The translations under genes were made by a program, and so were the position numbers. Positions 1-64,000 of a stretch of DNA of 64,000 nucleotides are shown piece after piece. The DNA comes from Lophium mytilinum. Its lineage: Eukaryota; Ascomycota; Dothideomycetes; Mytilinidiales; Mytilinidiaceae. How positions within the stretch are numbered: position 1 is the first letter of the stretch; every line of letters starts with the position of its first letter. The notes under the pieces were generated by a model. The model did no database searches and was not told where the DNA came from. It saw only the letters and a list, made by a program, of their open reading frames with translations. The DNA lies in contig MU004199.1 of assembly GCA_010093605.1 (NCBI GenBank), forward strand, positions 255,609 to 319,608, written 5' to 3'.

Positions 1-205
1 GTAGGCTAAGAGCACCATTTGAGGTGGCCCGACGGCCTCTGAAAACTCGTTCCAAAGCCTATCATGCACTCCTAACTCCCGCAATTGTACCCTATCTGAT
101 GTCAGAGCTCCTCATCATCATCATCAGCCTCGTCGTCGCCTTTTTCGTCACCATCACCATCCTCCCCGTGCCCCTTCCCAGCCACAACGCTGCAGTTCTG
201 ATGCT

Positions 206-922
206 TCAGGTGCCAGTTGACGTCAGAGCCTTGGCACGCTCGTCTTTCTCCGCCGCTGTCATCTCCGGAGGATCGGTACATCTGTCCCAAGCCTCACGTT
301 TGTGATAGTTCAGCATGCTCAATGAGGTGTAGGCAATGCCGCAGTCATAGCATCTGAACTTGGGAGCCGTCTGGGAAAGTGCAGTCTGTCTAGGCTGGTG
401 ACCGAGTCGCGGGACTGTTCCAATAGGCGTGGGTGGAGTGGTTGGAGTAGTGGGCAAGGACGGAAACATGGTGCTGGTGCAAGTCTTCGAGTGGAAGTTA
501 AGGTTGTTCGTGTTGCGGCATCCCTTCCCGCACTTCGGGCATTTGTGGACCATGAACTGCTCGTCGCGCTCGTCCTTCTCCTCTTCCGTCATGTCTGGTG
601 GGTCTGTACACCGGTTTCTCGCCTCTTCGAGGTGGTATCTGAGCCGCTCCCTCGAGACATACTTTTTCTCGCAGTTTGAGCATGTGAAGGTCCGCTTCTT
701 CTGTCCCGTAGAATTGGTGCTGCTGGTCGCGCCTCGACGATTTGCCAGGTCGGCGTGAGATTGCCGCAGCAGAGCTGGTGAAGTCGGTGCTTGAAAATCG
801 GGGAACATATCGGGGAACAAATGGGGGAATAAGTGTTCGAGACCTTTCAACGGGGCACGGTGGAATTCTCTGATAGCGTCCCGGGCGTCCTGCTCGCGGG
901 CAGCCTGATCGTCTTCGTCCAT
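206..922 (-). CDS. C2HC/C2H2-like zinc-finger protein
   Basis: Single-exon frame of 238 residues from an ATG at 922. Three finger-like blocks are visible. Residues about 80-104 and 190-214 share the pattern C-x2-C-x12-H-x7-C, and each is followed by a near-identical linker (CTDPP, then D/E-MT, then EKDER). The middle finger, about residues 127-148, is C-x2-C-x12-H-x4-C. The repeated finger-plus-linker points to internal duplication. C-x2-C...H...C fingers normally bind nucleic acid or proteins, so a nuclear role is inferred; the target is unknown. The frame ends abruptly after the third linker. The +1 frame continues with a finger-like H...H-x2-C segment and an acidic Asp/Glu tail down to about 102, so the C-terminus may be altered by an indel or an unseen intron. 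Nothing upstream within the window suggests an operon-like partner. Confidence 0.7.
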   Translation of the reverse strand: MDEDDQAAREQDARDAIREFHRAPLKGLEHLFPHLFPDMFPDFQAPTSPALLRQSHADLANRRGATSSTNSTGQKKRTFTCSNCEKKYVSRERLRYHLEEARNRCTDPPDMTEEEKDERDEQFMVHKCPKCGKGCRNTNNLNFHSKTCTSTMFPSLPTTPTTPPTPIGTVPRLGHQPRQTALSQTAPKFRCYDCGIAYTSLSMLNYHKREAWDRCTDPPEMTAAEKDERAKALTSTGT

Positions 923-1085
923 ATCGAATTGGGTGGTGGTGAAGATGGGTGTGAGGGAGTGTCTTGGAGAAGGTACACCTCACGAATTTGCGAGGAGGAG
1001 GTTTAAATTGCCAGTGGGGGGCGACAATCTAGATTCTGGCGGTGAATTCCTTCTAGACGCTACCCTCCGATCCATGACATCTAAT

Positions 1086-2100
1086 CCTGCAATTCTCACC
1101 TATCTGGGCCACCCCTGACACCGGCAAGCACATGGAAAGACGGCGGTTTCACACTCTTTTCAATATGAAGCCTTAAGTTTTTTACATTCTATTTGTTACT
1201 TTACGCCCTTTTAGGCCACCCTTTGCACTTGTATACATCTAGAAAACGCTTCCTATTCCGTCACATGCGATTCACGCCCTCGAAACCGCTACATCCTACC
1301 CTGTAATCTTTTACCTATCCAGGCCACCTCTAATGCTGGTAAGGGCCTAGACACTTCATAGTTTCATACTTCTTCTAATATAAAGCCTCGAAACTTTAAC
1401 ATTTGCCTGAAATTCTTTGAACACGTGAGGGCACCTCTGACGCGGGCAAGCACCTGGAAATATCGTAGTCTCATACTCCTTCCAATATGAAGCTTCGGAA
1501 CCTTAACATCCGGCTGAAGATCTTTGAACACATGGGGCCACCTCTAACACTGGCAATCTCCTAGAAGTATTATAGGGCAGCGCTCCTCCTAATATAAACT
1601 CTCCAAACATTTAAGAATTCGCTTGAAAATACTCGAGCACGCGAGGGTACCTCTTACAGCGTCACGATTCCTCCAAAATAAACACTAGGCTTCATGCAGT
1701 TCGCGTCCTCGAGTCCCTTACATCTTGTTCTGCAGTTTTTCGCCTATGTAGGCCACCTCCAACGCTGGCAAGCACCTGGAAATATCGTTGTTTAGAACCC
1801 TCTCCAATACGAACTCTTTGCAACTTGACATCCGCTTGAGAATCTTTGGGCACGTGAGGGCACCTCTTGAAGCGTCATTAGCCCTCCAAAACAACACCTC
1901 CGTTCTAATTATTCCGACGTTTATCACCTATTTAGGCCACCCCAGACGCTGGCAACCACCTGGAGATATTGTATTCTAGGACTCCTCCCAATATAAACCT
2001 TCTGAAACTTGACATCCGCCTAAGAATATTTGAGCACGTGAGGGCACCTCTTACAGCGCTATTACTCCTTCAAAACAATACCAACCTTCCAATTTTAACA
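1086..2100. repeat. Tandem array, about 107-bp period, ten degenerate units
   Basis: A GGCCACC/GGGCACC core followed by a CTGGCAAGCACCTGG-like stretch recurs near 1106, 1213, 1321, 1429, 1534, 1646, 1751, 1858, 1935 and 2042. Spacing is 105-112 bp except for one 77-bp step. Later units alternate between two variants (GGCCACCTCYAACGCTGGCA and GGGCACCTCTTACAGCG), so a dimeric unit of about 214 bp is likely. The units also share a CCTCCAATATRAA stretch and a TTGAACACGTGAGG-like stretch. No gene is visible between 923 and 2259. The core is the reverse complement of the motif found in the 5-6 kb and 61-64 kb repeats. Confidence 0.8.
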
Positions 2101-2259
2101 TCAAAATCAATCACATTTACACGAGGATTCAGATCAGAAGTAAGAAATCATGTCATTGACTGCACGTTCGGCCCCATTGAAGCCGGAAAGAACCACTATC
2201 TACTCCACCAAAACTCCTCTCGCTGCATGCTGATTTGAAGCCCGTTCCAAACAGGACAA

Positions 2260-3706
2260 CTACTGACCAGAAGAACCAGGGGGAGGAGGGGGCACGCTCT
2301 CGGAACCAGAAGCACCAGAAGCACCATTGGTGCCAGAAGCAGAAGCACCGCCAACACCACCAACACCGCCATATCCGAAGAAACCGCCATATCCGCCCGA
2401 CGCCTGACCGAAAGAACCCCCAATCGCACCGGGAGCCTGCGCCACGCTTCCGCCCAAAGAACCGCTTCCGTTGCTTCCAGCACCATTCGTCCACGCCGCC
2501 GCGCCGTTCTGGGGAGTTGTTGAGGCGGAAGCGGCCGACTTGCGGTACTGGCGGGGACGCGTCGTCTTGCCCTTGGGGCCAGCAACCGCCTTGATCTTCT
2601 TCTGCAGCTCGTTGGCCGCCGAGTCGAACCCCCACTTGTCCTCTTGGGTCAGCCAGCCTAGCAGATGTTTCATCAGTTCTGACTTGCGGTGGCTCATCGT
2701 GGAGCCCTCGACGCGGATGCCGCTGTTGGCGAAGCGCGCGCAGATTTCACTGCGCGGGACGATGAGGAGGACGATGAGGAGGGATATGTTGTCATTGTCC
2801 AGGAGGTGTGGGGCGAAGTCGATGATTTCATGGCCGTGGCGTTGGATTTCCAGCAGGCGGTGGGGGTCCGTGGCGTGCAGGATCTCGAACGCTGTGTCCC
2901 ACGGCCGTGTCATGTCCTTGCACATGTGGTGTTCCAATTGGTACGCCACGCTCTCCACAGAGATCCGGTAGATGTTGTTGCGATTAATCGCATTAGTAGC
3001 GTCCGAGGACACGGTGCCGGGGACGTAGATGACCTCGATGTCATCAAATGGCGCCTCGCGTTCGACCGCTTTGCCTTTGCCCTTTGCAGGGTCTTTCGCC
3101 GCTGTGGACTCTTCCGCCTCTGTATCGCGCATTGCTTGATCTTGGAGGGCCTGCTCGTCGGTGGTGGGGGTAGGGGGTGTGGCGGCGGCAGGGGCGGCTT
3201 GCTGCTTCAGCTCCTCTCGGGCAGCTTTGATGGCATCGACAGGGGCCATGAAGCCGAATGTTTGCGCCAAAGCCTGCGAGTCCGGAGCCCACTCGAACCT
3301 GGAGAGCTTGCGTTCGACGTCTTGCGGCCGAATCCATTTCTGCAGCCACGGCTGCTCGGCCATGATGTAGCATAAGACACGGGTCAGTGCCTTCTGCTGC
3401 TTCTCTCCCGGGCTGAGGGTGGCGCCAGCAGGGTAGTAGAGCGCCTCCGTGATGGAATGTGCCTGCTTGATGATGCGGCACCGGTCGTTGTAGGTCGGCT
3501 CTCTGCCGTTGGGCAGCTGCTCCAACAACGAGGCGAAGGACCCCAAGAATGAGTCGTCCCACGGCATTGTTGGCCGGGCTGTATGCTGAATTAGCGGTGT
3601 GACGGGACATTGATGAATCTTGATGAATCTTGGACTCACAGGATGACTGCGCCGCTTGGGCGACCTGCGAGGAGGGTGCGAGCGGGCTGGGGGCAATGGT
3701 GCTCAT
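2260..3706 (-). CDS. Unknown protein with Gly/Ser-rich tail, two exons
   Basis: Exon 1 is 3640-3706 and exon 2 is 2260-3578. The 61-nt intron (3579-3639) has a GTGAGT donor, a GCTAAT branch-like site and a TACAG acceptor; phase agrees, joining QAAQSS to RPTMPWDD. An in-frame ATG at 3754 would add 16 residues. I recognise no family. Residues about 25-150 look globular, with conserved-looking Trp and Leu positions. A low-complexity Ala/Pro/Glu linker with a basic KGKGKA patch follows, then a second globular part (about 215-370). The last 90 or so residues are Gly/Ser/Ala-rich with a GYGG-type repeat and end in PPPPPGSSGQ. Such a tail suggests an RNA-associated or condensate-forming protein, but this is only inference. 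The upstream sequence is a tandem repeat, so the promoter may vary in copy number. Confidence 0.65.
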
Positions 3707-3742
3707 TATGAAGGCTGTTGGAGCGGAAGTCGTCGTGCTGGT

Positions 3743-4215
3743 GGAGCAGTGCAAGCTGATGAAGGAGGAGAGGTGGAGAAAGGTTGATGGCTGATGGAAG
3801 AGGCCGGAGGTGGATGAGACGAGTTTGGAAGTAGATATCGAGAGGTAGGCTGCCGGCGGAGCAGGTCAGGTGCTCAGTTCAACGGGAATTGTAGAGCAGA
3901 TGGAGCAGGGCAAGTTGATGAAGACAGAGAGATGGAAGAAGGTGGGTGGGGGATGGAAGAAGGCCGCTGGTGGAAGAGACGAGGTTGGAAGAAGATATAG
4001 TGAGGAAAGCGGCCAGCGGGGCAAGCCAGGTGCTCAGATAGGCCGCGAATTGTATATCTGATGGAGCAGAGATGGAGTAGAGCTAGAGCAGAGCGAGTTT
4101 GATGAAGGAAGAGAGGTGGAGGAAGGTTGGTGTTGATGGTAGAAGGTGGAGGTGGAAGAGACGAAGTTGGAAGTAGATGGGCGGTGAGCGGGGCAGGTCA
4201 AGGGCTGAGGTGGAG
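3743..4215. repeat. Three-copy tandem repeat upstream of the 2.3-3.7 kb gene
   Basis: Units begin near 3743, 3902 and 4085 with GGAGCAGNGCAAGNTGATGAAG-like sequence, shown here only as a consensus. They share a GGAGAGGTGGARRAAGGT stretch, a GTGGAAGAGACGAGGTTGGA stretch and a GGGGCAGGTCAGGTGCTCAG stretch. Periods are about 159 and 183 bp. The strand is purine-rich (G and A). The first copy overlaps the longer alternative start of the neighbouring minus-strand gene, so the array occupies its promoter and 5' leader. Confidence 0.75.
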
Positions 4216-4967
4216 TAGTCAGCAACAAGTCGGCTCGGGGGGAGTCATTGGGCCGTGCGGAAAACCCTGGTATTCACTATTCCGCGTCTCACGTGCTGCA
4301 GCGAAAATAATGCCACAATGACGGACTTACCTAGTAGAAATGGACTGCAAGATAGTAAGCAAGAGGTCCATTCAAGTGTTTTGATGAACACAGATGGTGC
4401 AGAGGCGGATTGGTGGTGCTGCGGCGAGAAAGGGAGCGTACGAGTTGTGCACGGGGCTGCCCCCGAACCACCAGCTACCCCGGCTGTCTCGCTAGCTGCT
4501 AGGGCCTGCGGCATGCAATACTGCTCAATTATATTTCCTAGAGCTCTTCTAACAGAGCGTTGCGGGCTTCGAGTTGCTTTGGGCGTCGCGGGCTCGGGGG
4601 TGGTGCGGAGAAAGTTGAGGGAAGAGCAGAAAATGACATTCACGCTCGCCTAACTTGGGCCGAGCGCCCCATCGCACCAGCCACTCCGCAGCAGTGGCTT
4701 GGCAGTTGCGGCGAATCAGGACTTAAGATGGAACAGAACGCTGATTGGACGATTGCAACGACGCTTTTGAACCATCAGGAAACGAACTGGGGGCACAACA
4801 AACAGCGCAACACTGCAGTAATGCACCTGAGAACCGAGCTAGATGTGAGTATAACTGCTTTCTTCCCGTACTATAAGCTTGTGAATATTCGCTGGTCTGA
4901 TTGTTGCTCTACTTTGCAGGTCTCAACCTAAAGTCACGTTACACGGCGACAGACATACCATTACTTG
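4216..4967. other. Intergenic stretch without a supported gene
   Basis: Overlapping open frames of about 120-130 codons exist on both strands between 4245 and 4931. None has a recognisable motif, and the two strands mirror each other, as expected of chance frames in GC-balanced DNA. No repeat core was found here. Confidence 0.5.
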
Positions 4968-6262
4968 AGCGTCACATCGGACGCTAAATGCCGCCGCCAG
5001 GAGCGCCCCGGCTAGGAGATAGCCGGAAATCCAAAGAGATGTCTATTATCCAGTGCATAAACCTTGATTATGCTTTAGAGCAGCGACGATGCGAGCTGAT
5101 TAGAGACTAGCCCTGCTATAGTGCCATTCTGAGCGCTATATGACGCCGTCAGGAGCCCTCCATCTCCACAGCAGCCAGCAAGCCAAATACATGTCTAACA
5201 TCTGATGCGTGAGCCTTTGTTATGCTTTGGGGTAGCAATAAGGTGAGCCATTTAGGGACTAGCACTGCGCAAGTGCCATATTAGACGCCATACGGCGCCG
5301 TCAAGAGCACCCCAGCTAGGAAATAGCCGGACAGCCAGAGGTATGTCTATTATCTAGTGCGAAAACCTTGATATGCGTTGGAGCAGGGACAAGGTGACCT
5401 ATTTTGAGGCTAGCACTGCACAAGTGCCATTTTGCACGCTGTATGGCATCGTCAAGAGTCCTCCAGCCAGACAGTAGCCGGTCCGCCAAAGACGGGTCTA
5501 CTACTTACTGCGTAGTTTTTGACATTCCTTAAAGGACCGACAGGGGGAGCTATTCGGAAACTAGCCCTAGGCAAATGCTATTTTGGAAGCCAGACACCGC
5601 TTTCAGAGGAGACGTGGCTGACAGTTGGTCGACCTTCCAAGCGGTAGCCCAATTCCTACTCTGAGAGCTTTGGCATCGTCTTAGAGTATCAAAAAGGTGG
5701 GCAATTTGGATACTAGCTCTATGCAAGTGCTACTCTAGCAGCTAGACACCACTGTCAAGAGCAGCTCCGTTCTCAATTAGTCGGCCAGCCAAGCGGTAGT
5801 CTAATATAAATTGCGTAAAAGCTTCCTTTTCGTCAGGTACATTATAAGCCAGCGACGCGGAAACATGGCTACCTACGTTCCGCTTTGAAAGCTGGACGCC
5901 ACTATCAAAAGTAGCTCCGTTGTTAGGTGCTAGCCAGCTAAAAGGTAGCCTAATTCCAACCCTGCAGACCTCCGAGTTGCGGTGGAGTACATAACAGGTT
6001 GACTATGCGAAAATGTGACCAAGGATCATGCTAATTTGGAAGCTAGACACCATTGTCAAGTGCGGCCCCGGCATCAGGTGACCAGCATGTAATTGGGTAG
6101 TCTAATTTCTACCGAGTGGACATCTACACTGCAGTGGAGTATACAACAACCTAACAACGCCAAATTACGACTCTGTATATGATATCTTAGAAGCTGGACG
6201 CCACTGTCAGGAGTGGCGCCGCTGTCAGGTGACCAGCCAGCCAGAAGGTAGCTTAATCTCCA
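4968..6262. repeat. Tandem array, about 150-bp period, nine units
   Basis: The core, which varies around GCYGGACRCCACTGTCARGAG followed by a C-rich stretch, recurs near 4981, 5137, 5287, 5434, 5587, 5738, 5887, 6039 and 6189, a regular 147-156 bp spacing. Early units share TAGGARATAGCCGG, ATGTCTATTATC and RAGGTGAGC blocks. Later units share CCAGCCAGCYARAAGGTAG. The two halves are therefore subfamilies that drifted apart. No open frame of interest runs through the array. Confidence 0.85.
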
Positions 6263-7922
6263 TCGCGAACCATCATGAAGTCGCTACCACTAACAATTAC
6301 AACCTCAGCCCTCCAACACGGTTTCAACAACGCACCTAAAGACAGGAACCTCCAATTCAACCTCAATCAAATACATGACTGCGGGAACAAGGACGATGCG
6401 ATAGCATCTAGCGAACAACAATCAGGTTAGAGCGCGTAGGGCGGAGGATGGTCGGAGATTGCTGTCCGCAAGAGAATCCGTCAAATCTACGAGTCACGAA
6501 CCTGACGCTCAGAGCCGGCACCAATTCCTACCTCGAAAGCCACTCCGACGACTCCTTCTACCACACCTGCGTCTCTATAACGGATACAAGACAGCGAATT
6601 CGCGATGAGGGACGTGAGTTGGGACAGAGACATTGATAATCTTGGGCGATCTGGTAGCAAGGAGGATCACATCACCTACTTCGGGGCGGTAATAATCAGG
6701 ACCTTAGTCAAGCCCAACGAAGTCTTGAAAGAGCGTGTATTCGTTAAGGTACTCAGAAGATCGGCCACATAGAACTGAAATTGCCTGATTGATGCTTTGG
6801 AAGCAGGATACCGCTTTTAGGAGGAGCCTGAACAGGGAGTTGCGGGCGAGCCAAACCATATCCGATTTCCAACTTTTCAGAGTACTCAAAATGTGAGCTA
6901 CAGGGAAGGCCTCGCTCTCTGAAGGCTCTTTAGACGCTGAATGTCACTGTCAAGAGCACCCCCGGGGCCAGGAAGCTGGCTAGCCAATCAGTAGTCTGAA
7001 TCTTGCTGTGTCGTTCTAAACTTTGATCTTATATGTTTGGAGTCTCAGAGAGCACCGCAGACAGTGGCAAGATAGGGTCGAAATCACTAGATATGTCTGA
7101 GATCTTGACTCTGATAGAAAATGGCATCGTACGACCAAGTGTATTTCCTACCCATCTTGCAATGTGAGCCCAGCCGGGGGCTTCATGAGGGAATTCAAAG
7201 TAGCAGCCTGAATCAAGCGTTGCGAATCATTACATTATAGGTAGATGAATTATAGTCCTAAGAAGTCTGCCAAACGGCGGCAGAACGTCATAAAACACCT
7301 GAAAATGTGGAGGCTCAAGTTTAAAGGCTGTATACCCTTACATTGCAAGCGTGCATGAGTACTCCCATGGGGGTGCCCCAAACAGTTGCGACAGGTGTCT
7401 AAGATGCCTGTGAACACGGTTGTCTAATCTCGAGAGCGGTGCTCTTTACATACATGCTACAACCAGTAAAATCATGTAAGGGACCCCGAACACCGCTACT
7501 GAAGGTGCAATATGGCGTTGGAAAAGATCAGATAGAGCAGGCATGGAACTGATTTATCACAACAAGCAACAATGATTCGCAAAACGTCCCTCGCCAAAAG
7601 AGGTAACACAGCAAGCAATGGCACAGAGAAGACCCGTATATGTATTGGAAACAAGGAGATGAAATTGAACTTCTTACGGACTAGGGCCAGGAGATGTGGC
7701 CGAAAGAGCACCAAAAAGACCGAAAGCCGCAGCAAAGACACACGATATCAAGGAGTAGCGGTGAGGGCTACGGCAGGCACGTGCCTGCTACCTTGTATAT
7801 AGCCTCACCTTCCTCTAGACCTCTTCTCTCCTACATCATCAATCATCATTCATCCAATACATCACGTACACGGCCTACAGCTCCTTGTTTCGTGACACAC
7901 GACATCCCCCCCAATCTCTCAT
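6263..7922. other. Gene-poor stretch with diverged single repeat copies
   Basis: Diverged forms of the 150-bp unit appear near 6790-6830 (GGAAGCAGGATACCGCTTTTA) and 6930-6960 (AATGTCACTGTCAAGAGCAC). Reverse-orientation cores lie near 7050 and 7369. A 51-codon frame from an ATG at 6275 and a 60-codon frame at 7572 have no recognisable features and are not called as genes. Confidence 0.45.
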
Positions 7923-8525
7923 CTACTTGCCACCCTTCTTGCCCTTCTTTCCCTTCTTGCCCTTCTTCCCCTTCTTGCCTTCCTTGCCCTTCTTGCCCTT
8001 CTTCTTCTCTTCTTCTTCCTTGCCCTTCTTGCCCTTCTTCTTCTCTTCTTCTTCCTCTCCCTCTGCCTCCCCCTCCTTCGCCCCCTCCCCCTGCTCCTTC
8101 TCCTCCCTCCCTCTCCTCTCTTTCTCCTCTCTCTCCACCCTCTCCGCCACCGCCTTCTTCCCCTCCAACTCCTCGATCTTCGCCTTCACCTCCCTCTCCG
8201 TCTCCTCCTGCACCACCTTCTTATGTTCCTCCCTCCCCACAGCATGCTTCGCGAGCTTGGTATACACATCCACCATAACCTCGCTCCTCTTGCGATCCCG
8301 CTCGGCGCGCTCCTCCAAGGCCTTCGCCTCAGCCTGCTCCCTCAGAGCGCGCTGCTTCTCGACCGGCATTGCCAAGTACACCATCATCGGGATCTGGTTC
8401 AAGATCGGCAGGTCCTCGTAGGCGCGTGGGGGGCCGTCTTCACCACGCTCGCGGCGTTCTCTCTCCCACTTCATCCGCAACTCTTCTGCAGTAGGGATGC
8501 GACCGATGGGCTGGACTCCGCTCAT
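7923..8525 (-). CDS. Charged coiled-coil protein with lysine-rich repeat tail
   Basis: 200 residues from an ATG at 8525. The same frame stays open for 95 further codons upstream, but that part is His/Arg/Pro/Thr-rich, comes from GT-rich DNA and looks like 5' leader. The N-terminus (about residues 1-60) contains PIGRIPTAEELRMKWERERR and a short segment, LPILNQIPMMVYLAMP, that could be an amphipathic or membrane-associated helix. Residues about 60-135 are highly charged heptad-like coiled coil. Residues about 136-200 are almost only Glu, Lys and Gly, ending in many KKGK units encoded by a CTTCTTGCC microsatellite. I know no specific family. The basic tail could bind nucleic acid or act as a nucleolar or mitochondrial address; this is inference. 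Confidence 0.6.
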   Translation of the reverse strand: MSGVQPIGRIPTAEELRMKWERERRERGEDGPPRAYEDLPILNQIPMMVYLAMPVEKQRALREQAEAKALEERAERDRKRSEVMVDVYTKLAKHAVGREEHKKVVQEETEREVKAKIEELEGKKAVAERVEREEKERRGREEKEQGEGAKEGEAEGEEEEEKKKGKKGKEEEEKKKGKKGKEGKKGKKGKKGKKGKKGGK

Positions 8526-11089
8526 GATGGCGGTGGAGGCTGGGGGCTGGGGGTTTGGGGGGGTATGGTGGTGTGGTGGTGTGGTGGTGGTGTAGAGGGC
8601 GCAGAGACGGCGGCAGTGGCGGCGCGGACGCGGGTGACGGTGGGCGGGTCTGAGGGAAACGGCTGTCGCTGAGGAGAGATGTTGTATGTTTCTTTGGACG
8701 CTTTCGTGATGATGGCGAGCTGTTCTAGCTGCAGAAGTTGTGGCGCGTCTGTGAGCTTTGTTGCTGCAGAAGGAAAAAAGGGCGTGCGAGGGCGAGCTTT
8801 TGTAGTCCACTAGCGAGACTTCGGCAATTTAGCAGGGTGAAGTTGAGTAGAATGGGTGCCAGTTGCTCAGAGAATGTCAGCTCTTCCTATTGGGTCAAGC
8901 TACACCTTCACTATATGTGGAACTCGGAAGGGAGACGGAGAGTCTGCTTCTGTGGATTCTAGCTGATTATGGCGGACACTGACGAAGAGGCACGAGGCTT
9001 TGTGGGCGTTGTTCGGTAGCTTTCAGTCAATTCTGTGATTCCTTGAAGTATGCTTATAAACCATATTGCTAGTGCAGTACCATACTATTAGTCTAGACAC
9101 ACGTATTCATCACTGCTGGACTCCATTCTTGCTCTCTTGACACCACTGAGAGGAGCGGCCCAGATAATTGAAAGCCAGTGAGCTGAGGAGCAGTCCGGTT
9201 TACCCTGTTTGGAACTGGACTTCATGACTATGCTTTTGAAACTCGTGGGAGAGCCCTAAGCAGTGGCAAACGGGTGTGCACTGCTATTCACAAATCGCTC
9301 TCTGATTCGCGAAAGCAGCAACACGATCACGGTTTTCTTGATTCCGCGTGATCTTGGGTATGTTTTGAGGACGTGGAAAGTGATCTGGAGTACCCCTAGT
9401 CATTCTATGCTGTTTTGCTAGCAGGGCCTGCGCGAATCTTACTTTTCTAGTAGTACTCAAGTCAGCAGTGTTTACTGTGTCTAGAACACCGCCAAATTCA
9501 AACTCTCGTCCCCAGTTCGAGATCTGCGCGCGTTCGTCCACGGTATTACTTGCAAGGGCTTTTCATGGATACAGTACGTCCGCTCCTGGCGGTGTCGGCA
9601 TCATCTCAACAGACATCAGATAATGCCCTCATAGCGACGCCAGCATCCCGACCTAGCTTCATGTAATTAGCATTTTTCACGCTTTCTTAGGGGTGACAGC
9701 ATGGTGCGCTCTCTATCCCGGCAATGCGCAAGAGCTTGCTGAGCGTATCTTCTCCTCGCCGACCTATTCTGTCCGCAAACTGTTCCACCAAAAGCTCTCA
9801 TCACCACGCCAGCCTCACAACCAACACTCTTGAACATGGCACTCTCCATCTCTCATCGCAAGGTCGAGAATCTGGCCCTCTTTAGTCGCGTATGCCAGCC
9901 TCCTTCGTCTGCCAATCTGCTCCCGCCGACATCATCACCTCCGGATTACGGGCCAGCAAACACTCTCACGCGCGGGCCAGCCTCAAACCCTACCTATCCG
10001 CATACAAAATACAATCTACGGCTTTCCGGAAGCCTCAGAGCTGCGCAGTCTGCAGCTCCGTGGCGCGACATTTCTCGATATTAAGACCCCTCCTGATGCT
10101 CCGAGAAGCGAGAATGACTAAGGAAATGCCGCATATGGCGGACACATAGAGAAGCTAATGCGGCGATCTAGAATGAATCCGGCGGATGTTGAGTCTAACG
10201 ATACTGCGCTTGAGCCTGGCGCGGCCATAAAAGTCTATATTGCGCCTCGTTGTGGGGAAGGCGTTAAACCCTTCCTTCTTGAATGCGAGCCGCCATCGTT
10301 CCATGACCGCGCAGGGGAAGCCAGGCTCAGTAACTACTAGTATCAGTCCTACGCCTTTGGCTCAATTGCTTGCGGCGTTCTCAGTGCGAGACATCTAGCC
10401 GGAAATCCCGCTCCTCGCAGTGCCAGCCCCTTCTTGACCGCCAGCGCTTCACGATAGCACCAGCATCTCAACCAGCCTCTTCGAAGCCCTGATACACCAG
10501 CGTCTCTCACGGACTATAAAATTAAACTTCTTCAAAATACATATATGCGCGACCCCTTGCTAAGAAGTTCCATTCCTCGTCGCAAAAGACTCTTGCTGCG
10601 AGCAGATCGCGATCTTCTTCATGCGCGCGCCTGCATCATCGCAAACCTACAAAGACTCCGCATCTACCAGATCAGTTTCTTCATCCCATGAATACCGGCT
10701 TTCCGTCATTCATCCCGCGCATCTCTCGCTGACTCCTTCTACCTTTTAGAGGATCATCCTTTCCGCAGCAGCCGCTGCGACACCCCCGATTCCACGCCCC
10801 TCGTCTCCGCAAACCATCAAAAGACACAAGCAAGTCGAATCCATAATCGCACACCAAGGATATGACCTCTGCTTCGTAAGCTTTATCCTCCTTCCACCAC
10901 CGCTTCGGCCTTTCCAGATCCATAAGATTTAACCAAGCTTTAACTAGAATCCTTCGGTAAAAACGACCGTTAGTTATATGCGCCACCAACAGCGTCCTAT
11001 TCGAAATTTTGCTCGAGCGAGCCTACCTCTTACAAGCTCCGAGACGACGGCATACTATCGCGCACCTCTACCTTGCCGCCAATCCCTAT
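8526..11089. other. Gene-poor stretch, weak repeat cores and small open frames
   Basis: A GT-rich low-complexity run (GGTGTGGTGGTGTGGTGG) lies at about 8565-8600. Repeat cores sit near 9137 (forward, ACCACTGAGAGGAGCGGCCC) and 9250 (reverse). A minus-strand frame from an ATG at 10923 to 10681 encodes 80 residues including MDLERPKRWWKEDKAYEAE. It looks coding-like but has no known relative that I can name and no promoter signal. No other supported gene. Confidence 0.4.
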
Positions 11090-11620
11090 ATTACAGTAAA
11101 TGTCCCGCGAGTTTTGTTTAAGACTATATAATTAGCAGACAGTAAAGCAGTATATAATAGAGCCTACTAGAGCATTGTAGTTAAAGATAGAATTACTACT
11201 AGGCTTTATTTATATATTCTATATCTACCTAGTAAGTAAGTGCTAGAATTTCTTTAGCATCTATACTAATATCTATACATCTAAGTTAAGTTTTAGAGTT
11301 AAAAGAATACTAGAAAGATTTAGAGTTGCTTCTTCCTCCTCTAACTAGCTACTCTTGCCTACCCGCTCTGTACTCTACTCTATCCGCTATCTCCTTCCTT
11401 AAGCGCCTAAAGGTATACTACCTTTAGCTAAGCTAATAATTAGTAGAGCTATACCCAATTTTTATATACTATATATCTTACCTTCCTTTTTTACTCCACG
11501 TCTTTTCTTACTTACCCTAGTAGGTATCATTATAGCTAATAATTCTTCTAGGTCTTACAACTATCCTACCCTTCTAAGAAGAAAGTAGGTGGTACTGCTT
11601 ATACCTAGGTATAATTTCTC
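11090..11620. repeat. AT-rich RIP-like relic of a repeat
   Basis: Composition shifts sharply to A+T with a large excess of TpA steps (TATATA, CTAATA, TAGTAA), unlike both flanks. This is the usual footprint of repeat-induced point mutation on an old duplicated element. The original family cannot be told by eye. The block is degraded throughout and has no open frame of note. Confidence 0.6.
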
Positions 11621-14600
11621 CTATTGCTTATAGTACAGAAATCACAGCTTTATCAGGTTGTTTCACCTCTTATCCCTGTCGGGCTCCCGGAGGAGGGAGG
11701 ATGCTGTGCGAGTAGCTCACGTGTTGTGCGCCACTATTACAGCATTAGGTCCCGGTACTGTCTTTCTATTACCCATATAAGCTGTCCCCCGATGGCGGCA
11801 CCTTGTCACTAACACTATCAGTATCTGGACTTATAAACCCCCATCCCCTTCGGGCTCCGGGGGGTATGCCGTTTGAGGACCGTACCTGTCGTGCTCTACC
11901 CTCGCAGGACAAGGGGGCCATGGGCCACCCTGCATGTTTCAGGTGAGCTGATTCGGCAGTGTCTCTGCGCTGAAGCTTACCGTGCTTCTAGACATTGTAT
12001 TAGCCTACTTTTGCCTGCTTCGAGGCCGAGCGACGATAAATGTGTGTTTTGTGAGACTGGTACGTTTCGATATAGCAATGAAATGATGCACATCCTTCAA
12101 CGAGAGCTGAAAGACCGTAAACAAGTATTTCAAGAAAAGAAACGAAAGAGATTTGATACAGATTGGAGGGAAGTCTCCAAGCTGTAGAAAAGCTCGCGGG
12201 ACGTCGAATCCATCATTACCCTGGCAAGGAAACAAGCCAAGTAGGCTGATGAAGTGGTGGCCAAGCCAAGTCTTCGGACGATGGGAATGAAGTTTGGAAG
12301 CTGGTGAGAAAGACTTCTCAATCTTGACTAAAGACGGTTGGCACATTCCGCAACTTCGCTGACTTGACTTCAGGAAAAAGAGGGAATTGAGTGGCAACCT
12401 TTGGCCCTAAAGGGATGAGGCGAAATATGTCTTGAAAGAATTCGCACGAGAAGGAGCCGACCAAAGCTCGGAGCATTGAACAATTCGCTTACAGAAGAGC
12501 GAGGCTAACGAGACGATGAAGTAGGGACAGAGCCGAAATACTAAAGCCGGAGACCGAAGCTAGAAAGAAATAGGTGAGCAAGACTGAAGAGGTCTCGAAG
12601 GAGAGTGCCTAGAGCAGAGTAACAAAACGAACATTGAAGCATAGCTCAGGTATATTCACCAGGGTATATGAGATGGGAAGCACCCATTGACACAGCTCAT
12701 CACTACTCGATCTGTGAATAACGACTCGTAAGCGGCAGGATAGTATGAACACGAACTTGATACGAGTTTAGACGAGAGATTTGAGGGACTGATACACACG
12801 AAAACATTGAAAGAGCACCAAAGAGCTGAAAACCAGGCTGAGAGAAGAGAAACCGAGATCAAAGCGATTGACGCTGACGAGAAAGACAGGTTTTCATTCG
12901 GGAAACCAATCCAATTGAAGCAAGAGCAAATCTCACCCTTGAGACAATAGAAAGAGCTGGTCATGGATCAGAAAGAGAATGCGGGAGCACGGCTCCTGGG
13001 AACTGATCGTGGACTTGATGCAAGATGTAATGCAACAGAGAGGAACCACACTCCGCCCAGGGTATAGCGTAATCTTTCAGGATTGACGAAAATTGATCGT
13101 GCATACTGACGAACGATCCAAAACATACAAGCCATAGGCACATGACCATTGAGGAAATTTGGAAGAACTTTTAGGAGGGGACATCGGCGACCACCCCCCC
13201 GAGAAACCCCGGGTAAGATACGGAGAGCGAAAGAACGAAGAGTATGGAAGACCCGAGTTAAAGCCGAACATTTGAACTCGAAAAGAGCGGCAAAAGATTA
13301 AGCACAAGAAGCCCTCGGGAACGAGACGAACGAACGAGTCGCCGAAGCCTGAAAGCATGACTGCTCCGAGAAGACTATCATAAGAAACTACTCTGCAAAG
13401 TAAGAGCTTGGAGGAGAGACCACGTGGACAACTTGAACAACTAGAAATGCTTGAGCACCTTCGAAGAATTGAGCATCGTGAAAACCTGGACGCCGAAACT
13501 TGAACGACTTGAAGATTTGCAGAATCGAGATACTTTGAGAGACTTGGACAAGAAGGACTCGAGCATCGTGGGGATACTGGGACATGGTGGAAGGCTTCAA
13601 CAGCTTGTAAACCTTGAAAGACTTGAATGGCCTATAGACTTGGAGGACCTGAACGATTTGAAAAAATTGAATATGGAAAATACGCGAACACAAAATCCAG
13701 AGGACGGCATTGGAAGCCCTCACTTGAACGCCCCACCGGACGGTTGGGTATCCTACTTTGAGACGGACGGTTCCCTGTCTTGGGACATCACCCTCGGGAA
13801 CTCGAGAAAATTTCGCCTAGAGCACAAATAGGGAGGGTAACTGAGCTTGAGACAGCATCCCCGAGATCTTTCAGAAAGAGCTGCAAAAAAGGCTATAGGG
13901 TTAGGGGAACCCTTGACAGCTTGAATGAGGACCCAGGCCCGTGTTTGAGAACACAGGTCCGAAAATGATAGACAATTCCATCGACGCATACCATAGGCCA
14001 CCAAGGTCCGCCATTTCAGGCCGGTGTTTCCGCCGGTGTTTCCACCGGTCCGCTGGCGACTGCGCATCACGCGCATACCCTCGAGCCCCTCAACTGCTGA
14101 ATAAGCTCAGGACCGTCTCGAGCGACGACAAGAAGACCGAGAACTCTGGAAAGTAAACTGGGGCCGATGTACGGCTGTTATGTCGTCATCCAGCTGGATG
14201 GTATGTGTCACAATATGCCACCATGGGGTTCAGGAGCCCGATGTGTTGAGGTCCCTTCCAGGCAATTGGCAGAGTCCATTCCGAAGGTGTCTCGCCTACG
14301 ATAAAACAGGTCCGCTGTATTGATACTAGGATATGGCGACGTTGCCTCGAGGCGTTCCTATGGCCTGGTCTACTCGATGGAAACTGGGCGGACTGAGATC
14401 GGCATCACCGAGGCGACGCCCTCTCGGCGAGTTGACGAACGAGCCAGAGCTTAAGACGCTGTTGAAGGACCCTGTTAGCATATTGAGCCTCCCAAATCAG
14501 TGGAGCCCTTCTTTCCTTGAGCCTCGGACGTGACGGGCTCGACTGTAACGATGGGGTGTGGGGACAGGTTGCGGCGATGTGAAGCCCTGAAGAGGAGGGT

Positions 14601-15084
14601 CTTACCTAACAGAAGACATACCCTTTCATGGAAACCGAAGCACAGCTTTCGGCTCTACCGTGTCCCGGGCTTAGAAGGCCGGAGCCAAAGGACGTGGTGT
14701 TGAGGATGGGCGAGACGTTATGAGAGAAGCGACACGCCCCCGAGGGCAGAGTCAGTTACCTAGTCGGAGAGAAGAGCCCGGAGCAAGGAAGCTCGAGTCG
14801 ACGAAGCAAAGGGCAGGAAGAGGAAGCTCTCACTGGCTCTCACGATGGTCTCATGGCTAAGGTGTTGAGCTGTGCCTTGCCTGCCTCCACGCGGCAGCAG
14901 CTGCCTCGTTCGAGTCAAGGTCCAGGGGCATCGCTGGCCTCATCTCATGAGCCAAGCAAGTACACGAGGAGACGAGGACGGCGAAGACGGGGTTCATCAG
15001 TGGTGTGGGTGCCGGTGGAGATTGGAGTGAAAGAAGACGGTCGGTAGAGAAGAGGAGACAGAAGATGTTGCGGGCGGTTGGCGA
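11621..15084. other. Decayed region, no intact gene
   Basis: Two related short boxes, CTGTCGGGCTCCCGGAGG near 11674 and CTTCGGGCTCCGGGGGG near 11848, stand about 175 bp apart. From about 12000 to 13960 the plus strand is purine-rich and gives Glu/Lys/Arg-rich coding-like stretches, such as frames around 12040-12187 and 12740-12955, interrupted many times. Around 13450-13700 the sequence is a loose repeat of GACTTGAA-like words. This looks like an old, broken gene or element of unknown family. From 14150 to 15084 I see nothing I can assign. Confidence 0.4.
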
Positions 15085-15680
15085 GACGACTCGGATGAGG
15101 GCGGCGTTTGAAGGCCGGAGCGGCTCAGCGCCACGTTTGAGGGTTAGAGCGCTTCACCAAGGGAGTCATAGTCATACACAGCTGCCTCGTTGCTCGTATG
15201 GATGAGAACCATGATGAGGGAGTCAGAGGCGTGGACGGAGGCCAGAGGCGGAGGGCGGACAGGAAGGAGGAGGGCAAGGACTCGGGTTTTTTGAAGGGCC
15301 GGAGTGGCTCAACACCACGATCGAGGCCTACATCACTTCACTAAGAGGGTCACGAGCATACACAGCTGCCTCAATGATCGCACATCTGGAGAAACATGAT
15401 GAGGGAGTCAGGGGCATGGACAGAAGGCATATGGGATGGAGGAGGGCAAGGACTCGGGCAGTTTCGAAGGTCGGAGTGGCTCAACACCACGGCCGAGGGT
15501 CTGTGGGCTAGGTCAGTTCACTAAGCAGGCGATGGTGATGCACAGCTACCACATCGCTCGAACATCTAGAGAGGCATGTCGAGGAAGTCAGGGGCGTGCA
15601 TGGACGCCAGAGGATGGCAAGGACCCGGGCGACAAAGCGGCGGAAAGCTCAACACCACACTCAACATCACCAGATTTGGA
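15085..15680. repeat. Tandem repeat, about 175-bp unit, just over three copies
   Basis: The box GGAGTGGCTCAACACCACG recurs near 15115, 15300, 15472 and, shortened, 15640. Each copy continues with CATACACAGCTGCCTC, ATGATGAGGGAGTCAGGGGC and GGAGGGCAAGGACTCGGG. Spacing is 169-183 bp. The last copy is truncated before a polyproline-coding stretch at about 15720-15820 that I do not call as a gene. Confidence 0.75.
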
Positions 15681-16856
15681 CAGTCACAGTACAGACAAGC
15701 CTCCTGGCCGAGCCCCGTAGATGACGGCTCCATACCGCCGCCTCAGAAGACACAAGATACCCCCGCCTCCGGCATCCCCAGCCGGACGACCGAGACCACC
15801 GCCGCCACGAAAAGACAGCGTCACGATAGAAGGAGAATACAAAGCTATGTTCACTCGCGGCCGCTCTACTCCTATCAACAATCCCCCTGGCTTCATCATC
15901 TTCGCCGCCACGACGCAGAACCCCAACAACACCAGCCAACCGAGTCCCCTCAATCCCAGCACAAACCTTCAGAACACAATTACGGAACTCAAGAAGAGAA
16001 GAGACACCCCGTGCTCTATAGCAAGACCCAATCCCCATCCTACAGACCTCATACCTCTCAACATTGAAACAAAACAGTACTCATAAATTCACTCCTCTAT
16101 CCCTCGCAATGCCCGAGCCCCGAGACACCGACTACGTTAGAAGCGAGGCACATACACCCGACCATTGCATACACAGCTCCTGACATTTCACGCACGACAG
16201 CAGGAGGTCATTTCACTAGGAACAAAGCGTGGGGGTGTTCAGCCGAGATCTCATGTGGAGAATGGCGATTGGGCGAAGGCATGGAATGCGGAGTGTACTA
16301 GGGGGCATAACAGAGAATGTGATCCTATTTACGACGGCAGTAATGTGGAGGTTATAATGTGGCTTTCGAGGGTCGAGGGAAATCTTCTGTATATAACATA
16401 CTTAGGACACTGGAAGGAACGAATCTAGCACGATGAGATAAATATGTTGTCTTACAAGGTCGCCGCAGCAGTGCAATGGATTTAAAGATTCACGCACGAG
16501 TTTCTGCATACAAGCCGCCCGATCTTCGTTTTCACATCAGATCCCTTCTCATTCACATCAGCATCACGTGCCCAGTCAAACCCATTATGCGCAGGAGACC
16601 CCAATGAACGAATGCTATGCTATCCACCACGGGACCAAAACCCAACCACAGCAACCGGGAAAGCTAATGAGCCGACTAGAAACACTGAAGACATGAACCG
16701 CTCCCCACCGCATACCTACAAGCCTCCTCCCTCTAAGCACGGAGGAGATCGACACCGCTCTCCATTCACCTCTCAACACACCCCTTTTAATCTCACACTC
16801 CACCAGGCTATACTACCACTACAACCGTCCAAATCTCCTCAAAAACCCAGTCCGCC
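15681..16856. other. Intergenic region 3' of BBC1
   Basis: A plus-strand frame of 121 codons from an ATG at 15721 begins Arg/Pro-rich and overlaps another frame of 163 codons. Neither has recognisable motifs, so both are left uncalled. The rest (16090-16856) has no repeat core and no convincing frame. It should hold the 3' end of the minus-strand BBC1 transcript. Confidence 0.4.
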
Positions 16857-19800
16857 CTAATTCTCCCCCGCCCAACCCACCCAACTCTTCCCCATAACCC
16901 TCCAAACCCTACACTCCCCACTCCTCAAATCCCCGAGCTTGAAACTTTCCACCTTCACCTTCTTGCTCTCCCTACCTTGCTCCCACGCCCGCACCTTCTT
17001 CTTCGTCCCGTCCCAATCCACCACCACCCCCACATGGTCCGGCTTCCCAACCTCACTCGCGTACTTCGCATGCATCGGCCCATGCTTCCCCTGGAACCTC
17101 GCATTGCGGAACGTCACGATATCCCCCGGGCGAATCTCATCGTACTGTAACGTGCTCGCATTCGCCAGGTTCGCGTAGACGACGGCGCCATACGCGCGCG
17201 TCGCCACTGGTTTGAGCGCCGCGGGGTACGGGCGCAGCAGCTCCAGGACGAGGGCGTGGGGCGTGCCATCGCCAACAGTCGTATTCTGTATCTTGACGAT
17301 GTCAGCGGCGATGCGGGCGCCGAAGCGGTCGTGGGCGGCCTCGAGCTGATCCTGGCGGAGACGGGCCGGGGGCGGGTCGTGGCGCTGCTCGAGGGTAACG
17401 TCGGAGACATTCTGGGCGTCGAAGCGCGCGGTGATGATGGTTTGGGAGTAGTCCATGTAGAGCACGAAGACGGCCTTCTCGACGACGGTGCCAGAGCGCG
17501 ACTCGTCGATCTCGACGAGGAGGTCTTTGCGGTTTTGGAGGGAGGGCGGTGGCGCGTTTGGCTGCGTCCACCAGTGGCTGGAGGCGCCAAGGTCGAGGTC
17601 GCTTGCAATGAAGCCGTGGTCGCCGGTTGGACGGGATTGGTCCATTGAGGGGCGGCCCTGTTGCATGGATGGTCGAGGTACGTCGAGCGACTTTCGAGGT
17701 ATAGGACGATGCGATGGCGCTGGCTCCGCTGGAGGAGGCGGCGGTACAGGGCGATCATGGTGGGGTAATGCCCGTGGTTGATGCGGAGGTGCTTGTGGTG
17801 GAGGCGGTGGGGCCCTATCAGTCGATCTACGCGGAGCCGGAGCTGCGTAGAGTTCATCGTCTGAGGAATCCTCGGCCTGTTGTGGAGACATAGGGGCTGG
17901 TGTCGCTGGAGGAGGAGGTAATCCCGATGGCGGGGGAGGAGGAATGGCCCGCGAAGGCGGTGCATTTGACGGCGGCGCCGTATATCTATACGGGTCATAA
18001 TCTTCGTCGTCTTCGGCAAGCGGAACGTCACGCGGTGGTGGAATTGGGGGCGGCGCTGCTCTTGGAGCGTCGAGAGATTTACGACTTGGTGGATGTTGCG
18101 CGGGAGGTGGCGGTGGGACAGCACGCGGAGCTGCGGAGGGAGGGAGAGGCGGTGGCCCAGGCAGAGTCGGAGACCGAATCGCAGGCGGCGTATCATCTGC
18201 TGTCGTACTGTCATCTAAACTTGATTCTCTGGCATGTGATTTCAGAGCCTCTTTGTGAGTTGCACCAGACGCAATGTCGGTGTCATAATCACCTTCGTAC
18301 TCCGTCTCGCCTTCACTCCGATCACCACCTGTAGGCCGTCTTACGATACTATCGAATGTCGATTGCCGAGATGGCGGTGCTCCAGGAGGGGGCGGTGGAG
18401 GAGGGCGGGACTGTATAGGTGATGACATAGTCGGGCTAGATAGGGGAATTGGTGGCATTCGGCTAGCTCTCTTCTCGGGTAGTGGTGTGGAAGACGAATC
18501 CTGTGACATCTCGTCTGATGCGAAGTACGAGTTTCGTTTCGAGGGCTGATGATGCGGTGGACCATGAGGAGTCATCACGGACCCTGAAGGAGTTGCATCA
18601 CTCCTGGGCATCTCGTCGTCCGACTCAGAACCTGGGCTTGGCGACAGTATTGGGGCGGGCGGAGGAACAGGTCGGGCTGAGAATATTAGCAGGATTCCAT
18701 AGATTTAGTTGATATATACGTACACGACGCAGGGACTCCAGGCCTCTCACCAGGCACAGGGGGTGCAGACCGTTCTGTCGCTGAAGTGGGGTGCGGTACC
18801 GGACGTTCTGTTGAAGTCAGCATGCATTCTAATAACTAAATTACCCCGAGACATATCAATAGCTAGTCTTCCCAGGAACCTACTAATCCATATCGTCATG
18901 ATGAGCTCCGAAGATCCACGTGTCTGCGAGTATGACTTCGTGATAGATTTCTCGAGAGTCACAGACTGATAGGATCCGCAGGTTTGGGATTTACTGCCAA
19001 TAGGACGCCGAGAAATTGTTAACTTACGTTGCGGTAGCGGTGGAGGTGCACCTCGATCTCCCGTCTGGGTTCGTTGAAGAGTGGGTTTCACATCTTCAAC
19101 ATCTGGGACCTCGCCTGGTGCTCGGACACTAGTGATCGGATGGGAGCCTTCGTCTTCTTTGCCAACAGCGATCTCGGTATCCTCAGAGTCTGGAGACCTC
19201 ACGGTGGTCATTCCCGGCAAAGACATTCCGGGCACAGGAATCATCGGCATTCGTGGTGGTGGGCTGTACGCTGGCTGGTCGTCTGCATCATCCGTAGACT
19301 TTCGCGGAGGAGCTGGCGCCTTTTTCTTCTTCGTTGAGCCACCACCAGCCATTGGCATACCCCCAGGAGGCCCGAACATGCCTGCCATGCCCATTCCGCC
19401 GCTCATCTTTGCCATACGTTCCCGAAGCTCACGCTTGCGCCTATCCTCCGCGTCTTCTTCATCCTCTTCTGCCTCCTCATCCTCGTCAACCGCACCCTCC
19501 TCATCTCCGACTTCAGGCTCCTCTGCCGGTGCAGCCGGGGCCCTGATCGGGATTTGTGGGGCGTGATGTTGCGGCTGCTCGTCTTCATCCTCGACGCTCG
19601 CAGAAGTGGCTCCGGCATCCTCGGTATCACCTGCTCCAGATTGGTCTGCATCGTTAGCATCGCTGAAGAGATCTCGGTTCTGATGCATGATGTCTGGTGA
19701 CTTCATACTATGTGATGGCCTCCTGGGTTGGGGAGGACGAGCTGGCTCTCGTGGGATGTCTGATGATCCGCGCTCCACCGGTTCACCACTGTGCAGTTTT

Positions 19801-20789
19801 TCGGGCTCCGCACCTTCGGCCTCAACGGGTACACTCCTCTCGTGCGACTCGGTCCTCTTCTTGGTAGGCGGTCGCTTCGGTTTTTCTTTCTGTGCAACGC
19901 GTTGAGCTTGCTCCATCTGCTGTTTCTGAAGCAATGCAATACGCTCCTTTAAGCTGGTAGGTTTGGGGATATCCTCGCCCCCTTCCGTGGAATTTGGGGG
20001 AGGGGCGCCTGACAACCCGGCCTTCTCCGCATTCTCTTGATCCTGGGCGATTTCCTTCGCAATTTCAGGGTCCTCTTCTCGACGGTATTGTTTCATCGGT
20101 GGCGGGTCATTGCGAATAGGAGGGACATAGGCATTTCGACTTGGTGGGGGTGCAACGAATGGCTTCTTAATGAAAGAGCTTGGGGGACCTCCGCCCGGCT
20201 TGAAGGGAGCTATTGGAGGAGCAGCGCTTTTATTGAAAGCGGCAATGCGATCCCGGAACGAGCTTGGCTTTTCTGCAACAGGCGGTGGTGGAGACTTCGT
20301 GGAAGCTGGAGCTGCTGGAGCTGGCTTCGGTGCAGGTGGGAGCTTATGTACAACAGCCGGAGACTTTGGACCCGCCTCAAAGGTGGCTGATGTGGGTGAC
20401 ACTTGAGATTTTGCAGCCGCGGGGATCTCAACGTGCGGTGCTTGTGGTTTTGTAGGGGGCGGTTCCTCGGTTTTCTCTTCCACCTCAACTGGCGCAGCCT
20501 CCCGAGTGGCCTCTGGAGGCGGAGGCTGCGCATGTGCTGCCGGGGCCTCTAGCGGCTTGTACCGTGAAGCTCTATTGGGTCGTGGAGGAGGCTCCGGCTC
20601 GTATTTTTCCACGAAGTTTTTAGGGAACAAGCCCTCTTGTTTCGCTCCAGCGCCATCAGTGTATTCGCCAATGTACCAATCCTCGTCTTCCTTCTCTGTG
20701 ACGGTGATTATCTGACCCTGAGGGAAGCTTAGGTCGTCCTCGTGCGGGGAGGCGTAATCATAGACGGCCTTGACCTTGAAATGCTGCAT
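16857..20789 (-). CDS. BBC1: BBC1/MTI1-like SH3 protein of cortical actin patches
   Basis: Three exons: 19028-20789, 18724-18807 and 16857-18676. Introns are 18808-19027 (220 nt; GTAAGT...AACAG) and 18677-18723 (47 nt; GTACGT...CTCAG). Phase agrees at both junctions, giving 1221 residues. Residues about 3-62 form an SH3 domain with the usual ALYDY-like start (AVYDYASPHEDDLSF), DWYIGEY and GLFPKNFVEKY. The middle is disordered and proline-rich, with many PPPPP runs, an acidic patch and a KKKKAPAPPRKS motif. The last 250 or so residues, from WWTQPNAPPP to the end, form the conserved C-terminal domain of the family. In yeast Bbc1 restrains Las17/type I myosin-driven Arp2/3 actin assembly at endocytic sites; the same role is inferred here. 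The first intron is unusually long and could hide another small exon. It is divergently transcribed from the RTR1-like gene. Confidence 0.9.
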
Positions 20790-21246
20790 AGCGGCGAGGG
20801 GGCAGGAGGGAAGGGGCTAGGAAGACAGAAAAGCTCGGCCTGTGTCCCTAGCCACGAGAGCAGAGGGCTTCTAGAGGTGTGGCCGGTGCCTCGGTGGTGA
20901 ATGAAACAGTACAGAGCGGGAAGTAGGTGGATTACGTAGGATCTGGAGGCTCGCGGTTGCGTCAGTCGGCGTCGCGGGCAGGGCGGCAATGAGAGAGGCG
21001 CACAGTACCTATGGCAAACAATCGCTATGCAAGCTATAACATGAGAGGAGCAGACGTGGCGGGCGGATGGGGGGAGGTCGGAGAAAGGTCCTCGTCATCA
21101 ACGCTTGGGCGAAACAACGACTTGGAGTTAGCGGGGTGGGAGAGTTAGGAAACGAGCCGCCTCGTCGTGGAAACCTCCGTCGCGCCCCTCACCCGCTCTC
21201 TCCACCATCACGGCACCTCACACTCGCTCGCTCACTTGTTGCTGCC
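20790..21246. promoter_or_regulatory. Shared divergent promoter region, BBC1 / RTR1-like
   Basis: 457 bp separate the two start codons, which point away from each other, so regulatory elements must be shared or interleaved. No clear TATA box is visible. GC-rich stretches around 20940-20990 and 21060-21200 fit housekeeping promoters. Confidence 0.5.
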
Positions 21247-22137
21247 ATGGGCCCGAAGTCGATCTTGAAGAGTCCTGCGGTGCCGTCCGACGCGGTGGAC
21301 GCGCGCAAGCCGCCGGTGAACGAGCAGCATCTGCAGGTGGCGCTCCAGCATGCAAATATCATCCAGGACCAGAAAAATGTCGAGCAAGAGATACTAAATG
21401 CTACCCTAGAGCTTCTCGAGTTCCCGCCCGACTCAAAAGCAGATCCCGCGCGTCCCAGTCCCAGCGATGCCCATAAATTCAAGACGCTCGTCATGCCCTT
21501 TCAGCCCAACGACTACGATGCACTAATCGAAGAGCGAAACTGCGCCGACCTCTGCGGCTACGCTCTATGTCCTCGCCCCCGAAAGAAAGTGCCCTCTGCT
21601 AGCAAGCTGCATTTCGTCGATTCCAGAGACCGCGGCGTACAGATCGTGCCGAAGAAAGTGCTGGAGGTCTGGTGCTCAGACGACTGTGCGCGGCGGGCTC
21701 TATACGTCAAGGTCCAGCTCAACGAAGAACCAGCGTGGATGCGGCGGACTGGCGGTGGGCATGAGATTGAAGTTCTGGTAGAGAACGCAGAGACCCTGGA
21801 GTTCGCTCTTCCCCTTCGGCTGAAGTCAAAGAAGGAAGTCCAACAAGGCGAGCTCAAGGATGGGGATGGGGAGGACATTGCAGCAGCCTGGGCTTTGGCA
21901 GATGAAGCGCTGGCAGAGCTTTCTCAGGAGCGCGGGGATAAGGATAGCAACATCAGGACGGAACTCATCAAAGCCAAGATCGAGGAGAGGACGAATTTCA
22001 AGACACCATCCGCACCCTCCGCTGAGACAACCGCCAGCTCCGCTCATATGGCAATAGAAGGGCACATTCCCAGAACCGATGCTAAGAAGACCAAAGACGT
22101 AGATGACGATGATGATGAAAACGACTGGGATGACTAA
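21247..22137 (+). CDS. RTR1: RTR1/RPAP2-type RNA polymerase II CTD phosphatase
   Basis: Single exon, 296 residues, from the ATG at 21247. The frame is open for 60 more codons upstream, but the family starts near MGPKSILK and the extension is basic leader-like sequence. The family signature is present. NCADLCGYALCPRPRKK (residues 98-114) gives Cys103 and Cys108, and VLEVWCSDDCARRALYVK (138-155) gives Cys143 and Cys147 as the second half of the zinc site. Rtr1/RPAP2 proteins dephosphorylate the C-terminal repeat of the largest RNA polymerase II subunit and help its nuclear import. The C-terminus is acidic (DVDDDDDENDWDD), as is common in this family. No missing zinc ligand is seen. Confidence 0.88.
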   Translation: MGPKSILKSPAVPSDAVDARKPPVNEQHLQVALQHANIIQDQKNVEQEILNATLELLEFPPDSKADPARPSPSDAHKFKTLVMPFQPNDYDALIEERNCADLCGYALCPRPRKKVPSASKLHFVDSRDRGVQIVPKKVLEVWCSDDCARRALYVKVQLNEEPAWMRRTGGGHEIEVLVENAETLEFALPLRLKSKKEVQQGELKDGDGEDIAAAWALADEALAELSQERGDKDSNIRTELIKAKIEERTNFKTPSAPSAETTASSAHMAIEGHIPRTDAKKTKDVDDDDDENDWDD

Positions 22138-22689
22138 ATTATCATCCCTAGGTCGCGTCATCAACCATCCTTCATCGAGCAGCATCGGAACCAGGCCGCA
22201 TTCACCAACAGTATCCTGTACTGAGCGTGGCAAGAGACAAAGAACGTCTCGATAGGTCCTCTTCTGGCAGGTCTCACGATCATCTCGATGCATCATACTG
22301 GCCCGGCATATGAGCATTCACAAAAGCGGGTGAAGAAGCTGATGGGTAGTTACTCGATTCATTTTCCGTCTCTAGCATGGTTGAATGGGTAAGGCGAAAT
22401 AGGTCATTTTCTAGGAAGGCACGGATGAAGGTAAATGGCGTTCTGAGAAATACCTTTTGTATCAATAAAACATTTTGCAATACCACACAAACTCTTGTGG
22501 CTTCTCAAGCCTTCTACTCTCCCGTAGAATTTGGGCAAGCAGTTTGATATCACGTGCTGATGCCAAGCTGGATCGGCGAAATTTGTCGCCGCGCGATCGC
22601 GAATCTTCAACGAACGACAACGACCTCGCCCGACATCATCGTCACTCCGGCTGCTGACGCGGCGGCTGTCGTGAACCTCAATTTTCATC

Positions 22690-24018
22690 ATGTCAATTCG
22701 AATGCGGCGGCAGCTCTCGCCGACCGCGCAACTCCTCCGGAATTCACGACTCTTCGCCATTCCCAATGCTCTCCCTGCACCAAACATGGACATCGCCGTC
22801 GCCGGCACGCTGAAGTCCTCAAAAACCGCCACAATTCCATATCCTACCCGTCAAGCCATCGCCACTCCTGCTTCTTCGCTCGGCCGAGGCGATTGGGGAT
22901 TGAAAAGGCCCCTACCGCTCAAATCGACAACACGAACCTCCCGGCCCGCCTTACGCCTTTTAAGCAACGACACCATCGAGCACATAACCGATTTCGACTC
23001 GGCGCAAGATCATGTTCAGACACTGCAGAAATGGACAGAGATGGGCATAGCGATGTCATACGGTGGAAAGAGAGAGAGAGATCCTTCAAAAGCGGACAAC
23101 AGGCAGACGAGCGCGTTTGAGCGGTCGGTCGACTCCACAGACCCAGACGACGAACATATGGTGAAGAGATGGAAACACAAAGGCCCCTGGCTCGCCTCCC
23201 TCGACGCGAAAAAGTTCAAAGATTACATCACCCGCAAGCTCTCAAAACGCAAAGGCGAGTTCCGCGCCTACCTGGCCGAGTACATCCGCCTGAAAGTGGT
23301 CAAAGCCCGGCGCGACGACGCGCAGCGCAACGGCGGGGACGCCTCCCTCATCTCCGAGGAGGTCTCCGCCGACGACCTCAAGATTCACTACCGCCTCTTC
23401 CGGCAAGAGCTGCAGGAAGTCGCCGTGACGTCCGAGCTCGTGCAGCGCATCGTTATCCCGTTCCTCGATCTGCCCCCGATCCAGGTTGAGCCATACCAGT
23501 TCGTCGACGGGCCTCAGATGGACCAATACACCGTCGCCTATAACACCACGCCGATGACTACCCACCCCTCGGCCGGCCTCTCCTACCTCCGCTCGAACGC
23601 CTACATGTACAACCACCCCCTGCTTGGCCCGCAGCAGTACAAGCAGCCCACACCGGCCCGCGTACTCATCCCCGCGAAGACAAGCACTGGTGGCCGTGGC
23701 CGCGCGATTCTAGGTGTGGCGGGTATTGCAGCCGATGACTCGGAGAGCGACTATATTAAGGGAACTAACAACTTCTCCTCGAACAGCGGCGTCGCGTTCT
23801 TGGATACGGAGACGGAGGGCGGGAAGAAGGTTTGGGTGAGTTCGAGTGGCGCGAACATCACGCCGGATGCGCGGATTATGCTGCATCTTGCGAGGGCGCC
23901 GAGGGAGGCTGTGGAGGTTGGGCAGGGGCGGCTTGAGGAGGCGCCACCGTCAGGCGTGAAGAAGGCGCCGGTTGCAGTGCCGTTTGGGAACGCGAGGTTA
24001 GATGAGCCGTTGGTGTAG
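22690..24018 (+). CDS. MRP51: Mitochondrial small-subunit ribosomal protein MRP51
   Basis: Single exon, 442 residues, ATG at 22690. The N-terminus carries the family block: QLLRNSRLFAIPNALP, then PYPTRQAIATPASSLGRGDWGLKRPLP, here split around the diagnostic RGDWGLKR at about residues 65-72. The first 30 residues are Arg/Ser-rich and free of acids, as expected for a mitochondrial targeting sequence. Yeast Mrp51 is a 37S subunit protein that also acts in translation of COX1 and COX3 messages through their 5' leaders. The length fits filamentous-fungal homologues, which are longer than the yeast protein. The central part (about 160-240) is basic and helical. Intergenic distance to the RTR1-like gene upstream is 552 bp. 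Confidence 0.88.
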   Translation: MSIRMRRQLSPTAQLLRNSRLFAIPNALPAPNMDIAVAGTLKSSKTATIPYPTRQAIATPASSLGRGDWGLKRPLPLKSTTRTSRPALRLLSNDTIEHITDFDSAQDHVQTLQKWTEMGIAMSYGGKRERDPSKADNRQTSAFERSVDSTDPDDEHMVKRWKHKGPWLASLDAKKFKDYITRKLSKRKGEFRAYLAEYIRLKVVKARRDDAQRNGGDASLISEEVSADDLKIHYRLFRQELQEVAVTSELVQRIVIPFLDLPPIQVEPYQFVDGPQMDQYTVAYNTTPMTTHPSAGLSYLRSNAYMYNHPLLGPQQYKQPTPARVLIPAKTSTGGRGRAILGVAGIAADDSESDYIKGTNNFSSNSGVAFLDTETEGGKKVWVSSSGANITPDARIMLHLARAPREAVEVGQGRLEEAPPSGVKKAPVAVPFGNARLDEPLV

Positions 24019-24185
24019 GTTGAAAGCAGAAAATATATTTTCGGGAAACAGGGGAAAAGGGTGTATATTTGCATGTAGCATACGCATAGGTGAGATGTAC
24101 AATGTCAAACTTCGGCATTTTCATAAATTCAAGACCTATGTCACAATATCTTGAGTACGAAGAGGAAGTAGGCTGAAAACAGGTA

Positions 24186-24413
24186 ACGTAGGTGATGGGG
24201 TTAGTACGGTGGAGGTAGTTTTTACGGTTTTTAGCGTCAAATGCGGGCCGATGCCTCCGGGTCTAGGATACGAGACATGTTAGCGAATTGTTTGCGCGAT
24301 CATGATGTGTAATACCACTGCCATACAAATTCTAGGCCCGGAGGCATCAGCCCGCAATCCGGCGCTAAAAACTGTAATATCTACCTCCACCGTAATAACC
24401 CCATCACTTACGT
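24186..24413. mobile_element. MITE, 228 bp, nearly full-length palindrome, TA duplication
   Basis: Left arm about 24186-24270 and right arm about 24332-24413 are inverted copies. Both outer ends read ACGTARGTGATGGGGTTA followed by TACGGTGGAGGTAG, GTTTTTAGCG and GATGCCTCCGGG. The element is flanked on both sides by TA (24184-24185 and 24414-24415), the usual target of Tc1/mariner-type transposases. It has no coding capacity. It lies about 170 bp after the MRP51 stop codon, so it may fall in the 3' untranslated region and fold into a long hairpin there. The arms differ at about a dozen sites, so it is not a very recent insertion. Confidence 0.85.
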
Positions 24414-24415
24414 TA

Positions 24416-25609
24416 TATCATACCCCTTTTTAATTTGATACTAAGACTGTAAGTTGGCCCTCTATATCCATATTAGAAACTCACGCAGCTGACTGCAGGT
24501 TTCATCCATAGCCGTCTCCAAGACACGTAGTTTGAGGAAACAGCATATCAGCATTTCTTACTCCAGAACGCATATATGCTTCCAGTTCTCGCCCTTACTT
24601 CATACATCCCCATTTCCATCCACATCCCCTCCGGAATCTACCGCAATGCTACGGACAGTATCACACGTTAGCACTAGAAAGCAGATGCTAGTTCGGACGG
24701 CACACGCTTCTGTGAAATAGTCAGTGGCACCTCGAATTAACCTCATCCTCATCGTTTCAGAGCCTTAAGTCACATCAGACCTTCCGTTCTAGGCTCTCGT
24801 TCGTGCGCTCTTTACCACTGTCTGCAGCCCTTCACCATATCCTTCCTTCACCGTATATGATAGAGGCTTTACATGCACCTAGCTTGCGTGAAGATAGATA
24901 GGGCGCTCGAATGGGGTATGGAGAGTTGGGAATGGTGTGAGGTACTTCGTATCATCGCTGATCAGCGAGATGGCGTGTTCAAGAACGCCTGGTTCACATG
25001 GATATTGAGAATTTCTTCTATCTCAGGTGGCTGTATGATCGAGCTATCACAAAGTGGTTCTTCAATTCCGCGAAGAGAAGTATTCCTCGCCCTAGGACCG
25101 TTTGAGGGCTCTGGCTCTGATGCTTACAGGTATTTGATAATTGAAGGAGGACCCCAATAGGTTCTGAAAACTCGGAAGATACTGTGAAACATCTCATACT
25201 ATGATTCACGTACGTGTCAAGCGTTGCCATCTGTACAGGTTTGCCAGCGTAAGGAGCACCTTAGGGGGATGCAGATATCGGGACGGCATGATCCCCCTAG
25301 AAGTGCGCGAAGGGCTATTGATATAAGGGTTCTTGGATGTAAGACGGGCGTCTGGTGTGGAAGAGCGTCCACGCAGAACTCGATGAGCACAGCCCAGCTA
25401 GCAGTAAGAATTGAGGAAAGCAGTTTCCAAATTGCAGAAATAGCTAACGTCTCAACATCGCTCTCGTTTCCATTCATCTCATTTTCATCGAACATTCCTC
25501 CAACGCTACTCATCACAATCCCTACCCTACAAAGCACCCCAGAATCTCTATACTCTCAACCAGCCCTCTCACCACCGACCCCAGCCGCCAATCCCAGTCC
25601 TTCTTCCGC
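24416..25609. other. Intergenic region between MITE and permease gene
   Basis: No repeat core and no frame with recognisable features were found. A plus-strand frame of 235 codons starting near 25224 is the antisense shadow of the permease last exon plus its 3' flank. The permease 3' end lies at the right border. Confidence 0.45.
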
Positions 25610-27312
25610 TCACACCCAATACCTAAACCGCACATCCTTCGCTCCACCAATCAACTCGCACTGCGGCGTGTCGCCCGGCTTCAGCGGCGTCTCCAAGCCC
25701 ATCTCGCGATCGCGCCGGCGATTCTCCCGCCGCATCCACAGCCCCAGCGCCAGCGTGATGATAATCGCCAGGCCCTGGAACGAGCCCGTGCCCGCGAGCG
25801 CCTGCGTGTACTTAGGGGCCCACTCCTCGCGGAACAGCTGCGCGGAGATGATCGAGCCGATAGAGGAAAACCCGACCATGACGCCCGTGATCATAGCTAT
25901 AACAGCGTTAGCCTTTCCGTTCCTCGTATAGTAGAGGACAGGGGGAGAAGAGTGAATGAGGGAAAAAGGGGGATGTCTTACCCCGCGAATTCTCATCGGT
26001 CTTGATGTTGTTATGCCACGAATGCACTAAACAACTCGGAATATACGTCCCCATACTCAGAAAAAAGGTCCCTGCGTAACTCGCGCCCCGGTCTTTCAAC
26101 GGATCCATCCCAGCCAGCATGAGGTACCCAACCATCGTAAACGTCAGCCCGATGCACAGATGCGTCGTGCGCTCGTGGAACCAATCACTCGAGTACGTCA
26201 GCAGCAGCGTAAATACGCACCCGACCAGGTTCGGCGCGACGGTGTACAAATTCGTTTTAATAACGCTGTACTTGAGCCGGCCGACGATCTGCGGGAGGAA
26301 AGTGCCGGTGGATTTGGTCGCGACGCCGTAGCTGATGCAGAGCAGCATGAAGGGCCACATGATGTGGTCGGTGAGGGCGCGCAGGCCGGTCGAGAGCGAG
26401 TACTGGCTGTTGACGACGGCGGTGGAGTCGACCATGAGGCGCGTGCGCGCGGCCTGCTTCTCGTCCGCCGTGAGCCACTTGCAGTCCGAGGGCGAGTTTG
26501 GGATCAGCCAGAAGGAGATGCTGCCCCAGACGAGCGTCATGGCGCCTTCGATCAAGAACAGGATTTTCCACCCCTTGATGTCGCCGTTGATCTGGAACAC
26601 GCCGTACGAGATCAGCCCCGTGAAGGCGCCGGCGATGGTGGCTGTGCCGTAGAAGACGGCGGTGCGGAAGGCCAGCTCGTCGCGCTTGTAGAATAGCGTC
26701 AGGTAGAAGATGCAGCCGCTGAAGAAGCCGGATTGGAAGCAGGAGATTAGCAGACGGCAGGTTAGGATGCCGGCGTAGTTGGTGACGGTGGATTGGCACA
26801 TCGAGACGATGCCCCAGCCGAAGAGGAGGCAGGGGATTACGCGGCGCCCGCCGTAGCGTTTCACCATCATAGTTTGGACGGGTTCGAGGAGCACGAAGGG
26901 GACATTGATTAGGGTCATCATGGTGCTGTATTGCTCGCCGTGCAGGTGGAGGTCTTTGTCCATGCCGTCGGTCTGGGGAATATGTGAGTTTAACGTATGA
27001 GGTTGCTGGGCCTGGGACACACCTTTGCGTTTCCGATATTGCCACCGGTTGTGTAGCGACAGAAGTACCTGAAAGAGTCAGTTGGTTCTGTGTATGAATC
27101 TAATCCAGAACGACTCACATGATGGCTAAAACAGGAAGCAGATACATGTCCAACTTCCGCACATACGACTTCTCCGCAACAGGGTCGATGAAAAGCGTCT
27201 CCGAGACTTGTCCAGACTTGTCGGTCGCACTGTCGTTGTCCGTAGCCGCCCTCCTCACATCGATAGACACCTTCTTCTCGTCACCCAACTCGGCATCGTG
27301 GGCTCTCTCCAT
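25610..27312 (-). CDS. MFS permease, allantoate/anion:cation symporter family
   Basis: Four exons: 27119-27312, 27023-27068, 25982-26972 and 25610-25896. Introns of 50, 50 and 85 nt have GTGAGT, GTGTGT and GTAAGA donors and CAG, CAG and TAG acceptors. All phases agree, giving 505 residues. A hydrophilic N-terminus precedes TM1 (LDMYLLPVLAIMYFCRY) and the family block GGNIGNAK. TM2-TM6 follow, with the PSDCKWLTADEK loop, and a second bundle of six segments. Dal5-type permeases carry allantoate, ureidosuccinate, vitamins or dipeptides with protons across the plasma membrane; the substrate cannot be told here. The residues before NIGNAK are TTGG, where most relatives carry an acidic or basic pair (Asp-Arg/Lys). 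The C-terminal tail ends in VRFRYWV. A TATA-like box lies about 115 bp upstream. Confidence 0.88.
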
Positions 27313-27423
27313 GGTAGCTGTTGGTGACTGACTGAAATAGAAAGTAAGGAAAAGTCGTACGAAGATGTTTCGGTAATGCAGAAGTTCCTGTTCGACAATT
27401 CCAGAGAGTCGAAGACTTGGCCT

Positions 27424-27431
27424 CTTTTATG
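27424..27431 (-). promoter_or_regulatory. TATA-like box of the permease gene
   Basis: Read on the minus strand this is CATAAAAG, 112-119 bp before the start codon at 27312. No other TATA-like word lies nearer to the start. Confidence 0.45.
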
Positions 27432-28417
27432 CACCCATCCCTCTTCAGCCGTATCCCTCCCTCACATCCCTCACCGTGTTGTTAGCAATGGTGGGGGCGG
27501 CTGATATGCACGAGATAATTCCCAGTGTTCCTGCATGCCAATCGACATGGGTTATCGTATCCGATTGTGTGGGCTGGCGTGCGGAGATCTGGTCTGGTAT
27601 CTGTATCTGGGCGTTATCGGCACGTGCTGATCTGATAGAAGAGCTTAACGGATGATTCGAGCCCAGACTTTTGTTTGTAGAGCTAGCCTGGGAGTAGGAT
27701 GGTGTCATGTCAGTTCCCCGGGACTGTCTAGCACGGAGAGTGTGGAGGGAGGGGGTGGTGCACGAGTCGTGAGGAGCTACCCATGTGATTGCTCCGAGAG
27801 GAAGGGTGAGGCTCTGAAGGTTCGGTCTTTTGGGACGAAGGCCTGGATTGCATATGGCTTTCATAGTGACCATCGAGCTCGTAGACAATTTCCTCATTTT
27901 AGGGTTAGAAGAGATGCTAAATGCGAGAAGAGGGAGGGGAGGTGGTATGATATTATACACGGACTAACTCCAATAATGACAGCAGCGCAACACTTTTGTG
28001 GACCTTCGACCACGCAACACAGGATGCATAACCTGAAATAGTCATTGTATGTCCTACTAAAACACATCTATACCTGACCTCAACTACAGAGAAGTCGTAA
28101 AGGGTACAACATGGGAAACTCCATGATGATGGGGACTCGGTTTACTAAGCGAGCGTACCATTCATGCACTAGCCAAAGTCAATGGGGTCTTCGTTGGCAG
28201 ACGATTCGTTACTCCTTATTTCCACCAATCCTTTTGTGTTGGTTATCGTGTGGCGCTCTGCCAAGGCCCTTTTGCATGGAGACGGCTTTCAATCCCCGAC
28301 GTGAGATGTAGAATTTAGGTTATCTTAGCCAAGCTTGGGGAACGCTAGTCATAGCTAGGCTGTGAGCTAGGGTATAGATTATGCGCTTACTGGAAAGGGG
28401 AGTCGTGAAGCTCAGTT

Positions 28418-28573
28418 ATGAATCTTGAAATAGTAGCGACTCCATTAAAGCAGTTCATGGTTGTTTTGGACGGCGAGATATTTCGGGCAGCGGTTTTGGA
28501 AGGCACCGTGATTGAAGACGGCTCGGTCCTTGCACTTGAAGTCATTGCTACAGACTGTTCTTCAGACAAGTAG
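28418..28573 (+). CDS. Small open frame, possible gene fragment
   Basis: 51 codons from an ATG. The peptide has an alternating hydrophobic/charged pattern (IVATPLKQFMVVLDGEIFRA, then a run of Val/Leu/Glu) that looks like a real beta-rich domain, not chance translation. A second coding-like frame follows at about 28690-28905 with MAAKLADIGPMDIILRQVSG at its start. Together they may be two pieces of one decayed or spliced gene. I recognise no family and found no splice pair that joins them cleanly. Confidence 0.25.
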   Translation: MNLEIVATPLKQFMVVLDGEIFRAAVLEGTVIEDGSVLALEVIATDCSSDK

Positions 28574-28971
28574 GGTACGTACGGAATAGTAGTCTACTCC
28601 GTGTCGCTAGCGAAGACTGCAGCCACCCTGCCTTCACAAGGGTCCCGAGTCAGCATACAGGAAGGGCTAGCCCCTCCAAGTCAGACTTGATGGCTGCCAA
28701 GTTGGCTGACATTGGTCCGATGGATATCATTTTGCGCCAAGTCTCTGGCCTTGGGAAAATCATGTCCGGACAGGAAGCAAGTAGCCCTCTTCTCTCTCCA
28801 CCTATTGTTGAGCTCCCCACCTTTGCTCTCACGGATTCTAGCCTCGAGCTGGATGCTTTCCGCAAAGTCCCTACTGCAGTCCTATCAGATCCCCGCTGCA
28901 GCTGAACCGGAGGTAGGTCGCAGAGAAGCAGGCGCCACTCTCCTTTAACCCGTGAGTACCATTACACCCCA

Positions 28972-29393
28972 CGCTAGGCAGAAAAAAAGTGGCACACTCA
29001 AGCAATCCAGCACCGTCTGAGGTGGCTTGGAGAGTTATCAGGCTTCCCAAAGCTGGTATTTCATAAGTAGTAACAGCATGCTGGAGGACCTCTAACGGTA
29101 CTAAACAAGCATAGAAGTATTAGAAATATCTCACAGATTTGTAGACTTAATATCTACTACTAGTTACCCACCACGCTCTCTTACGGCTATTCTACCTAGT
29201 AGTTACAGTAGGCGCTCCGGTCTGCCACTGCTTGGAGTGCCTTAACATGTTTCCTCATAGCCCAAAGTTAAGAGTTTCTAATTTTAAAACTTGCATTGAA
29301 GCACTCCAAGCAGTGGCAGACATGTGTAGAATACACCCGACCGCACACGACAGAGTGCTTGCTGAGTGTGCCACTTTTTTCATGCCCAGCGAG
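28972..29393. mobile_element. Non-autonomous TIR element, about 420 bp
   Basis: Terminal inverted repeats of about 28 bp: the left end reads CGCTAGGCAGAAAAAAAGTG and continues GCACACTCA. The right end reads the same in reverse complement, with CGCTGGGCATG before the A-run. An 18-bp part (28983-29000 against 29363-29380) is perfect. The heptamer CACCCCA stands directly outside both ends (28965-28971 and 29394-29400) and is a candidate target duplication, of the 7-8 bp size used by hAT-like and some other transposases. Inside, a perfect 21-bp inverted repeat (29220-29240 / 29301-29321) contains the dispersed repeat core. The middle (29085-29190) is AT-rich and RIP-like. No protein is encoded. 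Confidence 0.75.
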
Positions 29394-29713
29394 CACCCCA
29401 CCTTTGTTTGCGATCCATCTTTAATCTGAGAGTAATTATTCAGCACTATTCTCCTGCTTAAAGGTCCAAGGGTGGGTTTGTACAGCCAAGTCCGTCGATT
29501 GGACAGCCATCTTGCGCTTCGAGAGTGGGGATTTCACGTTCGCCTTCCAAGCTCTGGTGTTGGGTAAGCACCTCCTCTGTAGATGGGGACATTGTAGTGA
29601 CTTAAGAACGAAAAACAAGAAGTTGGTGTTGACGTACTCTAAATTTGACGTCTAACAGAACTATCCCTTGCTCGTTTTCAAGACCTTGATCTAACAACAA
29701 CAATATCAACACA

Positions 29714-30905
29714 ATGACCTACGCCGGAGCATTCGACAAGGGCGACCACATTGATACCGGAATCGGTGGCGCGCGCAAGATCAATCTAGATGCGAAGCAG
29801 GGCGATGGCGTTTTCTCCGAGATCCCAGTCATCGATCTGACGGATGCGGCGTCTCCGTCCTTGGAGGCCCGGAAGAAGGTCGCTCAAGAGATATACGATG
29901 CCTGTGTGAACGTGGGTTTCTTCTACATCAAGAATCACGGTGTGCCAGATGAAGTCATCAAGACCGTTAAGAATGAAGCGAAACGTTTCTTTCATGATTT
30001 GTCGGAGGACGATAAGATGGAGCTTGACATCTCTAAGAACACGGAGTTCTACGGGTATGCTCCCATCAAAGCCAAGCTAAGCGATGGGCAAGTCAAGAAG
30101 CGTGAGTAACTCTTAGACATCGACTGTTCCGGGATTCACTGCTTACATATGGTCTCAGGGATGTTCGAATCCATCAACTTTGGCTATGAGCCGTTAATGG
30201 ACCCAGGCGCATCGGGTACGGTGGACAACGGGCCAAGCTTCTGGCCGGCTGAAGAGAAGCTCCCAAACTTCAAAGAAAACGTAGGGAAATACTACTCTTC
30301 AGTGATGTCTCTATCGCGACAGCTGCTCCACCTCTTCGCTCTCGGCCTCGATCTGGAAGAAACCTTTTTCGACCAGTTCTGCAAGCGCCCTGGTGTTCTC
30401 CTGAAGCTGAATCATTATCCCGCCGCGGTGCCTGACAGCGCCGATAACGCTGGAATCGCTGCCCACAGCGATCTCGAGAGTACGTTCCCGAGCTCAATCC
30501 CTCCGCGTTGAATCTGTATTGATCATCGCAGGCTTCACCATACTGCTTCAAGACGACGTAAAGTCGCTCGAGGTTCTCTCTAAAGACGGTACCTGGATCT
30601 CAGCGGATCCCATCCCAGGCACCTTTGTCGTGAACATTGGCGATGCAATGAGCATGTGGACGAACGACCTTTTCCTTAGCACCATCCATCGCGCCTACAA
30701 CAAGGAAGGCAAGGTCAGGTACTCTGTCCCTTTCTTCTTTGGTGCGGACTATGATGCCGTTATGGAAACGCTGCCGAGTTGTGTTGATGAGGCGAGGCCG
30801 CTGAAGTATAAGCCTATTACTGCTGGAGCGCATGTGAGGATGAGGTTGAATATGACGTATCCGAAACAAAAGGAGGAGGCTCAGCCGGAAGGTATCAAAA
30901 CTTGA
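29714..30905 (+). CDS. 2-oxoglutarate/Fe(II)-dependent dioxygenase
   Basis: Three exons: 29714-30101, 30159-30479 and 30532-30905. Introns of 57 nt (GTGAGT...CTCAG) and 52 nt (GTACGT...CGCAG) keep phase, giving 360 residues. The N-terminal half holds the plant-type DIOX_N block (IPVIDLTD, then GFFYIKNHGVP at about residues 72-82). The catalytic half has the iron triad His232-x-Asp234...His289 and the co-substrate pair Arg299-x-Ser301 in RYSVPFF. The family (isopenicillin N synthase/flavanone hydroxylase-like) oxidises small molecules with oxygen and 2-oxoglutarate. The substrate is unknown, and no biosynthetic cluster genes flank it apart from the permease 2.4 kb away. Length and motifs are complete, so it should be active. 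The protein should be cytosolic, since no signal peptide is seen. Confidence 0.9.
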
Positions 30906-31189
30906 AGAACCGACACCTGCAGAAAAGAGGCGGAAGGATGACCATGGTGCATTACTGATATAAAAGGAAGAAGGTTGACACTGATTTGGCATCGGGCTTT
31001 CTTTTGGAACTTGTACGTATGTTCGTGATGAGATACTCTGACGGCATTTGGTAGTCGTCACCTCGAAATCGAGACTTCTGGGAACATGTTCAATCACCAA
31101 TGCAACTAGTCCTTTTACTTGAAATTAAGGTCTAACGTCTTTTCCTTCTTGTACGTGATTGACACGAGTCTTGTGCGAGCTGTACAGTG

Positions 31190-31365
31190 ACAAGCCCTAG
31201 TCTATGCACTCTGGTTCGCCGATACTTGGGGTGCCCTCCATAGCATTCCGAAGGTTGAAAGGTGATGTCAATTTCTCAGCCGCGCAGATTACACTGCTTC
31301 TTGACTAGCGGCCTATTGAGTAGCCAGGCCACCCCTTACGTTGGTGTCGATTGAGCAAGATTGGA
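31190..31365 (+). repeat. Dispersed repeat copy A, next to F-box gene 1
   Basis: Matches 37812-37992 in the same orientation. Shared landmarks in order are CACAAG/GACAAG, TCTA, GCAC...CTGGTTCGCC, ACTTGGGGTGCC-like core, TTTGACTA/CTTGACTA, AGCAGCCAGGCYACCCC, GGTGTCRAKT and a final TGGAGCC. It ends about 25 bp before the stop codon of the minus-strand F-box-like gene. Confidence 0.65.
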
Positions 31366-31390
31366 GCCAAAAAGCCGTCACCTGGCACCC

Positions 31391-32846
31391 CTAGGCCAAC
31401 AAATCTGCCTTCTTGAAACCTTCGTATTCAGGTCCCCTCTCATTCCACCACTCGCTCTCCTCTTTCCCTTCAAGGTTCACCCAGATCGGCTTCTGCGAAT
31501 GCATACTCCCACCATGACCAGTACGCGGTCTCGGTTTCCTCACGCTGTGGCCTTCCGGCCACTCGTACCCCACCGTATCAAGCCATTGCTCCGACGTCGC
31601 CGACGTATGATCCCAGTGTCTGTCCACCGTCATAATCATCTCTTCCACTTCTGTCCCAGGTGTCCTGCGCATATACACACGAATGTCACAAGCACACCCA
31701 AAGACTCGCGGGCGGGAACCTGGCAGTCCCCAGTCAATCATCTCACAGTCCATGCTTGCCGCATCCGATATCCACGCCCCCTGTGCGGGCGTAAAGTCCA
31801 CCTCGTCGGTCAATCGGTGGTGCCATTGCAAACACGCCGGGTTGCCCACACGATCATGCGTGCATCCGCGCTCCTCTTTCCGCCACCACTTCAGTAAACC
31901 GCTGTTCCTCTCCTTCACTAACATGCCGACGAGGTTCTGGATGATGGGGTCGCACAGGCTAAGGTGCGGACAGAGTGGTTCGTCGAACGTCGCCAGCACT
32001 TCTTTGAGCGCGGCCATGTCGATTATGTCTCCCTTTGATACACTCGCCAGTGAGAACGCAGTCTCGGCATACACCCTCGCTGAACCCCATAATTTTGGGC
32101 ATTTGCGCAGCGATTCGGGCCAGTGTGGGGCGGCGTGGCTGGTATCTTGACACTGGAAGCCGCGGGATGTGAGGCCCTTCTGGACTTCGTCGTATGTGAA
32201 GCTGTGGTGCGCGCAGAGTCTGACTTTCCCTCCCATGGGGACGCAGCGACGACGTAAGGAGTTGGGCGAGGCGCGTTGGTCGGCGGAAAAGAGAGACGCG
32301 GGGTGCCGGGTATGGCAGGCGCTGCACCATATACGCATTCCGGGCTTCACTGGTTGAGCCTTGTCCAACTCTGCGATTTCCGGGCTATGCTCATTAAGTG
32401 GGAAGAAGCCGGCCGGCGGGACGAAGACGTGCGAGAGGCGTTGCGAGGTTTGGCGGAGGAGGAGCTTGGCGTATGGTGATAGATGGGTTCCAGTCATAAG
32501 GAGGATTTCGTTCGGTAGTTGGTAAAGGGGTGTTGCGGCATTGTGGATAGCAGCCTCTTGCTGTTTAAAATACCATTTTGGCTTTGTTATACGCTGGAGA
32601 AGGCTTGGGCCTCCTCTAGAGACTTGGGATCCTTGCACTGTGGGCTGCTGGAGAAGTTGTGTGCCTGGTCGCATGAGGCAGGAAAGAACCGAGGAAATCC
32701 TCCGATATGCACGCCAAAGGATGTTAGGAGGCGTTTTGGGTGAAGCATCGGGAGAGTCCTGATGATTTACAAAGAGTAGTAAGCATAAACGTGTGCGTAT
32801 TGAGAACTTGGGAAGAATTACATACTGTTGGCGTTGCATCTGACAT
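31391..32846 (-). CDS. F-box-like, Cys/His-rich protein 1 (paralogue pair)
   Basis: Two exons: 32826-32846 (seven codons, MSDATPT) and 31391-32758, giving 462 residues. The 67-nt intron has a GTATGT donor and an ATCAG acceptor in phase 0. The paralogue at 34.1-35.5 kb has an intron at the same place, which is why I prefer this start to the unspliced one at 32839 or the upstream ATG at 32924. An F-box-like segment, LYQLPNEILLMTGTHLSPYA, follows a KQQEAAIHNA motif. The rest carries many conserved Cys and His residues: WCSACHTRH, RLCAHH, CPHLSLCDPII, CLQWH, FGCACDIRV. These may bind metal. F-box proteins link substrates to Skp1-Cullin ubiquitin ligases; fungal-specific expansions like this one are common, and their targets are unknown. 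Confidence 0.75.
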
Positions 32847-33289
32847 ATCTGTCATACAAATGCCTACTTCCTTGGGCGCAGTGGCTGGTGTTGAACATTT
32901 CATGTCGGCAATCGATTTTAGCAATGTTTTTGAGAAGGCGAGGGTGCAGATTTCAGTAGTTTACGCGGTGTCTTATAGTTCGATTTATTGAGTTAAGTGT
33001 GACGTGTCGCCTTTGACATCACATCTGGTTATCGTATATGCTACCATGGTAAGTATGCTTGTATACCCTGGAAATCTTCGTTCTGCTAAGCTTTCGTGGA
33101 GCCAGAAATGGATGTAAGTCACGAGACACGGCCACTGCAACCAATCTACCACTACTCAGGTACGCTATGGCTATTGGCCCACTAACTACCTCCTAAGTAG
33201 CTTGTTAGGTTAAACCCATCGAATCGCATCGCTCAGGCCTTGTTCTTATTTGAGAAGTACTTCATCGAATATAATCGACCCAATGGAAA
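32847..33289. other. Short intergenic space upstream of F-box gene 1
   Basis: It holds the 5' region of F-box-like gene 1. No repeat core and no other frame of interest were seen. Confidence 0.4.
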
Positions 33290-33500
33290 TATCAGGTGAT
33301 ATCCACGTGCAAATTCGACCACCGCCTTCCAATACTGACCAAGCAGTATAAAGGCCAGGCCTCACAACAAATCCTATGCTCTCCACAGATTCTGGGGCAT
33401 GGTCTTTGGGTAGGTGGTTAAACGCGACATGGCAAACAGCGCCATGGAGAAATTGAACTAGTGCAGAGAAGACGTTCGATGACTGTGGATCAACAACTGA
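33290..33500 (+). promoter_or_regulatory. Duplicated promoter-and-start module, copy 1
   Basis: The order is AAATATC, CACGTG (33304), CGACCACCGCCT, AAGCAGTATAAA (TATA at 33347-33352) and then ATGACTGTGGATCAACAAC at 33479. The same series occurs on the minus strand at 41345-41140, and a looser version on the plus strand near 44725-44880. Spacing from TATA to ATG is about 130 bp. It reads as the promoter and first codons of a duplicated gene family. Confidence 0.6.
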
Positions 33501-33631
33501 AGAAGCCTTTTCTTATGGGAATTGGAGTGGGTTTGGAGCTTTGGAGGCACTTGATGATACAGCGTACGATTGAGCGCGGTAGTGAAGAGTGGCGTCTCAT
33601 GAGGGAGATAGAGGTCATCATCGTCAGATAG
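33479..33631 (+). CDS. Small ORF after the duplicated promoter module
   Basis: 50 codons starting MTVDQQLKKPFLMGIG and ending REIEVIIVR. The first six codons are identical in sequence to those of the minus-strand relic at 41164. A TATA box stands 127 bp upstream. The peptide is amphipathic with many charged residues and resembles coding sequence, but no family is recognised and the frame is short, so this may be a truncated gene. Confidence 0.35.
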   Translation: MTVDQQLKKPFLMGIGVGLELWRHLMIQRTIERGSEEWRLMREIEVIIVR

Positions 33632-34058
33632 GCCACGCCCTCGCTCCATTGGTAGTCATCCTGCATGGTTTTCAACGACACCCGACCGCCCCATTTTCTA
33701 TACCCGCGTTACTGTTTATAATCTCCATCTTTCCTCTGCAGCTACCACCACGCTGCTGAGTGTCTATAGTCTCTCATTGGTCTAGGTCTCGCTGCATAGT
33801 TTATTCTAGGTCCTAGAGGACGTCGATGAGAAAGATATTATCGAGTAAGGGGTCGAGAGAAATCTTAACACCTCTCGAAAGGCCATTGCACGTGTAGTTC
33901 ACATGACCCACGTGCTGGAAACCGACGATGGAGTCTCAATCTGATAACCTGCTACCTACTCTGGCAGTCTTTCGAACAGTAATCCATCCAAGAGTAATCC
34001 ATCCACGCCTCAATGCGTCAATCGACCGGCCGGTCAATCCGCACCTAGTTAATCAAGT
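33632..34058. other. Intergenic region between the two F-box genes
   Basis: Two CACGTG hexamers lie at about 33889 and 33921. From 33975 to 34020 the near-duplicate words AGTAATCCATCCA occur twice. No frame of interest. Confidence 0.35.
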
Positions 34059-35496
34059 CTAATCCAGACCCTCCTGATCCAGACCCTCCTGATCCAGACC
34101 CTCACGCTGCATAAGTTCAGCCCAACTGACCTGGACTGGCTTTGCTGAACCGGGAACAGCATGAAATCCCCGCATTCCGCTCCGAGGTCTTCCAATAACA
34201 CCTCCGGGGCCGTAACCAATCATATCCATCCAATCCTGATCCATGCTCTTATGCGTCCATTTCCTACAAACTTCCATAATGACCTCCTCTACATCCGAAC
34301 CCGGCAGGCGGCGCAAAAACACTTTGATTTCACAAGGACATCCCCATACATATTGCCTGCGACAGTCCATTTTCCACCAGTCGGAAATCCATGCGCCTTG
34401 AGATGGCAAGAAGTCATTTTCGTTTGTCGACACATGCCATTGACAGCAGGCCGTACTCGTGATGCTGCCGACAGGGGGGTCATGGACGCAGGGGGTTCCT
34501 TCCGAACGATACCATTTGAGCTGGCCCGTGTCTCTTGCGTGGATAAGCTTACTGACGAGATTGAAGATGATGGGATCGTATACGCTCAGGTGCATACAGA
34601 TCGGCTCAGTAGATTCGCTCAGTACCGCCGCCAATCTGTGGTTGGAGACTGTGTATCCCTGTGGAATGGTGATGATCGGTATCCAGGACTTCATCTGGGC
34701 CTCATGCTCTCGAGAACATATTTTGAAGGTTGGGCGCCAGTGGTCAGGCCAGTGAGTGAAGTTGTGGGTAGCATCTTCGCACTGGATCATCCATTCTCCA
34801 TGCACGGACTTTGCAATTTGGGAAAAGGTAAGCCACTGGTGTTCGCAGATCCGGATGGCTTCGTTCATTCCGACGCAGCGGCGTTCGAGGGGCGGACGGG
34901 TCCTCTGCGTTGCGGAGAAGAGGTTCGATGCGTGCCGCCTTTCGCATGCGTTGCACCAAACGCGAGCACTTTGTGGGGTTTCCAGCCACACACTCTCCGG
35001 GTTGAACTCGTCGAGAGGAAAGGTTCCCGCGAATAACGTGAAAATATCCATCATTTTTTGGCACGTCTGATGCATAGCCATGTTGGAAGCGGGAGACAGG
35101 TAGGCGCGGGTCATTAGGAGGAGCTCGGTGGGTAGTTGATGAATAGATGCTTCGGTGGCGTTGTGAAGCGCCGCCGCCTGTTGTTTGCGATCGGTGTATG
35201 TTCTCTTGTCGCGATGGATAGTAGCAGCTGGAACTTGGCTGGACGCCTGTCGCGAGTTGGGTTCCCCAGGTCTGGTTATGCTTTGCCAGGTGCGGTGTGG
35301 TTTCAGTGCCAAAAGACGCAAAGGAAGCCGACAGGCGTTTCTAAGAGCCACTTGCAGGAAGTTCGAAGCATGTTCTTCAGCCGCGGAGGTCTCCTAGACA
35401 TCTGATATTAGCGACAAAGACGCAGAAACTGAAAGCGTTCACCCGGCGTGTCAAATGGTAGAGGAAAGAGACCTAACGTACTGGTTTGCTCGACAT
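34059..35496 (-). CDS. F-box-like, Cys/His-rich protein 2 (paralogue pair)
   Basis: Two exons: 35482-35496 (five codons, MSSKP) and 34059-35393, giving 449 residues. The 88-nt intron has a GTACGT donor and a TCTAG acceptor in phase 0. Without it the main frame has no ATG before the F-box segment, and the spliced start lines up with gene 1 (ETSAAEEHASNFLQVALRNA against DSPDASPKTPPNILWRAYRR). The body matches gene 1 throughout: HQLPTELLLMTRAYLSPASN, WCNACERRH, RICEHQ, CMHLSVYDPIIFNLV, CCQWH, PSQGAWISD, WGCPCEIKVFLRR. The two are clear tandem duplicates, well diverged. The C-terminus ends in three copies of EGLDQ-type repeats from a 15-bp tandem repeat (34062-34105). Function beyond possible SCF ubiquitin-ligase adaptor is unknown. 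Confidence 0.78.
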
Positions 35497-36299
35497 TGTT
35501 ATTGCAAGCTTAAGCTTTGGAGAAGAGGCTTTCCCACAAGACGTATGCAGCGAATAGCTACACTGTGCGGTCCGCCAAGTTGGAAGATGGCGGAATCAAG
35601 GCGCTGTTAGAGCTCGGTATGGAATAAGAGACAGCGTAATGTGAGTATTGTTGCCGAGAGGAAAATCGCTAGTTCCGCGGAGATATGCAAGGCAGCTGTT
35701 GAGTTTTTTTGAAAGAAAGAGCCCAGCGGCTAAGAAGAGAATTTGGACAAGTTGTGGGTTGAAGCGGTCAGACGTATCCATGGGTCAGATATTTGGGGAC
35801 CAGGCTTGAGTCTGATTCGAGAGTGGGCACGTGAGCCGGGCAGTTGAACCAATGGTTGCAAAGTGGCAAATCGCGTGACTAAGCTTGGCGTTGGTAGCTG
35901 CCGTGGTTCGAGGGCTCAAATCGAGAGTGTGCATACTGTTCAAAGTGGCACGTGAATCTGTGCGCCAGGATCTATAAGAAGTGAGTTCTTAGACAAAGTG
36001 TCCAAATCGATTAGGGATGACCTTGACAATAGCAAGACTGAAGCGCTAATCGTGTAAAGCTTCGGATGAGTAACAAGATCCGAAGAGTTTTGGTGTTTCG
36101 AGCGGCAGGTTAATAGTAGCGGCAACAGTGAGTTTGATTGAGTAGCGGCATCCAAATCAGATTCGAGATTCCATCGGATAGCTGATGTAATAGGTCGATC
36201 GAATAAGCAGCTTGATAGCGAGTTGTGACCTTTGGGTTGTAGAGTTCGAATGAAGAGCGGGATTAGAGAAAGTTGGATGCGTGACTTTGACTAAGCAGC
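35497..36299. other. Intergenic region upstream of F-box gene 2
   Basis: CACGTG occurs near 35828 and 35949. A minus-strand frame of 61 codons from an ATG at 35781 has a hydrophobic N-terminal half, but nothing else supports it. No repeat core. Confidence 0.35.
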
Positions 36300-37805
36300 A
36301 TAATCGAAACGAAGGTCGCGGTAATGTGAGCAGCGGACTAATACTAAGTAGTAGAATTAAATTGAGTAGCTAACTCGTATTAAGGGGTGGGATAAACTTG
36401 AGCGGCTAAACAAGGTAGAGTTGAGTAGCAGGATAGAATTGAGAAACGTTACTGTATATAAGTTGAGCAGTGGGATTAGGTTTAGTAGCTGGATCAATTT
36501 AAGCAGCATGATTCAGTTAAGTATCAGCAGCAAGTGAGCAGCAGACCCCAACTGAGCGGAAGGACGAATTTAAGCGGAGGGTCGTGGTCGATCTTTACAG
36601 CGAGATTAAGTTAAACAATAGAATTAAGGTAGTATTTAGCGGCATCGTTAAGCAGCGGGATTAAGTTGAGGCGGGATTAAGCTAAGCAGCGGGATTAAGT
36701 AGATTGAGTTGAGCAGCGGGATTAAACTAAGCAGCGGGATTAAACTAAGCAGCGGGATTAAACTAAGCAGCGGGATTAAATAGATTAAGTTAAGCAGTAG
36801 AATTAAGCTAAGCAGCGGGATTAAGTAGATTAAGCTAAGTAGCGGGATTAAATAGATTAAGTCGAGCAGTAGAATTAAGCTAAGCAGCAGGATTAAACTA
36901 AGTAGTAGGATTAAACTAAGTAGCGGGATTAAACTAAGCAGCAGGATTAAACTAAGCAGCGGGATTAAATAGATTAAGTTAAGCAGCAGGATTAAGCTAA
37001 GTAGCGGGATTAAATAGATTAAGTTAAGTAGTAGAATTAAGCTAAGCAGCAGGATTAAGTAGATTAAGCTAAGCAGCGGGATTAAATAGATTAAGTCGAG
37101 TAGCAGGATTAAGCTAAGCAGCGGGATTAAACTAAGCAGCGGGATTAAACTAAGTAGTAGGATTAAACTAAGTAGCGGGATTAAGTAGATTAAGCTAAGT
37201 AGCGGGATTAAATAGATTAAGCTAAGCGGCAGAATTAAGTAGATTAAGTTAAGTAGCGGGGTTAATTTAAGCAATAGGATTAAGTTAAGCAGTAGACTTA
37301 AGTTAAGCAGTAGAATAAGACTAAGTAGCTAAGTTTAAGTAGCTAAGTTTAAGCAGCTAAGTTTTAGCAGCGGGATTGCGTTGGGCAGTGCAATAAGATT
37401 AAGCAGCGGGATTGCGTTTAGCAGTGGAATAAGAATAAGCAGCAATTGCGTAGAGCAGTGGACTCAAGTTAAGCAGTGGAATAAGATTAAGCAGCTGAGA
37501 TTAAGCAGCGGGATTGCGTTGGATAGCAGAATGAGATTGAGCAGCGTAGTTTAGACAACAGGATCGGTTTAAGCAGCGGGATCGAGTTAAGCAGCAATTG
37601 CGTAGAGCACTGGACTCAGGTTAAGCAGTGTAATAAGATGGAGCAGCCTAGGTTAAGCAACAGGATCGAGCTAAGCAGCGGGATAAGACTAAGTAACCGA
37701 GTTTAAGCAGCTGTATTGCATAGAGAAGTATACTCCACTTAAACCGAGAATAAGCAGCCTAGTTTAAGCTGCAGGATCGGCTTAACCACCGGGATCGAGA
37801 TAACT
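36300..37805. repeat. Minisatellite of 18- and 27-bp units
   Basis: The basic unit is GCAGCGGGATTAAACTAA (18 bp). A longer form of 27 bp inserts TAGATTAAG. The densest, most regular part is about 36655-37275; the flanks are degenerate versions of the same words (TTAAGCAGC, GGGATTGCG). Both units are multiples of nine bases. So the minus strand stays open for 208 codons of Leu/Ile/Ser/Pro/Tyr repeats (36648-37274), which I take as an artefact, not a protein. Confidence 0.9.
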
Positions 37806-37811
37806 ACAGTA

Positions 37812-37992
37812 ACAGGCCACAAGTCTAGGCACGCTGGTTCGCCACTGCTTAGAATACCCCCCAACAGGCTCTCGAAGACTCAATATCTATAGCAAGCGTC
37901 AAGCAGTATAAATCATACTGCATTTTGACTAACCAGCTGCTCAGCAGCCAGGCTACCCCAAACAACGGTGTCAAGTAAGCAAACTGGAGCCG
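37812..37992 (+). repeat. Dispersed repeat copy B
   Basis: Direct-orientation match to 31190-31365. Landmarks are CACGCTGGTTCGCCACTGCTT, AGCAGCCAGGCTACCCC, CGGTGTCAAGTAAG and the closing TGGAGCC. The two copies bracket the F-box gene pair and the minisatellite. Confidence 0.65.
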
Positions 37993-38620
37993 CGCCGTAA
38001 TGAGTCTATGTGCCCAGACTTATAGCTTAGTACTGTAGCGGAATCGAGTTAATCAGCGGATTGAGTTAACCAGCGGGATGACGTTTAATTGCTAGGAAAA
38101 AGTCAGCATTGGAATTCCAGCTAAACATGATTAAGCTGAACATACAACACTAGTAGCGTGAAGTTTCGAATTGTATGGATCTGTCTTAGCTTGGCCGGTA
38201 CGTAGATGTAACCGGTTAATAGACCCCCGCACTCGCCCATTAATGATTATGAGCTTCGATGAAGTGCAGATCCGTTCGCGGGGGGAAGAGGCGGAATCTA
38301 CGTCAATGACGGTCCATGACCCTCTCCGGATTGTGAGACACTACCGCTTCCACAGCGGCTTGCTCTTGTGCTCAGGCAATCCTACACCTTGGGCCGCTGC
38401 TCTACCCGAAGGTGTGCCTCTTTGGGCACTTTGGAAGCGACGAGGTATCCGACGTACGGTCGACGCTGTGGCTTGAAGCGGTCTTTCTGGGCGTGGTGTG
38501 GCCTCAATAGGCTTCTCCTAAGTGCCTCCAGATGCTGAACCGGTAGGGGCAGCCTCTCAATGGGCCGGCGACGCTGGGCCTTGCCGCCACCTTTCGAAGC
38601 CGTTGGATGCTGCCTCTGAC
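37993..38620. other. Intergenic, no supported gene
   Basis: A 101-codon plus frame around 38171-38476 has no ATG start of its own and no motifs. A faint earlier copy of the following 252-bp repeat may begin near 38570. Confidence 0.35.
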
Positions 38621-39330
38621 CAACGGGAGACACCGGCTGGGGTGTCCCGACCTGCTATTTGTGTCGCCAAATCGTAAATATACCAGTGGACAGGAGAACG
38701 TCCTGTGGTGCCCCAATTCCGTAAACGTAAGTTCAAATTCTACTTCAACGTCGGTGTAAATAAGACGCTCTTCAGCACTACATTTTACCACAATTTCCAC
38801 GCCTCCCTGAGGTGCTCCTTACGCTGGCAAGTCTTTCTTAGCCTTCCTCCAGTCGTTCGGGGCTACGCCTAGCGCATGGAAGACACCGGCTGGGGTGGCC
38901 CGACCTGCTATTCGTGTCGCTAAAACGTAACTATACAAGTGGATACGAGAACGTCCTGTGGCGCCCCAGTTCGGTAAACGTATGTTCAAATTGTACTTCA
39001 ACTTCTATGTGAATTAGTCGCTCTTTAGCAATACATTTCACCACAATTTTCACGTGTCCCCGAGATACTCCTTACGCTGGCAAGTCTTCCTGAGCCTTCT
39101 CTAAGTCTTTCGGGGCTATGCCTGGCACATAGTGGACACTGGCAGGGGTGTTCCAGCTTGGTATCCCCATTGTCAATAACGATCTGTACATAAGTATGAG
39201 GAAACGTTCTGTGGCGCCCTAGATTGGTAAGCGTGTGTTCAAAACGTAGCTCGATATCTTTTTGATACATAAATCATAAAGATGACATCCTATCCTGATT
39301 TTCCCGTTTCCCTGAGGCGCTCTTGCCACT
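38621..39330. repeat. Tandem array, about 252-bp unit, 2.8 copies
   Basis: The box GACACCGGCTGGGGTGKCCC recurs near 38627 and 38881, and as GACACTGGCAGGGGTGTTCC near 39134. Each copy then has a GAACGTCCTGTGGCGCCCC-like box, a GTAAACGTATGTTCAAAT-like box and CTCCTTACGCTGGCAAGTC. Copies 1 and 2 are the most alike. Parts of the copies translate in parallel (LGHHRTF / LGRHRTF), but frames are not open across units. Confidence 0.8.
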
Positions 39331-39983
39331 GGCAAGCCTGTGCAAAAGTCAACTGTAAGACATGTGTGTGTATCATATTGCGAGGTATTTTGTATTATCT
39401 TCCGAATTATTGGGGTACATCGGGGCCCTCTTCACACCATTAGATCGATGAGAATAAACCGCGTTTCTAGTTGATCGATGCGGCTAAGAAAATTTTGAGC
39501 TCGCGCAATGAGTTACCTGATTTTGTCCGCACAGCTGGCATTGTCTGAGGTTTTGTAATTATTCTTCTGCTCTGTGGATGAGGATGAGTTTTGATGGAAA
39601 GAGGACTGTTGTGTTGGGCTGTGAGTTCCCTCGGGTCGTCCGTATCAGCTACCAACTGTCATAGACGTCGTGCTGGCCCTCACGAATACTGGGGGACGTA
39701 TTAGCACGTCGTCACGATGTGTGACTTCAAAGTGGTGTGAACCAATATATTGAGTGAATTAGTAGTGGAGGATATGATTGCGGGCTAAAAGCCCTAATTG
39801 TAGTAAACTCTTGTAGTATGAACTATGTAAGAAAGGGAGTATATACAGGGTTGCCTTGGGGGTAAAAATGACGTTGGAATATACTCCAAACGTCCGTATT
39901 TACACCATATCGAGCCCGCAATCAGGATAGGCCTCAAGCACGGTGTAACTAGGTAGTTCTTGTCCAGTTCTTCTTTTCTTGAC
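39331..39983. other. Intergenic, no supported gene
   Basis: Moderately AT-rich. No repeat core and no coding-like frame with an ATG start was found. Confidence 0.35.
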
Positions 39984-40370
39984 CTACCGCAGTCTGCCCT
40001 GCTTGACAATGAGCGTCCTCAAAAGGCCAGAGAAAAAAGTCCTTGAACTACTATCCGTGTTGTCAAACGTCAACTCAACCTCAAGTGGATTGAACCTCCT
40101 GTGGTGTCCCTGTACGGTATCCGTGTTGTCAAGTCGAACTCTTTGCGGCATGGAGACAACACGCTCTTCCTCGCCCCTCACACGAGGCTGTGGTGGCACA
40201 TGAGGCCACCTTAGGCTATGCGCGCACCACAGCTTTAAGCTCGCCGAACTGCCACTAGATATGCGGAACGGCTCCGCGAGCTCCAATTGCAGCCATGCCA
40301 GCCACCAAGTCCCGCACTGGTCGAAGGAGCAGTAGCAGGCGTCTTTGCTAGGCCACCCAGAAAACATCAT
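39984..40370 (-). CDS. Hypothetical protein, possible truncated gene
   Basis: 128 codons from paired ATGs at 40370. The peptide is rich in Trp and Cys near its start (CGTWWLAWLQLE, LKLWCAHSLRWPHVPP) and looks coding-like. Its C-terminal third contains a repeated word, DNTD, and overlaps at about 40000-40140 a diverged copy of the 252-bp repeat unit (QGHHRRF and CCTCCTGTGGTGTCCC). So either the repeat carries a gene end or the frame is chance. I recognise no family and see no promoter signal. Confidence 0.3.
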   Translation of the reverse strand: MMFSGWPSKDACYCSFDQCGTWWLAWLQLELAEPFRISSGSSASLKLWCAHSLRWPHVPPQPRVRGEEERVVSMPQRVRLDNTDTVQGHHRRFNPLEVELTFDNTDSSSRTFFSGLLRTLIVKQGRLR

Positions 40371-41119
40371 CGCGGGGTTTTTAGGCAAAGGGTTTGAGAT
40401 ATAGAGGAAGGAGTATAGTCTGTAGGGAGCATCGGCATGTTTTAGCAGAACTTTAAGAGAGTGCAGGGACTTAGCATGTGAGGTGGTATTTGGACCGCGC
40501 GACTGTTTGGAGAGAGTACCAAATTATTGCTGTGAGACTCTCTCTGGCTTCTCAGCAACGTTGTGATGTCTTCTGCGAACCCTCTGGGCCTTCATGCGGA
40601 CATCCAGTCTACAGCGTAATTCGGAAAATCGTCCACGTAGCATGAAGATCCCACCAGGTTTTCTTATACCTACTTATGCAGAAGGGTCGCTAACAAGACT
40701 ATTATTAAGAACACAAACGTCGTAAGAACATGACCGCCTTGTGCATGTAATCATCCTAAGAATGCCACTGTTTCAAGAAATTGGCGCAAAGGCAAGTGCA
40801 TGAATATCACGCACGTGAATAAGACCAATTGCACATGCACTTTCTTCTCCCCTCTTTTTTGGAAGTATGAACTCTCCTCTGGGGTGACCTCGATATCTTC
40901 TCTAACTCAGAGACTTCGCTAGATTCTCGATGTGAGCAAACTATACCTTCTGTCTGCGGGATGAGCAACTTCGGGGGCTCAGCTGTAGGTGCAAAACAAG
41001 ACATACGGACAAATGATGGGGCGAGTGCGCGGTCCAGATGACGATGCTGACCGCCATGCGGCCTGATAGATACTAATCACTACCGCTCTCCGATTCCAGT
41101 GCTCCGAGAAACTCACGCC
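40371..41119. other. Intergenic, weak minus-strand coding signal
   Basis: A minus-strand frame of 65 codons from an ATG at 41004 to 40807 (MSCFAPTAEPPKLLIPQTEG at its start) extends upstream in frame to about 41070 without a stop. It could be a later exon of the relic at 41164, but no in-phase splice pair was found. Confidence 0.3.
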
Positions 41120-41345
41120 AGCTCCCATGTTATGAATGGCAGCACGTTGTTGATCCACAGTCATGAAGTCGTGCTTCGGGCCAGTCCAAACACTCCATGT
41201 GTCGTTCTTCCAAGATTAGTTTAAACGCCAACGCGAGACCCGTATCCAACTCTTCCTGAAGAACAGGAAATCCAGTCCGAGGACTTGCTTTTATACTGCT
41301 TGCTTAGGCGGCGGTCGTGTCTGCACGTGTTCTCCACGTGATATT
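41120..41345 (-). pseudogene. F-box family 5' relic with promoter, copy 2 of the module
   Basis: On the minus strand: two CACGTG boxes (41335-41340 and 41324-41329), GACCGCCGCCT, TATAAAA (41289-41295), then ATG at 41164 followed by MTVDQQRAAIHNMGAG and a GTGAGT donor-like site. The peptide upstream and downstream of the ATG (KHDFMTVDQQRAAIHNM) resembles the KQQEAAIHNA / KQQAAALHNA segment that precedes the F-box in the two intact paralogues. The remaining F-box and Cys/His domains were not found nearby, so the gene appears truncated. Confidence 0.45.
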
Positions 41346-42393
41346 TTTACTCGGCCAATGATCTCTGCTTAAGATCTATGCACTTTCAGCCCGGTGCAAT
41401 CAAGGAGTTGGTGGATACATTAGGTAGCACGCCGTGTCGTACGCCTCTAACTAACTCCCTTGGCAGCTAAATAATGGAATGTCATGCGATCAGCACACAT
41501 CAGCTTCATATAAGATCTATTTGCATACTTAAACCTAGGTTGTACGCTTTGCATCGTCAAGTACTCTTAACTATTCAAGTCTAGGTTGGTAACACTCATC
41601 TCGCAAACATGCCCTGAACGATGCCGCCCGAGCGGCTTAGTCAAGATCGACTTCATGGACAGGGGTTAGGCCCCTGTCGATCGCTAAAAGCACCACACTC
41701 AGCCCAGTGCTACATAATCTATATTAGACCAAGCGGCACCTATTCTAGGTTCTTTACTTCTCAACCGGGTCGCTTGTCCCACAGTATTTGTCCGCTGTGT
41801 GACCGATTTGATTCTCCACTTCTTGATTGGCGTCCTGAAGCAAGATCCGCGAGATTCAGGGCGGATTACTGACCATACGGTACCACCCTTTCCCTGCGTC
41901 ATCATCCCAGCAGCATGGATGTGTGGCATCAGCAAGATCCACAATGCTTTGAATCCCGAGCCGCGATCTTGATGTCTCTCTCGACGTGTGATTGACTAGA
42001 CCGTTGGGCGGAATTAGCGACGTTGATCGCGAGGCTGCGTCTATGCGGGCTGGATCTTACCATCGTGAATTTCAGTCTACGGCAAGCCTAGCTACTCTGG
42101 GCGTCATATTAATCTAAGAGAATAGCCATTAGCACTTCATACGGCAAGCAACTCGTCGTGGTCCCTAGGCTAGGTTCACGAGACACAAAGACGGGACTTG
42201 AAAAGTCTCTTCACCTATTCTCATCCCACTGCTTACTAGGTCGAGAAGTATATGAGCCATGTGTTCCTTATGTTATTTTCTCTCCAGCTACCTATTTGTA
42301 CGCACGCTTCCAGTTTCGTTGCTCTTCTTTGATCTTCTCTGACTCTTTCCGTTTATTGGGACGACTTCTTTCCACCCATTGTGATTTCTCAAG
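41346..42393. other. Intergenic, upstream of the GDSL hydrolase
   Basis: No repeat core. An 83-codon plus frame at 41621-41872 starts with ATG but has no motifs. The last 200 bp are pyrimidine-rich, as is common before fungal start codons. Confidence 0.4.
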
Positions 42394-44385
42394 ATGGCAA
42401 TTCTCAGGAAGGCCTCTATCATCCTCCCTTTCATTGCTTCCACCTTGGCCGTGCCCTTGATTTCCCGGCAAGACGATGGAACCGTGAACCAGACCGACAT
42501 CAACGTCGTTTGGCCGATTTCCTACATTGCGCTCGGCGACTCTTTCGCGGCAGGCATCGGAGCCGGCCACTACACGGACGCCTCCAACGCCCAAGTCAAG
42601 CAGTGCAAACGCTTCGACGGCTCCTATCCTACCCAGGTCACGTCCCTACTCACCCAAGTTGAGGACAAGAACTTCCGCTTCGAAGCCTGCTCCGGCAACG
42701 TCCTCGAAGACATCAGCAACCAAATCCAAGACCTCGACAAGACCAAAGCGCAAGTCATCACCCTCTCCATCAGCGGCAACGACTTCAACTTCGGCGGCGT
42801 AGTCGAGAAGTGCGTCTACAACATCGCCTTCCTCGACAGCACCAAAGACAGCGAGTGCAAAACCGCGCTACAGAAGTCCTCTGACCTAATCAACGGCGAT
42901 GGCGTATGGGCCAAGTACACCCAGCAAGTCAACAACATCCTCGACAACGTCGCAATCCAAGACAAGTTTGGCTACTCCTGGTCTACCCTCGTCATCACCG
43001 GCTACGCGCAATTCTTCGGCGAAGCCGTCGACGGCGACAAATGCTCCAACAACCGCTTCCCCATCCGCGGTACCGCAGCGCCCGTCTACGGCAACCTGCT
43101 CCGCACGAACGTGCGCACGCAGATGAACGCGCTCGTCGTCGCCGTCAACCAGAAGATCCAGCAGAAGATCCTGCCCGTCAACACGGACAAGATCCGCTTC
43201 GTAGATATCGATCCCTTGTTCGAGGGCCACCGCTTCTGCGAAAAGGGCCGCACGACCGACCCGGCGGGCGGCAACGACCCTAATATTTGGTTTATCTCAT
43301 TCGACACGACGCTGAGCGAGACCGAGTTTGCGCCCAACGACAGCGAGGAGGACCAGATGTGGGTCGCGTGGAATAAGGGGTTCGAGAGCCAGTTTGGCGA
43401 TAGCGATCCCGACTTCCGCCCAGGCGAGCTGCGCATTGCGGTGAACTTCCATCCGAAGACGCAGGCGCACTCGAACACGGCGCTGGCGGTGCAAGCGGTG
43501 GTGGAGCAGTGGGGAAAGGACCATCAGCATAACCCCTCAGCGCCGCCAATGAAGTGCGAGGGGACGAATGCCGGGGATATTCCTCAGGGGATTGTGATTC
43601 CGGCTTTGATAGAAGATGCGGAGGTCGTCAGTCCTAACAGCTTACTGGCAAAGCTTCGAGCAGGTACGTATTCCGAACTTGCTGTCAAAGTCTACGTGAG
43701 TGGCGAGTTACTAATACCTCTTGCGTCAGTCCTGTGCGCCAACAACTGCCAAATCCCAGACGATATCCAACCCCACACCGGCGCCGTCGCAACCGGCGCC
43801 GGCGGCTGGTGCCAGATCTCCATCGGCGTCCAAGGAGGCAGCGAGGCGTACATGGAGCGCGACCGCTCCATCTCCGGTGACGACCAGACGCAGCACTGCT
43901 GGGACACGACCTGGGCGAGTAAGCAACCCCCTCTCCCCCTCCTCCCATTCTCACAGCTAACCAACCCACCCGCAGTCATAGAAAGCTGCGTCAACAACGG
44001 CGCCAACGAGGGCTGGCAGGCCGGCGTCGCCCCCCTCCCCGCCTTCTACCAAGCCGGCTTCCGCCAGCTCAACGCAGGCACCCACGACACCATCTCCGCC
44101 GACTTCCTGCTCGAGAAAGACCTCTCGGGGTTCCAGTCGGTGTGCGGGGATGGTAATGGTGACTGCGAGGCGAACGGCTGTGTGGGGACGTGGTATATCT
44201 GCTCTCAAGGCCCTGACGTAGGGTGCGGTTGCGGGTATAATTCGCGGTTTAGCACGGAGCCGCAGCCGAAGTCAGGGCTGGCGTGTAAGACGGATTGCTG
44301 TAAGACGGGGCCGAATGTGAACGCTTGGTGGACTGCGGAGTGGTGCGCGGCGAACTGTGGGGGGGTGGCGGATCAGTTCTGTTAG
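42394..44385 (+). CDS. Secreted GDSL/SGNH hydrolase with Cys-rich tail
   Basis: Three exons: 42394-43663, 43730-43918 and 43976-44385. Introns of 66 nt (GTACGT...GTCAG) and 57 nt (GTAAGC...CGCAG) keep phase, giving 622 residues. A signal peptide is clear (residues 1-20, hydrophobic, ending near TLAVP). Block I is IALGDSFAAG with Ser50; block III is SISGNDFNFG with Asn129; the late histidine lies in NFHPKTQAHSN (His353 or His359). These mark a serine esterase or lipase of the SGNH fold, acting outside the cell. The C-terminal 200 or so residues form a separate module with about 17 cysteines (CGCGYNSRF, CKTDCCKTG, EWCAANCGG), probably disulphide-bonded; it could bind a wall or plant polymer. 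Substrate is unknown. The combination is longer than the usual 250-400-residue family members. Confidence 0.88.
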   Translation: MAILRKASIILPFIASTLAVPLISRQDDGTVNQTDINVVWPISYIALGDSFAAGIGAGHYTDASNAQVKQCKRFDGSYPTQVTSLLTQVEDKNFRFEACSGNVLEDISNQIQDLDKTKAQVITLSISGNDFNFGGVVEKCVYNIAFLDSTKDSECKTALQKSSDLINGDGVWAKYTQQVNNILDNVAIQDKFGYSWSTLVITGYAQFFGEAVDGDKCSNNRFPIRGTAAPVYGNLLRTNVRTQMNALVVAVNQKIQQKILPVNTDKIRFVDIDPLFEGHRFCEKGRTTDPAGGNDPNIWFISFDTTLSETEFAPNDSEEDQMWVAWNKGFESQFGDSDPDFRPGELRIAVNFHPKTQAHSNTALAVQAVVEQWGKDHQHNPSAPPMKCEGTNAGDIPQGIVIPALIEDAEVVSPNSLLAKLRAGTYSELAVKVYVSGELLIPLASVLCANNCQIPDDIQPHTGAVATGAGGWCQISIGVQGGSEAYMERDRSISGDDQTQHCWDTTWASKQPPLPLLPFSQLTNPPAVIESCVNNGANEGWQAGVAPLPAFYQAGFRQLNAGTHDTISADFLLEKDLSGFQSVCGDGNGDCEANGCVGTWYICSQGPDVGCGCGYNSRFSTEPQPKSGLACKTDCCKTGPNVNAWWTAEWCAANCGGVADQFC

Positions 44386-44724
44386 GTTTGTTGGCGTGGG
44401 TTGGAGAGAGTAGACGGGGGGAAGCGTTTTTTGAGTCTCGTATCGTAGGCTCTTCATATAGTAATAGAACGGCCTTGGGGTCCAAAGTTGCCCAGCAAAG
44501 TAGCAAGATGTTGAAATCGCGCCGTCTATATCCCATATAGATAGCTTTTTAGACAAGAGCTCTAGCAACGAGAGCGATTCGATCTTCGAAATCCGCACCG
44601 AAGGTGTGAAGAGTCTTGATGGGAAAACGAGCGTCCAATACCTACTTAGACGCGGAGCAAGCAGCCAATCACTTCCCGCTTCCGCCTCTCTGTTCCGCTC
44701 CGCCTCGCCTGGTCTCGTGCACCT

Positions 44725-44900
44725 CACGTGCCCTCTAGCTTCGCAGGAGATATCCAGGTATAAAACCCCATCTCCCCATTCCAGAATATCTTTCTTCATG
44801 GAGAGACACCAGGGTCTCGGGGGGAGGAGATCAAAACGACAACCCCAGCACACCATGGAGCAGGGTTGATCAACAAATCGAGAGGGCATGTATTTCAATG
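44725..44900 (+). promoter_or_regulatory. Duplicated promoter-and-start module, weak copy 3
   Basis: CACGTG at 44725-44730, GATATCCAGGTATAAAA with the TATA box at 44759-44765, then GTTGATCAACAAATCGAG at about 44865. Box order and spacing resemble the modules at 33.3 and 41.3 kb, but the start codon is not conserved. Frames downstream (for example MAELRLAILFNHAE near 44897) are short. Confidence 0.35.
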
Positions 44901-45090
44901 GCTGAGTTGCGGCTGGCGATCCTGTTCAACCATGCAGAATGAATACCAATGGACTGGTCTGAAGGAGAGAAAATTGCACTGGATCAGTCGCATGTTGGTG
45001 TTGGATCAACAAGAGACGCTAGATCAGATCATGGGTGGTGTGGGTGGAAGTTGGTCCTCGTACTCCCATGATGTTCAGCGCCGTTCTCAT

Positions 45091-45445
45091 TCAGTGCTCA
45101 GCGGCATTTAGTTGCGAAGGCGCTCTGCGAAATCGTTGTTTGGCGCTGATGTGTTTGATCGTGTGGAACCGGCGCTGCACCCTGCCTCAAGGTAGATATG
45201 AGAGCCCTGTTAGCAAAGGTCTGACCCATCGCATGTATCTACATACTAGTAGAGAATGTGCTATTCCACTTGAATATTCAGCGGCATTCAGTCCCAAAGG
45301 CGCTGCGCGAAATCACTGTTTGGCACTGATGTGTTTGGTCGTGTAGAAACGGCGCTGCACCCTGCCTTGAGCTAGATATGAGAGCCTTGCTAGAAAGGAT
45401 CTGACCCATCGCATGTATATACCAATACAACATGTGCTAGGGGTG
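45091..45445. repeat. Tandem duplication of a 180-bp unit
   Basis: Copy 1 (about 45091-45270) and copy 2 (about 45271-45445) share CAGCGGCATT, GGCGCTSYGCGAAATC, TGATGTGTTTG, GGCGCTGCACCCTGCCT, TAGATATGAGAGCC and CTGACCCATCGCATGTAT. Related short words (TTCAGCGCC) continue to about 45600, so a third, very worn copy may exist. Confidence 0.8.
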
Positions 45446-48235
45446 ATGTACTAGAGACAAAGACTGGGGTGGAGCCAGAAGACGATGAACGCAATGGGCG
45501 CTACTGACGCGAGAGAACTCTCTGCCTGACTCTGTTTACACAGATGTTCAGCGCCGCAAGACGCAGGTATTCAGCGCCACAAGCCGAAGCCGCTCAGCGT
45601 TTCGACCCCTTCTTGATGCTTACCAAACCCTCACGACGCTGCACCATAAGGTCGTCGTGCGCACTTGCGTTCCAGACCACCACCGAGCGTAGTATTCTCC
45701 ATCATCAAACGTTGAAGCAAGCCAACCACTTTCTTCCCCCAGCTACCTCCACCATGATTTCGGAATGTAGAGGTAGTTGACACCAAACACCCCCCAACCA
45801 TTGTAGCTTTCCATGTCGGTTGTTGATAGAAGCCACGCTCCCACCAACAAACTCCAACATTGGCTGTTGCTTTCCAGTGATATGCCCACCGCAGACCAGA
45901 ACATTGAGTCTTCGATCTGAGCAGTTGCACTCCGCTCGATCCACCGACCATCGCTAGGTAGGAGTTCTAGTTTTGATCCTCAAACTAGAGCCCGCCTTGC
46001 TAAACTCGCCCTCCTCCACACCCACCATCAGTCTGACCGCTAGCATGTTCTGCAAGCCCCAAAGGATGAGGTGTCTTGTTCTCTTCCAGCGACGGCCGCC
46101 GGGGGGGTTTTATGCCCAGCCCAGAACCCTGGGGGCGTGACTTTCGCAGAAACACGTGACGTCGGACAGAAAGCACTCGACTCGACCCTTTCTGTGGGCG
46201 GTTTTCAAGCTACTGGTATGCTCCTACAAATCGACCAATCGCTTTGCACGTAACAAACAGTTCGTCACAAATGACAATAACGCAAGAGTAGGATTTTCTA
46301 TAAGGTATTTCGCTTTACCATTCCAGCACATACCCGAATTTCTTGCACTTGTAATGTTGCGCAGGACATCCGCCGCTGTTTCTGGCACATTTAGATGCAG
46401 TTGGTATTCGTGTAGGACGGATCACGACGTCTTCCACATATTCCATAACCAGAGTGGTAGATTCGTCGTAGAACGACGCTGCGTCAAGCCCTGGTGGCGT
46501 GATGAGATCGAAGTCATAGGGTTACGCGCAGGATCAAAGATCAACCGTGGACGAACACGCAAAGAGATCGACCCGGCGCGGCGGAAAAGTTTCCAGCGTG
46601 AGCAAGAACGGGTTATCGGTGGCGGTGGTAGATGCCGAAGGAGCGAGCATTCAGAACATGAGGCCCTGGAACTGACCATAGAGTATGTGGACAACGACAA
46701 ATAAAGTCTAGTGAACGCCAACTGGTCGTTCGTGTCTACCCACCAATCGTTCCCGCCTAATTGGCCATCCTGTATGAAGAACGAGAAAAAACAGACTCCT
46801 AGCTAGGTAGCTTCTCCAGTTCTATCTGTTCTCCTACCTTTGCATCCGCGAGGATACTATCGCTGACGTCTACTCACAGCCTGCACGATATGGTCTCCTC
46901 TTTTCCCTTACAAACATGCGCGAGCAACATTCCGGGTCCAGGAGTCCTCCACTTCGGGTAGAAATAAGAAGACTCACATGCTCCTCGGCTGCACAGCCTC
47001 CTCGCCAGCTCGCCGAAACGCCGCCAAGATGACCCGCTGCAAATGCGCTGCCTACACAGAAGCCCCTACGCTGCGACACCCGCGCGGACACAAACCTACG
47101 AGCGACGGCACGCGGAAGAATGAGATCAAGGGAAGTTACTTGCGCGAATCGAGAAGGAACAACTACGAGGCGTGTTCGGCGAGACTAGCTAACGAGGCCG
47201 CGTATGAGGGAGGGACTTCCAGATCCACGAGCCTGGAGCGACGAGTAGCCGGATGACTAGCAACCTGAGGGTGGGATGGAGAACGCTATGTGATCTCTGT
47301 GGGCGCTGCTCTGTGATTGATTGCGTAGGACGACGCGTGGTGACACAGGGCCTGAATCGGGTGGCAGTCATAGTGTTGCTGCCAACGTCTCGAAGAGCTC
47401 GAGGGAGAGTAGGACGAACAGAAGGATGGAGGGACGAATACAAGAGTTGGAAGAGTATTTCGATCCGCAGATCGAGAGCTCACGTTGTCCTCTTCTCCTC
47501 AACACTCCACACTTCTAAAAAACGGCTAAGAAACACCAACAGCCTACCTACCTACCTCACAGATTCCACATAGCAACAAGAACACAATTTCAACTCGTTA
47601 AACCACTTACCTGTGCCTACACACGAGGCCAAGGCGAGACTTAGACGCGCTGATGAGTTGTCGGAGAGAAAGAAGACAGAACCCTTAGGGTCGCACCATC
47701 CCTCAACCCAACCAACCCAACCAACCCAACCACCCTCCCCAAACGATCATCCCCCAACCTTCCCGTTCCTATCCTACGCCCCCCGCCGCGGCATCCCCCA
47801 GGAACGCATGCACGTCAGACGATCCGGAGAGCTGGCGAGCTGTCCAACCCCTATGCTGGACCCGCAAGGGAGGCCTCGTATGCACTTCCCCCAGACCCCA
47901 TACCGCGCTAGAACCCCACCAGAAGCCCGCTAGAAGAAATCTCTCATGCATCCTTCCTGAATCCTTCCTGCCTACCCGCAATGCGCGCGTGGTTTATGGG
48001 AGCTTGGATGTATGCAAGCAAGGCTTAGGCGATCTCGCATTCCTTCGCGTAGGCGCGTTCGTGTTGGTATCTTCCCGTTTTAGCCATCGGATCAGCGATT
48101 TCGCTTTCAGTTAGTAAAGTAGCTGTGCGTGGAGAGTTGGGATTCCTGGTAGTTAGGTGTTTGCGGTACTTTCACAACATCACCCAGGAACACCGCACGC
48201 TTCGCAGGATCTGAGCTAGCTATGGGAAATGGCAA
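45446..48235. other. Gene-poor stretch
   Basis: Several frames of 60-180 codons overlap on both strands (for example around 46156-46704), but they lack ATG starts or motifs. A CCAACCCAACC microsatellite lies at about 47705-47742. No member of the dispersed core was noticed here. Confidence 0.4.
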
Positions 48236-48459
48236 TCATCGTAAGCGGTTCTTGACGTATTTTTGGGGATGGACGCTGGTATCGCTGTGATTGGCAACTT
48301 CCACCCTTCTAAACATCTGTTTTGCACGGGAGGTATGCGGGACGTCGATCACAATCGCTCCTTCCTGTTTGTTGCTAAATTCAGATACGTTGGATAGCAC
48401 ACGCCCTTCACCTACCAACAACGCTGGACGCTGAATCCGCTCTGACCTCTCGCCGACAT
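48236..48459 (-). CDS. Possible small two-exon gene
   Basis: Exon 1 is 48416-48459 and exon 2 is 48236-48374; the 41-nt intron has GTAGGT and TTTAG ends and keeps phase, giving 60 residues. The second exon looks coding-like (EGAIVIDVPHTSRAKQMFRR). The intron is at the lower size limit for fungi and no family is recognised, so this is tentative. Confidence 0.25.
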
Positions 48460-49566
48460 CGCTACTTCAAGTCAAACGAAGAGTTGCACCTACACCAAAG
48501 CAGCCATCGCATCCCATCCCGGGCGCCCTAACGCTGCATTCGATTCAGCAGCTTGCACAGCATGCCTTGTCCCACGTGGCGCCAGCACGGCGTTGAAGGG
48601 CGTACAAACATGCACCCCTGCTTTATAGCGGCGTGTGTGTGCATTGATCCTCACCGGACAGAAGGCAGACTCCAGCCTCGCGCAGCCCTCAACCTGCGAG
48701 AGCCGGCTACTAGGACCGTGCATGAAGGATGCTGCCTGCATGCAGGTGCTGCTCGACGTACGAAGGCGAAGGTTTAGGCACAGGCAGGCTTCTAGCGCGC
48801 TTCTCCCGCCCTTCCACCATCCTTCGCCATGAATCGGAAAAACCGCGCATTATTCTCTAACGCGGACGGGTGATGCAATCCAGCGCCCCAAACACGCTAC
48901 ACACCAGCACAGTCGGCTATCGTGAGGTTAGTCAGCGCTCTCAGCCCGTCCTCATGCGATAGTGGGGTGAGGAGAGGTGCGGAAGGTGGAGACCCCATGG
49001 CCCAGACCACCTCCCTAAGAGAAGCGCGGAGGCCCCAGCCGTCCCCTCACCGCCTGGGCGCCAACTATCGTGAGATGCCGAGTCAGGGGCGGGTTTGGTG
49101 GAGAGGAAAACGCGCACGTCGGGTTGCCGATTGCAGAAGGCGTCAAGGTAGGGCTGCATTGGGCCTGGGCTTGAGGCTGAAAAGCGCGACACGCGAGTCG
49201 TTGTCGCGCATGAGGCGAGATCGAGGGGGCGCGCTAGAAAGGTTGTGGCGTTGGGGGATACGAGGGAGATACACGAGTACGGTAGGGAAGGTGGCTGGAA
49301 ACAGACCTACGCGAAATGTATTGTACTACATGCTGCAGCAGTAGTGAGGTTTGCTGCGTTGTAGGAGCGCTGAAGGAGTAGGCGAAAACCACGCATCAGA
49401 CGAATCGGCGCAAAGGCTGGATGGTTTGCGGGCTACGGGGTTTTCAGTGGAGCCTGCACACAATTTGTGGGTTTTCGTTTCGTCTTCTCCATGGGGCCCC
49501 GTTGCTGCACCGTGGCTCGATGATTTTTGCAGATTTTCGCTGCTCCACTAAAAATCTCTACGGTGG
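48460..49566. other. Gene-poor GC-rich stretch
   Basis: Many overlapping open frames on both strands, as expected for GC-rich DNA, and none with recognisable motifs. No repeat core found. Confidence 0.35.
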
Positions 49567-49805
49567 CACAGTGGGCGAAGTCCGTGATGTCGGTCAAGGC
49601 ACCAAGGCAGAAACTACTCATCGACCAAAAATCATCAAAGAGCGCTCGAAATTATCAGAAAAAAGTAGTGCATGCAACAAGAGCAGGCTCCTCGAGCACA
49701 TCTAGCTACTTTTTCTTAAGTATTTGACGTTGGTTGCTCTGTTGTGGAGGTGGAAACTCTTGATGCCTTGTTGCCTGACCGACATCACAGACTTCGCCCA
49801 CTGTG
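49567..49805. repeat. Inverted repeat, arms about 44 bp, coding-like
   Basis: Left arm 49567-49610 and right arm 49762-49805 match in inverted orientation with about five differences. Shared boxes are CAGTGGGCGAAGTC, GTGATGTCGGTCA and AAGGCA. Weaker similarity continues into the 150-bp loop. Read outward-in on its own strand, each arm gives QWAKSVMSV followed by Lys or Arg, with one silent difference, so both may come from one gene that was duplicated head to head. Confidence 0.65.
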
Positions 49806-51925
49806 GTGGGTTTGTCGACGCGGAGGAGGGGGAGTCGAGACCTGCGGTTGCTGGGGATCGGGCCGTTTTTCGCAACCTCCTGCCAGGAAGATTCTCTGTT
49901 TTCTGCTCACGAAGAACTCCAACGCCTTCAACGCTCGCAGCCTTTGTAATGCGCCAAGAGTCAGGGTCTACTCGCGGCAGTCGATGACCCTCAGATGCCA
50001 CGTCCGGGCCGAAGTCCGTGGCCGATTCGATGCGTTGCTCGGCAAACGCTGGGCAACGCCACAAACGCGGCAGCGATGCGCTAGAGAGAGTAGAGGATGC
50101 GCCGAGGTTGAGGGCGACCGAGAGTCGCAGGCGAGCTAGAAAGACCCCCCAGATGCACCACTGCACGCAGCCGTCATCGAATCAGAGGATAGTCGGAGTG
50201 AGCATCACGCGCTGGACGCGCCACGCATTCTGTGAGTCTGACAGCTTTCGAAGCACAACCTGCCGATAATTGTCCCAGGAAAAGCGAGTGTTGCGCCTGC
50301 CGCCTTGCTGCAGACCGGAGTACCGACACCGGAAAACTGCCTTGAGACGGGAGACAATGCGACAAACACTGGTCCTGTGCACCTCAAAGAACAGCCACTT
50401 CGTGGACCCACGGACGCGGATAATTGCAATACGCACAGATGATGAGGATTCGCGCAGGATCGCAGGACCCTCGAGGCATCGAGCACGCACGCCCAACATT
50501 AGCGGCTGGGTGATCCCAGGCCGGCGCGGCTAGTGCTGCCACGGAAGGATTCCAGATGCTGGGCACGTCTGGTCTTTCCTGGTGTTTTCGTGGTTCGAGT
50601 TGTCGGCTAGAGCTCCACCGAAGACTCGGGATGGGAACAAAGTCCTCCAATCAGGCTCGCGGGAACGACCCCAGCGCGGCGTCGGTGGTGGCACGACAGC
50701 AACTCTTCGTCGAACGGTTCTAGTTCCGCGTCTGCATCGAGTCTGACGCCGAGCAAAGTCAGCACGCTGGCGTCATCTGCATATCGTGAGGAGGGGACCT
50801 GCGCGTGTGTCGCGCGAACAAGGCTCGCCGTGGTAGTGGCGGGATGCATGAGTCGCAGGCACGCCATTCACCAGGCTCCCGGGGCGTTTCAACGGCTGCG
50901 AGTGGTCGGCTTGCGGCATCGTGTGTTGGGTCTTTCTGGGTGGATGACCTGGTGACTTTCTTGCGAGTCAAAGCGAAAGGGATCTCAGCGAACGAGATTG
51001 CGGCTCAAACGCCCTTCCCCACACCCCGCTGACTTCAGTGGCCCCCGCAGACGCCACGGCGTCATGGCCATGAAAGCCTCGAGGTCAGCACGCGGAGGCG
51101 GCCACGACAAAGCCCACGCGGGGAGCGATGCTTGGAGCGAATTGGCAGGGCGATAAGGAATATGGCGCGGACTTGGGAGTGCTTGGAGTCTGCCCAGCGG
51201 GTGCCGCCCCAGGATCCAGGACTAGGCAGAGCAGCTGGGGATGTGGAGACGGGGACGGGCTGGAGACATGCTGGACACTGGAGAAGGTCTGTGAGGTGTT
51301 GGCTCGACGCAGGGCAACAAGGTGGTGCGGTGAGTGAGCGCTAGCCTTCTCTCTCACGGACTCCCCGAGCAGGCCTCACGTGAGTATCGGCGTCGGGAAT
51401 GCCGCTTCGGGAGCGAGGCCGGCATCGCTCCCGTGCAAGGCGCGCTGAGTTAGGCCGAGTGCAGGCTAGGCAGAGCTGATCGCTGCCGATGCGGTCACAC
51501 CGTTACACCCCGCCTGCAGCTGGTGGCTGTGGCGATCGCTTTAGGGGCATGGAAGGGCATGGCTTCGGGCGGGTGAATGGGTCTTGGCAAATCACAACAC
51601 GGCACTCCGCCTGGGGATCGCAGCCCGAAGAGATGCTGGCCTGTCTGGGGCCGGGCATGCTAGACCGGCATCATCCCTTGCTAGGCGGCCTGGCACAAAG
51701 CTCCTTGGTGAATTGCGCGCAACGTGCGGGGAACCTGCGCGTCGGGGTTGCAGCTCGCACAAGCTCACGCACAAGCCCTGGAGCACAGAAGCTCTGCTGA
51801 GGAACAAGAAGTGATAAACCCGCCGTCGCCCCGGTTTTTGAAGCTCTCCACGACAAGTCTCCCGTCAACACCACACCCTCCCCACATCGCCAAGCTTCGA
51901 CAAGCTCACGTCAAGCGCCGCCGTC
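49806..51925. other. Gene-poor GC-rich stretch before the sugar transporter
   Basis: A minus-strand frame at 50182-50400 (GSTKWLFFEVHRTSVCRI inside) looks coding-like but I cannot assign it. Others are antisense overlaps. The last 100 bp before 51926 are pyrimidine- and CA-rich and should be the transporter leader. Confidence 0.35.
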
Positions 51926-54213
51926 ATGTCCGCCCACGATGCCGACAAGGTCAATGTCGAGAAGAGCGAGCTGTAAGTGCCCGCCTGAAAGCTTGCCGCA
52001 AACCTTGACATTGCTTGCATGCGCGCGACTCGCCCGGACAATCAAGCTGACGGCAATCGCAGGGCCCAAGAGGAGCAGTATAACAATGTCAGCCTCGAGG
52101 AGAAGATGGACATCAACAACAATATCACCGCCAAGTACGTTTTCCCGCGGCTTTATCGCGCCCCATTCGCCGCCGCCCCTCTTTGTCGCGATTCTAACCA
52201 ATCGCATCAGGATCCAGAACCCGCTTGCCCACCTGAGCGTCGAGGAGGTCGTGCACCAGGTCAAGCAGTTCGCCGAGGCCAATGGCTTCGTCGAGGAGGT
52301 CGACCTGCTCGTCAAAGGCGCCCTCGTCGCCAAAGACCCGCCCGCCTTCGAGTCGGTCCCCGGCATCACCGAGGAGGAGAAGCACGCTATCCGCAACGAG
52401 GTCCTGCACAAGTGGCGCCAGCCGCGTCTGCTCTACTTCACCATTATCTTGTGCTCGATTGGCGCTGCCGTCCAGGGATGGTAAGCCACTCCAAATTCTC
52501 CGTCTGTCGCAGAACTGATATAGTGAATAGGGATCAAACTGGTTCCAACGGTGCCAACCTGAGTTTCCCCGATGCGCTCGGTATCCCAGTCGGAGACTTC
52601 TTGGATGACGCAAAGACAATTCCCAACCCGAATGCCTCGCGGAATCAATGGCTGCAGGGTCTAATAAACGCTGGTCCCTACATTGCCTCTGCCTTCATGT
52701 AACTATTCCCCGCCGTGTGTCTTCTTCATAGCTAACAACAACAGTGGCTGCTGGTGCTCTGATCCATTGAACAAATACTTCGGCCGCCGCGGCTGCATCT
52801 TCATCTCTGCCGTCTTCTGTGCCCTTTCTCCCATTGGTGGCGCCTGTGCCCAGACATGGCCCCAACTCCTCGTCACTCGTCTGCTCCTTGGAATTGGCAT
52901 GGGCTGCAAAGGCTCCACTATCCCCATCTTCAGCGCTGAGAACTCGCCTGCCTCCATCCGTGGTGCTCTCGTCATGTCGTGGCAGATGTGGACTGCTTTC
53001 GGTATCTTCCTTGGCACCTGCGCTAACTTGGCCGTCAAGGACACCGGCAAGATCTCCTGGCGTCTGCAATTGGGATCTGCTATGCTTCCGGCCATTCCCC
53101 TCCTGATCGGCATTTACTTCTGTCCTGGTATGCATTCATCCTCATCACTCTTCTCTAGTCTCATTGCTGACTGCGCTAGAATCTCCCCGTTGGTACATCA
53201 AGAATGGCAGGTACAAGAATGCCTACCGCTCGCTGGTCAAGCTCCGCAACGACAAGCTCCAGGCTGCTCGTGACCTCTACTACATCCACGCCCAGCTGGC
53301 CATGGAAGCGTCCCTGATTGAGAAGCCAACTAACTACATCACTCGCTTCATCCAGCTCTTCACCATCCCGCGTGTGCGTCGTGCGACCTTGGCCTCCTTT
53401 ACCGTCATGTTGGCCCAGCAGCTTTGCGGTATCAACATCATCGCCTTCTACTCGTCCACCGTCTTCGAGAATGCCGGCGCCGGCCCCACCGAGTCTCTCC
53501 TCGCCTCCTGGGGCTTCGGTCTAGTCAACTTCGTCTTCGCGTGGCCCGCCATCTGGACCATCGACACTTTCGGCCGCCGCTCCCTGCTCCTTTTCACCTT
53601 CCCACAGATGTGCTGGACCCTGCTCGCCGCCGGTCTGTGCTTCCTGATCCCGTCCTCCAGCAAGGCCCATCTCGGCCTGGTCGCCCTCTTCATCTACCTC
53701 TTCGCTGCCTTCTACTCTCCCGGCGAAGGTCCCGTCCCCTTCACCTACTCCGCCGAAGTCTTCCCGCTCTCCCATCGCGAGGTCGGCATGTCCTGGGCCG
53801 TCGCCACCTGCCTCTTCTGGGCCGCCGTGCTCTCCATCACCTTCCCGCGCATGCTGTCCGCCATGACGCCCACCGGCGCTTTCGGCTTCTACGCCTTCCT
53901 CAACGTCGTCGCCTTCGTCATGATCTTCCTCTTCGTGCCCGAGACTAAGCAGCGCACGCTCGAGGAACTTGACTACATCTTCGCCATCCCGACTAGGCGC
54001 TTCATGAGCCACCAGTGCGGCACCGTGCTGCCGTGGTGGGTCAAGCGCTACGTCTTCCGCCGCAACACCGGCCCTTGCCCCGCGCTGTGGAGCTTCGATG
54101 GCCATCTGGCCGAGGGCGACAAGGACTTCGAGGAGGCGGTTAGGCGCGCGAGTGTGGCGGCTGGCGAGGAGCCGCCGCGGAGGAAGAGCGTGGTGCGGAA
54201 GCTTACTGGTTAA
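51926..54213 (+). CDS. MFS sugar transporter, six exons
   Basis: Exons 51926-51972, 52063-52134, 52211-52480, 52531-52698, 52745-53127 and 53180-54213. The five introns (89, 76, 50, 46 and 52 nt) start with GTAAGT, GTACGT, GTAAGC, GTAACT and GTATGC and end in CAG or TAG; every phase agrees, giving 657 residues. A long cytosolic N-terminus (about 130 residues) precedes TM1 ([20 protein letters not shown]). Sugar-porter signatures are present: [40 protein letters not shown], and [15 protein letters not shown] after TM12. The family moves hexoses, polyols or related sugars with protons across the plasma membrane; the substrate is unknown. The extended N-terminus marks a distinct fungal subgroup and is longer than in typical hexose transporters. 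The C-terminal tail ends in a basic, Ser-containing stretch. Confidence 0.9.
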
Positions 54214-55639
54214 GCGTGTTGATATCGGGAGGTGTGGTTGGCGGACGCGGTTATGACCATTGGGTAGGGATGTCTACGCCTGCATTCTTTGTAGATGGGA
54301 TACCCCTGGATGCGATGCGAGGTGGACGAGAGGGTGCGAGCTGCGCCGATGGAAGATGGTGTGGATACCCCCCTGATGGAACCGGTTGGTTTACGTAACG
54401 ACTAGTTTTCTTTCTCTATGTTATCTCAGCTATAGAGAATCGACAATCATGCTCTACTATCATCTACTGCCCCAAAGTGTTTCTCTTGCTGGAGCTGTTG
54501 TGTCTGAAGTCCTTGTACAGGCAATTGAGAACAGCCTGCATGATATCTCCTCGACATAGTCTAATCCTTCCTTCTATTTCTCTTACCCACTTCAACTTCC
54601 TTCACGTCATCCTTGCATTAGCTGAATTCTTCTTCCTCAGCTAGAGAGGCCAGAACCCCCTTCGGCTAAACAACCTAGACTGTGGCATACACACACCTAT
54701 CCTTTCTCCAGCGAAGTCCTCCCTCGTCCCCTCGCACGCATGAATCTTAGCGTTGCCCTCGGCCCTTCAATTCTTCCGCTTGCTCGACACCTCGCAGAAT
54801 CGACGTGTCACCGCAATCTGCGCCACACGTGACTCTCTAACTAGCTCCTCCTCACCAAGCCCATATCTATCTATTCTCACACCCTCGACCTTTTAAAAAC
54901 TCCGCTACCCTCCACCTCACGAAATACGCATGTCGCTACAATCTGCTCCCCACGTGACTCTACGCACCTTTATCAGTGCTCTGGCGTTAATGGTCTTCCC
55001 TGCCCTCAAACATACCCATTCACGCACCCTCGGTCCTTGCATTCTTCCGGCTTGCGCGACACCACCTCGCAGAATCGACACGCCACCAGAATTCCGCGCG
55101 GCTCACGTGACCTGGATACATAATCCACCCCCCTCTCCACCTCCACCTCTTTCCAGCAGCGTAGAGATCAGGGCCGAGAACGGCAGCATAGCAGAATAGT
55201 GGAAGCACGCGGAATGAGAAAAGATCAGACTGCCTCAATAGCTGGCCTGCGGGATGTATAGTGACGATTGAGACAGGAAAGTGTTGTGTATAGGAGTTTA
55301 GAGCGTGGAAAATGGGGGGTGAGAAAACCCGTGTATATTGATAGTTTTGTATTACGAGGTAAGGGGTTACAAAAGGAAGAAGATACAACGGTAGAAAAGA
55401 AAATACAGGTATATAACAACAACTCCTTTTGTATAATCCCCCTATTCCTATTCCCATTCTGGGTCTTCTCGTATCCAAAACACCCACCCCTCTTCTAGGT
55501 ATGCAAACGCCATAAGGAGATCCGGAGCAGAGTCCTCTATATCAACTCCGATATATCGCCCGGATGGCAAAGAGCACAGGAAAATCCAGATACCGACAAA
55601 GGAAAATCAGCGGTAGCCGCCTCGCCTCGTAATAACTCT
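54214..55639. repeat. Intergenic with three copies of a roughly 95-bp CACGTG repeat
   Basis: Three related blocks end in CACGTGAC at 54826, 54951 and 55104. The first and third share CCTCGGYCCTTSMATTCTTCC, CTCGCAGAATCGAC and CACCRSAAT. The middle copy keeps CTCACGAAATACGCATGTC and TACAATCTGC. CACGTG is the classic site of bHLH regulators. The block may serve the gene on the far side (55640-57754, minus, whose 3' end is nearer) or the transporter, so its target is unclear. No gene between. Confidence 0.55.
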
Positions 55640-57754
55640 TTAATTCCCACCCCCCCTCCTCCTCCCTCCTCTCAAACTCGGCCCAAACCCATCCTCATCC
55701 TCACTCCCCCTCCCCCCCAACCCCTGCGCCGCTCTCAACGCCTTCCCCCGCTCCCTCGCCCGCTCCTCCGCCGCCGCCTTCTCCTGCGCCTCCGCAATCA
55801 CCCTCGCGCCCCGCTGCCTCAACGACTCCCTCCTCGAAACCCCCGGCGACGACGGCGTCGACGGCGGCTGCTGCGCGTACGCCGACCTCGACGGCGGCGG
55901 CCCATGCGGTGGTGCCGGCTGGGTCGTATCGATCGACAGATCCGGCGGCGCGGGCTGGTGGATCGACACCCTACGGCTCCTACTCGGCGGGCGTTGCGAC
56001 GACACGCTCCCCCTCCTCCCTAGCCCGAACCCGCCATCCATCCCATCCCGTGGTGGTAGAGGCGGGCCGGTGACACTGCCCCGTCGACTCCGCATCCCAG
56101 CCGGCGGTGCGTCCATCATCGGCGACCCCACTCCCCCAGCAGTGTTGTAGACGTTAGCCTGCCGCATCTCCCCCCTGGGGTCCCAGTACTCCGGCCGCTG
56201 CTGGCGGGCACGCAGCTGCTGCGCGCGCTCGTCGCGGTCGCGGTGAGCGGCGGCGACGCGTTCGGCTTCCATGATGGCGGCGGTTTCGGCGAGGGCGAGC
56301 TCGTATTCTTTCGTTGCGATCGAGACGGACGAGCGTTTGCTAGGTTTCGGTTGGTGAGAAAACGACTCCGGGCGCGAGGGCTGGGAAACGGAGGGACGCC
56401 GTGAGCGAGCGGTGGTAGAGGCGTCGAGAGCCGCCTGCGCGTCTTCCATCTGCCGCTTCCTTCGTGCGATCTCGTCGTCGAGCCGCGTGGGTTTCCGGGT
56501 AGGAGGGGGGCGGGTGCTGCGGGTTTCGCGGTCGCGGTCGCGCTCTTTCTCGCGCTCTTTCTCGCGCTCTTTCTCGCGGTTGGCTTTTTCGCGCTCTAAG
56601 CGGTCGAGCTCGGCGGCGTACTCCTCGTCTTTCCGCTTTTGCTCTTTGCGTTTTAGATACCGTGCCGTTTCGCGCTCCTCTGCTCGTCGCTTCTCTGCCT
56701 CCGCGATCTTCTGCTCGTTGCGCAGTTTCTCGCGGTCGGCGAACCGCCCGCGCTCGAGGGTGGCCTGGCGCGCCTCCTCATCCTCCTTGGCTTGCAGCGA
56801 TGCGGCGATGGCGGCGTCGGTGGCTTCTTGCAGATTTTTGCTGTCAGTGGGGAGGTTTGGTGGATATGACGGATAAGAGGGGTACGTGGACGCGGGCGAG
56901 TGGTGACCGGGGACAAATTGCGTGTAGTCGGAGGGGAAGGCGGAGGTCTCGGCGGAGAGGGATGTAGCGGTTGAGCCTGAAGTGCGGGGAGTGACGAGGG
57001 TAGTGTGGTAGGGGGATGGACTGGGGGGCGCGGTGCTGAAAGACGGGGATGATGGAGCCTGCGATATTGGTGGGAGTGGTTGGTGGAGGGAAACCGGGTT
57101 GCGGGTACTCCTGCGGTGGTTGGTAGGGCTGGACGGGGGTTCGGACGGGGAGTATGGCGATTGATAGTACCCTGAGCCACCGTAAGATGAGCTAGACGAG
57201 GTGTGGCGGTGGTGCGAGGCGTGCGTTGTGGGATAGGCAGGGATGGTGGAGTAGGGAGCGCTGGAGGCAGGGGGTGCGAGGGGAGCTTCCGGGAAGCCGG
57301 TTCTGATCGGAGAGTAGGAAGCACGTGAAGTGGGGGAGTCGATGTTGACCTCGTTAGAGGACGCAATGGAGACGGTGCCGAGCGAGGAGCGTTTATACTT
57401 CTTCTCCCGGTTCTTCTTGGAGCTAAAGTCAAGGATGATTTCGGGCTTGATGTAACGGGTGCGGCCGCGATCTTTAGTCGATGGGCGACGCTCGATGCTT
57501 GTAGGTCGGCGTTCTTGGATCAGGATCGTGCCTCCTGGTGGGGGTGTCGGCGGATTCAGAGATGCTGGGGACGGCGCATCATCTCTCAGAGATGGCAAAT
57601 GAGTCGGCGAAGACAGATGGATCTCAGTCTTCTTGGTAGTGACTCTGTTGCAGGTATGCGTCGAAGTAGCGTATTTGCATGTATGCGGGACCTCAACAAC
57701 AGTATCCCGCGATCCGTCCCCGTAGATGTACCGGCGCTCCTCGATGTGACACAT
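55640..57754 (-). CDS. Large disordered coiled-coil protein, unknown function
   Basis: Single exon, 704 residues, ATG at 57754. The N-terminus has a small Cys/His cluster (MCHIEERRYIYGDGSRD, then HTCKYATSTHTCNR) and a basic IERRPSTKDRGRTRYIKPEI block seen in proteins of this type from other Pezizomycotina, as far as I recall. Residues about 110-300 are Ser/Pro/Tyr-rich and disordered. Residues about 310-440 form a long charged coiled coil with an EREKEREKERDRD run coded by a CTTTCTCGCG microsatellite. The C-terminal 200 residues are Pro/Ser/Arg-rich and end RGGRRRGGGN. I cannot name a function; a scaffold or cytoskeletal role would fit the layout. An upstream alternative start was not seen. 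Confidence 0.7.
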   Translation of the reverse strand: MCHIEERRYIYGDGSRDTVVEVPHTCKYATSTHTCNRVTTKKTEIHLSSPTHLPSLRDDAPSPASLNPPTPPPGGTILIQERRPTSIERRPSTKDRGRTRYIKPEIILDFSSKKNREKKYKRSSLGTVSIASSNEVNIDSPTSRASYSPIRTGFPEAPLAPPASSAPYSTIPAYPTTHASHHRHTSSSSSYGGSGYYQSPYSPSEPPSSPTNHRRSTRNPVSLHQPLPPISQAPSSPSFSTAPPSPSPYHTTLVTPRTSGSTATSLSAETSAFPSDYTQFVPGHHSPASTYPSYPSYPPNLPTDSKNLQEATDAAIAASLQAKEDEEARQATLERGRFADREKLRNEQKIAEAEKRRAEERETARYLKRKEQKRKDEEYAAELDRLEREKANREKEREKEREKERDRDRETRSTRPPPTRKPTRLDDEIARRKRQMEDAQAALDASTTARSRRPSVSQPSRPESFSHQPKPSKRSSVSIATKEYELALAETAAIMEAERVAAAHRDRDERAQQLRARQQRPEYWDPRGEMRQANVYNTAGGVGSPMMDAPPAGMRSRRGSVTGPPLPPRDGMDGGFGLGRRGSVSSQRPPSRSRRVSIHQPAPPDLSIDTTQPAPPHGPPPSRSAYAQQPPSTPSSPGVSRRESLRQRGARVIAEAQEKAAAEERARERGKALRAAQGLGGRGSEDEDGFGPSLRGGRRRGGGN

Positions 57755-60700
57755 GATAGCGGTTTTGGCGTTTAGATGGCGGAAGTTCTCGGTCGAATGG
57801 GTGCTCGGTTGCCGGAGGGAGTACTCCGGACGGACCGTTAAACTCTGGCAGGGAAGAGGTGGTTGCTTAAAGTGCTAGGGCTGCATATGTTGACTGCGAT
57901 ATTTCCCGATGCTCTTTCCGACAAGAGTGAGATGAAACGGAGAAGGAGGAATGTAGCAGAAGACAAGATGAAAGAGCCAGATGACAATGAATTTGGAACA
58001 AGAGTGACTAGCAATGGTCAAACAGGATGCTCATAGAAGTGTTGCGCGTGCACTTACGATGGTGATGTCGGCGGTTTGTGGTGGTGACGATATAAAGGTG
58101 CAGGTGACAAGCCAACTGAAACAACTCGCAAGCGTAGAATGAATAGCGCACCAAGACTCAACAATGTCGAAGGCGAGGAAGCATGTCCACAATGGGTCGG
58201 ACTGAATAGTGACGTGCAGAAAGGTTATGCAGGAATATGTATGGCGCAGGAGTGTGCAGTGCAAGGCGGGGTGGCCCTACGGCGGATGGGGGTATATATC
58301 GGCTTGGGAGAGTGCAGCCTGGAGAGATCGGGCTTGGAGGCCTGGGGTGCAGCACTCAAGCAGCGGCTGGCTCGCCCTCCCTACATGACGGAGCAGGACG
58401 CATAGAGGGACGGGCAATGGGGCCAGTTGCACGCTCGTCGGGCGTCGAGGGCGAGGCATGGGAGACCTCTGCACTGCCTCAGGAGCGAAAATGAGCCACA
58501 GCCGGGCCTGCCATCCTCGCTCTGGCCACTCTGCCCCGGCGTTTATCGCTGCGGGCGTGCCTGGTGAGCAGCGGAGCTTCTGAAACGGCAGGGTGAAGGC
58601 CTTGGTCGAGTCCGATGTGCCCGAAACAGCGATAAAAAGCACCGCCAGGGCGTGTCCTGGCAGCAAAGTCTCACGCACTGACGACGCTCCACGCCCCGGT
58701 GCGCCCTAGAACAAGACGCCGTGGGTTGTCGTCGAGCATGGCGGTCATCGGAATGGCCCCCATTATCCAGATAGCGTTTGTCGGGTGACGGGGTGGTCAG
58801 GCACACTGCGGGCTCGTTGCAGCTGAGGGGGGGTGGAATGGAGGTGAAGGTCAGGGTGGGAGGGATGGCAGTGCAAGCCACTCGCCAGGCACAAGGCCGC
58901 CGCGCGAGCCAGCGCGTGGGCAGTGCGCCCTCATTCGCAGGCGTGATGAGGCTGGAGGGCAGGGTGACCAACAATGGCATCCTATGACGCTGCTGGCATT
59001 GCCCTCACACTGGCTGGCGACTGCGGGAGCTACGGCTGCAGCCCGCTGCTGTCCCTGCCCGAACCGCTGCACGATGCATCGTTCGCAGGACGGCGAGGGT
59101 TGAGTCGTGACCCGACGGCCTCGCTCTCCACTCCACCATCAAGTATCGCGACTTTGCTCTTCCTAGGTACTCCGACGCCCTCCTTCTCAGCGTATCGTCC
59201 CTCGGGGGTTAGTCACGACGGAACGACGAGAACTCGCCCGTCCTCGTGAGCAGCGAGGTGCCTTGCTGCCTTCAGCTACGGGGGATGTCGGGGTGGGAGC
59301 ATACGTCGTCTTTTTCCTCGCCGCACAGCAATGCCCTTTTGATCTTCGCATCCTTCGTCTCGTCTGCTGTATTCGACAAGAGGAACCGATAAGACCCAAT
59401 AAAAAGGCCAGTCATCCCATTATTCGCCCTGTTGCCGCCCGCGGAGGAAGAATTCATTCGTCCGTGACCGCCAGTACAAACTCAGCTTTAGCCCTCATGT
59501 TCAACACCACCCACCCATCAGCAGCTCGTTTGACATCTCCATCTCGCGGCCCAACCTCTGGCTCAGCGATGCCCATCTCTTCAGCCTTGCACACGCGCCA
59601 CGGCGGTTACGTGGATTCCTGTAATTAATCCCCGCCAGGGTTACAGCAGTCAATACTTAACATTTGGGGGCCGCAACACTCAGCTCTAGCTTTCTTTCCT
59701 TTTCCTCTGCTTTCCGATATGCAAGTTTGATTGCCATCCGCGTCTATCGCAGTAGGGTGGTGAGATTGGCCACCTCCAGGCCGTAGCTGCGCCTCGTCTC
59801 GTATAAGCCACACGCTAGCAGTCCGGATGTGGCACAGCTTGGTGTTGCAACACCGACTTTTGCTCCGGTCGTTGGCAGGACGTCATTGACGAGGCTGGAC
59901 ATCAAAGAGATTGCCAGGTAAGCAGGAACTTATTGATGAGCAAGCAGGTGTTGGACTTAGAAAGCAATGAAGACAATCGGGGGTTGCATTTCCTAAGGCT
60001 TGGCCGAAACAGGCATAGTATGCCAAAAATAGCCTCCTTGCTCTCTGATCCGACTCCAGCAACATCACAGCCCATCCGCTTTCTCTCAAACTCGACGTCC
60101 TATCACAGAAGCACCAGTTGTAAATTGCGAACAGATTTCTGCACTGTCCTTCCCGTATTGTCCGCAAAATGTACACCATCGTCAGCACTCTAACCCCGTC
60201 CCTGGCGTCGGCGTTCATACCATGGGTGGCACAGCACCTCTGAAACCGTCAAACTCCGCAACGACCGGCGGCCACCACTACCCATCCACTAAATTGTACC
60301 TAACGTGCTATCACAGGGTACGGAGCGGTGCTTCTTCCGTCGTCGCTCCGCGCACCCAGTCCCGCGTCAGGCACTCCCACCTTCTTGCCTCCCCGTGAGA
60401 TTATAGCGTAGCGCTTTCACCCCAACTTCCAACCACCTCGCCGACCTCTTAATCGGGTCGCCGCTCAGCAAATCCAAATCTCACTGCCTGCACCGATCGC
60501 ATTTCAACGTTTCGGCTGCAGACAAGCTTCACGGCAGGATGCAGGACGCGTACCTTGTCCAGCTGAGCGCATGCACCACCTGCAGGCTTCAACCTCAGCC
60601 TCGCAGCCTCGCCGCACCAGCCCCGCGCTCTGCATCACGGATTCACGGTATCACATGTGCGGTAGGTTCTTTCCAGGTAGGCCAATACTGCACTCTTTAA

Positions 60701-61559
60701 TTGTTCTCCACTTTTACATGCACCCTTTCTCTCGTTCAGACCGTTAGTCATCACAGTCATCCCCAGCTTTCTCGATTCAGCCATCAGGCATCTCTTTTTC
60801 TGCTCTCTCGCCACCTCTTCTTCGGGTCTCATGAGCAGTCCCGGTTTTAAATGGCTTATCTGATCACCCCACTCCACCGCCCGCTCCCAATTTCCGCCAA
60901 GGCTGCTGGGGATGTGTCTTAGTTGCCTGCGAATTGTTGGGCCTTGATGCTACCTCTACGGCGAGGGGCGGTTCCCAACCAATTGAAAGTATGCCTTGCA
61001 CTAGTCTGCGCGGCATAAACGTCCCTTCCGCGGTCCGAGGCGCCCGGCTTGCGGGGAAGTGAGACAGTGTCTTCGGCGGTTGGAGAGGGTGGAGTTGGGC
61101 TCGAAGAAAATGAAGTAGAGACGCGGCTAGGGGAGACAGTGCCATCACGCAGCCCAGAAAGAGCGCTTGGTTCCTTCAGTGAAGTTTCGACCTAGGATTG
61201 CGATCACTGCTGTTATTACTGCCTCCCAGAAGATGGTAGTGTGATAGGTTGGACGGCCGTATATTTGTGCTACGAATCTACCCTCGCATTGGAGATGGAG
61301 ATGTGGGTCTTTAGGCTAGAGGGATCACGGGCGATATCCCGGAGTAAGGAAGTTAATGGCGAGTTCTCTCAATTAATGTCTTGGCAGGGAGTTTCCTGTA
61401 CACCTAAAGCCGCCCTTGTTGTGGCATAAGACCTTCGTAAATGGTAATAAGTAATTTCTATAGTAAAGTATCGCCCGATCTATTCTACTGCTGCTGCAAG
61501 TCTATAAGCGCCCTAGGAGCTATGTTCGCACTTTCTAAAAGTCTTCCGGCTTCCATCTA
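57755..61559. other. Gene-poor stretch
   Basis: GC-rich at 58100-59300. Small frames include a minus-strand one from an ATG at 60832 to 60635 (65 codons, MRPEEEVAREQKKRCLMAES at its start), coding-like and charged, and another from 61145 to 60864 that overlaps it. They could be exons of one small gene, but no in-phase junction was found. Nothing else can be supported. Confidence 0.35.
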
Positions 61560-61945
61560 CTACGCCGTAAGTTTGGGCCCACGGATAACACTGTTAGAGG
61601 GTCGTTTTTGTAAGCTAGGCACCACTGTCAAGGGCGGCCCTATCGCGAGGATAGCTCTTGTCAAGAGGAAGCTCAGATTACACAGCCTAAAACTTGACAT
61701 GACGTCTTACAACGATAGTACCCACCCCATCGGGAGGGCACCTCTTGGTCAAGAGGAGGCTCAGATCACGCGGTCTCAAACTTGACATGTCGGCTTGCTC
61801 TACAGTACTAGGCTGTAAGTTTGGGTACATAGATATAATACTATTCAAGTATCGTTTTTGCAAGCCGGATACCACTGTCAGGGGCGACCCCATTGTGAAG
61901 ATACCTTTGGTCAAAAGGAAGGTCAGATTATGTAAGCAAAAGTAT
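61560..61945 (+). repeat. Dispersed repeat, two forward copies left of the monooxygenase gene
   Basis: Copies at about 61560-61710 and 61786-61945, with a partial one between them. Each reads TAAGTTTGGG, then TCGTTTTTGYAAGC, CACCACTGTCARGGGCGRCCC, an AT-rich step, GTCAARAGGAAG and CTCAGATTA/GTCAGATTA. The outermost copy lies about 320 bp before the start codon of the flavin monooxygenase gene. Confidence 0.8.
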
Positions 61946-62266
61946 CCCAGCTCGGTTTAGGTTCAGCATTGACCACCTTCACCACCACTGTTTAGGACGT
62001 GCACCTCAGTTCACCTAAACATTCATCAAACATTTCTTTTTCCCAACTCAGCACTGAAACATGCATGGCTCCCAAACTACAAGCAGATAAACCATGTACC
62101 CCTCGTCTGAACATCCGACTGTACATTTGTAATCCGGGCCGACGTCGGGAAGACGTGCTACCTGCAGCAATTGTCGCAATGCCGGATACCAGCAACCTAT
62201 ATCCCACGCTCTTATCTCTCCGTCTTCTCTTTCCCTCTCTCAAATACCGCCGAAACATTGTCCAAA

Positions 62267-63412
62267 ATGCCTACCGAATTCATCAGTCTCGCATTCACCA
62301 ACGCCTCCACGGAGCTTAATCCACTCCCCCTCGGCGCAGCCATCGACCCCGACTACTTCGTCCGCTATGCCCGCAACCTCGACGACTACGGCTTCGACTA
62401 CACCCTCCAACCCTACGACGCCGGCGGCTTCGACCCCTGGACGACCGGCGCGACCATCGCCGCCGTAACCAAGAAACTAAAGGTCATCATCGCCCTCCGC
62501 CCCAACACCGTCTACCCCACCGTCGCCGCCAAAGCCCTCGCGACCCTCGACCAGCTCAGCAGCGGCCGCGCCGTCGTACACTTCATCGCCGGCGGCAGCG
62601 ACGCCGAGCAAGCGCGCGAGGGCGACTTCCTCTCCAAAGCAGAACGCTACGAGCGGCTGGACGAATACATCCGCATCCTGCGGCGCGCGTGGGCGTCAGC
62701 CGAGCCCTTCGACTGGGACGGGAAGCACTACCGCTTCAAGAACTACAGCAACCGCGTGCGACCCGTCAACGGCAAGACGATCCCCGTGTCCGTGGGCGGG
62801 TCGTCGGACGACGCGTACCGCGTCGGCGGCGCGCTGGCGGACATCTTCGGGCTGTGGGGCGAGCCGCTCAAGGAGACGAAGGAGCAGATCGCGAAGATCT
62901 ACGCGGCGGCGGACGCGGCGGGCCGCGCGAAGGAGGACCGGCCCAGGATCTGGGTGACGTTTCGCCCGATCACGGCGGAGACGGAGGAGCTGGCGTGGGA
63001 GAAGGCGCATCGCACGCTGGATGCGCTGAAGGGGAATCGCGCGGATGCGAAGGGCACGATCCTCGGGGGTGCCGGCGCGCCGCAGAATGTCGGGTCGCAG
63101 AGGTTGCTGGAGATTGCGAAGAATGGGGAGGTGCAGGATCGCGCGCTGTGGTATCCGACGGTGACGGCGACGAATGCGAGGGGCGCGTCGACGGCGTTGG
63201 TGGGGTCGTGGCAGACGGTTGCGGACGCGATTCTGGATTATGTGGATATTGGGTGTGAGCTTATTTCGATTCGGGGGTATGATAACTTGAATGATGCGAT
63301 TGATTATGGGAGGTATGTGCTTCCGAGGGTGAGGGAAGAGCTGGCGAGGCGGGAGGGGGCTGTGGATGCTCCTAAGAAACAGGGCGAGCCGGATGCTGTT
63401 GTTGATGGTTGA
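62267..63412 (+). CDS. Luciferase-like (LLM) flavin monooxygenase, SsuD-like
   Basis: Single exon, 381 residues, ATG at 62267 preceded by CCAAA. The frame opens earlier but without an ATG. The bacterial-luciferase fold pattern is visible: YARNLDDYGFDYTLQPY, IALRPNTVYPTVAAKALATL, the flavin-contact stretch GRAVVHFIAGGSDAEQAREGD (split here at GGSDAEQ), ERYERLDEYIRILRRAW, PVSVGGSSDDA and a C-terminal DIGCELISIRGYD. The closest known group is alkanesulfonate monooxygenase: reduced FMN and oxygen release sulfite from sulfonates, with a separate reductase not seen here. It would allow use of organic sulfur. Third codon positions are strongly GC-rich, more so than in neighbours, and the family is mainly bacterial, so transfer is possible but unproven. 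The gene lies between inverted copies of a dispersed repeat. Confidence 0.85.
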   Translation: MPTEFISLAFTNASTELNPLPLGAAIDPDYFVRYARNLDDYGFDYTLQPYDAGGFDPWTTGATIAAVTKKLKVIIALRPNTVYPTVAAKALATLDQLSSGRAVVHFIAGGSDAEQAREGDFLSKAERYERLDEYIRILRRAWASAEPFDWDGKHYRFKNYSNRVRPVNGKTIPVSVGGSSDDAYRVGGALADIFGLWGEPLKETKEQIAKIYAAADAAGRAKEDRPRIWVTFRPITAETEELAWEKAHRTLDALKGNRADAKGTILGGAGAPQNVGSQRLLEIAKNGEVQDRALWYPTVTATNARGASTALVGSWQTVADAILDYVDIGCELISIRGYDNLNDAIDYGRYVLPRVREELARREGAVDAPKKQGEPDAVVDG

Positions 63413-63429
63413 GTTGGATTCAAGAGGCG

Positions 63430-63815
63430 TGCTTCGTAGAATAGCGTAAATCGAGCTGCGTTTGGACCAAGACGTATCCTCGCGATGGGGCCGCCCCTGA
63501 CAGTGGTGTTCAGTTTGCAAATGCCTCACTCAAGCAGTGATATCCGCGTGCCTGAATTATGGCCTTACTGTATTATGTCTATAGTCAATGAATTTGGGCA
63601 CTCGGTTGCCACTGTCAGGAGCAGCCCCATGGGAAGACCCCAGTGAAGGTGCCGTGTCAAGTTTCAGAGAGCGTAAATCAAGCTGCCTTTTGGCTTAGAG
63701 ATATCCTCGGGATGAGGCCGCCGTTGACAGTGGTGACCAGCTTGCAAAAACGACACTCGAATAGTGTGATATCCGAGTATCCAAACTTATGGCCTAGTAC
63801 TGTAAGTAGTTTTGA
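63430..63815 (-). repeat. Dispersed repeat, inverted copies right of the monooxygenase gene
   Basis: Two copies in reverse orientation (about 63430-63580 and 63662-63815) with a forward fragment between them (about 63590-63660, TTGCCACTGTCAGGAGCAGC). The reverse complement of the second copy reads GTACTAGGCCATAAGTTTGG, TCGTTTTTGCAAGCTGG and CACCACTGTCAACGGCGGCC, closely following the left copies. It begins 18 bp after the monooxygenase stop codon. Confidence 0.8.
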
Positions 63816-64000
63816 CGGTTTCTCACCAAGAGCAGGCTAGGCAAAGCGTATCGGGACAAAGTCACATTATCCTCAGTTACTGCTACTTATGGTGCAACTA
63901 AGAACAAAAGCCACCCTCAATGTAGTGCAAACCTGACAGCCTTCTGACAGACTATCTACCATTTAGCCCTCAGGACCAAGTCAACGTGGCCTTGCTCGTC
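63816..64000. other. Window end, no feature
   Basis: No frame or repeat recognised in the last 185 bp. Confidence 0.3.

Follow-up and report, generated by a model that had tools for sequence, protein, structure and literature searches.

Copies of a recurring intergenic motif in Lophium mytilinum as probable inner end-boxes of a gene-less mini-transposon

A short motif recurs in a 64,000-nucleotide stretch of Lophium mytilinum DNA (contig MU004199.1, hereafter the window), and most of its copies there are inner end-boxes belonging to an old fungal mini-transposon that carries no gene; the inner half of this element has expanded into tandem arrays. The motif is very probably a subterminal box common to a superfamily of non-autonomous DNA transposons (MITEs) with TA as insertion site. 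As mobile DNA the element is of an ordinary kind, some unusual features apart. What had been a puzzling conserved intergenic motif becomes a transposon superfamily open to masking, dating and searches in relatives.

Occurrence of the core motif

The core was described by a 21-bp matrix, for which 23 loci outside the window served as the training set, and the genome was sampled by a 200-kb grid of 20 stretches of 10 kb. The recurrence reported in the initial annotation is real: in the window the matrix finds 32 sites of at least 14 bits and 38 of at least 11 bits, whereas its reversed form finds 0 at the higher threshold. A matrix scan against shuffled sequence, of the kind it had proposed, gave enrichment, with 27 sites of at least 14 bits in the grid sample and 2 in 400 kb of shuffled DNA; core density in the window is nearly four times that in the grid. 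The pattern CCACTGTCAGGAGCGGCCCC, with up to 3 mismatches, occurs at 8 places in the window and in 0 of 100 shuffles. Genome-wide this 18-mer, again with up to 3 mismatches, occurs 356 times and its backward reading 22 times; for the variant CACCACTGTAAGGGGTAGCC the corresponding counts are 472 and 2. Loci overlapping other loci or the window (L004, L006, L007, L017, L022, L023 and L028) were removed before most counts, while L008 and L009 were both retained despite having about 1 kb in common.

The distribution given in the initial annotation can be followed only in part. Of its 18 positions and ranges, 16 have a site of at least 11 bits within about 15 bp; the exceptions are 9250, where the core scores 10.5 bits, and 31215, where it falls below the 10-bit cut yet lies within the profile-found element at 31184-31372. 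The motif had been called absent from coding exons, and it is indeed largely non-coding: frames of at least 200 aa make up 38.5% of bases but hold 3 of 59 core sites (at least 14 bits; window and 20 grid stretches). Its presence in most gene-poor gaps is not borne out: the intervals 9.6-24.8 kb and 39.4-61.6 kb are free of sites of at least 11 bits, sites rather than gaps being counted here. The flanks, said to differ between arrays, are not merely different: related but diverged units recur, TTTGCAAGCTGGA-like 5' of the core and GGTCAGTCAAAAGG-like 3' of it.

Architecture of the element

The element is 231 bp long, with 30-bp terminal inverted repeats TACAGTACTAGGCCATAAGTYTGGGCACAC and TA at each end. 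It carries two opposed, inward-facing cores 108 bp apart, the first (A) starting 35 bp from one terminus and the opposed (B) core ending about 67 bp from the other. At the B end, inspection by eye shows what looks like a decayed copy of CACTG lying nearer the terminus than the B core. With up to 3 mismatches, the terminal repeat gave 375 matches genome-wide against 0 for the reversed pattern. Facing neighbours less than 1.2 kb apart were collected from two terminal-repeat searches, each listing 100 rows of its 168 and 162 matches respectively; 96 rows of the first were used, the other four recurring in the second. Among these listed matches there were 44 such pairs, of which 34 were 216-239 bp long (14 exactly 231 bp) and 6 were 382-389 bp. 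Inward-pointing core pairs less than 500 bp apart were spaced by 107-108 bp in 20 of 26 cases. A core stood at the expected offset from 9 of 10 testable terminal repeats in the grid and window (11 sites, one too close to the locus end), the terminal-repeat matrix having been refined on these loci too.

Outside TA, the flanks of 31 element ends have no conserved base, and no frame of at least 150 aa lies over 9074-9298 or 37805-38037. As in MITEs, the element is short and of fairly homogeneous length, with terminal inverted repeats and a target-site duplication, the latter seen in one empty site. The complete copy at 37805-38037 sits within an 18-bp tandem repeat, the register of which is restored when the flanks are joined through one TA. 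This join gave a mean match of 10.7/18 to the 18-bp unit (9, 14, 15, 16, 5 and 5 over six units), against 7.7/18 with no TA and 8.0/18 with two. The target-site duplication in this one case is thus TA. Folded as single-strand DNA, the same copy gave z = -1.85, its ends pairing as inverted repeats should.

A tentative assignment to Tc1/mariner is based on this TA duplication, known from the one empty site and characteristic of that group, and on the CAGT with which the element starts, a beginning associated with Tc1/mariner. Of the transposase remnants in the genome, 14 match DDE_3 and all contain stops; 10 match DDE_1, a single one of which, at C23:244271-244780, has an open frame. The terminal repeat nearest to any of these 24 lies 4.7 kb away among about 210 terminal repeats listed, and 4 of the 24 matches are on contig C21, where none of the listed repeats falls. 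Among these listed repeats, drawn from 100 rows each of searches with 375, 168 and 162 matches, none is within 4.6 kb of the 24 matches, and no autonomous copy linking a transposase to these ends was found.

Copies in the window

An element profile, trained on copies that included those at 9.1, 37.8 and 63.6 kb of the window, gave 206 matches at E<=1 and 131 at E<=1e-3 over all loci searched, whereas shuffled versions of these gave 1 and 0. The spread of the motif is thus that of a transposon superfamily. Three window copies are themselves training members. The complete element of 233 bp at 37805-38037 (plus strand), TA at both ends, has terminal repeats at 37805-37834 (+) and 38008-38037 (-) and cores at 37840-37860 (+) and 37950-37970 (-); its profile match covers 37806-38036 (E 1.9e-44). 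A near-complete element at 9073-9298 (minus strand; match 9074-9298, E 5.3e-44) has a terminal repeat at 9073-9102, a core at 9141-9161 (+) and an opposed weak core near 9248 (10.5 bits). At 63441-63804 (plus strand; matches over 63441-63803), an element at about 63583-63804, with cores at 63607-63627 (+) and 63715-63735 (-) and a terminal repeat at 63775-63804, matches over 63583-63803 (E 2e-52, training member). It is preceded by a partial copy outside the training set (63441-63564; core 63488-63508 (-); E 6.5e-27).

Further copies lie outside the training set. Partial element ends at 61553-61930 (minus strand) have terminal repeats at 61553-61582 and 61801-61830 and cores at 61620-61640 and 61870-61890 (+), with three profile matches over 61558-61930 (E 5.4e-36, 4e-12 and 3.3e-25). 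The element at 31184-31372 (plus strand; E 7.9e-27) lacks its far end; its core is at 31326-31346 (-) and the partner near 31215 is decayed. Decayed copies at 6795-7404 hold cores at 6809 (+) and 7370 (-) and an inward pair at 6942 (+) and 7049 (-), with E of 9.7e-16 (6928-7079), 1.7e-4 (7336-7399) and 0.017 (6795-6854). A short subfamily at 29206-29327 has inward cores at 29223-29243 (+) and 29298-29318 (-), 75 bp apart, and matches at 29206-29241 and 29298-29327 (E 2.7e-4 and 3.5e-3). An extra core at 29008 (+) lies outside that span.

Tandem arrays and conservation of the core

Some arrays are one element half expanded internally and bounded by terminal repeats. In the element at 7455-8133 of locus L044, one A core and four B cores stand between the terminal repeats; no other expanded element was observed to retain an A core together with the two termini. 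Judged by this one case, in which the tandem units lie on one side only, the elements are not of the Foldback kind, which has long terminal repeats of tandem repeats at both ends. In the window, B-half arrays at 4954-6266 (minus strand) have cores at 4989, 5141 and 5293 and then at 5747, 5897, 6048 and 6199, spaced by 150-152 bp, with seven profile matches (E 0.0042 to 6.7e-12). The array at 1086-2094 (minus strand) has diverged cores, 8 of them of at least 11 bits over 1106-2061, spaced mostly by about 107 bp; no terminal repeat was found in it and profile matches are weak (E 0.032 and 0.26). A 253-bp tandem repeat at 38625-39342, with cores both ways at 38809 (-), 38881 (+), 39062 (-) and 39314 (-), also matches weakly (E 0.54). 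Despite this, both have the core in common with the elements. The TA/AT ratio was 0.92-1.43 in eight array regions against 1.16 in non-ORF grid DNA, giving no clear signal of RIP-like bias.

When arrays were divided into six segments, the core ranked first in conservation in each of the 10 compared (0.69-0.85; one three-unit array left out), as the initial annotation had held for core and surroundings; core identity is somewhat inflated here since units and pairs were picked by core score. Conservation of the cores also exceeds that of the terminal repeats and of most other element sequence, which fits the earlier idea of a binding or recombination site. That the arrays do not reflect simple decay of one element holds insofar as conservation is uneven along the element, but a 231-bp transposon does exist genome-wide. 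Such a full-length transposon, named beforehand as the counter-explanation, largely applies: the profile at E<=0.01 covers 16 of the 18 entries, six of these 16 in training copies, although the sites are not explained equally along its length.

Spacing of the cores

Core spacings tend toward steps of about 10.8 bp, which is one turn of the helix; support for this is mixed, P ranging from <0.001 to 0.26. Core-to-core classes were 108, 129, 139, 151, 162 and 172 bp for tandem pairs and 75, 85 and 108 bp for inward pairs, and the B core lies about 57 or 68 bp from the terminus. In a first periodogram on 91 locus-wise spacings, whatever the orientation of the cores, R was 0.62 near 10.85 bp, the maximum of 2000 jittered sets being 0.36; for 32 locus-wise tandem spacings R was 0.669, reached by 0/3000 uniform and 0/3000 jittered sets. 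In this last test and in those on spacing classes, spacings were grouped by hand, outward pairs and tandem pairs above 180 bp being left out. The six main tandem classes gave P = 0.005, and the level of the eight main tandem and inward classes was reached by 0/3000 sets; P was 0.028 when whole classes were jittered together and 0.26 when odd spacings formed their own classes (14 classes). It is conceivable, if somewhat doubtful, that core distances are quantised in helical turns because paired sites must face the same side of the helix for short DNA to loop. Elements or arrays changed by part of a turn would then have failed to move or persist. Should the stepping hold in the full-genome set, it would provide natural evidence for a DNA-looping limit on the length of very short transposons, which to our knowledge is otherwise known only from bacterial test constructs.

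Origin of the motif

The core is likely a transposase-binding box. A Tc1/mariner-type transposase supplied in trans would have bound it and brought the two ends together, whereby core and spacing would have been held constant in mobile lineages as other sequence drifted. Tandem duplication of the B half would have produced the arrays, and decay would now affect most copies. It should be noted that many cores are kept within one array; a dead transposon would not require this, and there may be a second cause. The core could be a host protein site (for an insulator, replication or heterochromatin factor) merely spread by the transposon, its arrays kept because that protein would require sites in clusters along one helix face. 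Its conservation across arrays of differing unit length, and in the array at 1106-2061 without visible terminal repeats, would suit such a site, as would the tendency toward 10.8-bp steps. This origin is nonetheless unlikely, given that most window cores lie in transposon-profile stretches, several at fixed offsets from termini, and that a core of at least 14 bits occurs in only 8 of the 20 sampled 10-kb stretches.

If no transposon were involved, satellites or minisatellites in which the core is prone to recombination (Jeffreys-type minisatellites) would account for tandem arrays in which the core is conserved and the spacer drifts. This is very improbable, since copies also occur singly and in pairs, have terminal inverted repeats and TA ends, and in one case leave a restored empty site; terminal repeats and profile contradict it for most window sites, those at 1106-2061 and 38.6-39.3 kb excepted. 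Local palindromes, visible by eye in single units, might indicate a structured RNA encoded in each unit. The chance of this is slight in the extreme: for 14 array units of locus L001, RNAalifold gave no consensus structure in the sense direction and one 3-bp stem on the other strand, and the window and L001 had no Rfam match at gathering scores, the one L001 match having E = 4.

Relation to known elements

A literature search with motif strings of 13-14 letters found no paper, and the terminal-repeat patterns had 0 exact matches in viral contigs and 0 in bacterial and archaeal genomes. In the Sleeping Beauty-type IR/DR ends of Tc1-like elements, each end has two transposase-binding direct repeats about 165 bp apart. 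The present element resembles these in having repeats at fixed spacing, more than one binding repeat per end being present there, and differs in that the whole element carries two opposed cores, with the decayed CACTG copy at its B end, where those ends have direct repeats. It adds a fungal case of a MITE conserved best in a subterminal box and less well in its terminal repeat, and a case of half a MITE growing into a satellite-like array.

As described in PMC2872659, the CMITE elements of Acropora corals (about 100 bp, TTAA duplications, piggyBac-type) are likewise small and non-coding and form tandem arrays, and between families their terminal repeats are less conserved than their interior; the present element differs in its 231 bp, its TA, the fixed offsets of its two opposed 21-bp cores and its half-repeating arrays. 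By its description in the review PMC9659126, miDNA4 of Xenopus tropicalis is, in a different host, also a Tc1-mariner-type MITE, with an internal satellite monomer, an internal segment thus expanding to satellite. The MITEs of Mycosphaerella graminicola (Zymoseptoria) have TA duplications in 8 of 13 families, and families with a common TIR and TSD but different interiors were grouped as superfamilies (PMC4522978). By description, the TA-duplicating families are comparable fungal MITEs, and relative to those portrayed in that source the present element may be set apart by its common subterminal core and internal arrays.

Recurrence of the Core Motif

The recurrence of a short core motif, proposed in the initial annotation, is real: with up to three mismatches, eight matches are found in the window versus none in shuffled sequence. 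A 21-bp matrix, trained on 23 loci all located outside the window, was applied to the window and to 20 stretches of 10 kb, taken at 500-kb steps from contigs C1-C4 only. At ≥14 bits, the window contains 32 sites versus none with the reversed matrix, and the 200-kb sample contains 27 versus one each with the reversed and complemented matrices. Only two sites are obtained in 400 kb of dinucleotide shuffles. The window corresponds to G000:C19:255609-319608. Scaled from the C1-C4 sample to the genome (43,183,309 bases, 24 contigs), the estimate is approximately 5,800 sites, with a bootstrap interval of 2,200-10,400. The core had been described as absent from coding exons; in window and sample together, 56 of 59 sites lie outside frames of at least 200 aa, and three lie inside. 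Five proteins of the window were compared with Pfam, and four gave a match (luciferase-like monooxygenase, SH3, GDSL lipase and sugar transporter).

Neighboring sites are also placed non-randomly. Inward pairs, in which two cores face each other, are 107-108 bp apart in 20 of 26 cases, while tandem pairs closer than 500 bp (n = 93) cluster at approximately 108, 129, 139, 151, 162, and 172 bp, with others between and above these values.

Identity and Architecture of the Element

Alignment of 22 inward pairs with their flanks uncovered the inverted ends TACAGT...ACTGTA, and a 30-bp end matrix, with 38 hits, revealed the layout of the element: a core and an opposed core, in that order, between two terminal repeats. 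In the genome as a whole, 375 matches to the terminal repeat occur at up to three mismatches, versus 0 for the reversed pattern. Among the 196 terminal-repeat sites listed in two genome searches, at least 44 pairs face each other within 1.2 kb, with lengths of 207 bp, 216-226 bp (twelve), 230-239 bp (twenty-two), 359 bp, 382-389 bp (six), 456 bp, and 520 bp; at least 14 of the pairs listed measure exactly 231 bp. It can be observed that spacing is held constant as well as the core. The terminus lies 34-35 bp from the A core at all eight A ends where both features were found. Of the 100 B-type cores listed, 29 lie downstream of a terminus on their own strand, also among the matches listed, and no more than 1.5 kb from it, at distances of 66-68 bp (13), 53-57 bp (six), 72 bp (one), and 201-714 bp (nine).

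No base is conserved outside the terminal TA in 31 ends. The copy at 37805-38037 is inserted in an 18-bp tandem repeat: when its flanks are joined through a single TA, three units in a row agree with the repeat in 14, 15, and 16 of 18 positions, and the units further out in 9, 5, and 5 (mean 10.7), versus means of 7.7 without TA and 8.0 with two TAs. The flanking 18-bp units are related to a degenerate tandem repeat of approximately 1 kb at 36649-37600, TAAGCAGCGGGATTAAG-like, with periods of 18, 45, 72, and 234. A 231-bp profile derived from 16 copies, three being window copies, gave 131 matches over all loci at E ≤ 1e-3 (training copies included) versus 0 in shuffled copies. Window matches outside the training set are located at 61558-61707 (E 5.4e-36), 31184-31372 (7.9e-27), 63441-63564 (6.5e-27), and 6928-7079 (9.7e-16). 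The motif-bearing element is a transposon.

The initial annotation had named, as a finding that would speak against its reading, a full-length transposon consensus explaining all sites equally well along its length. A 231-bp element with TA ends and profile matches does exist; its conservation, however, is uneven, with the core above the rest. Of 11 arrays tried, one had only 3 units and was left out; in each of the other 10, divided into six segments, conservation peaks at the core, at 0.69-0.85 versus 0.46-0.71 for the best other segment. The claim that the core exceeds its surroundings is upheld in all 10 arrays compared, with the reservation that units and pairs were chosen by core score, a bias favoring the core. 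In 10-column blocks of the 22 aligned inward pairs, cores reach 0.71-0.88, terminal repeats 0.46-0.70, and a further block, the CTTGAC box inside the B core, 0.80. A count starting from the terminal repeat, which is less core-biased but small, found the core at the expected offset in nine of 10 cases.

Arrays can be part of the element. At locus L044 (7455-8133), terminal repeats at both ends enclose a single A core together with four B cores; the arrays of loci L024 and L016 are closed by a terminal repeat with its terminus 69 bp past the last core. Two further arrays, at 1106-2061 and at 38.6-39.3 kb, contain the core and may belong to the element, with profile matches of only E 0.03-0.54. 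A 26-bp stretch at 25241-25266, a single site, is 96% identical on the opposite strand to 38805-38830, which belongs to a 253-bp array; this likeness suggests a second family having the same core.

Possible Mechanism and Known Systems

Inside the ends, the two opposed cores most likely stand at the positions that a transposase would occupy. Their fixed distance fits the need for both ends of so short an element to be brought together, and tolerated distances that change in steps of approximately 10.8 bp would agree with a same-face requirement. Statistical support for such stepping is mixed, and the stepping is treated as a lead. With loci taken as independent, the signal is strong, with an R of 0.669 that 0 of 3000 random sets reach; for the six main tandem classes P is 0.005, and with the inward classes added 0 of 3000 sets reach the observed value. 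When classes are shifted as wholes, P is 0.028, and it is 0.26 when each of the rarer odd spacings (78, 88, 98, 105, 133, 143, 149, and 167) is counted as a separate class.

Transposase searches returned 10 DDE_1 (pogo/CENP-B-type) and 14 DDE_3 matches, 23 of them with stops. The DDE_1 match at G000:C23:244271-244780 (contig C23) is the only one of the 10 without stops, in a frame open over 426 aa. Most of the other DDE_1 matches carry many TAG stops, a pattern that RIP would produce. Together with the gene layout, the DDE_1 matches suggest a filamentous fungus as host. No transposase gene tied to the element ends was found, the nearest terminal repeat among the matches listed being 4.7 kb away.

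Coral CMITEs (PMC2872659) already display tandem arrays and an internal region that is better conserved between families than their terminal repeats; a Xenopus Tc1-mariner MITE bears an internal satellite (review PMC9659126), and Mycosphaerella graminicola has TA-type MITE families and superfamilies (PMC4522978). Six motif strings were not found in print in the openly accessible literature, and the listed titles and abstract openings of the open literature yielded no description of the present family. Within that literature, the family appears to be new and its general kind already known.

Other Features of the Window

The 232-bp imperfect palindrome at 24184-24415 (76% match to its own reverse complement) contains no core of ≥11 bits, and is perhaps another miniature element. 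On the minus strand, the neighboring genes 31391-32851, without Pfam match, and 34059-35393 appear related by eye through an LP-E-LLMT-like stretch and are perhaps a tandem duplicate pair. A reading frame at 7923-8828, also on the minus strand, has a repetitive tail rich in lysine, glycine, and glutamate.
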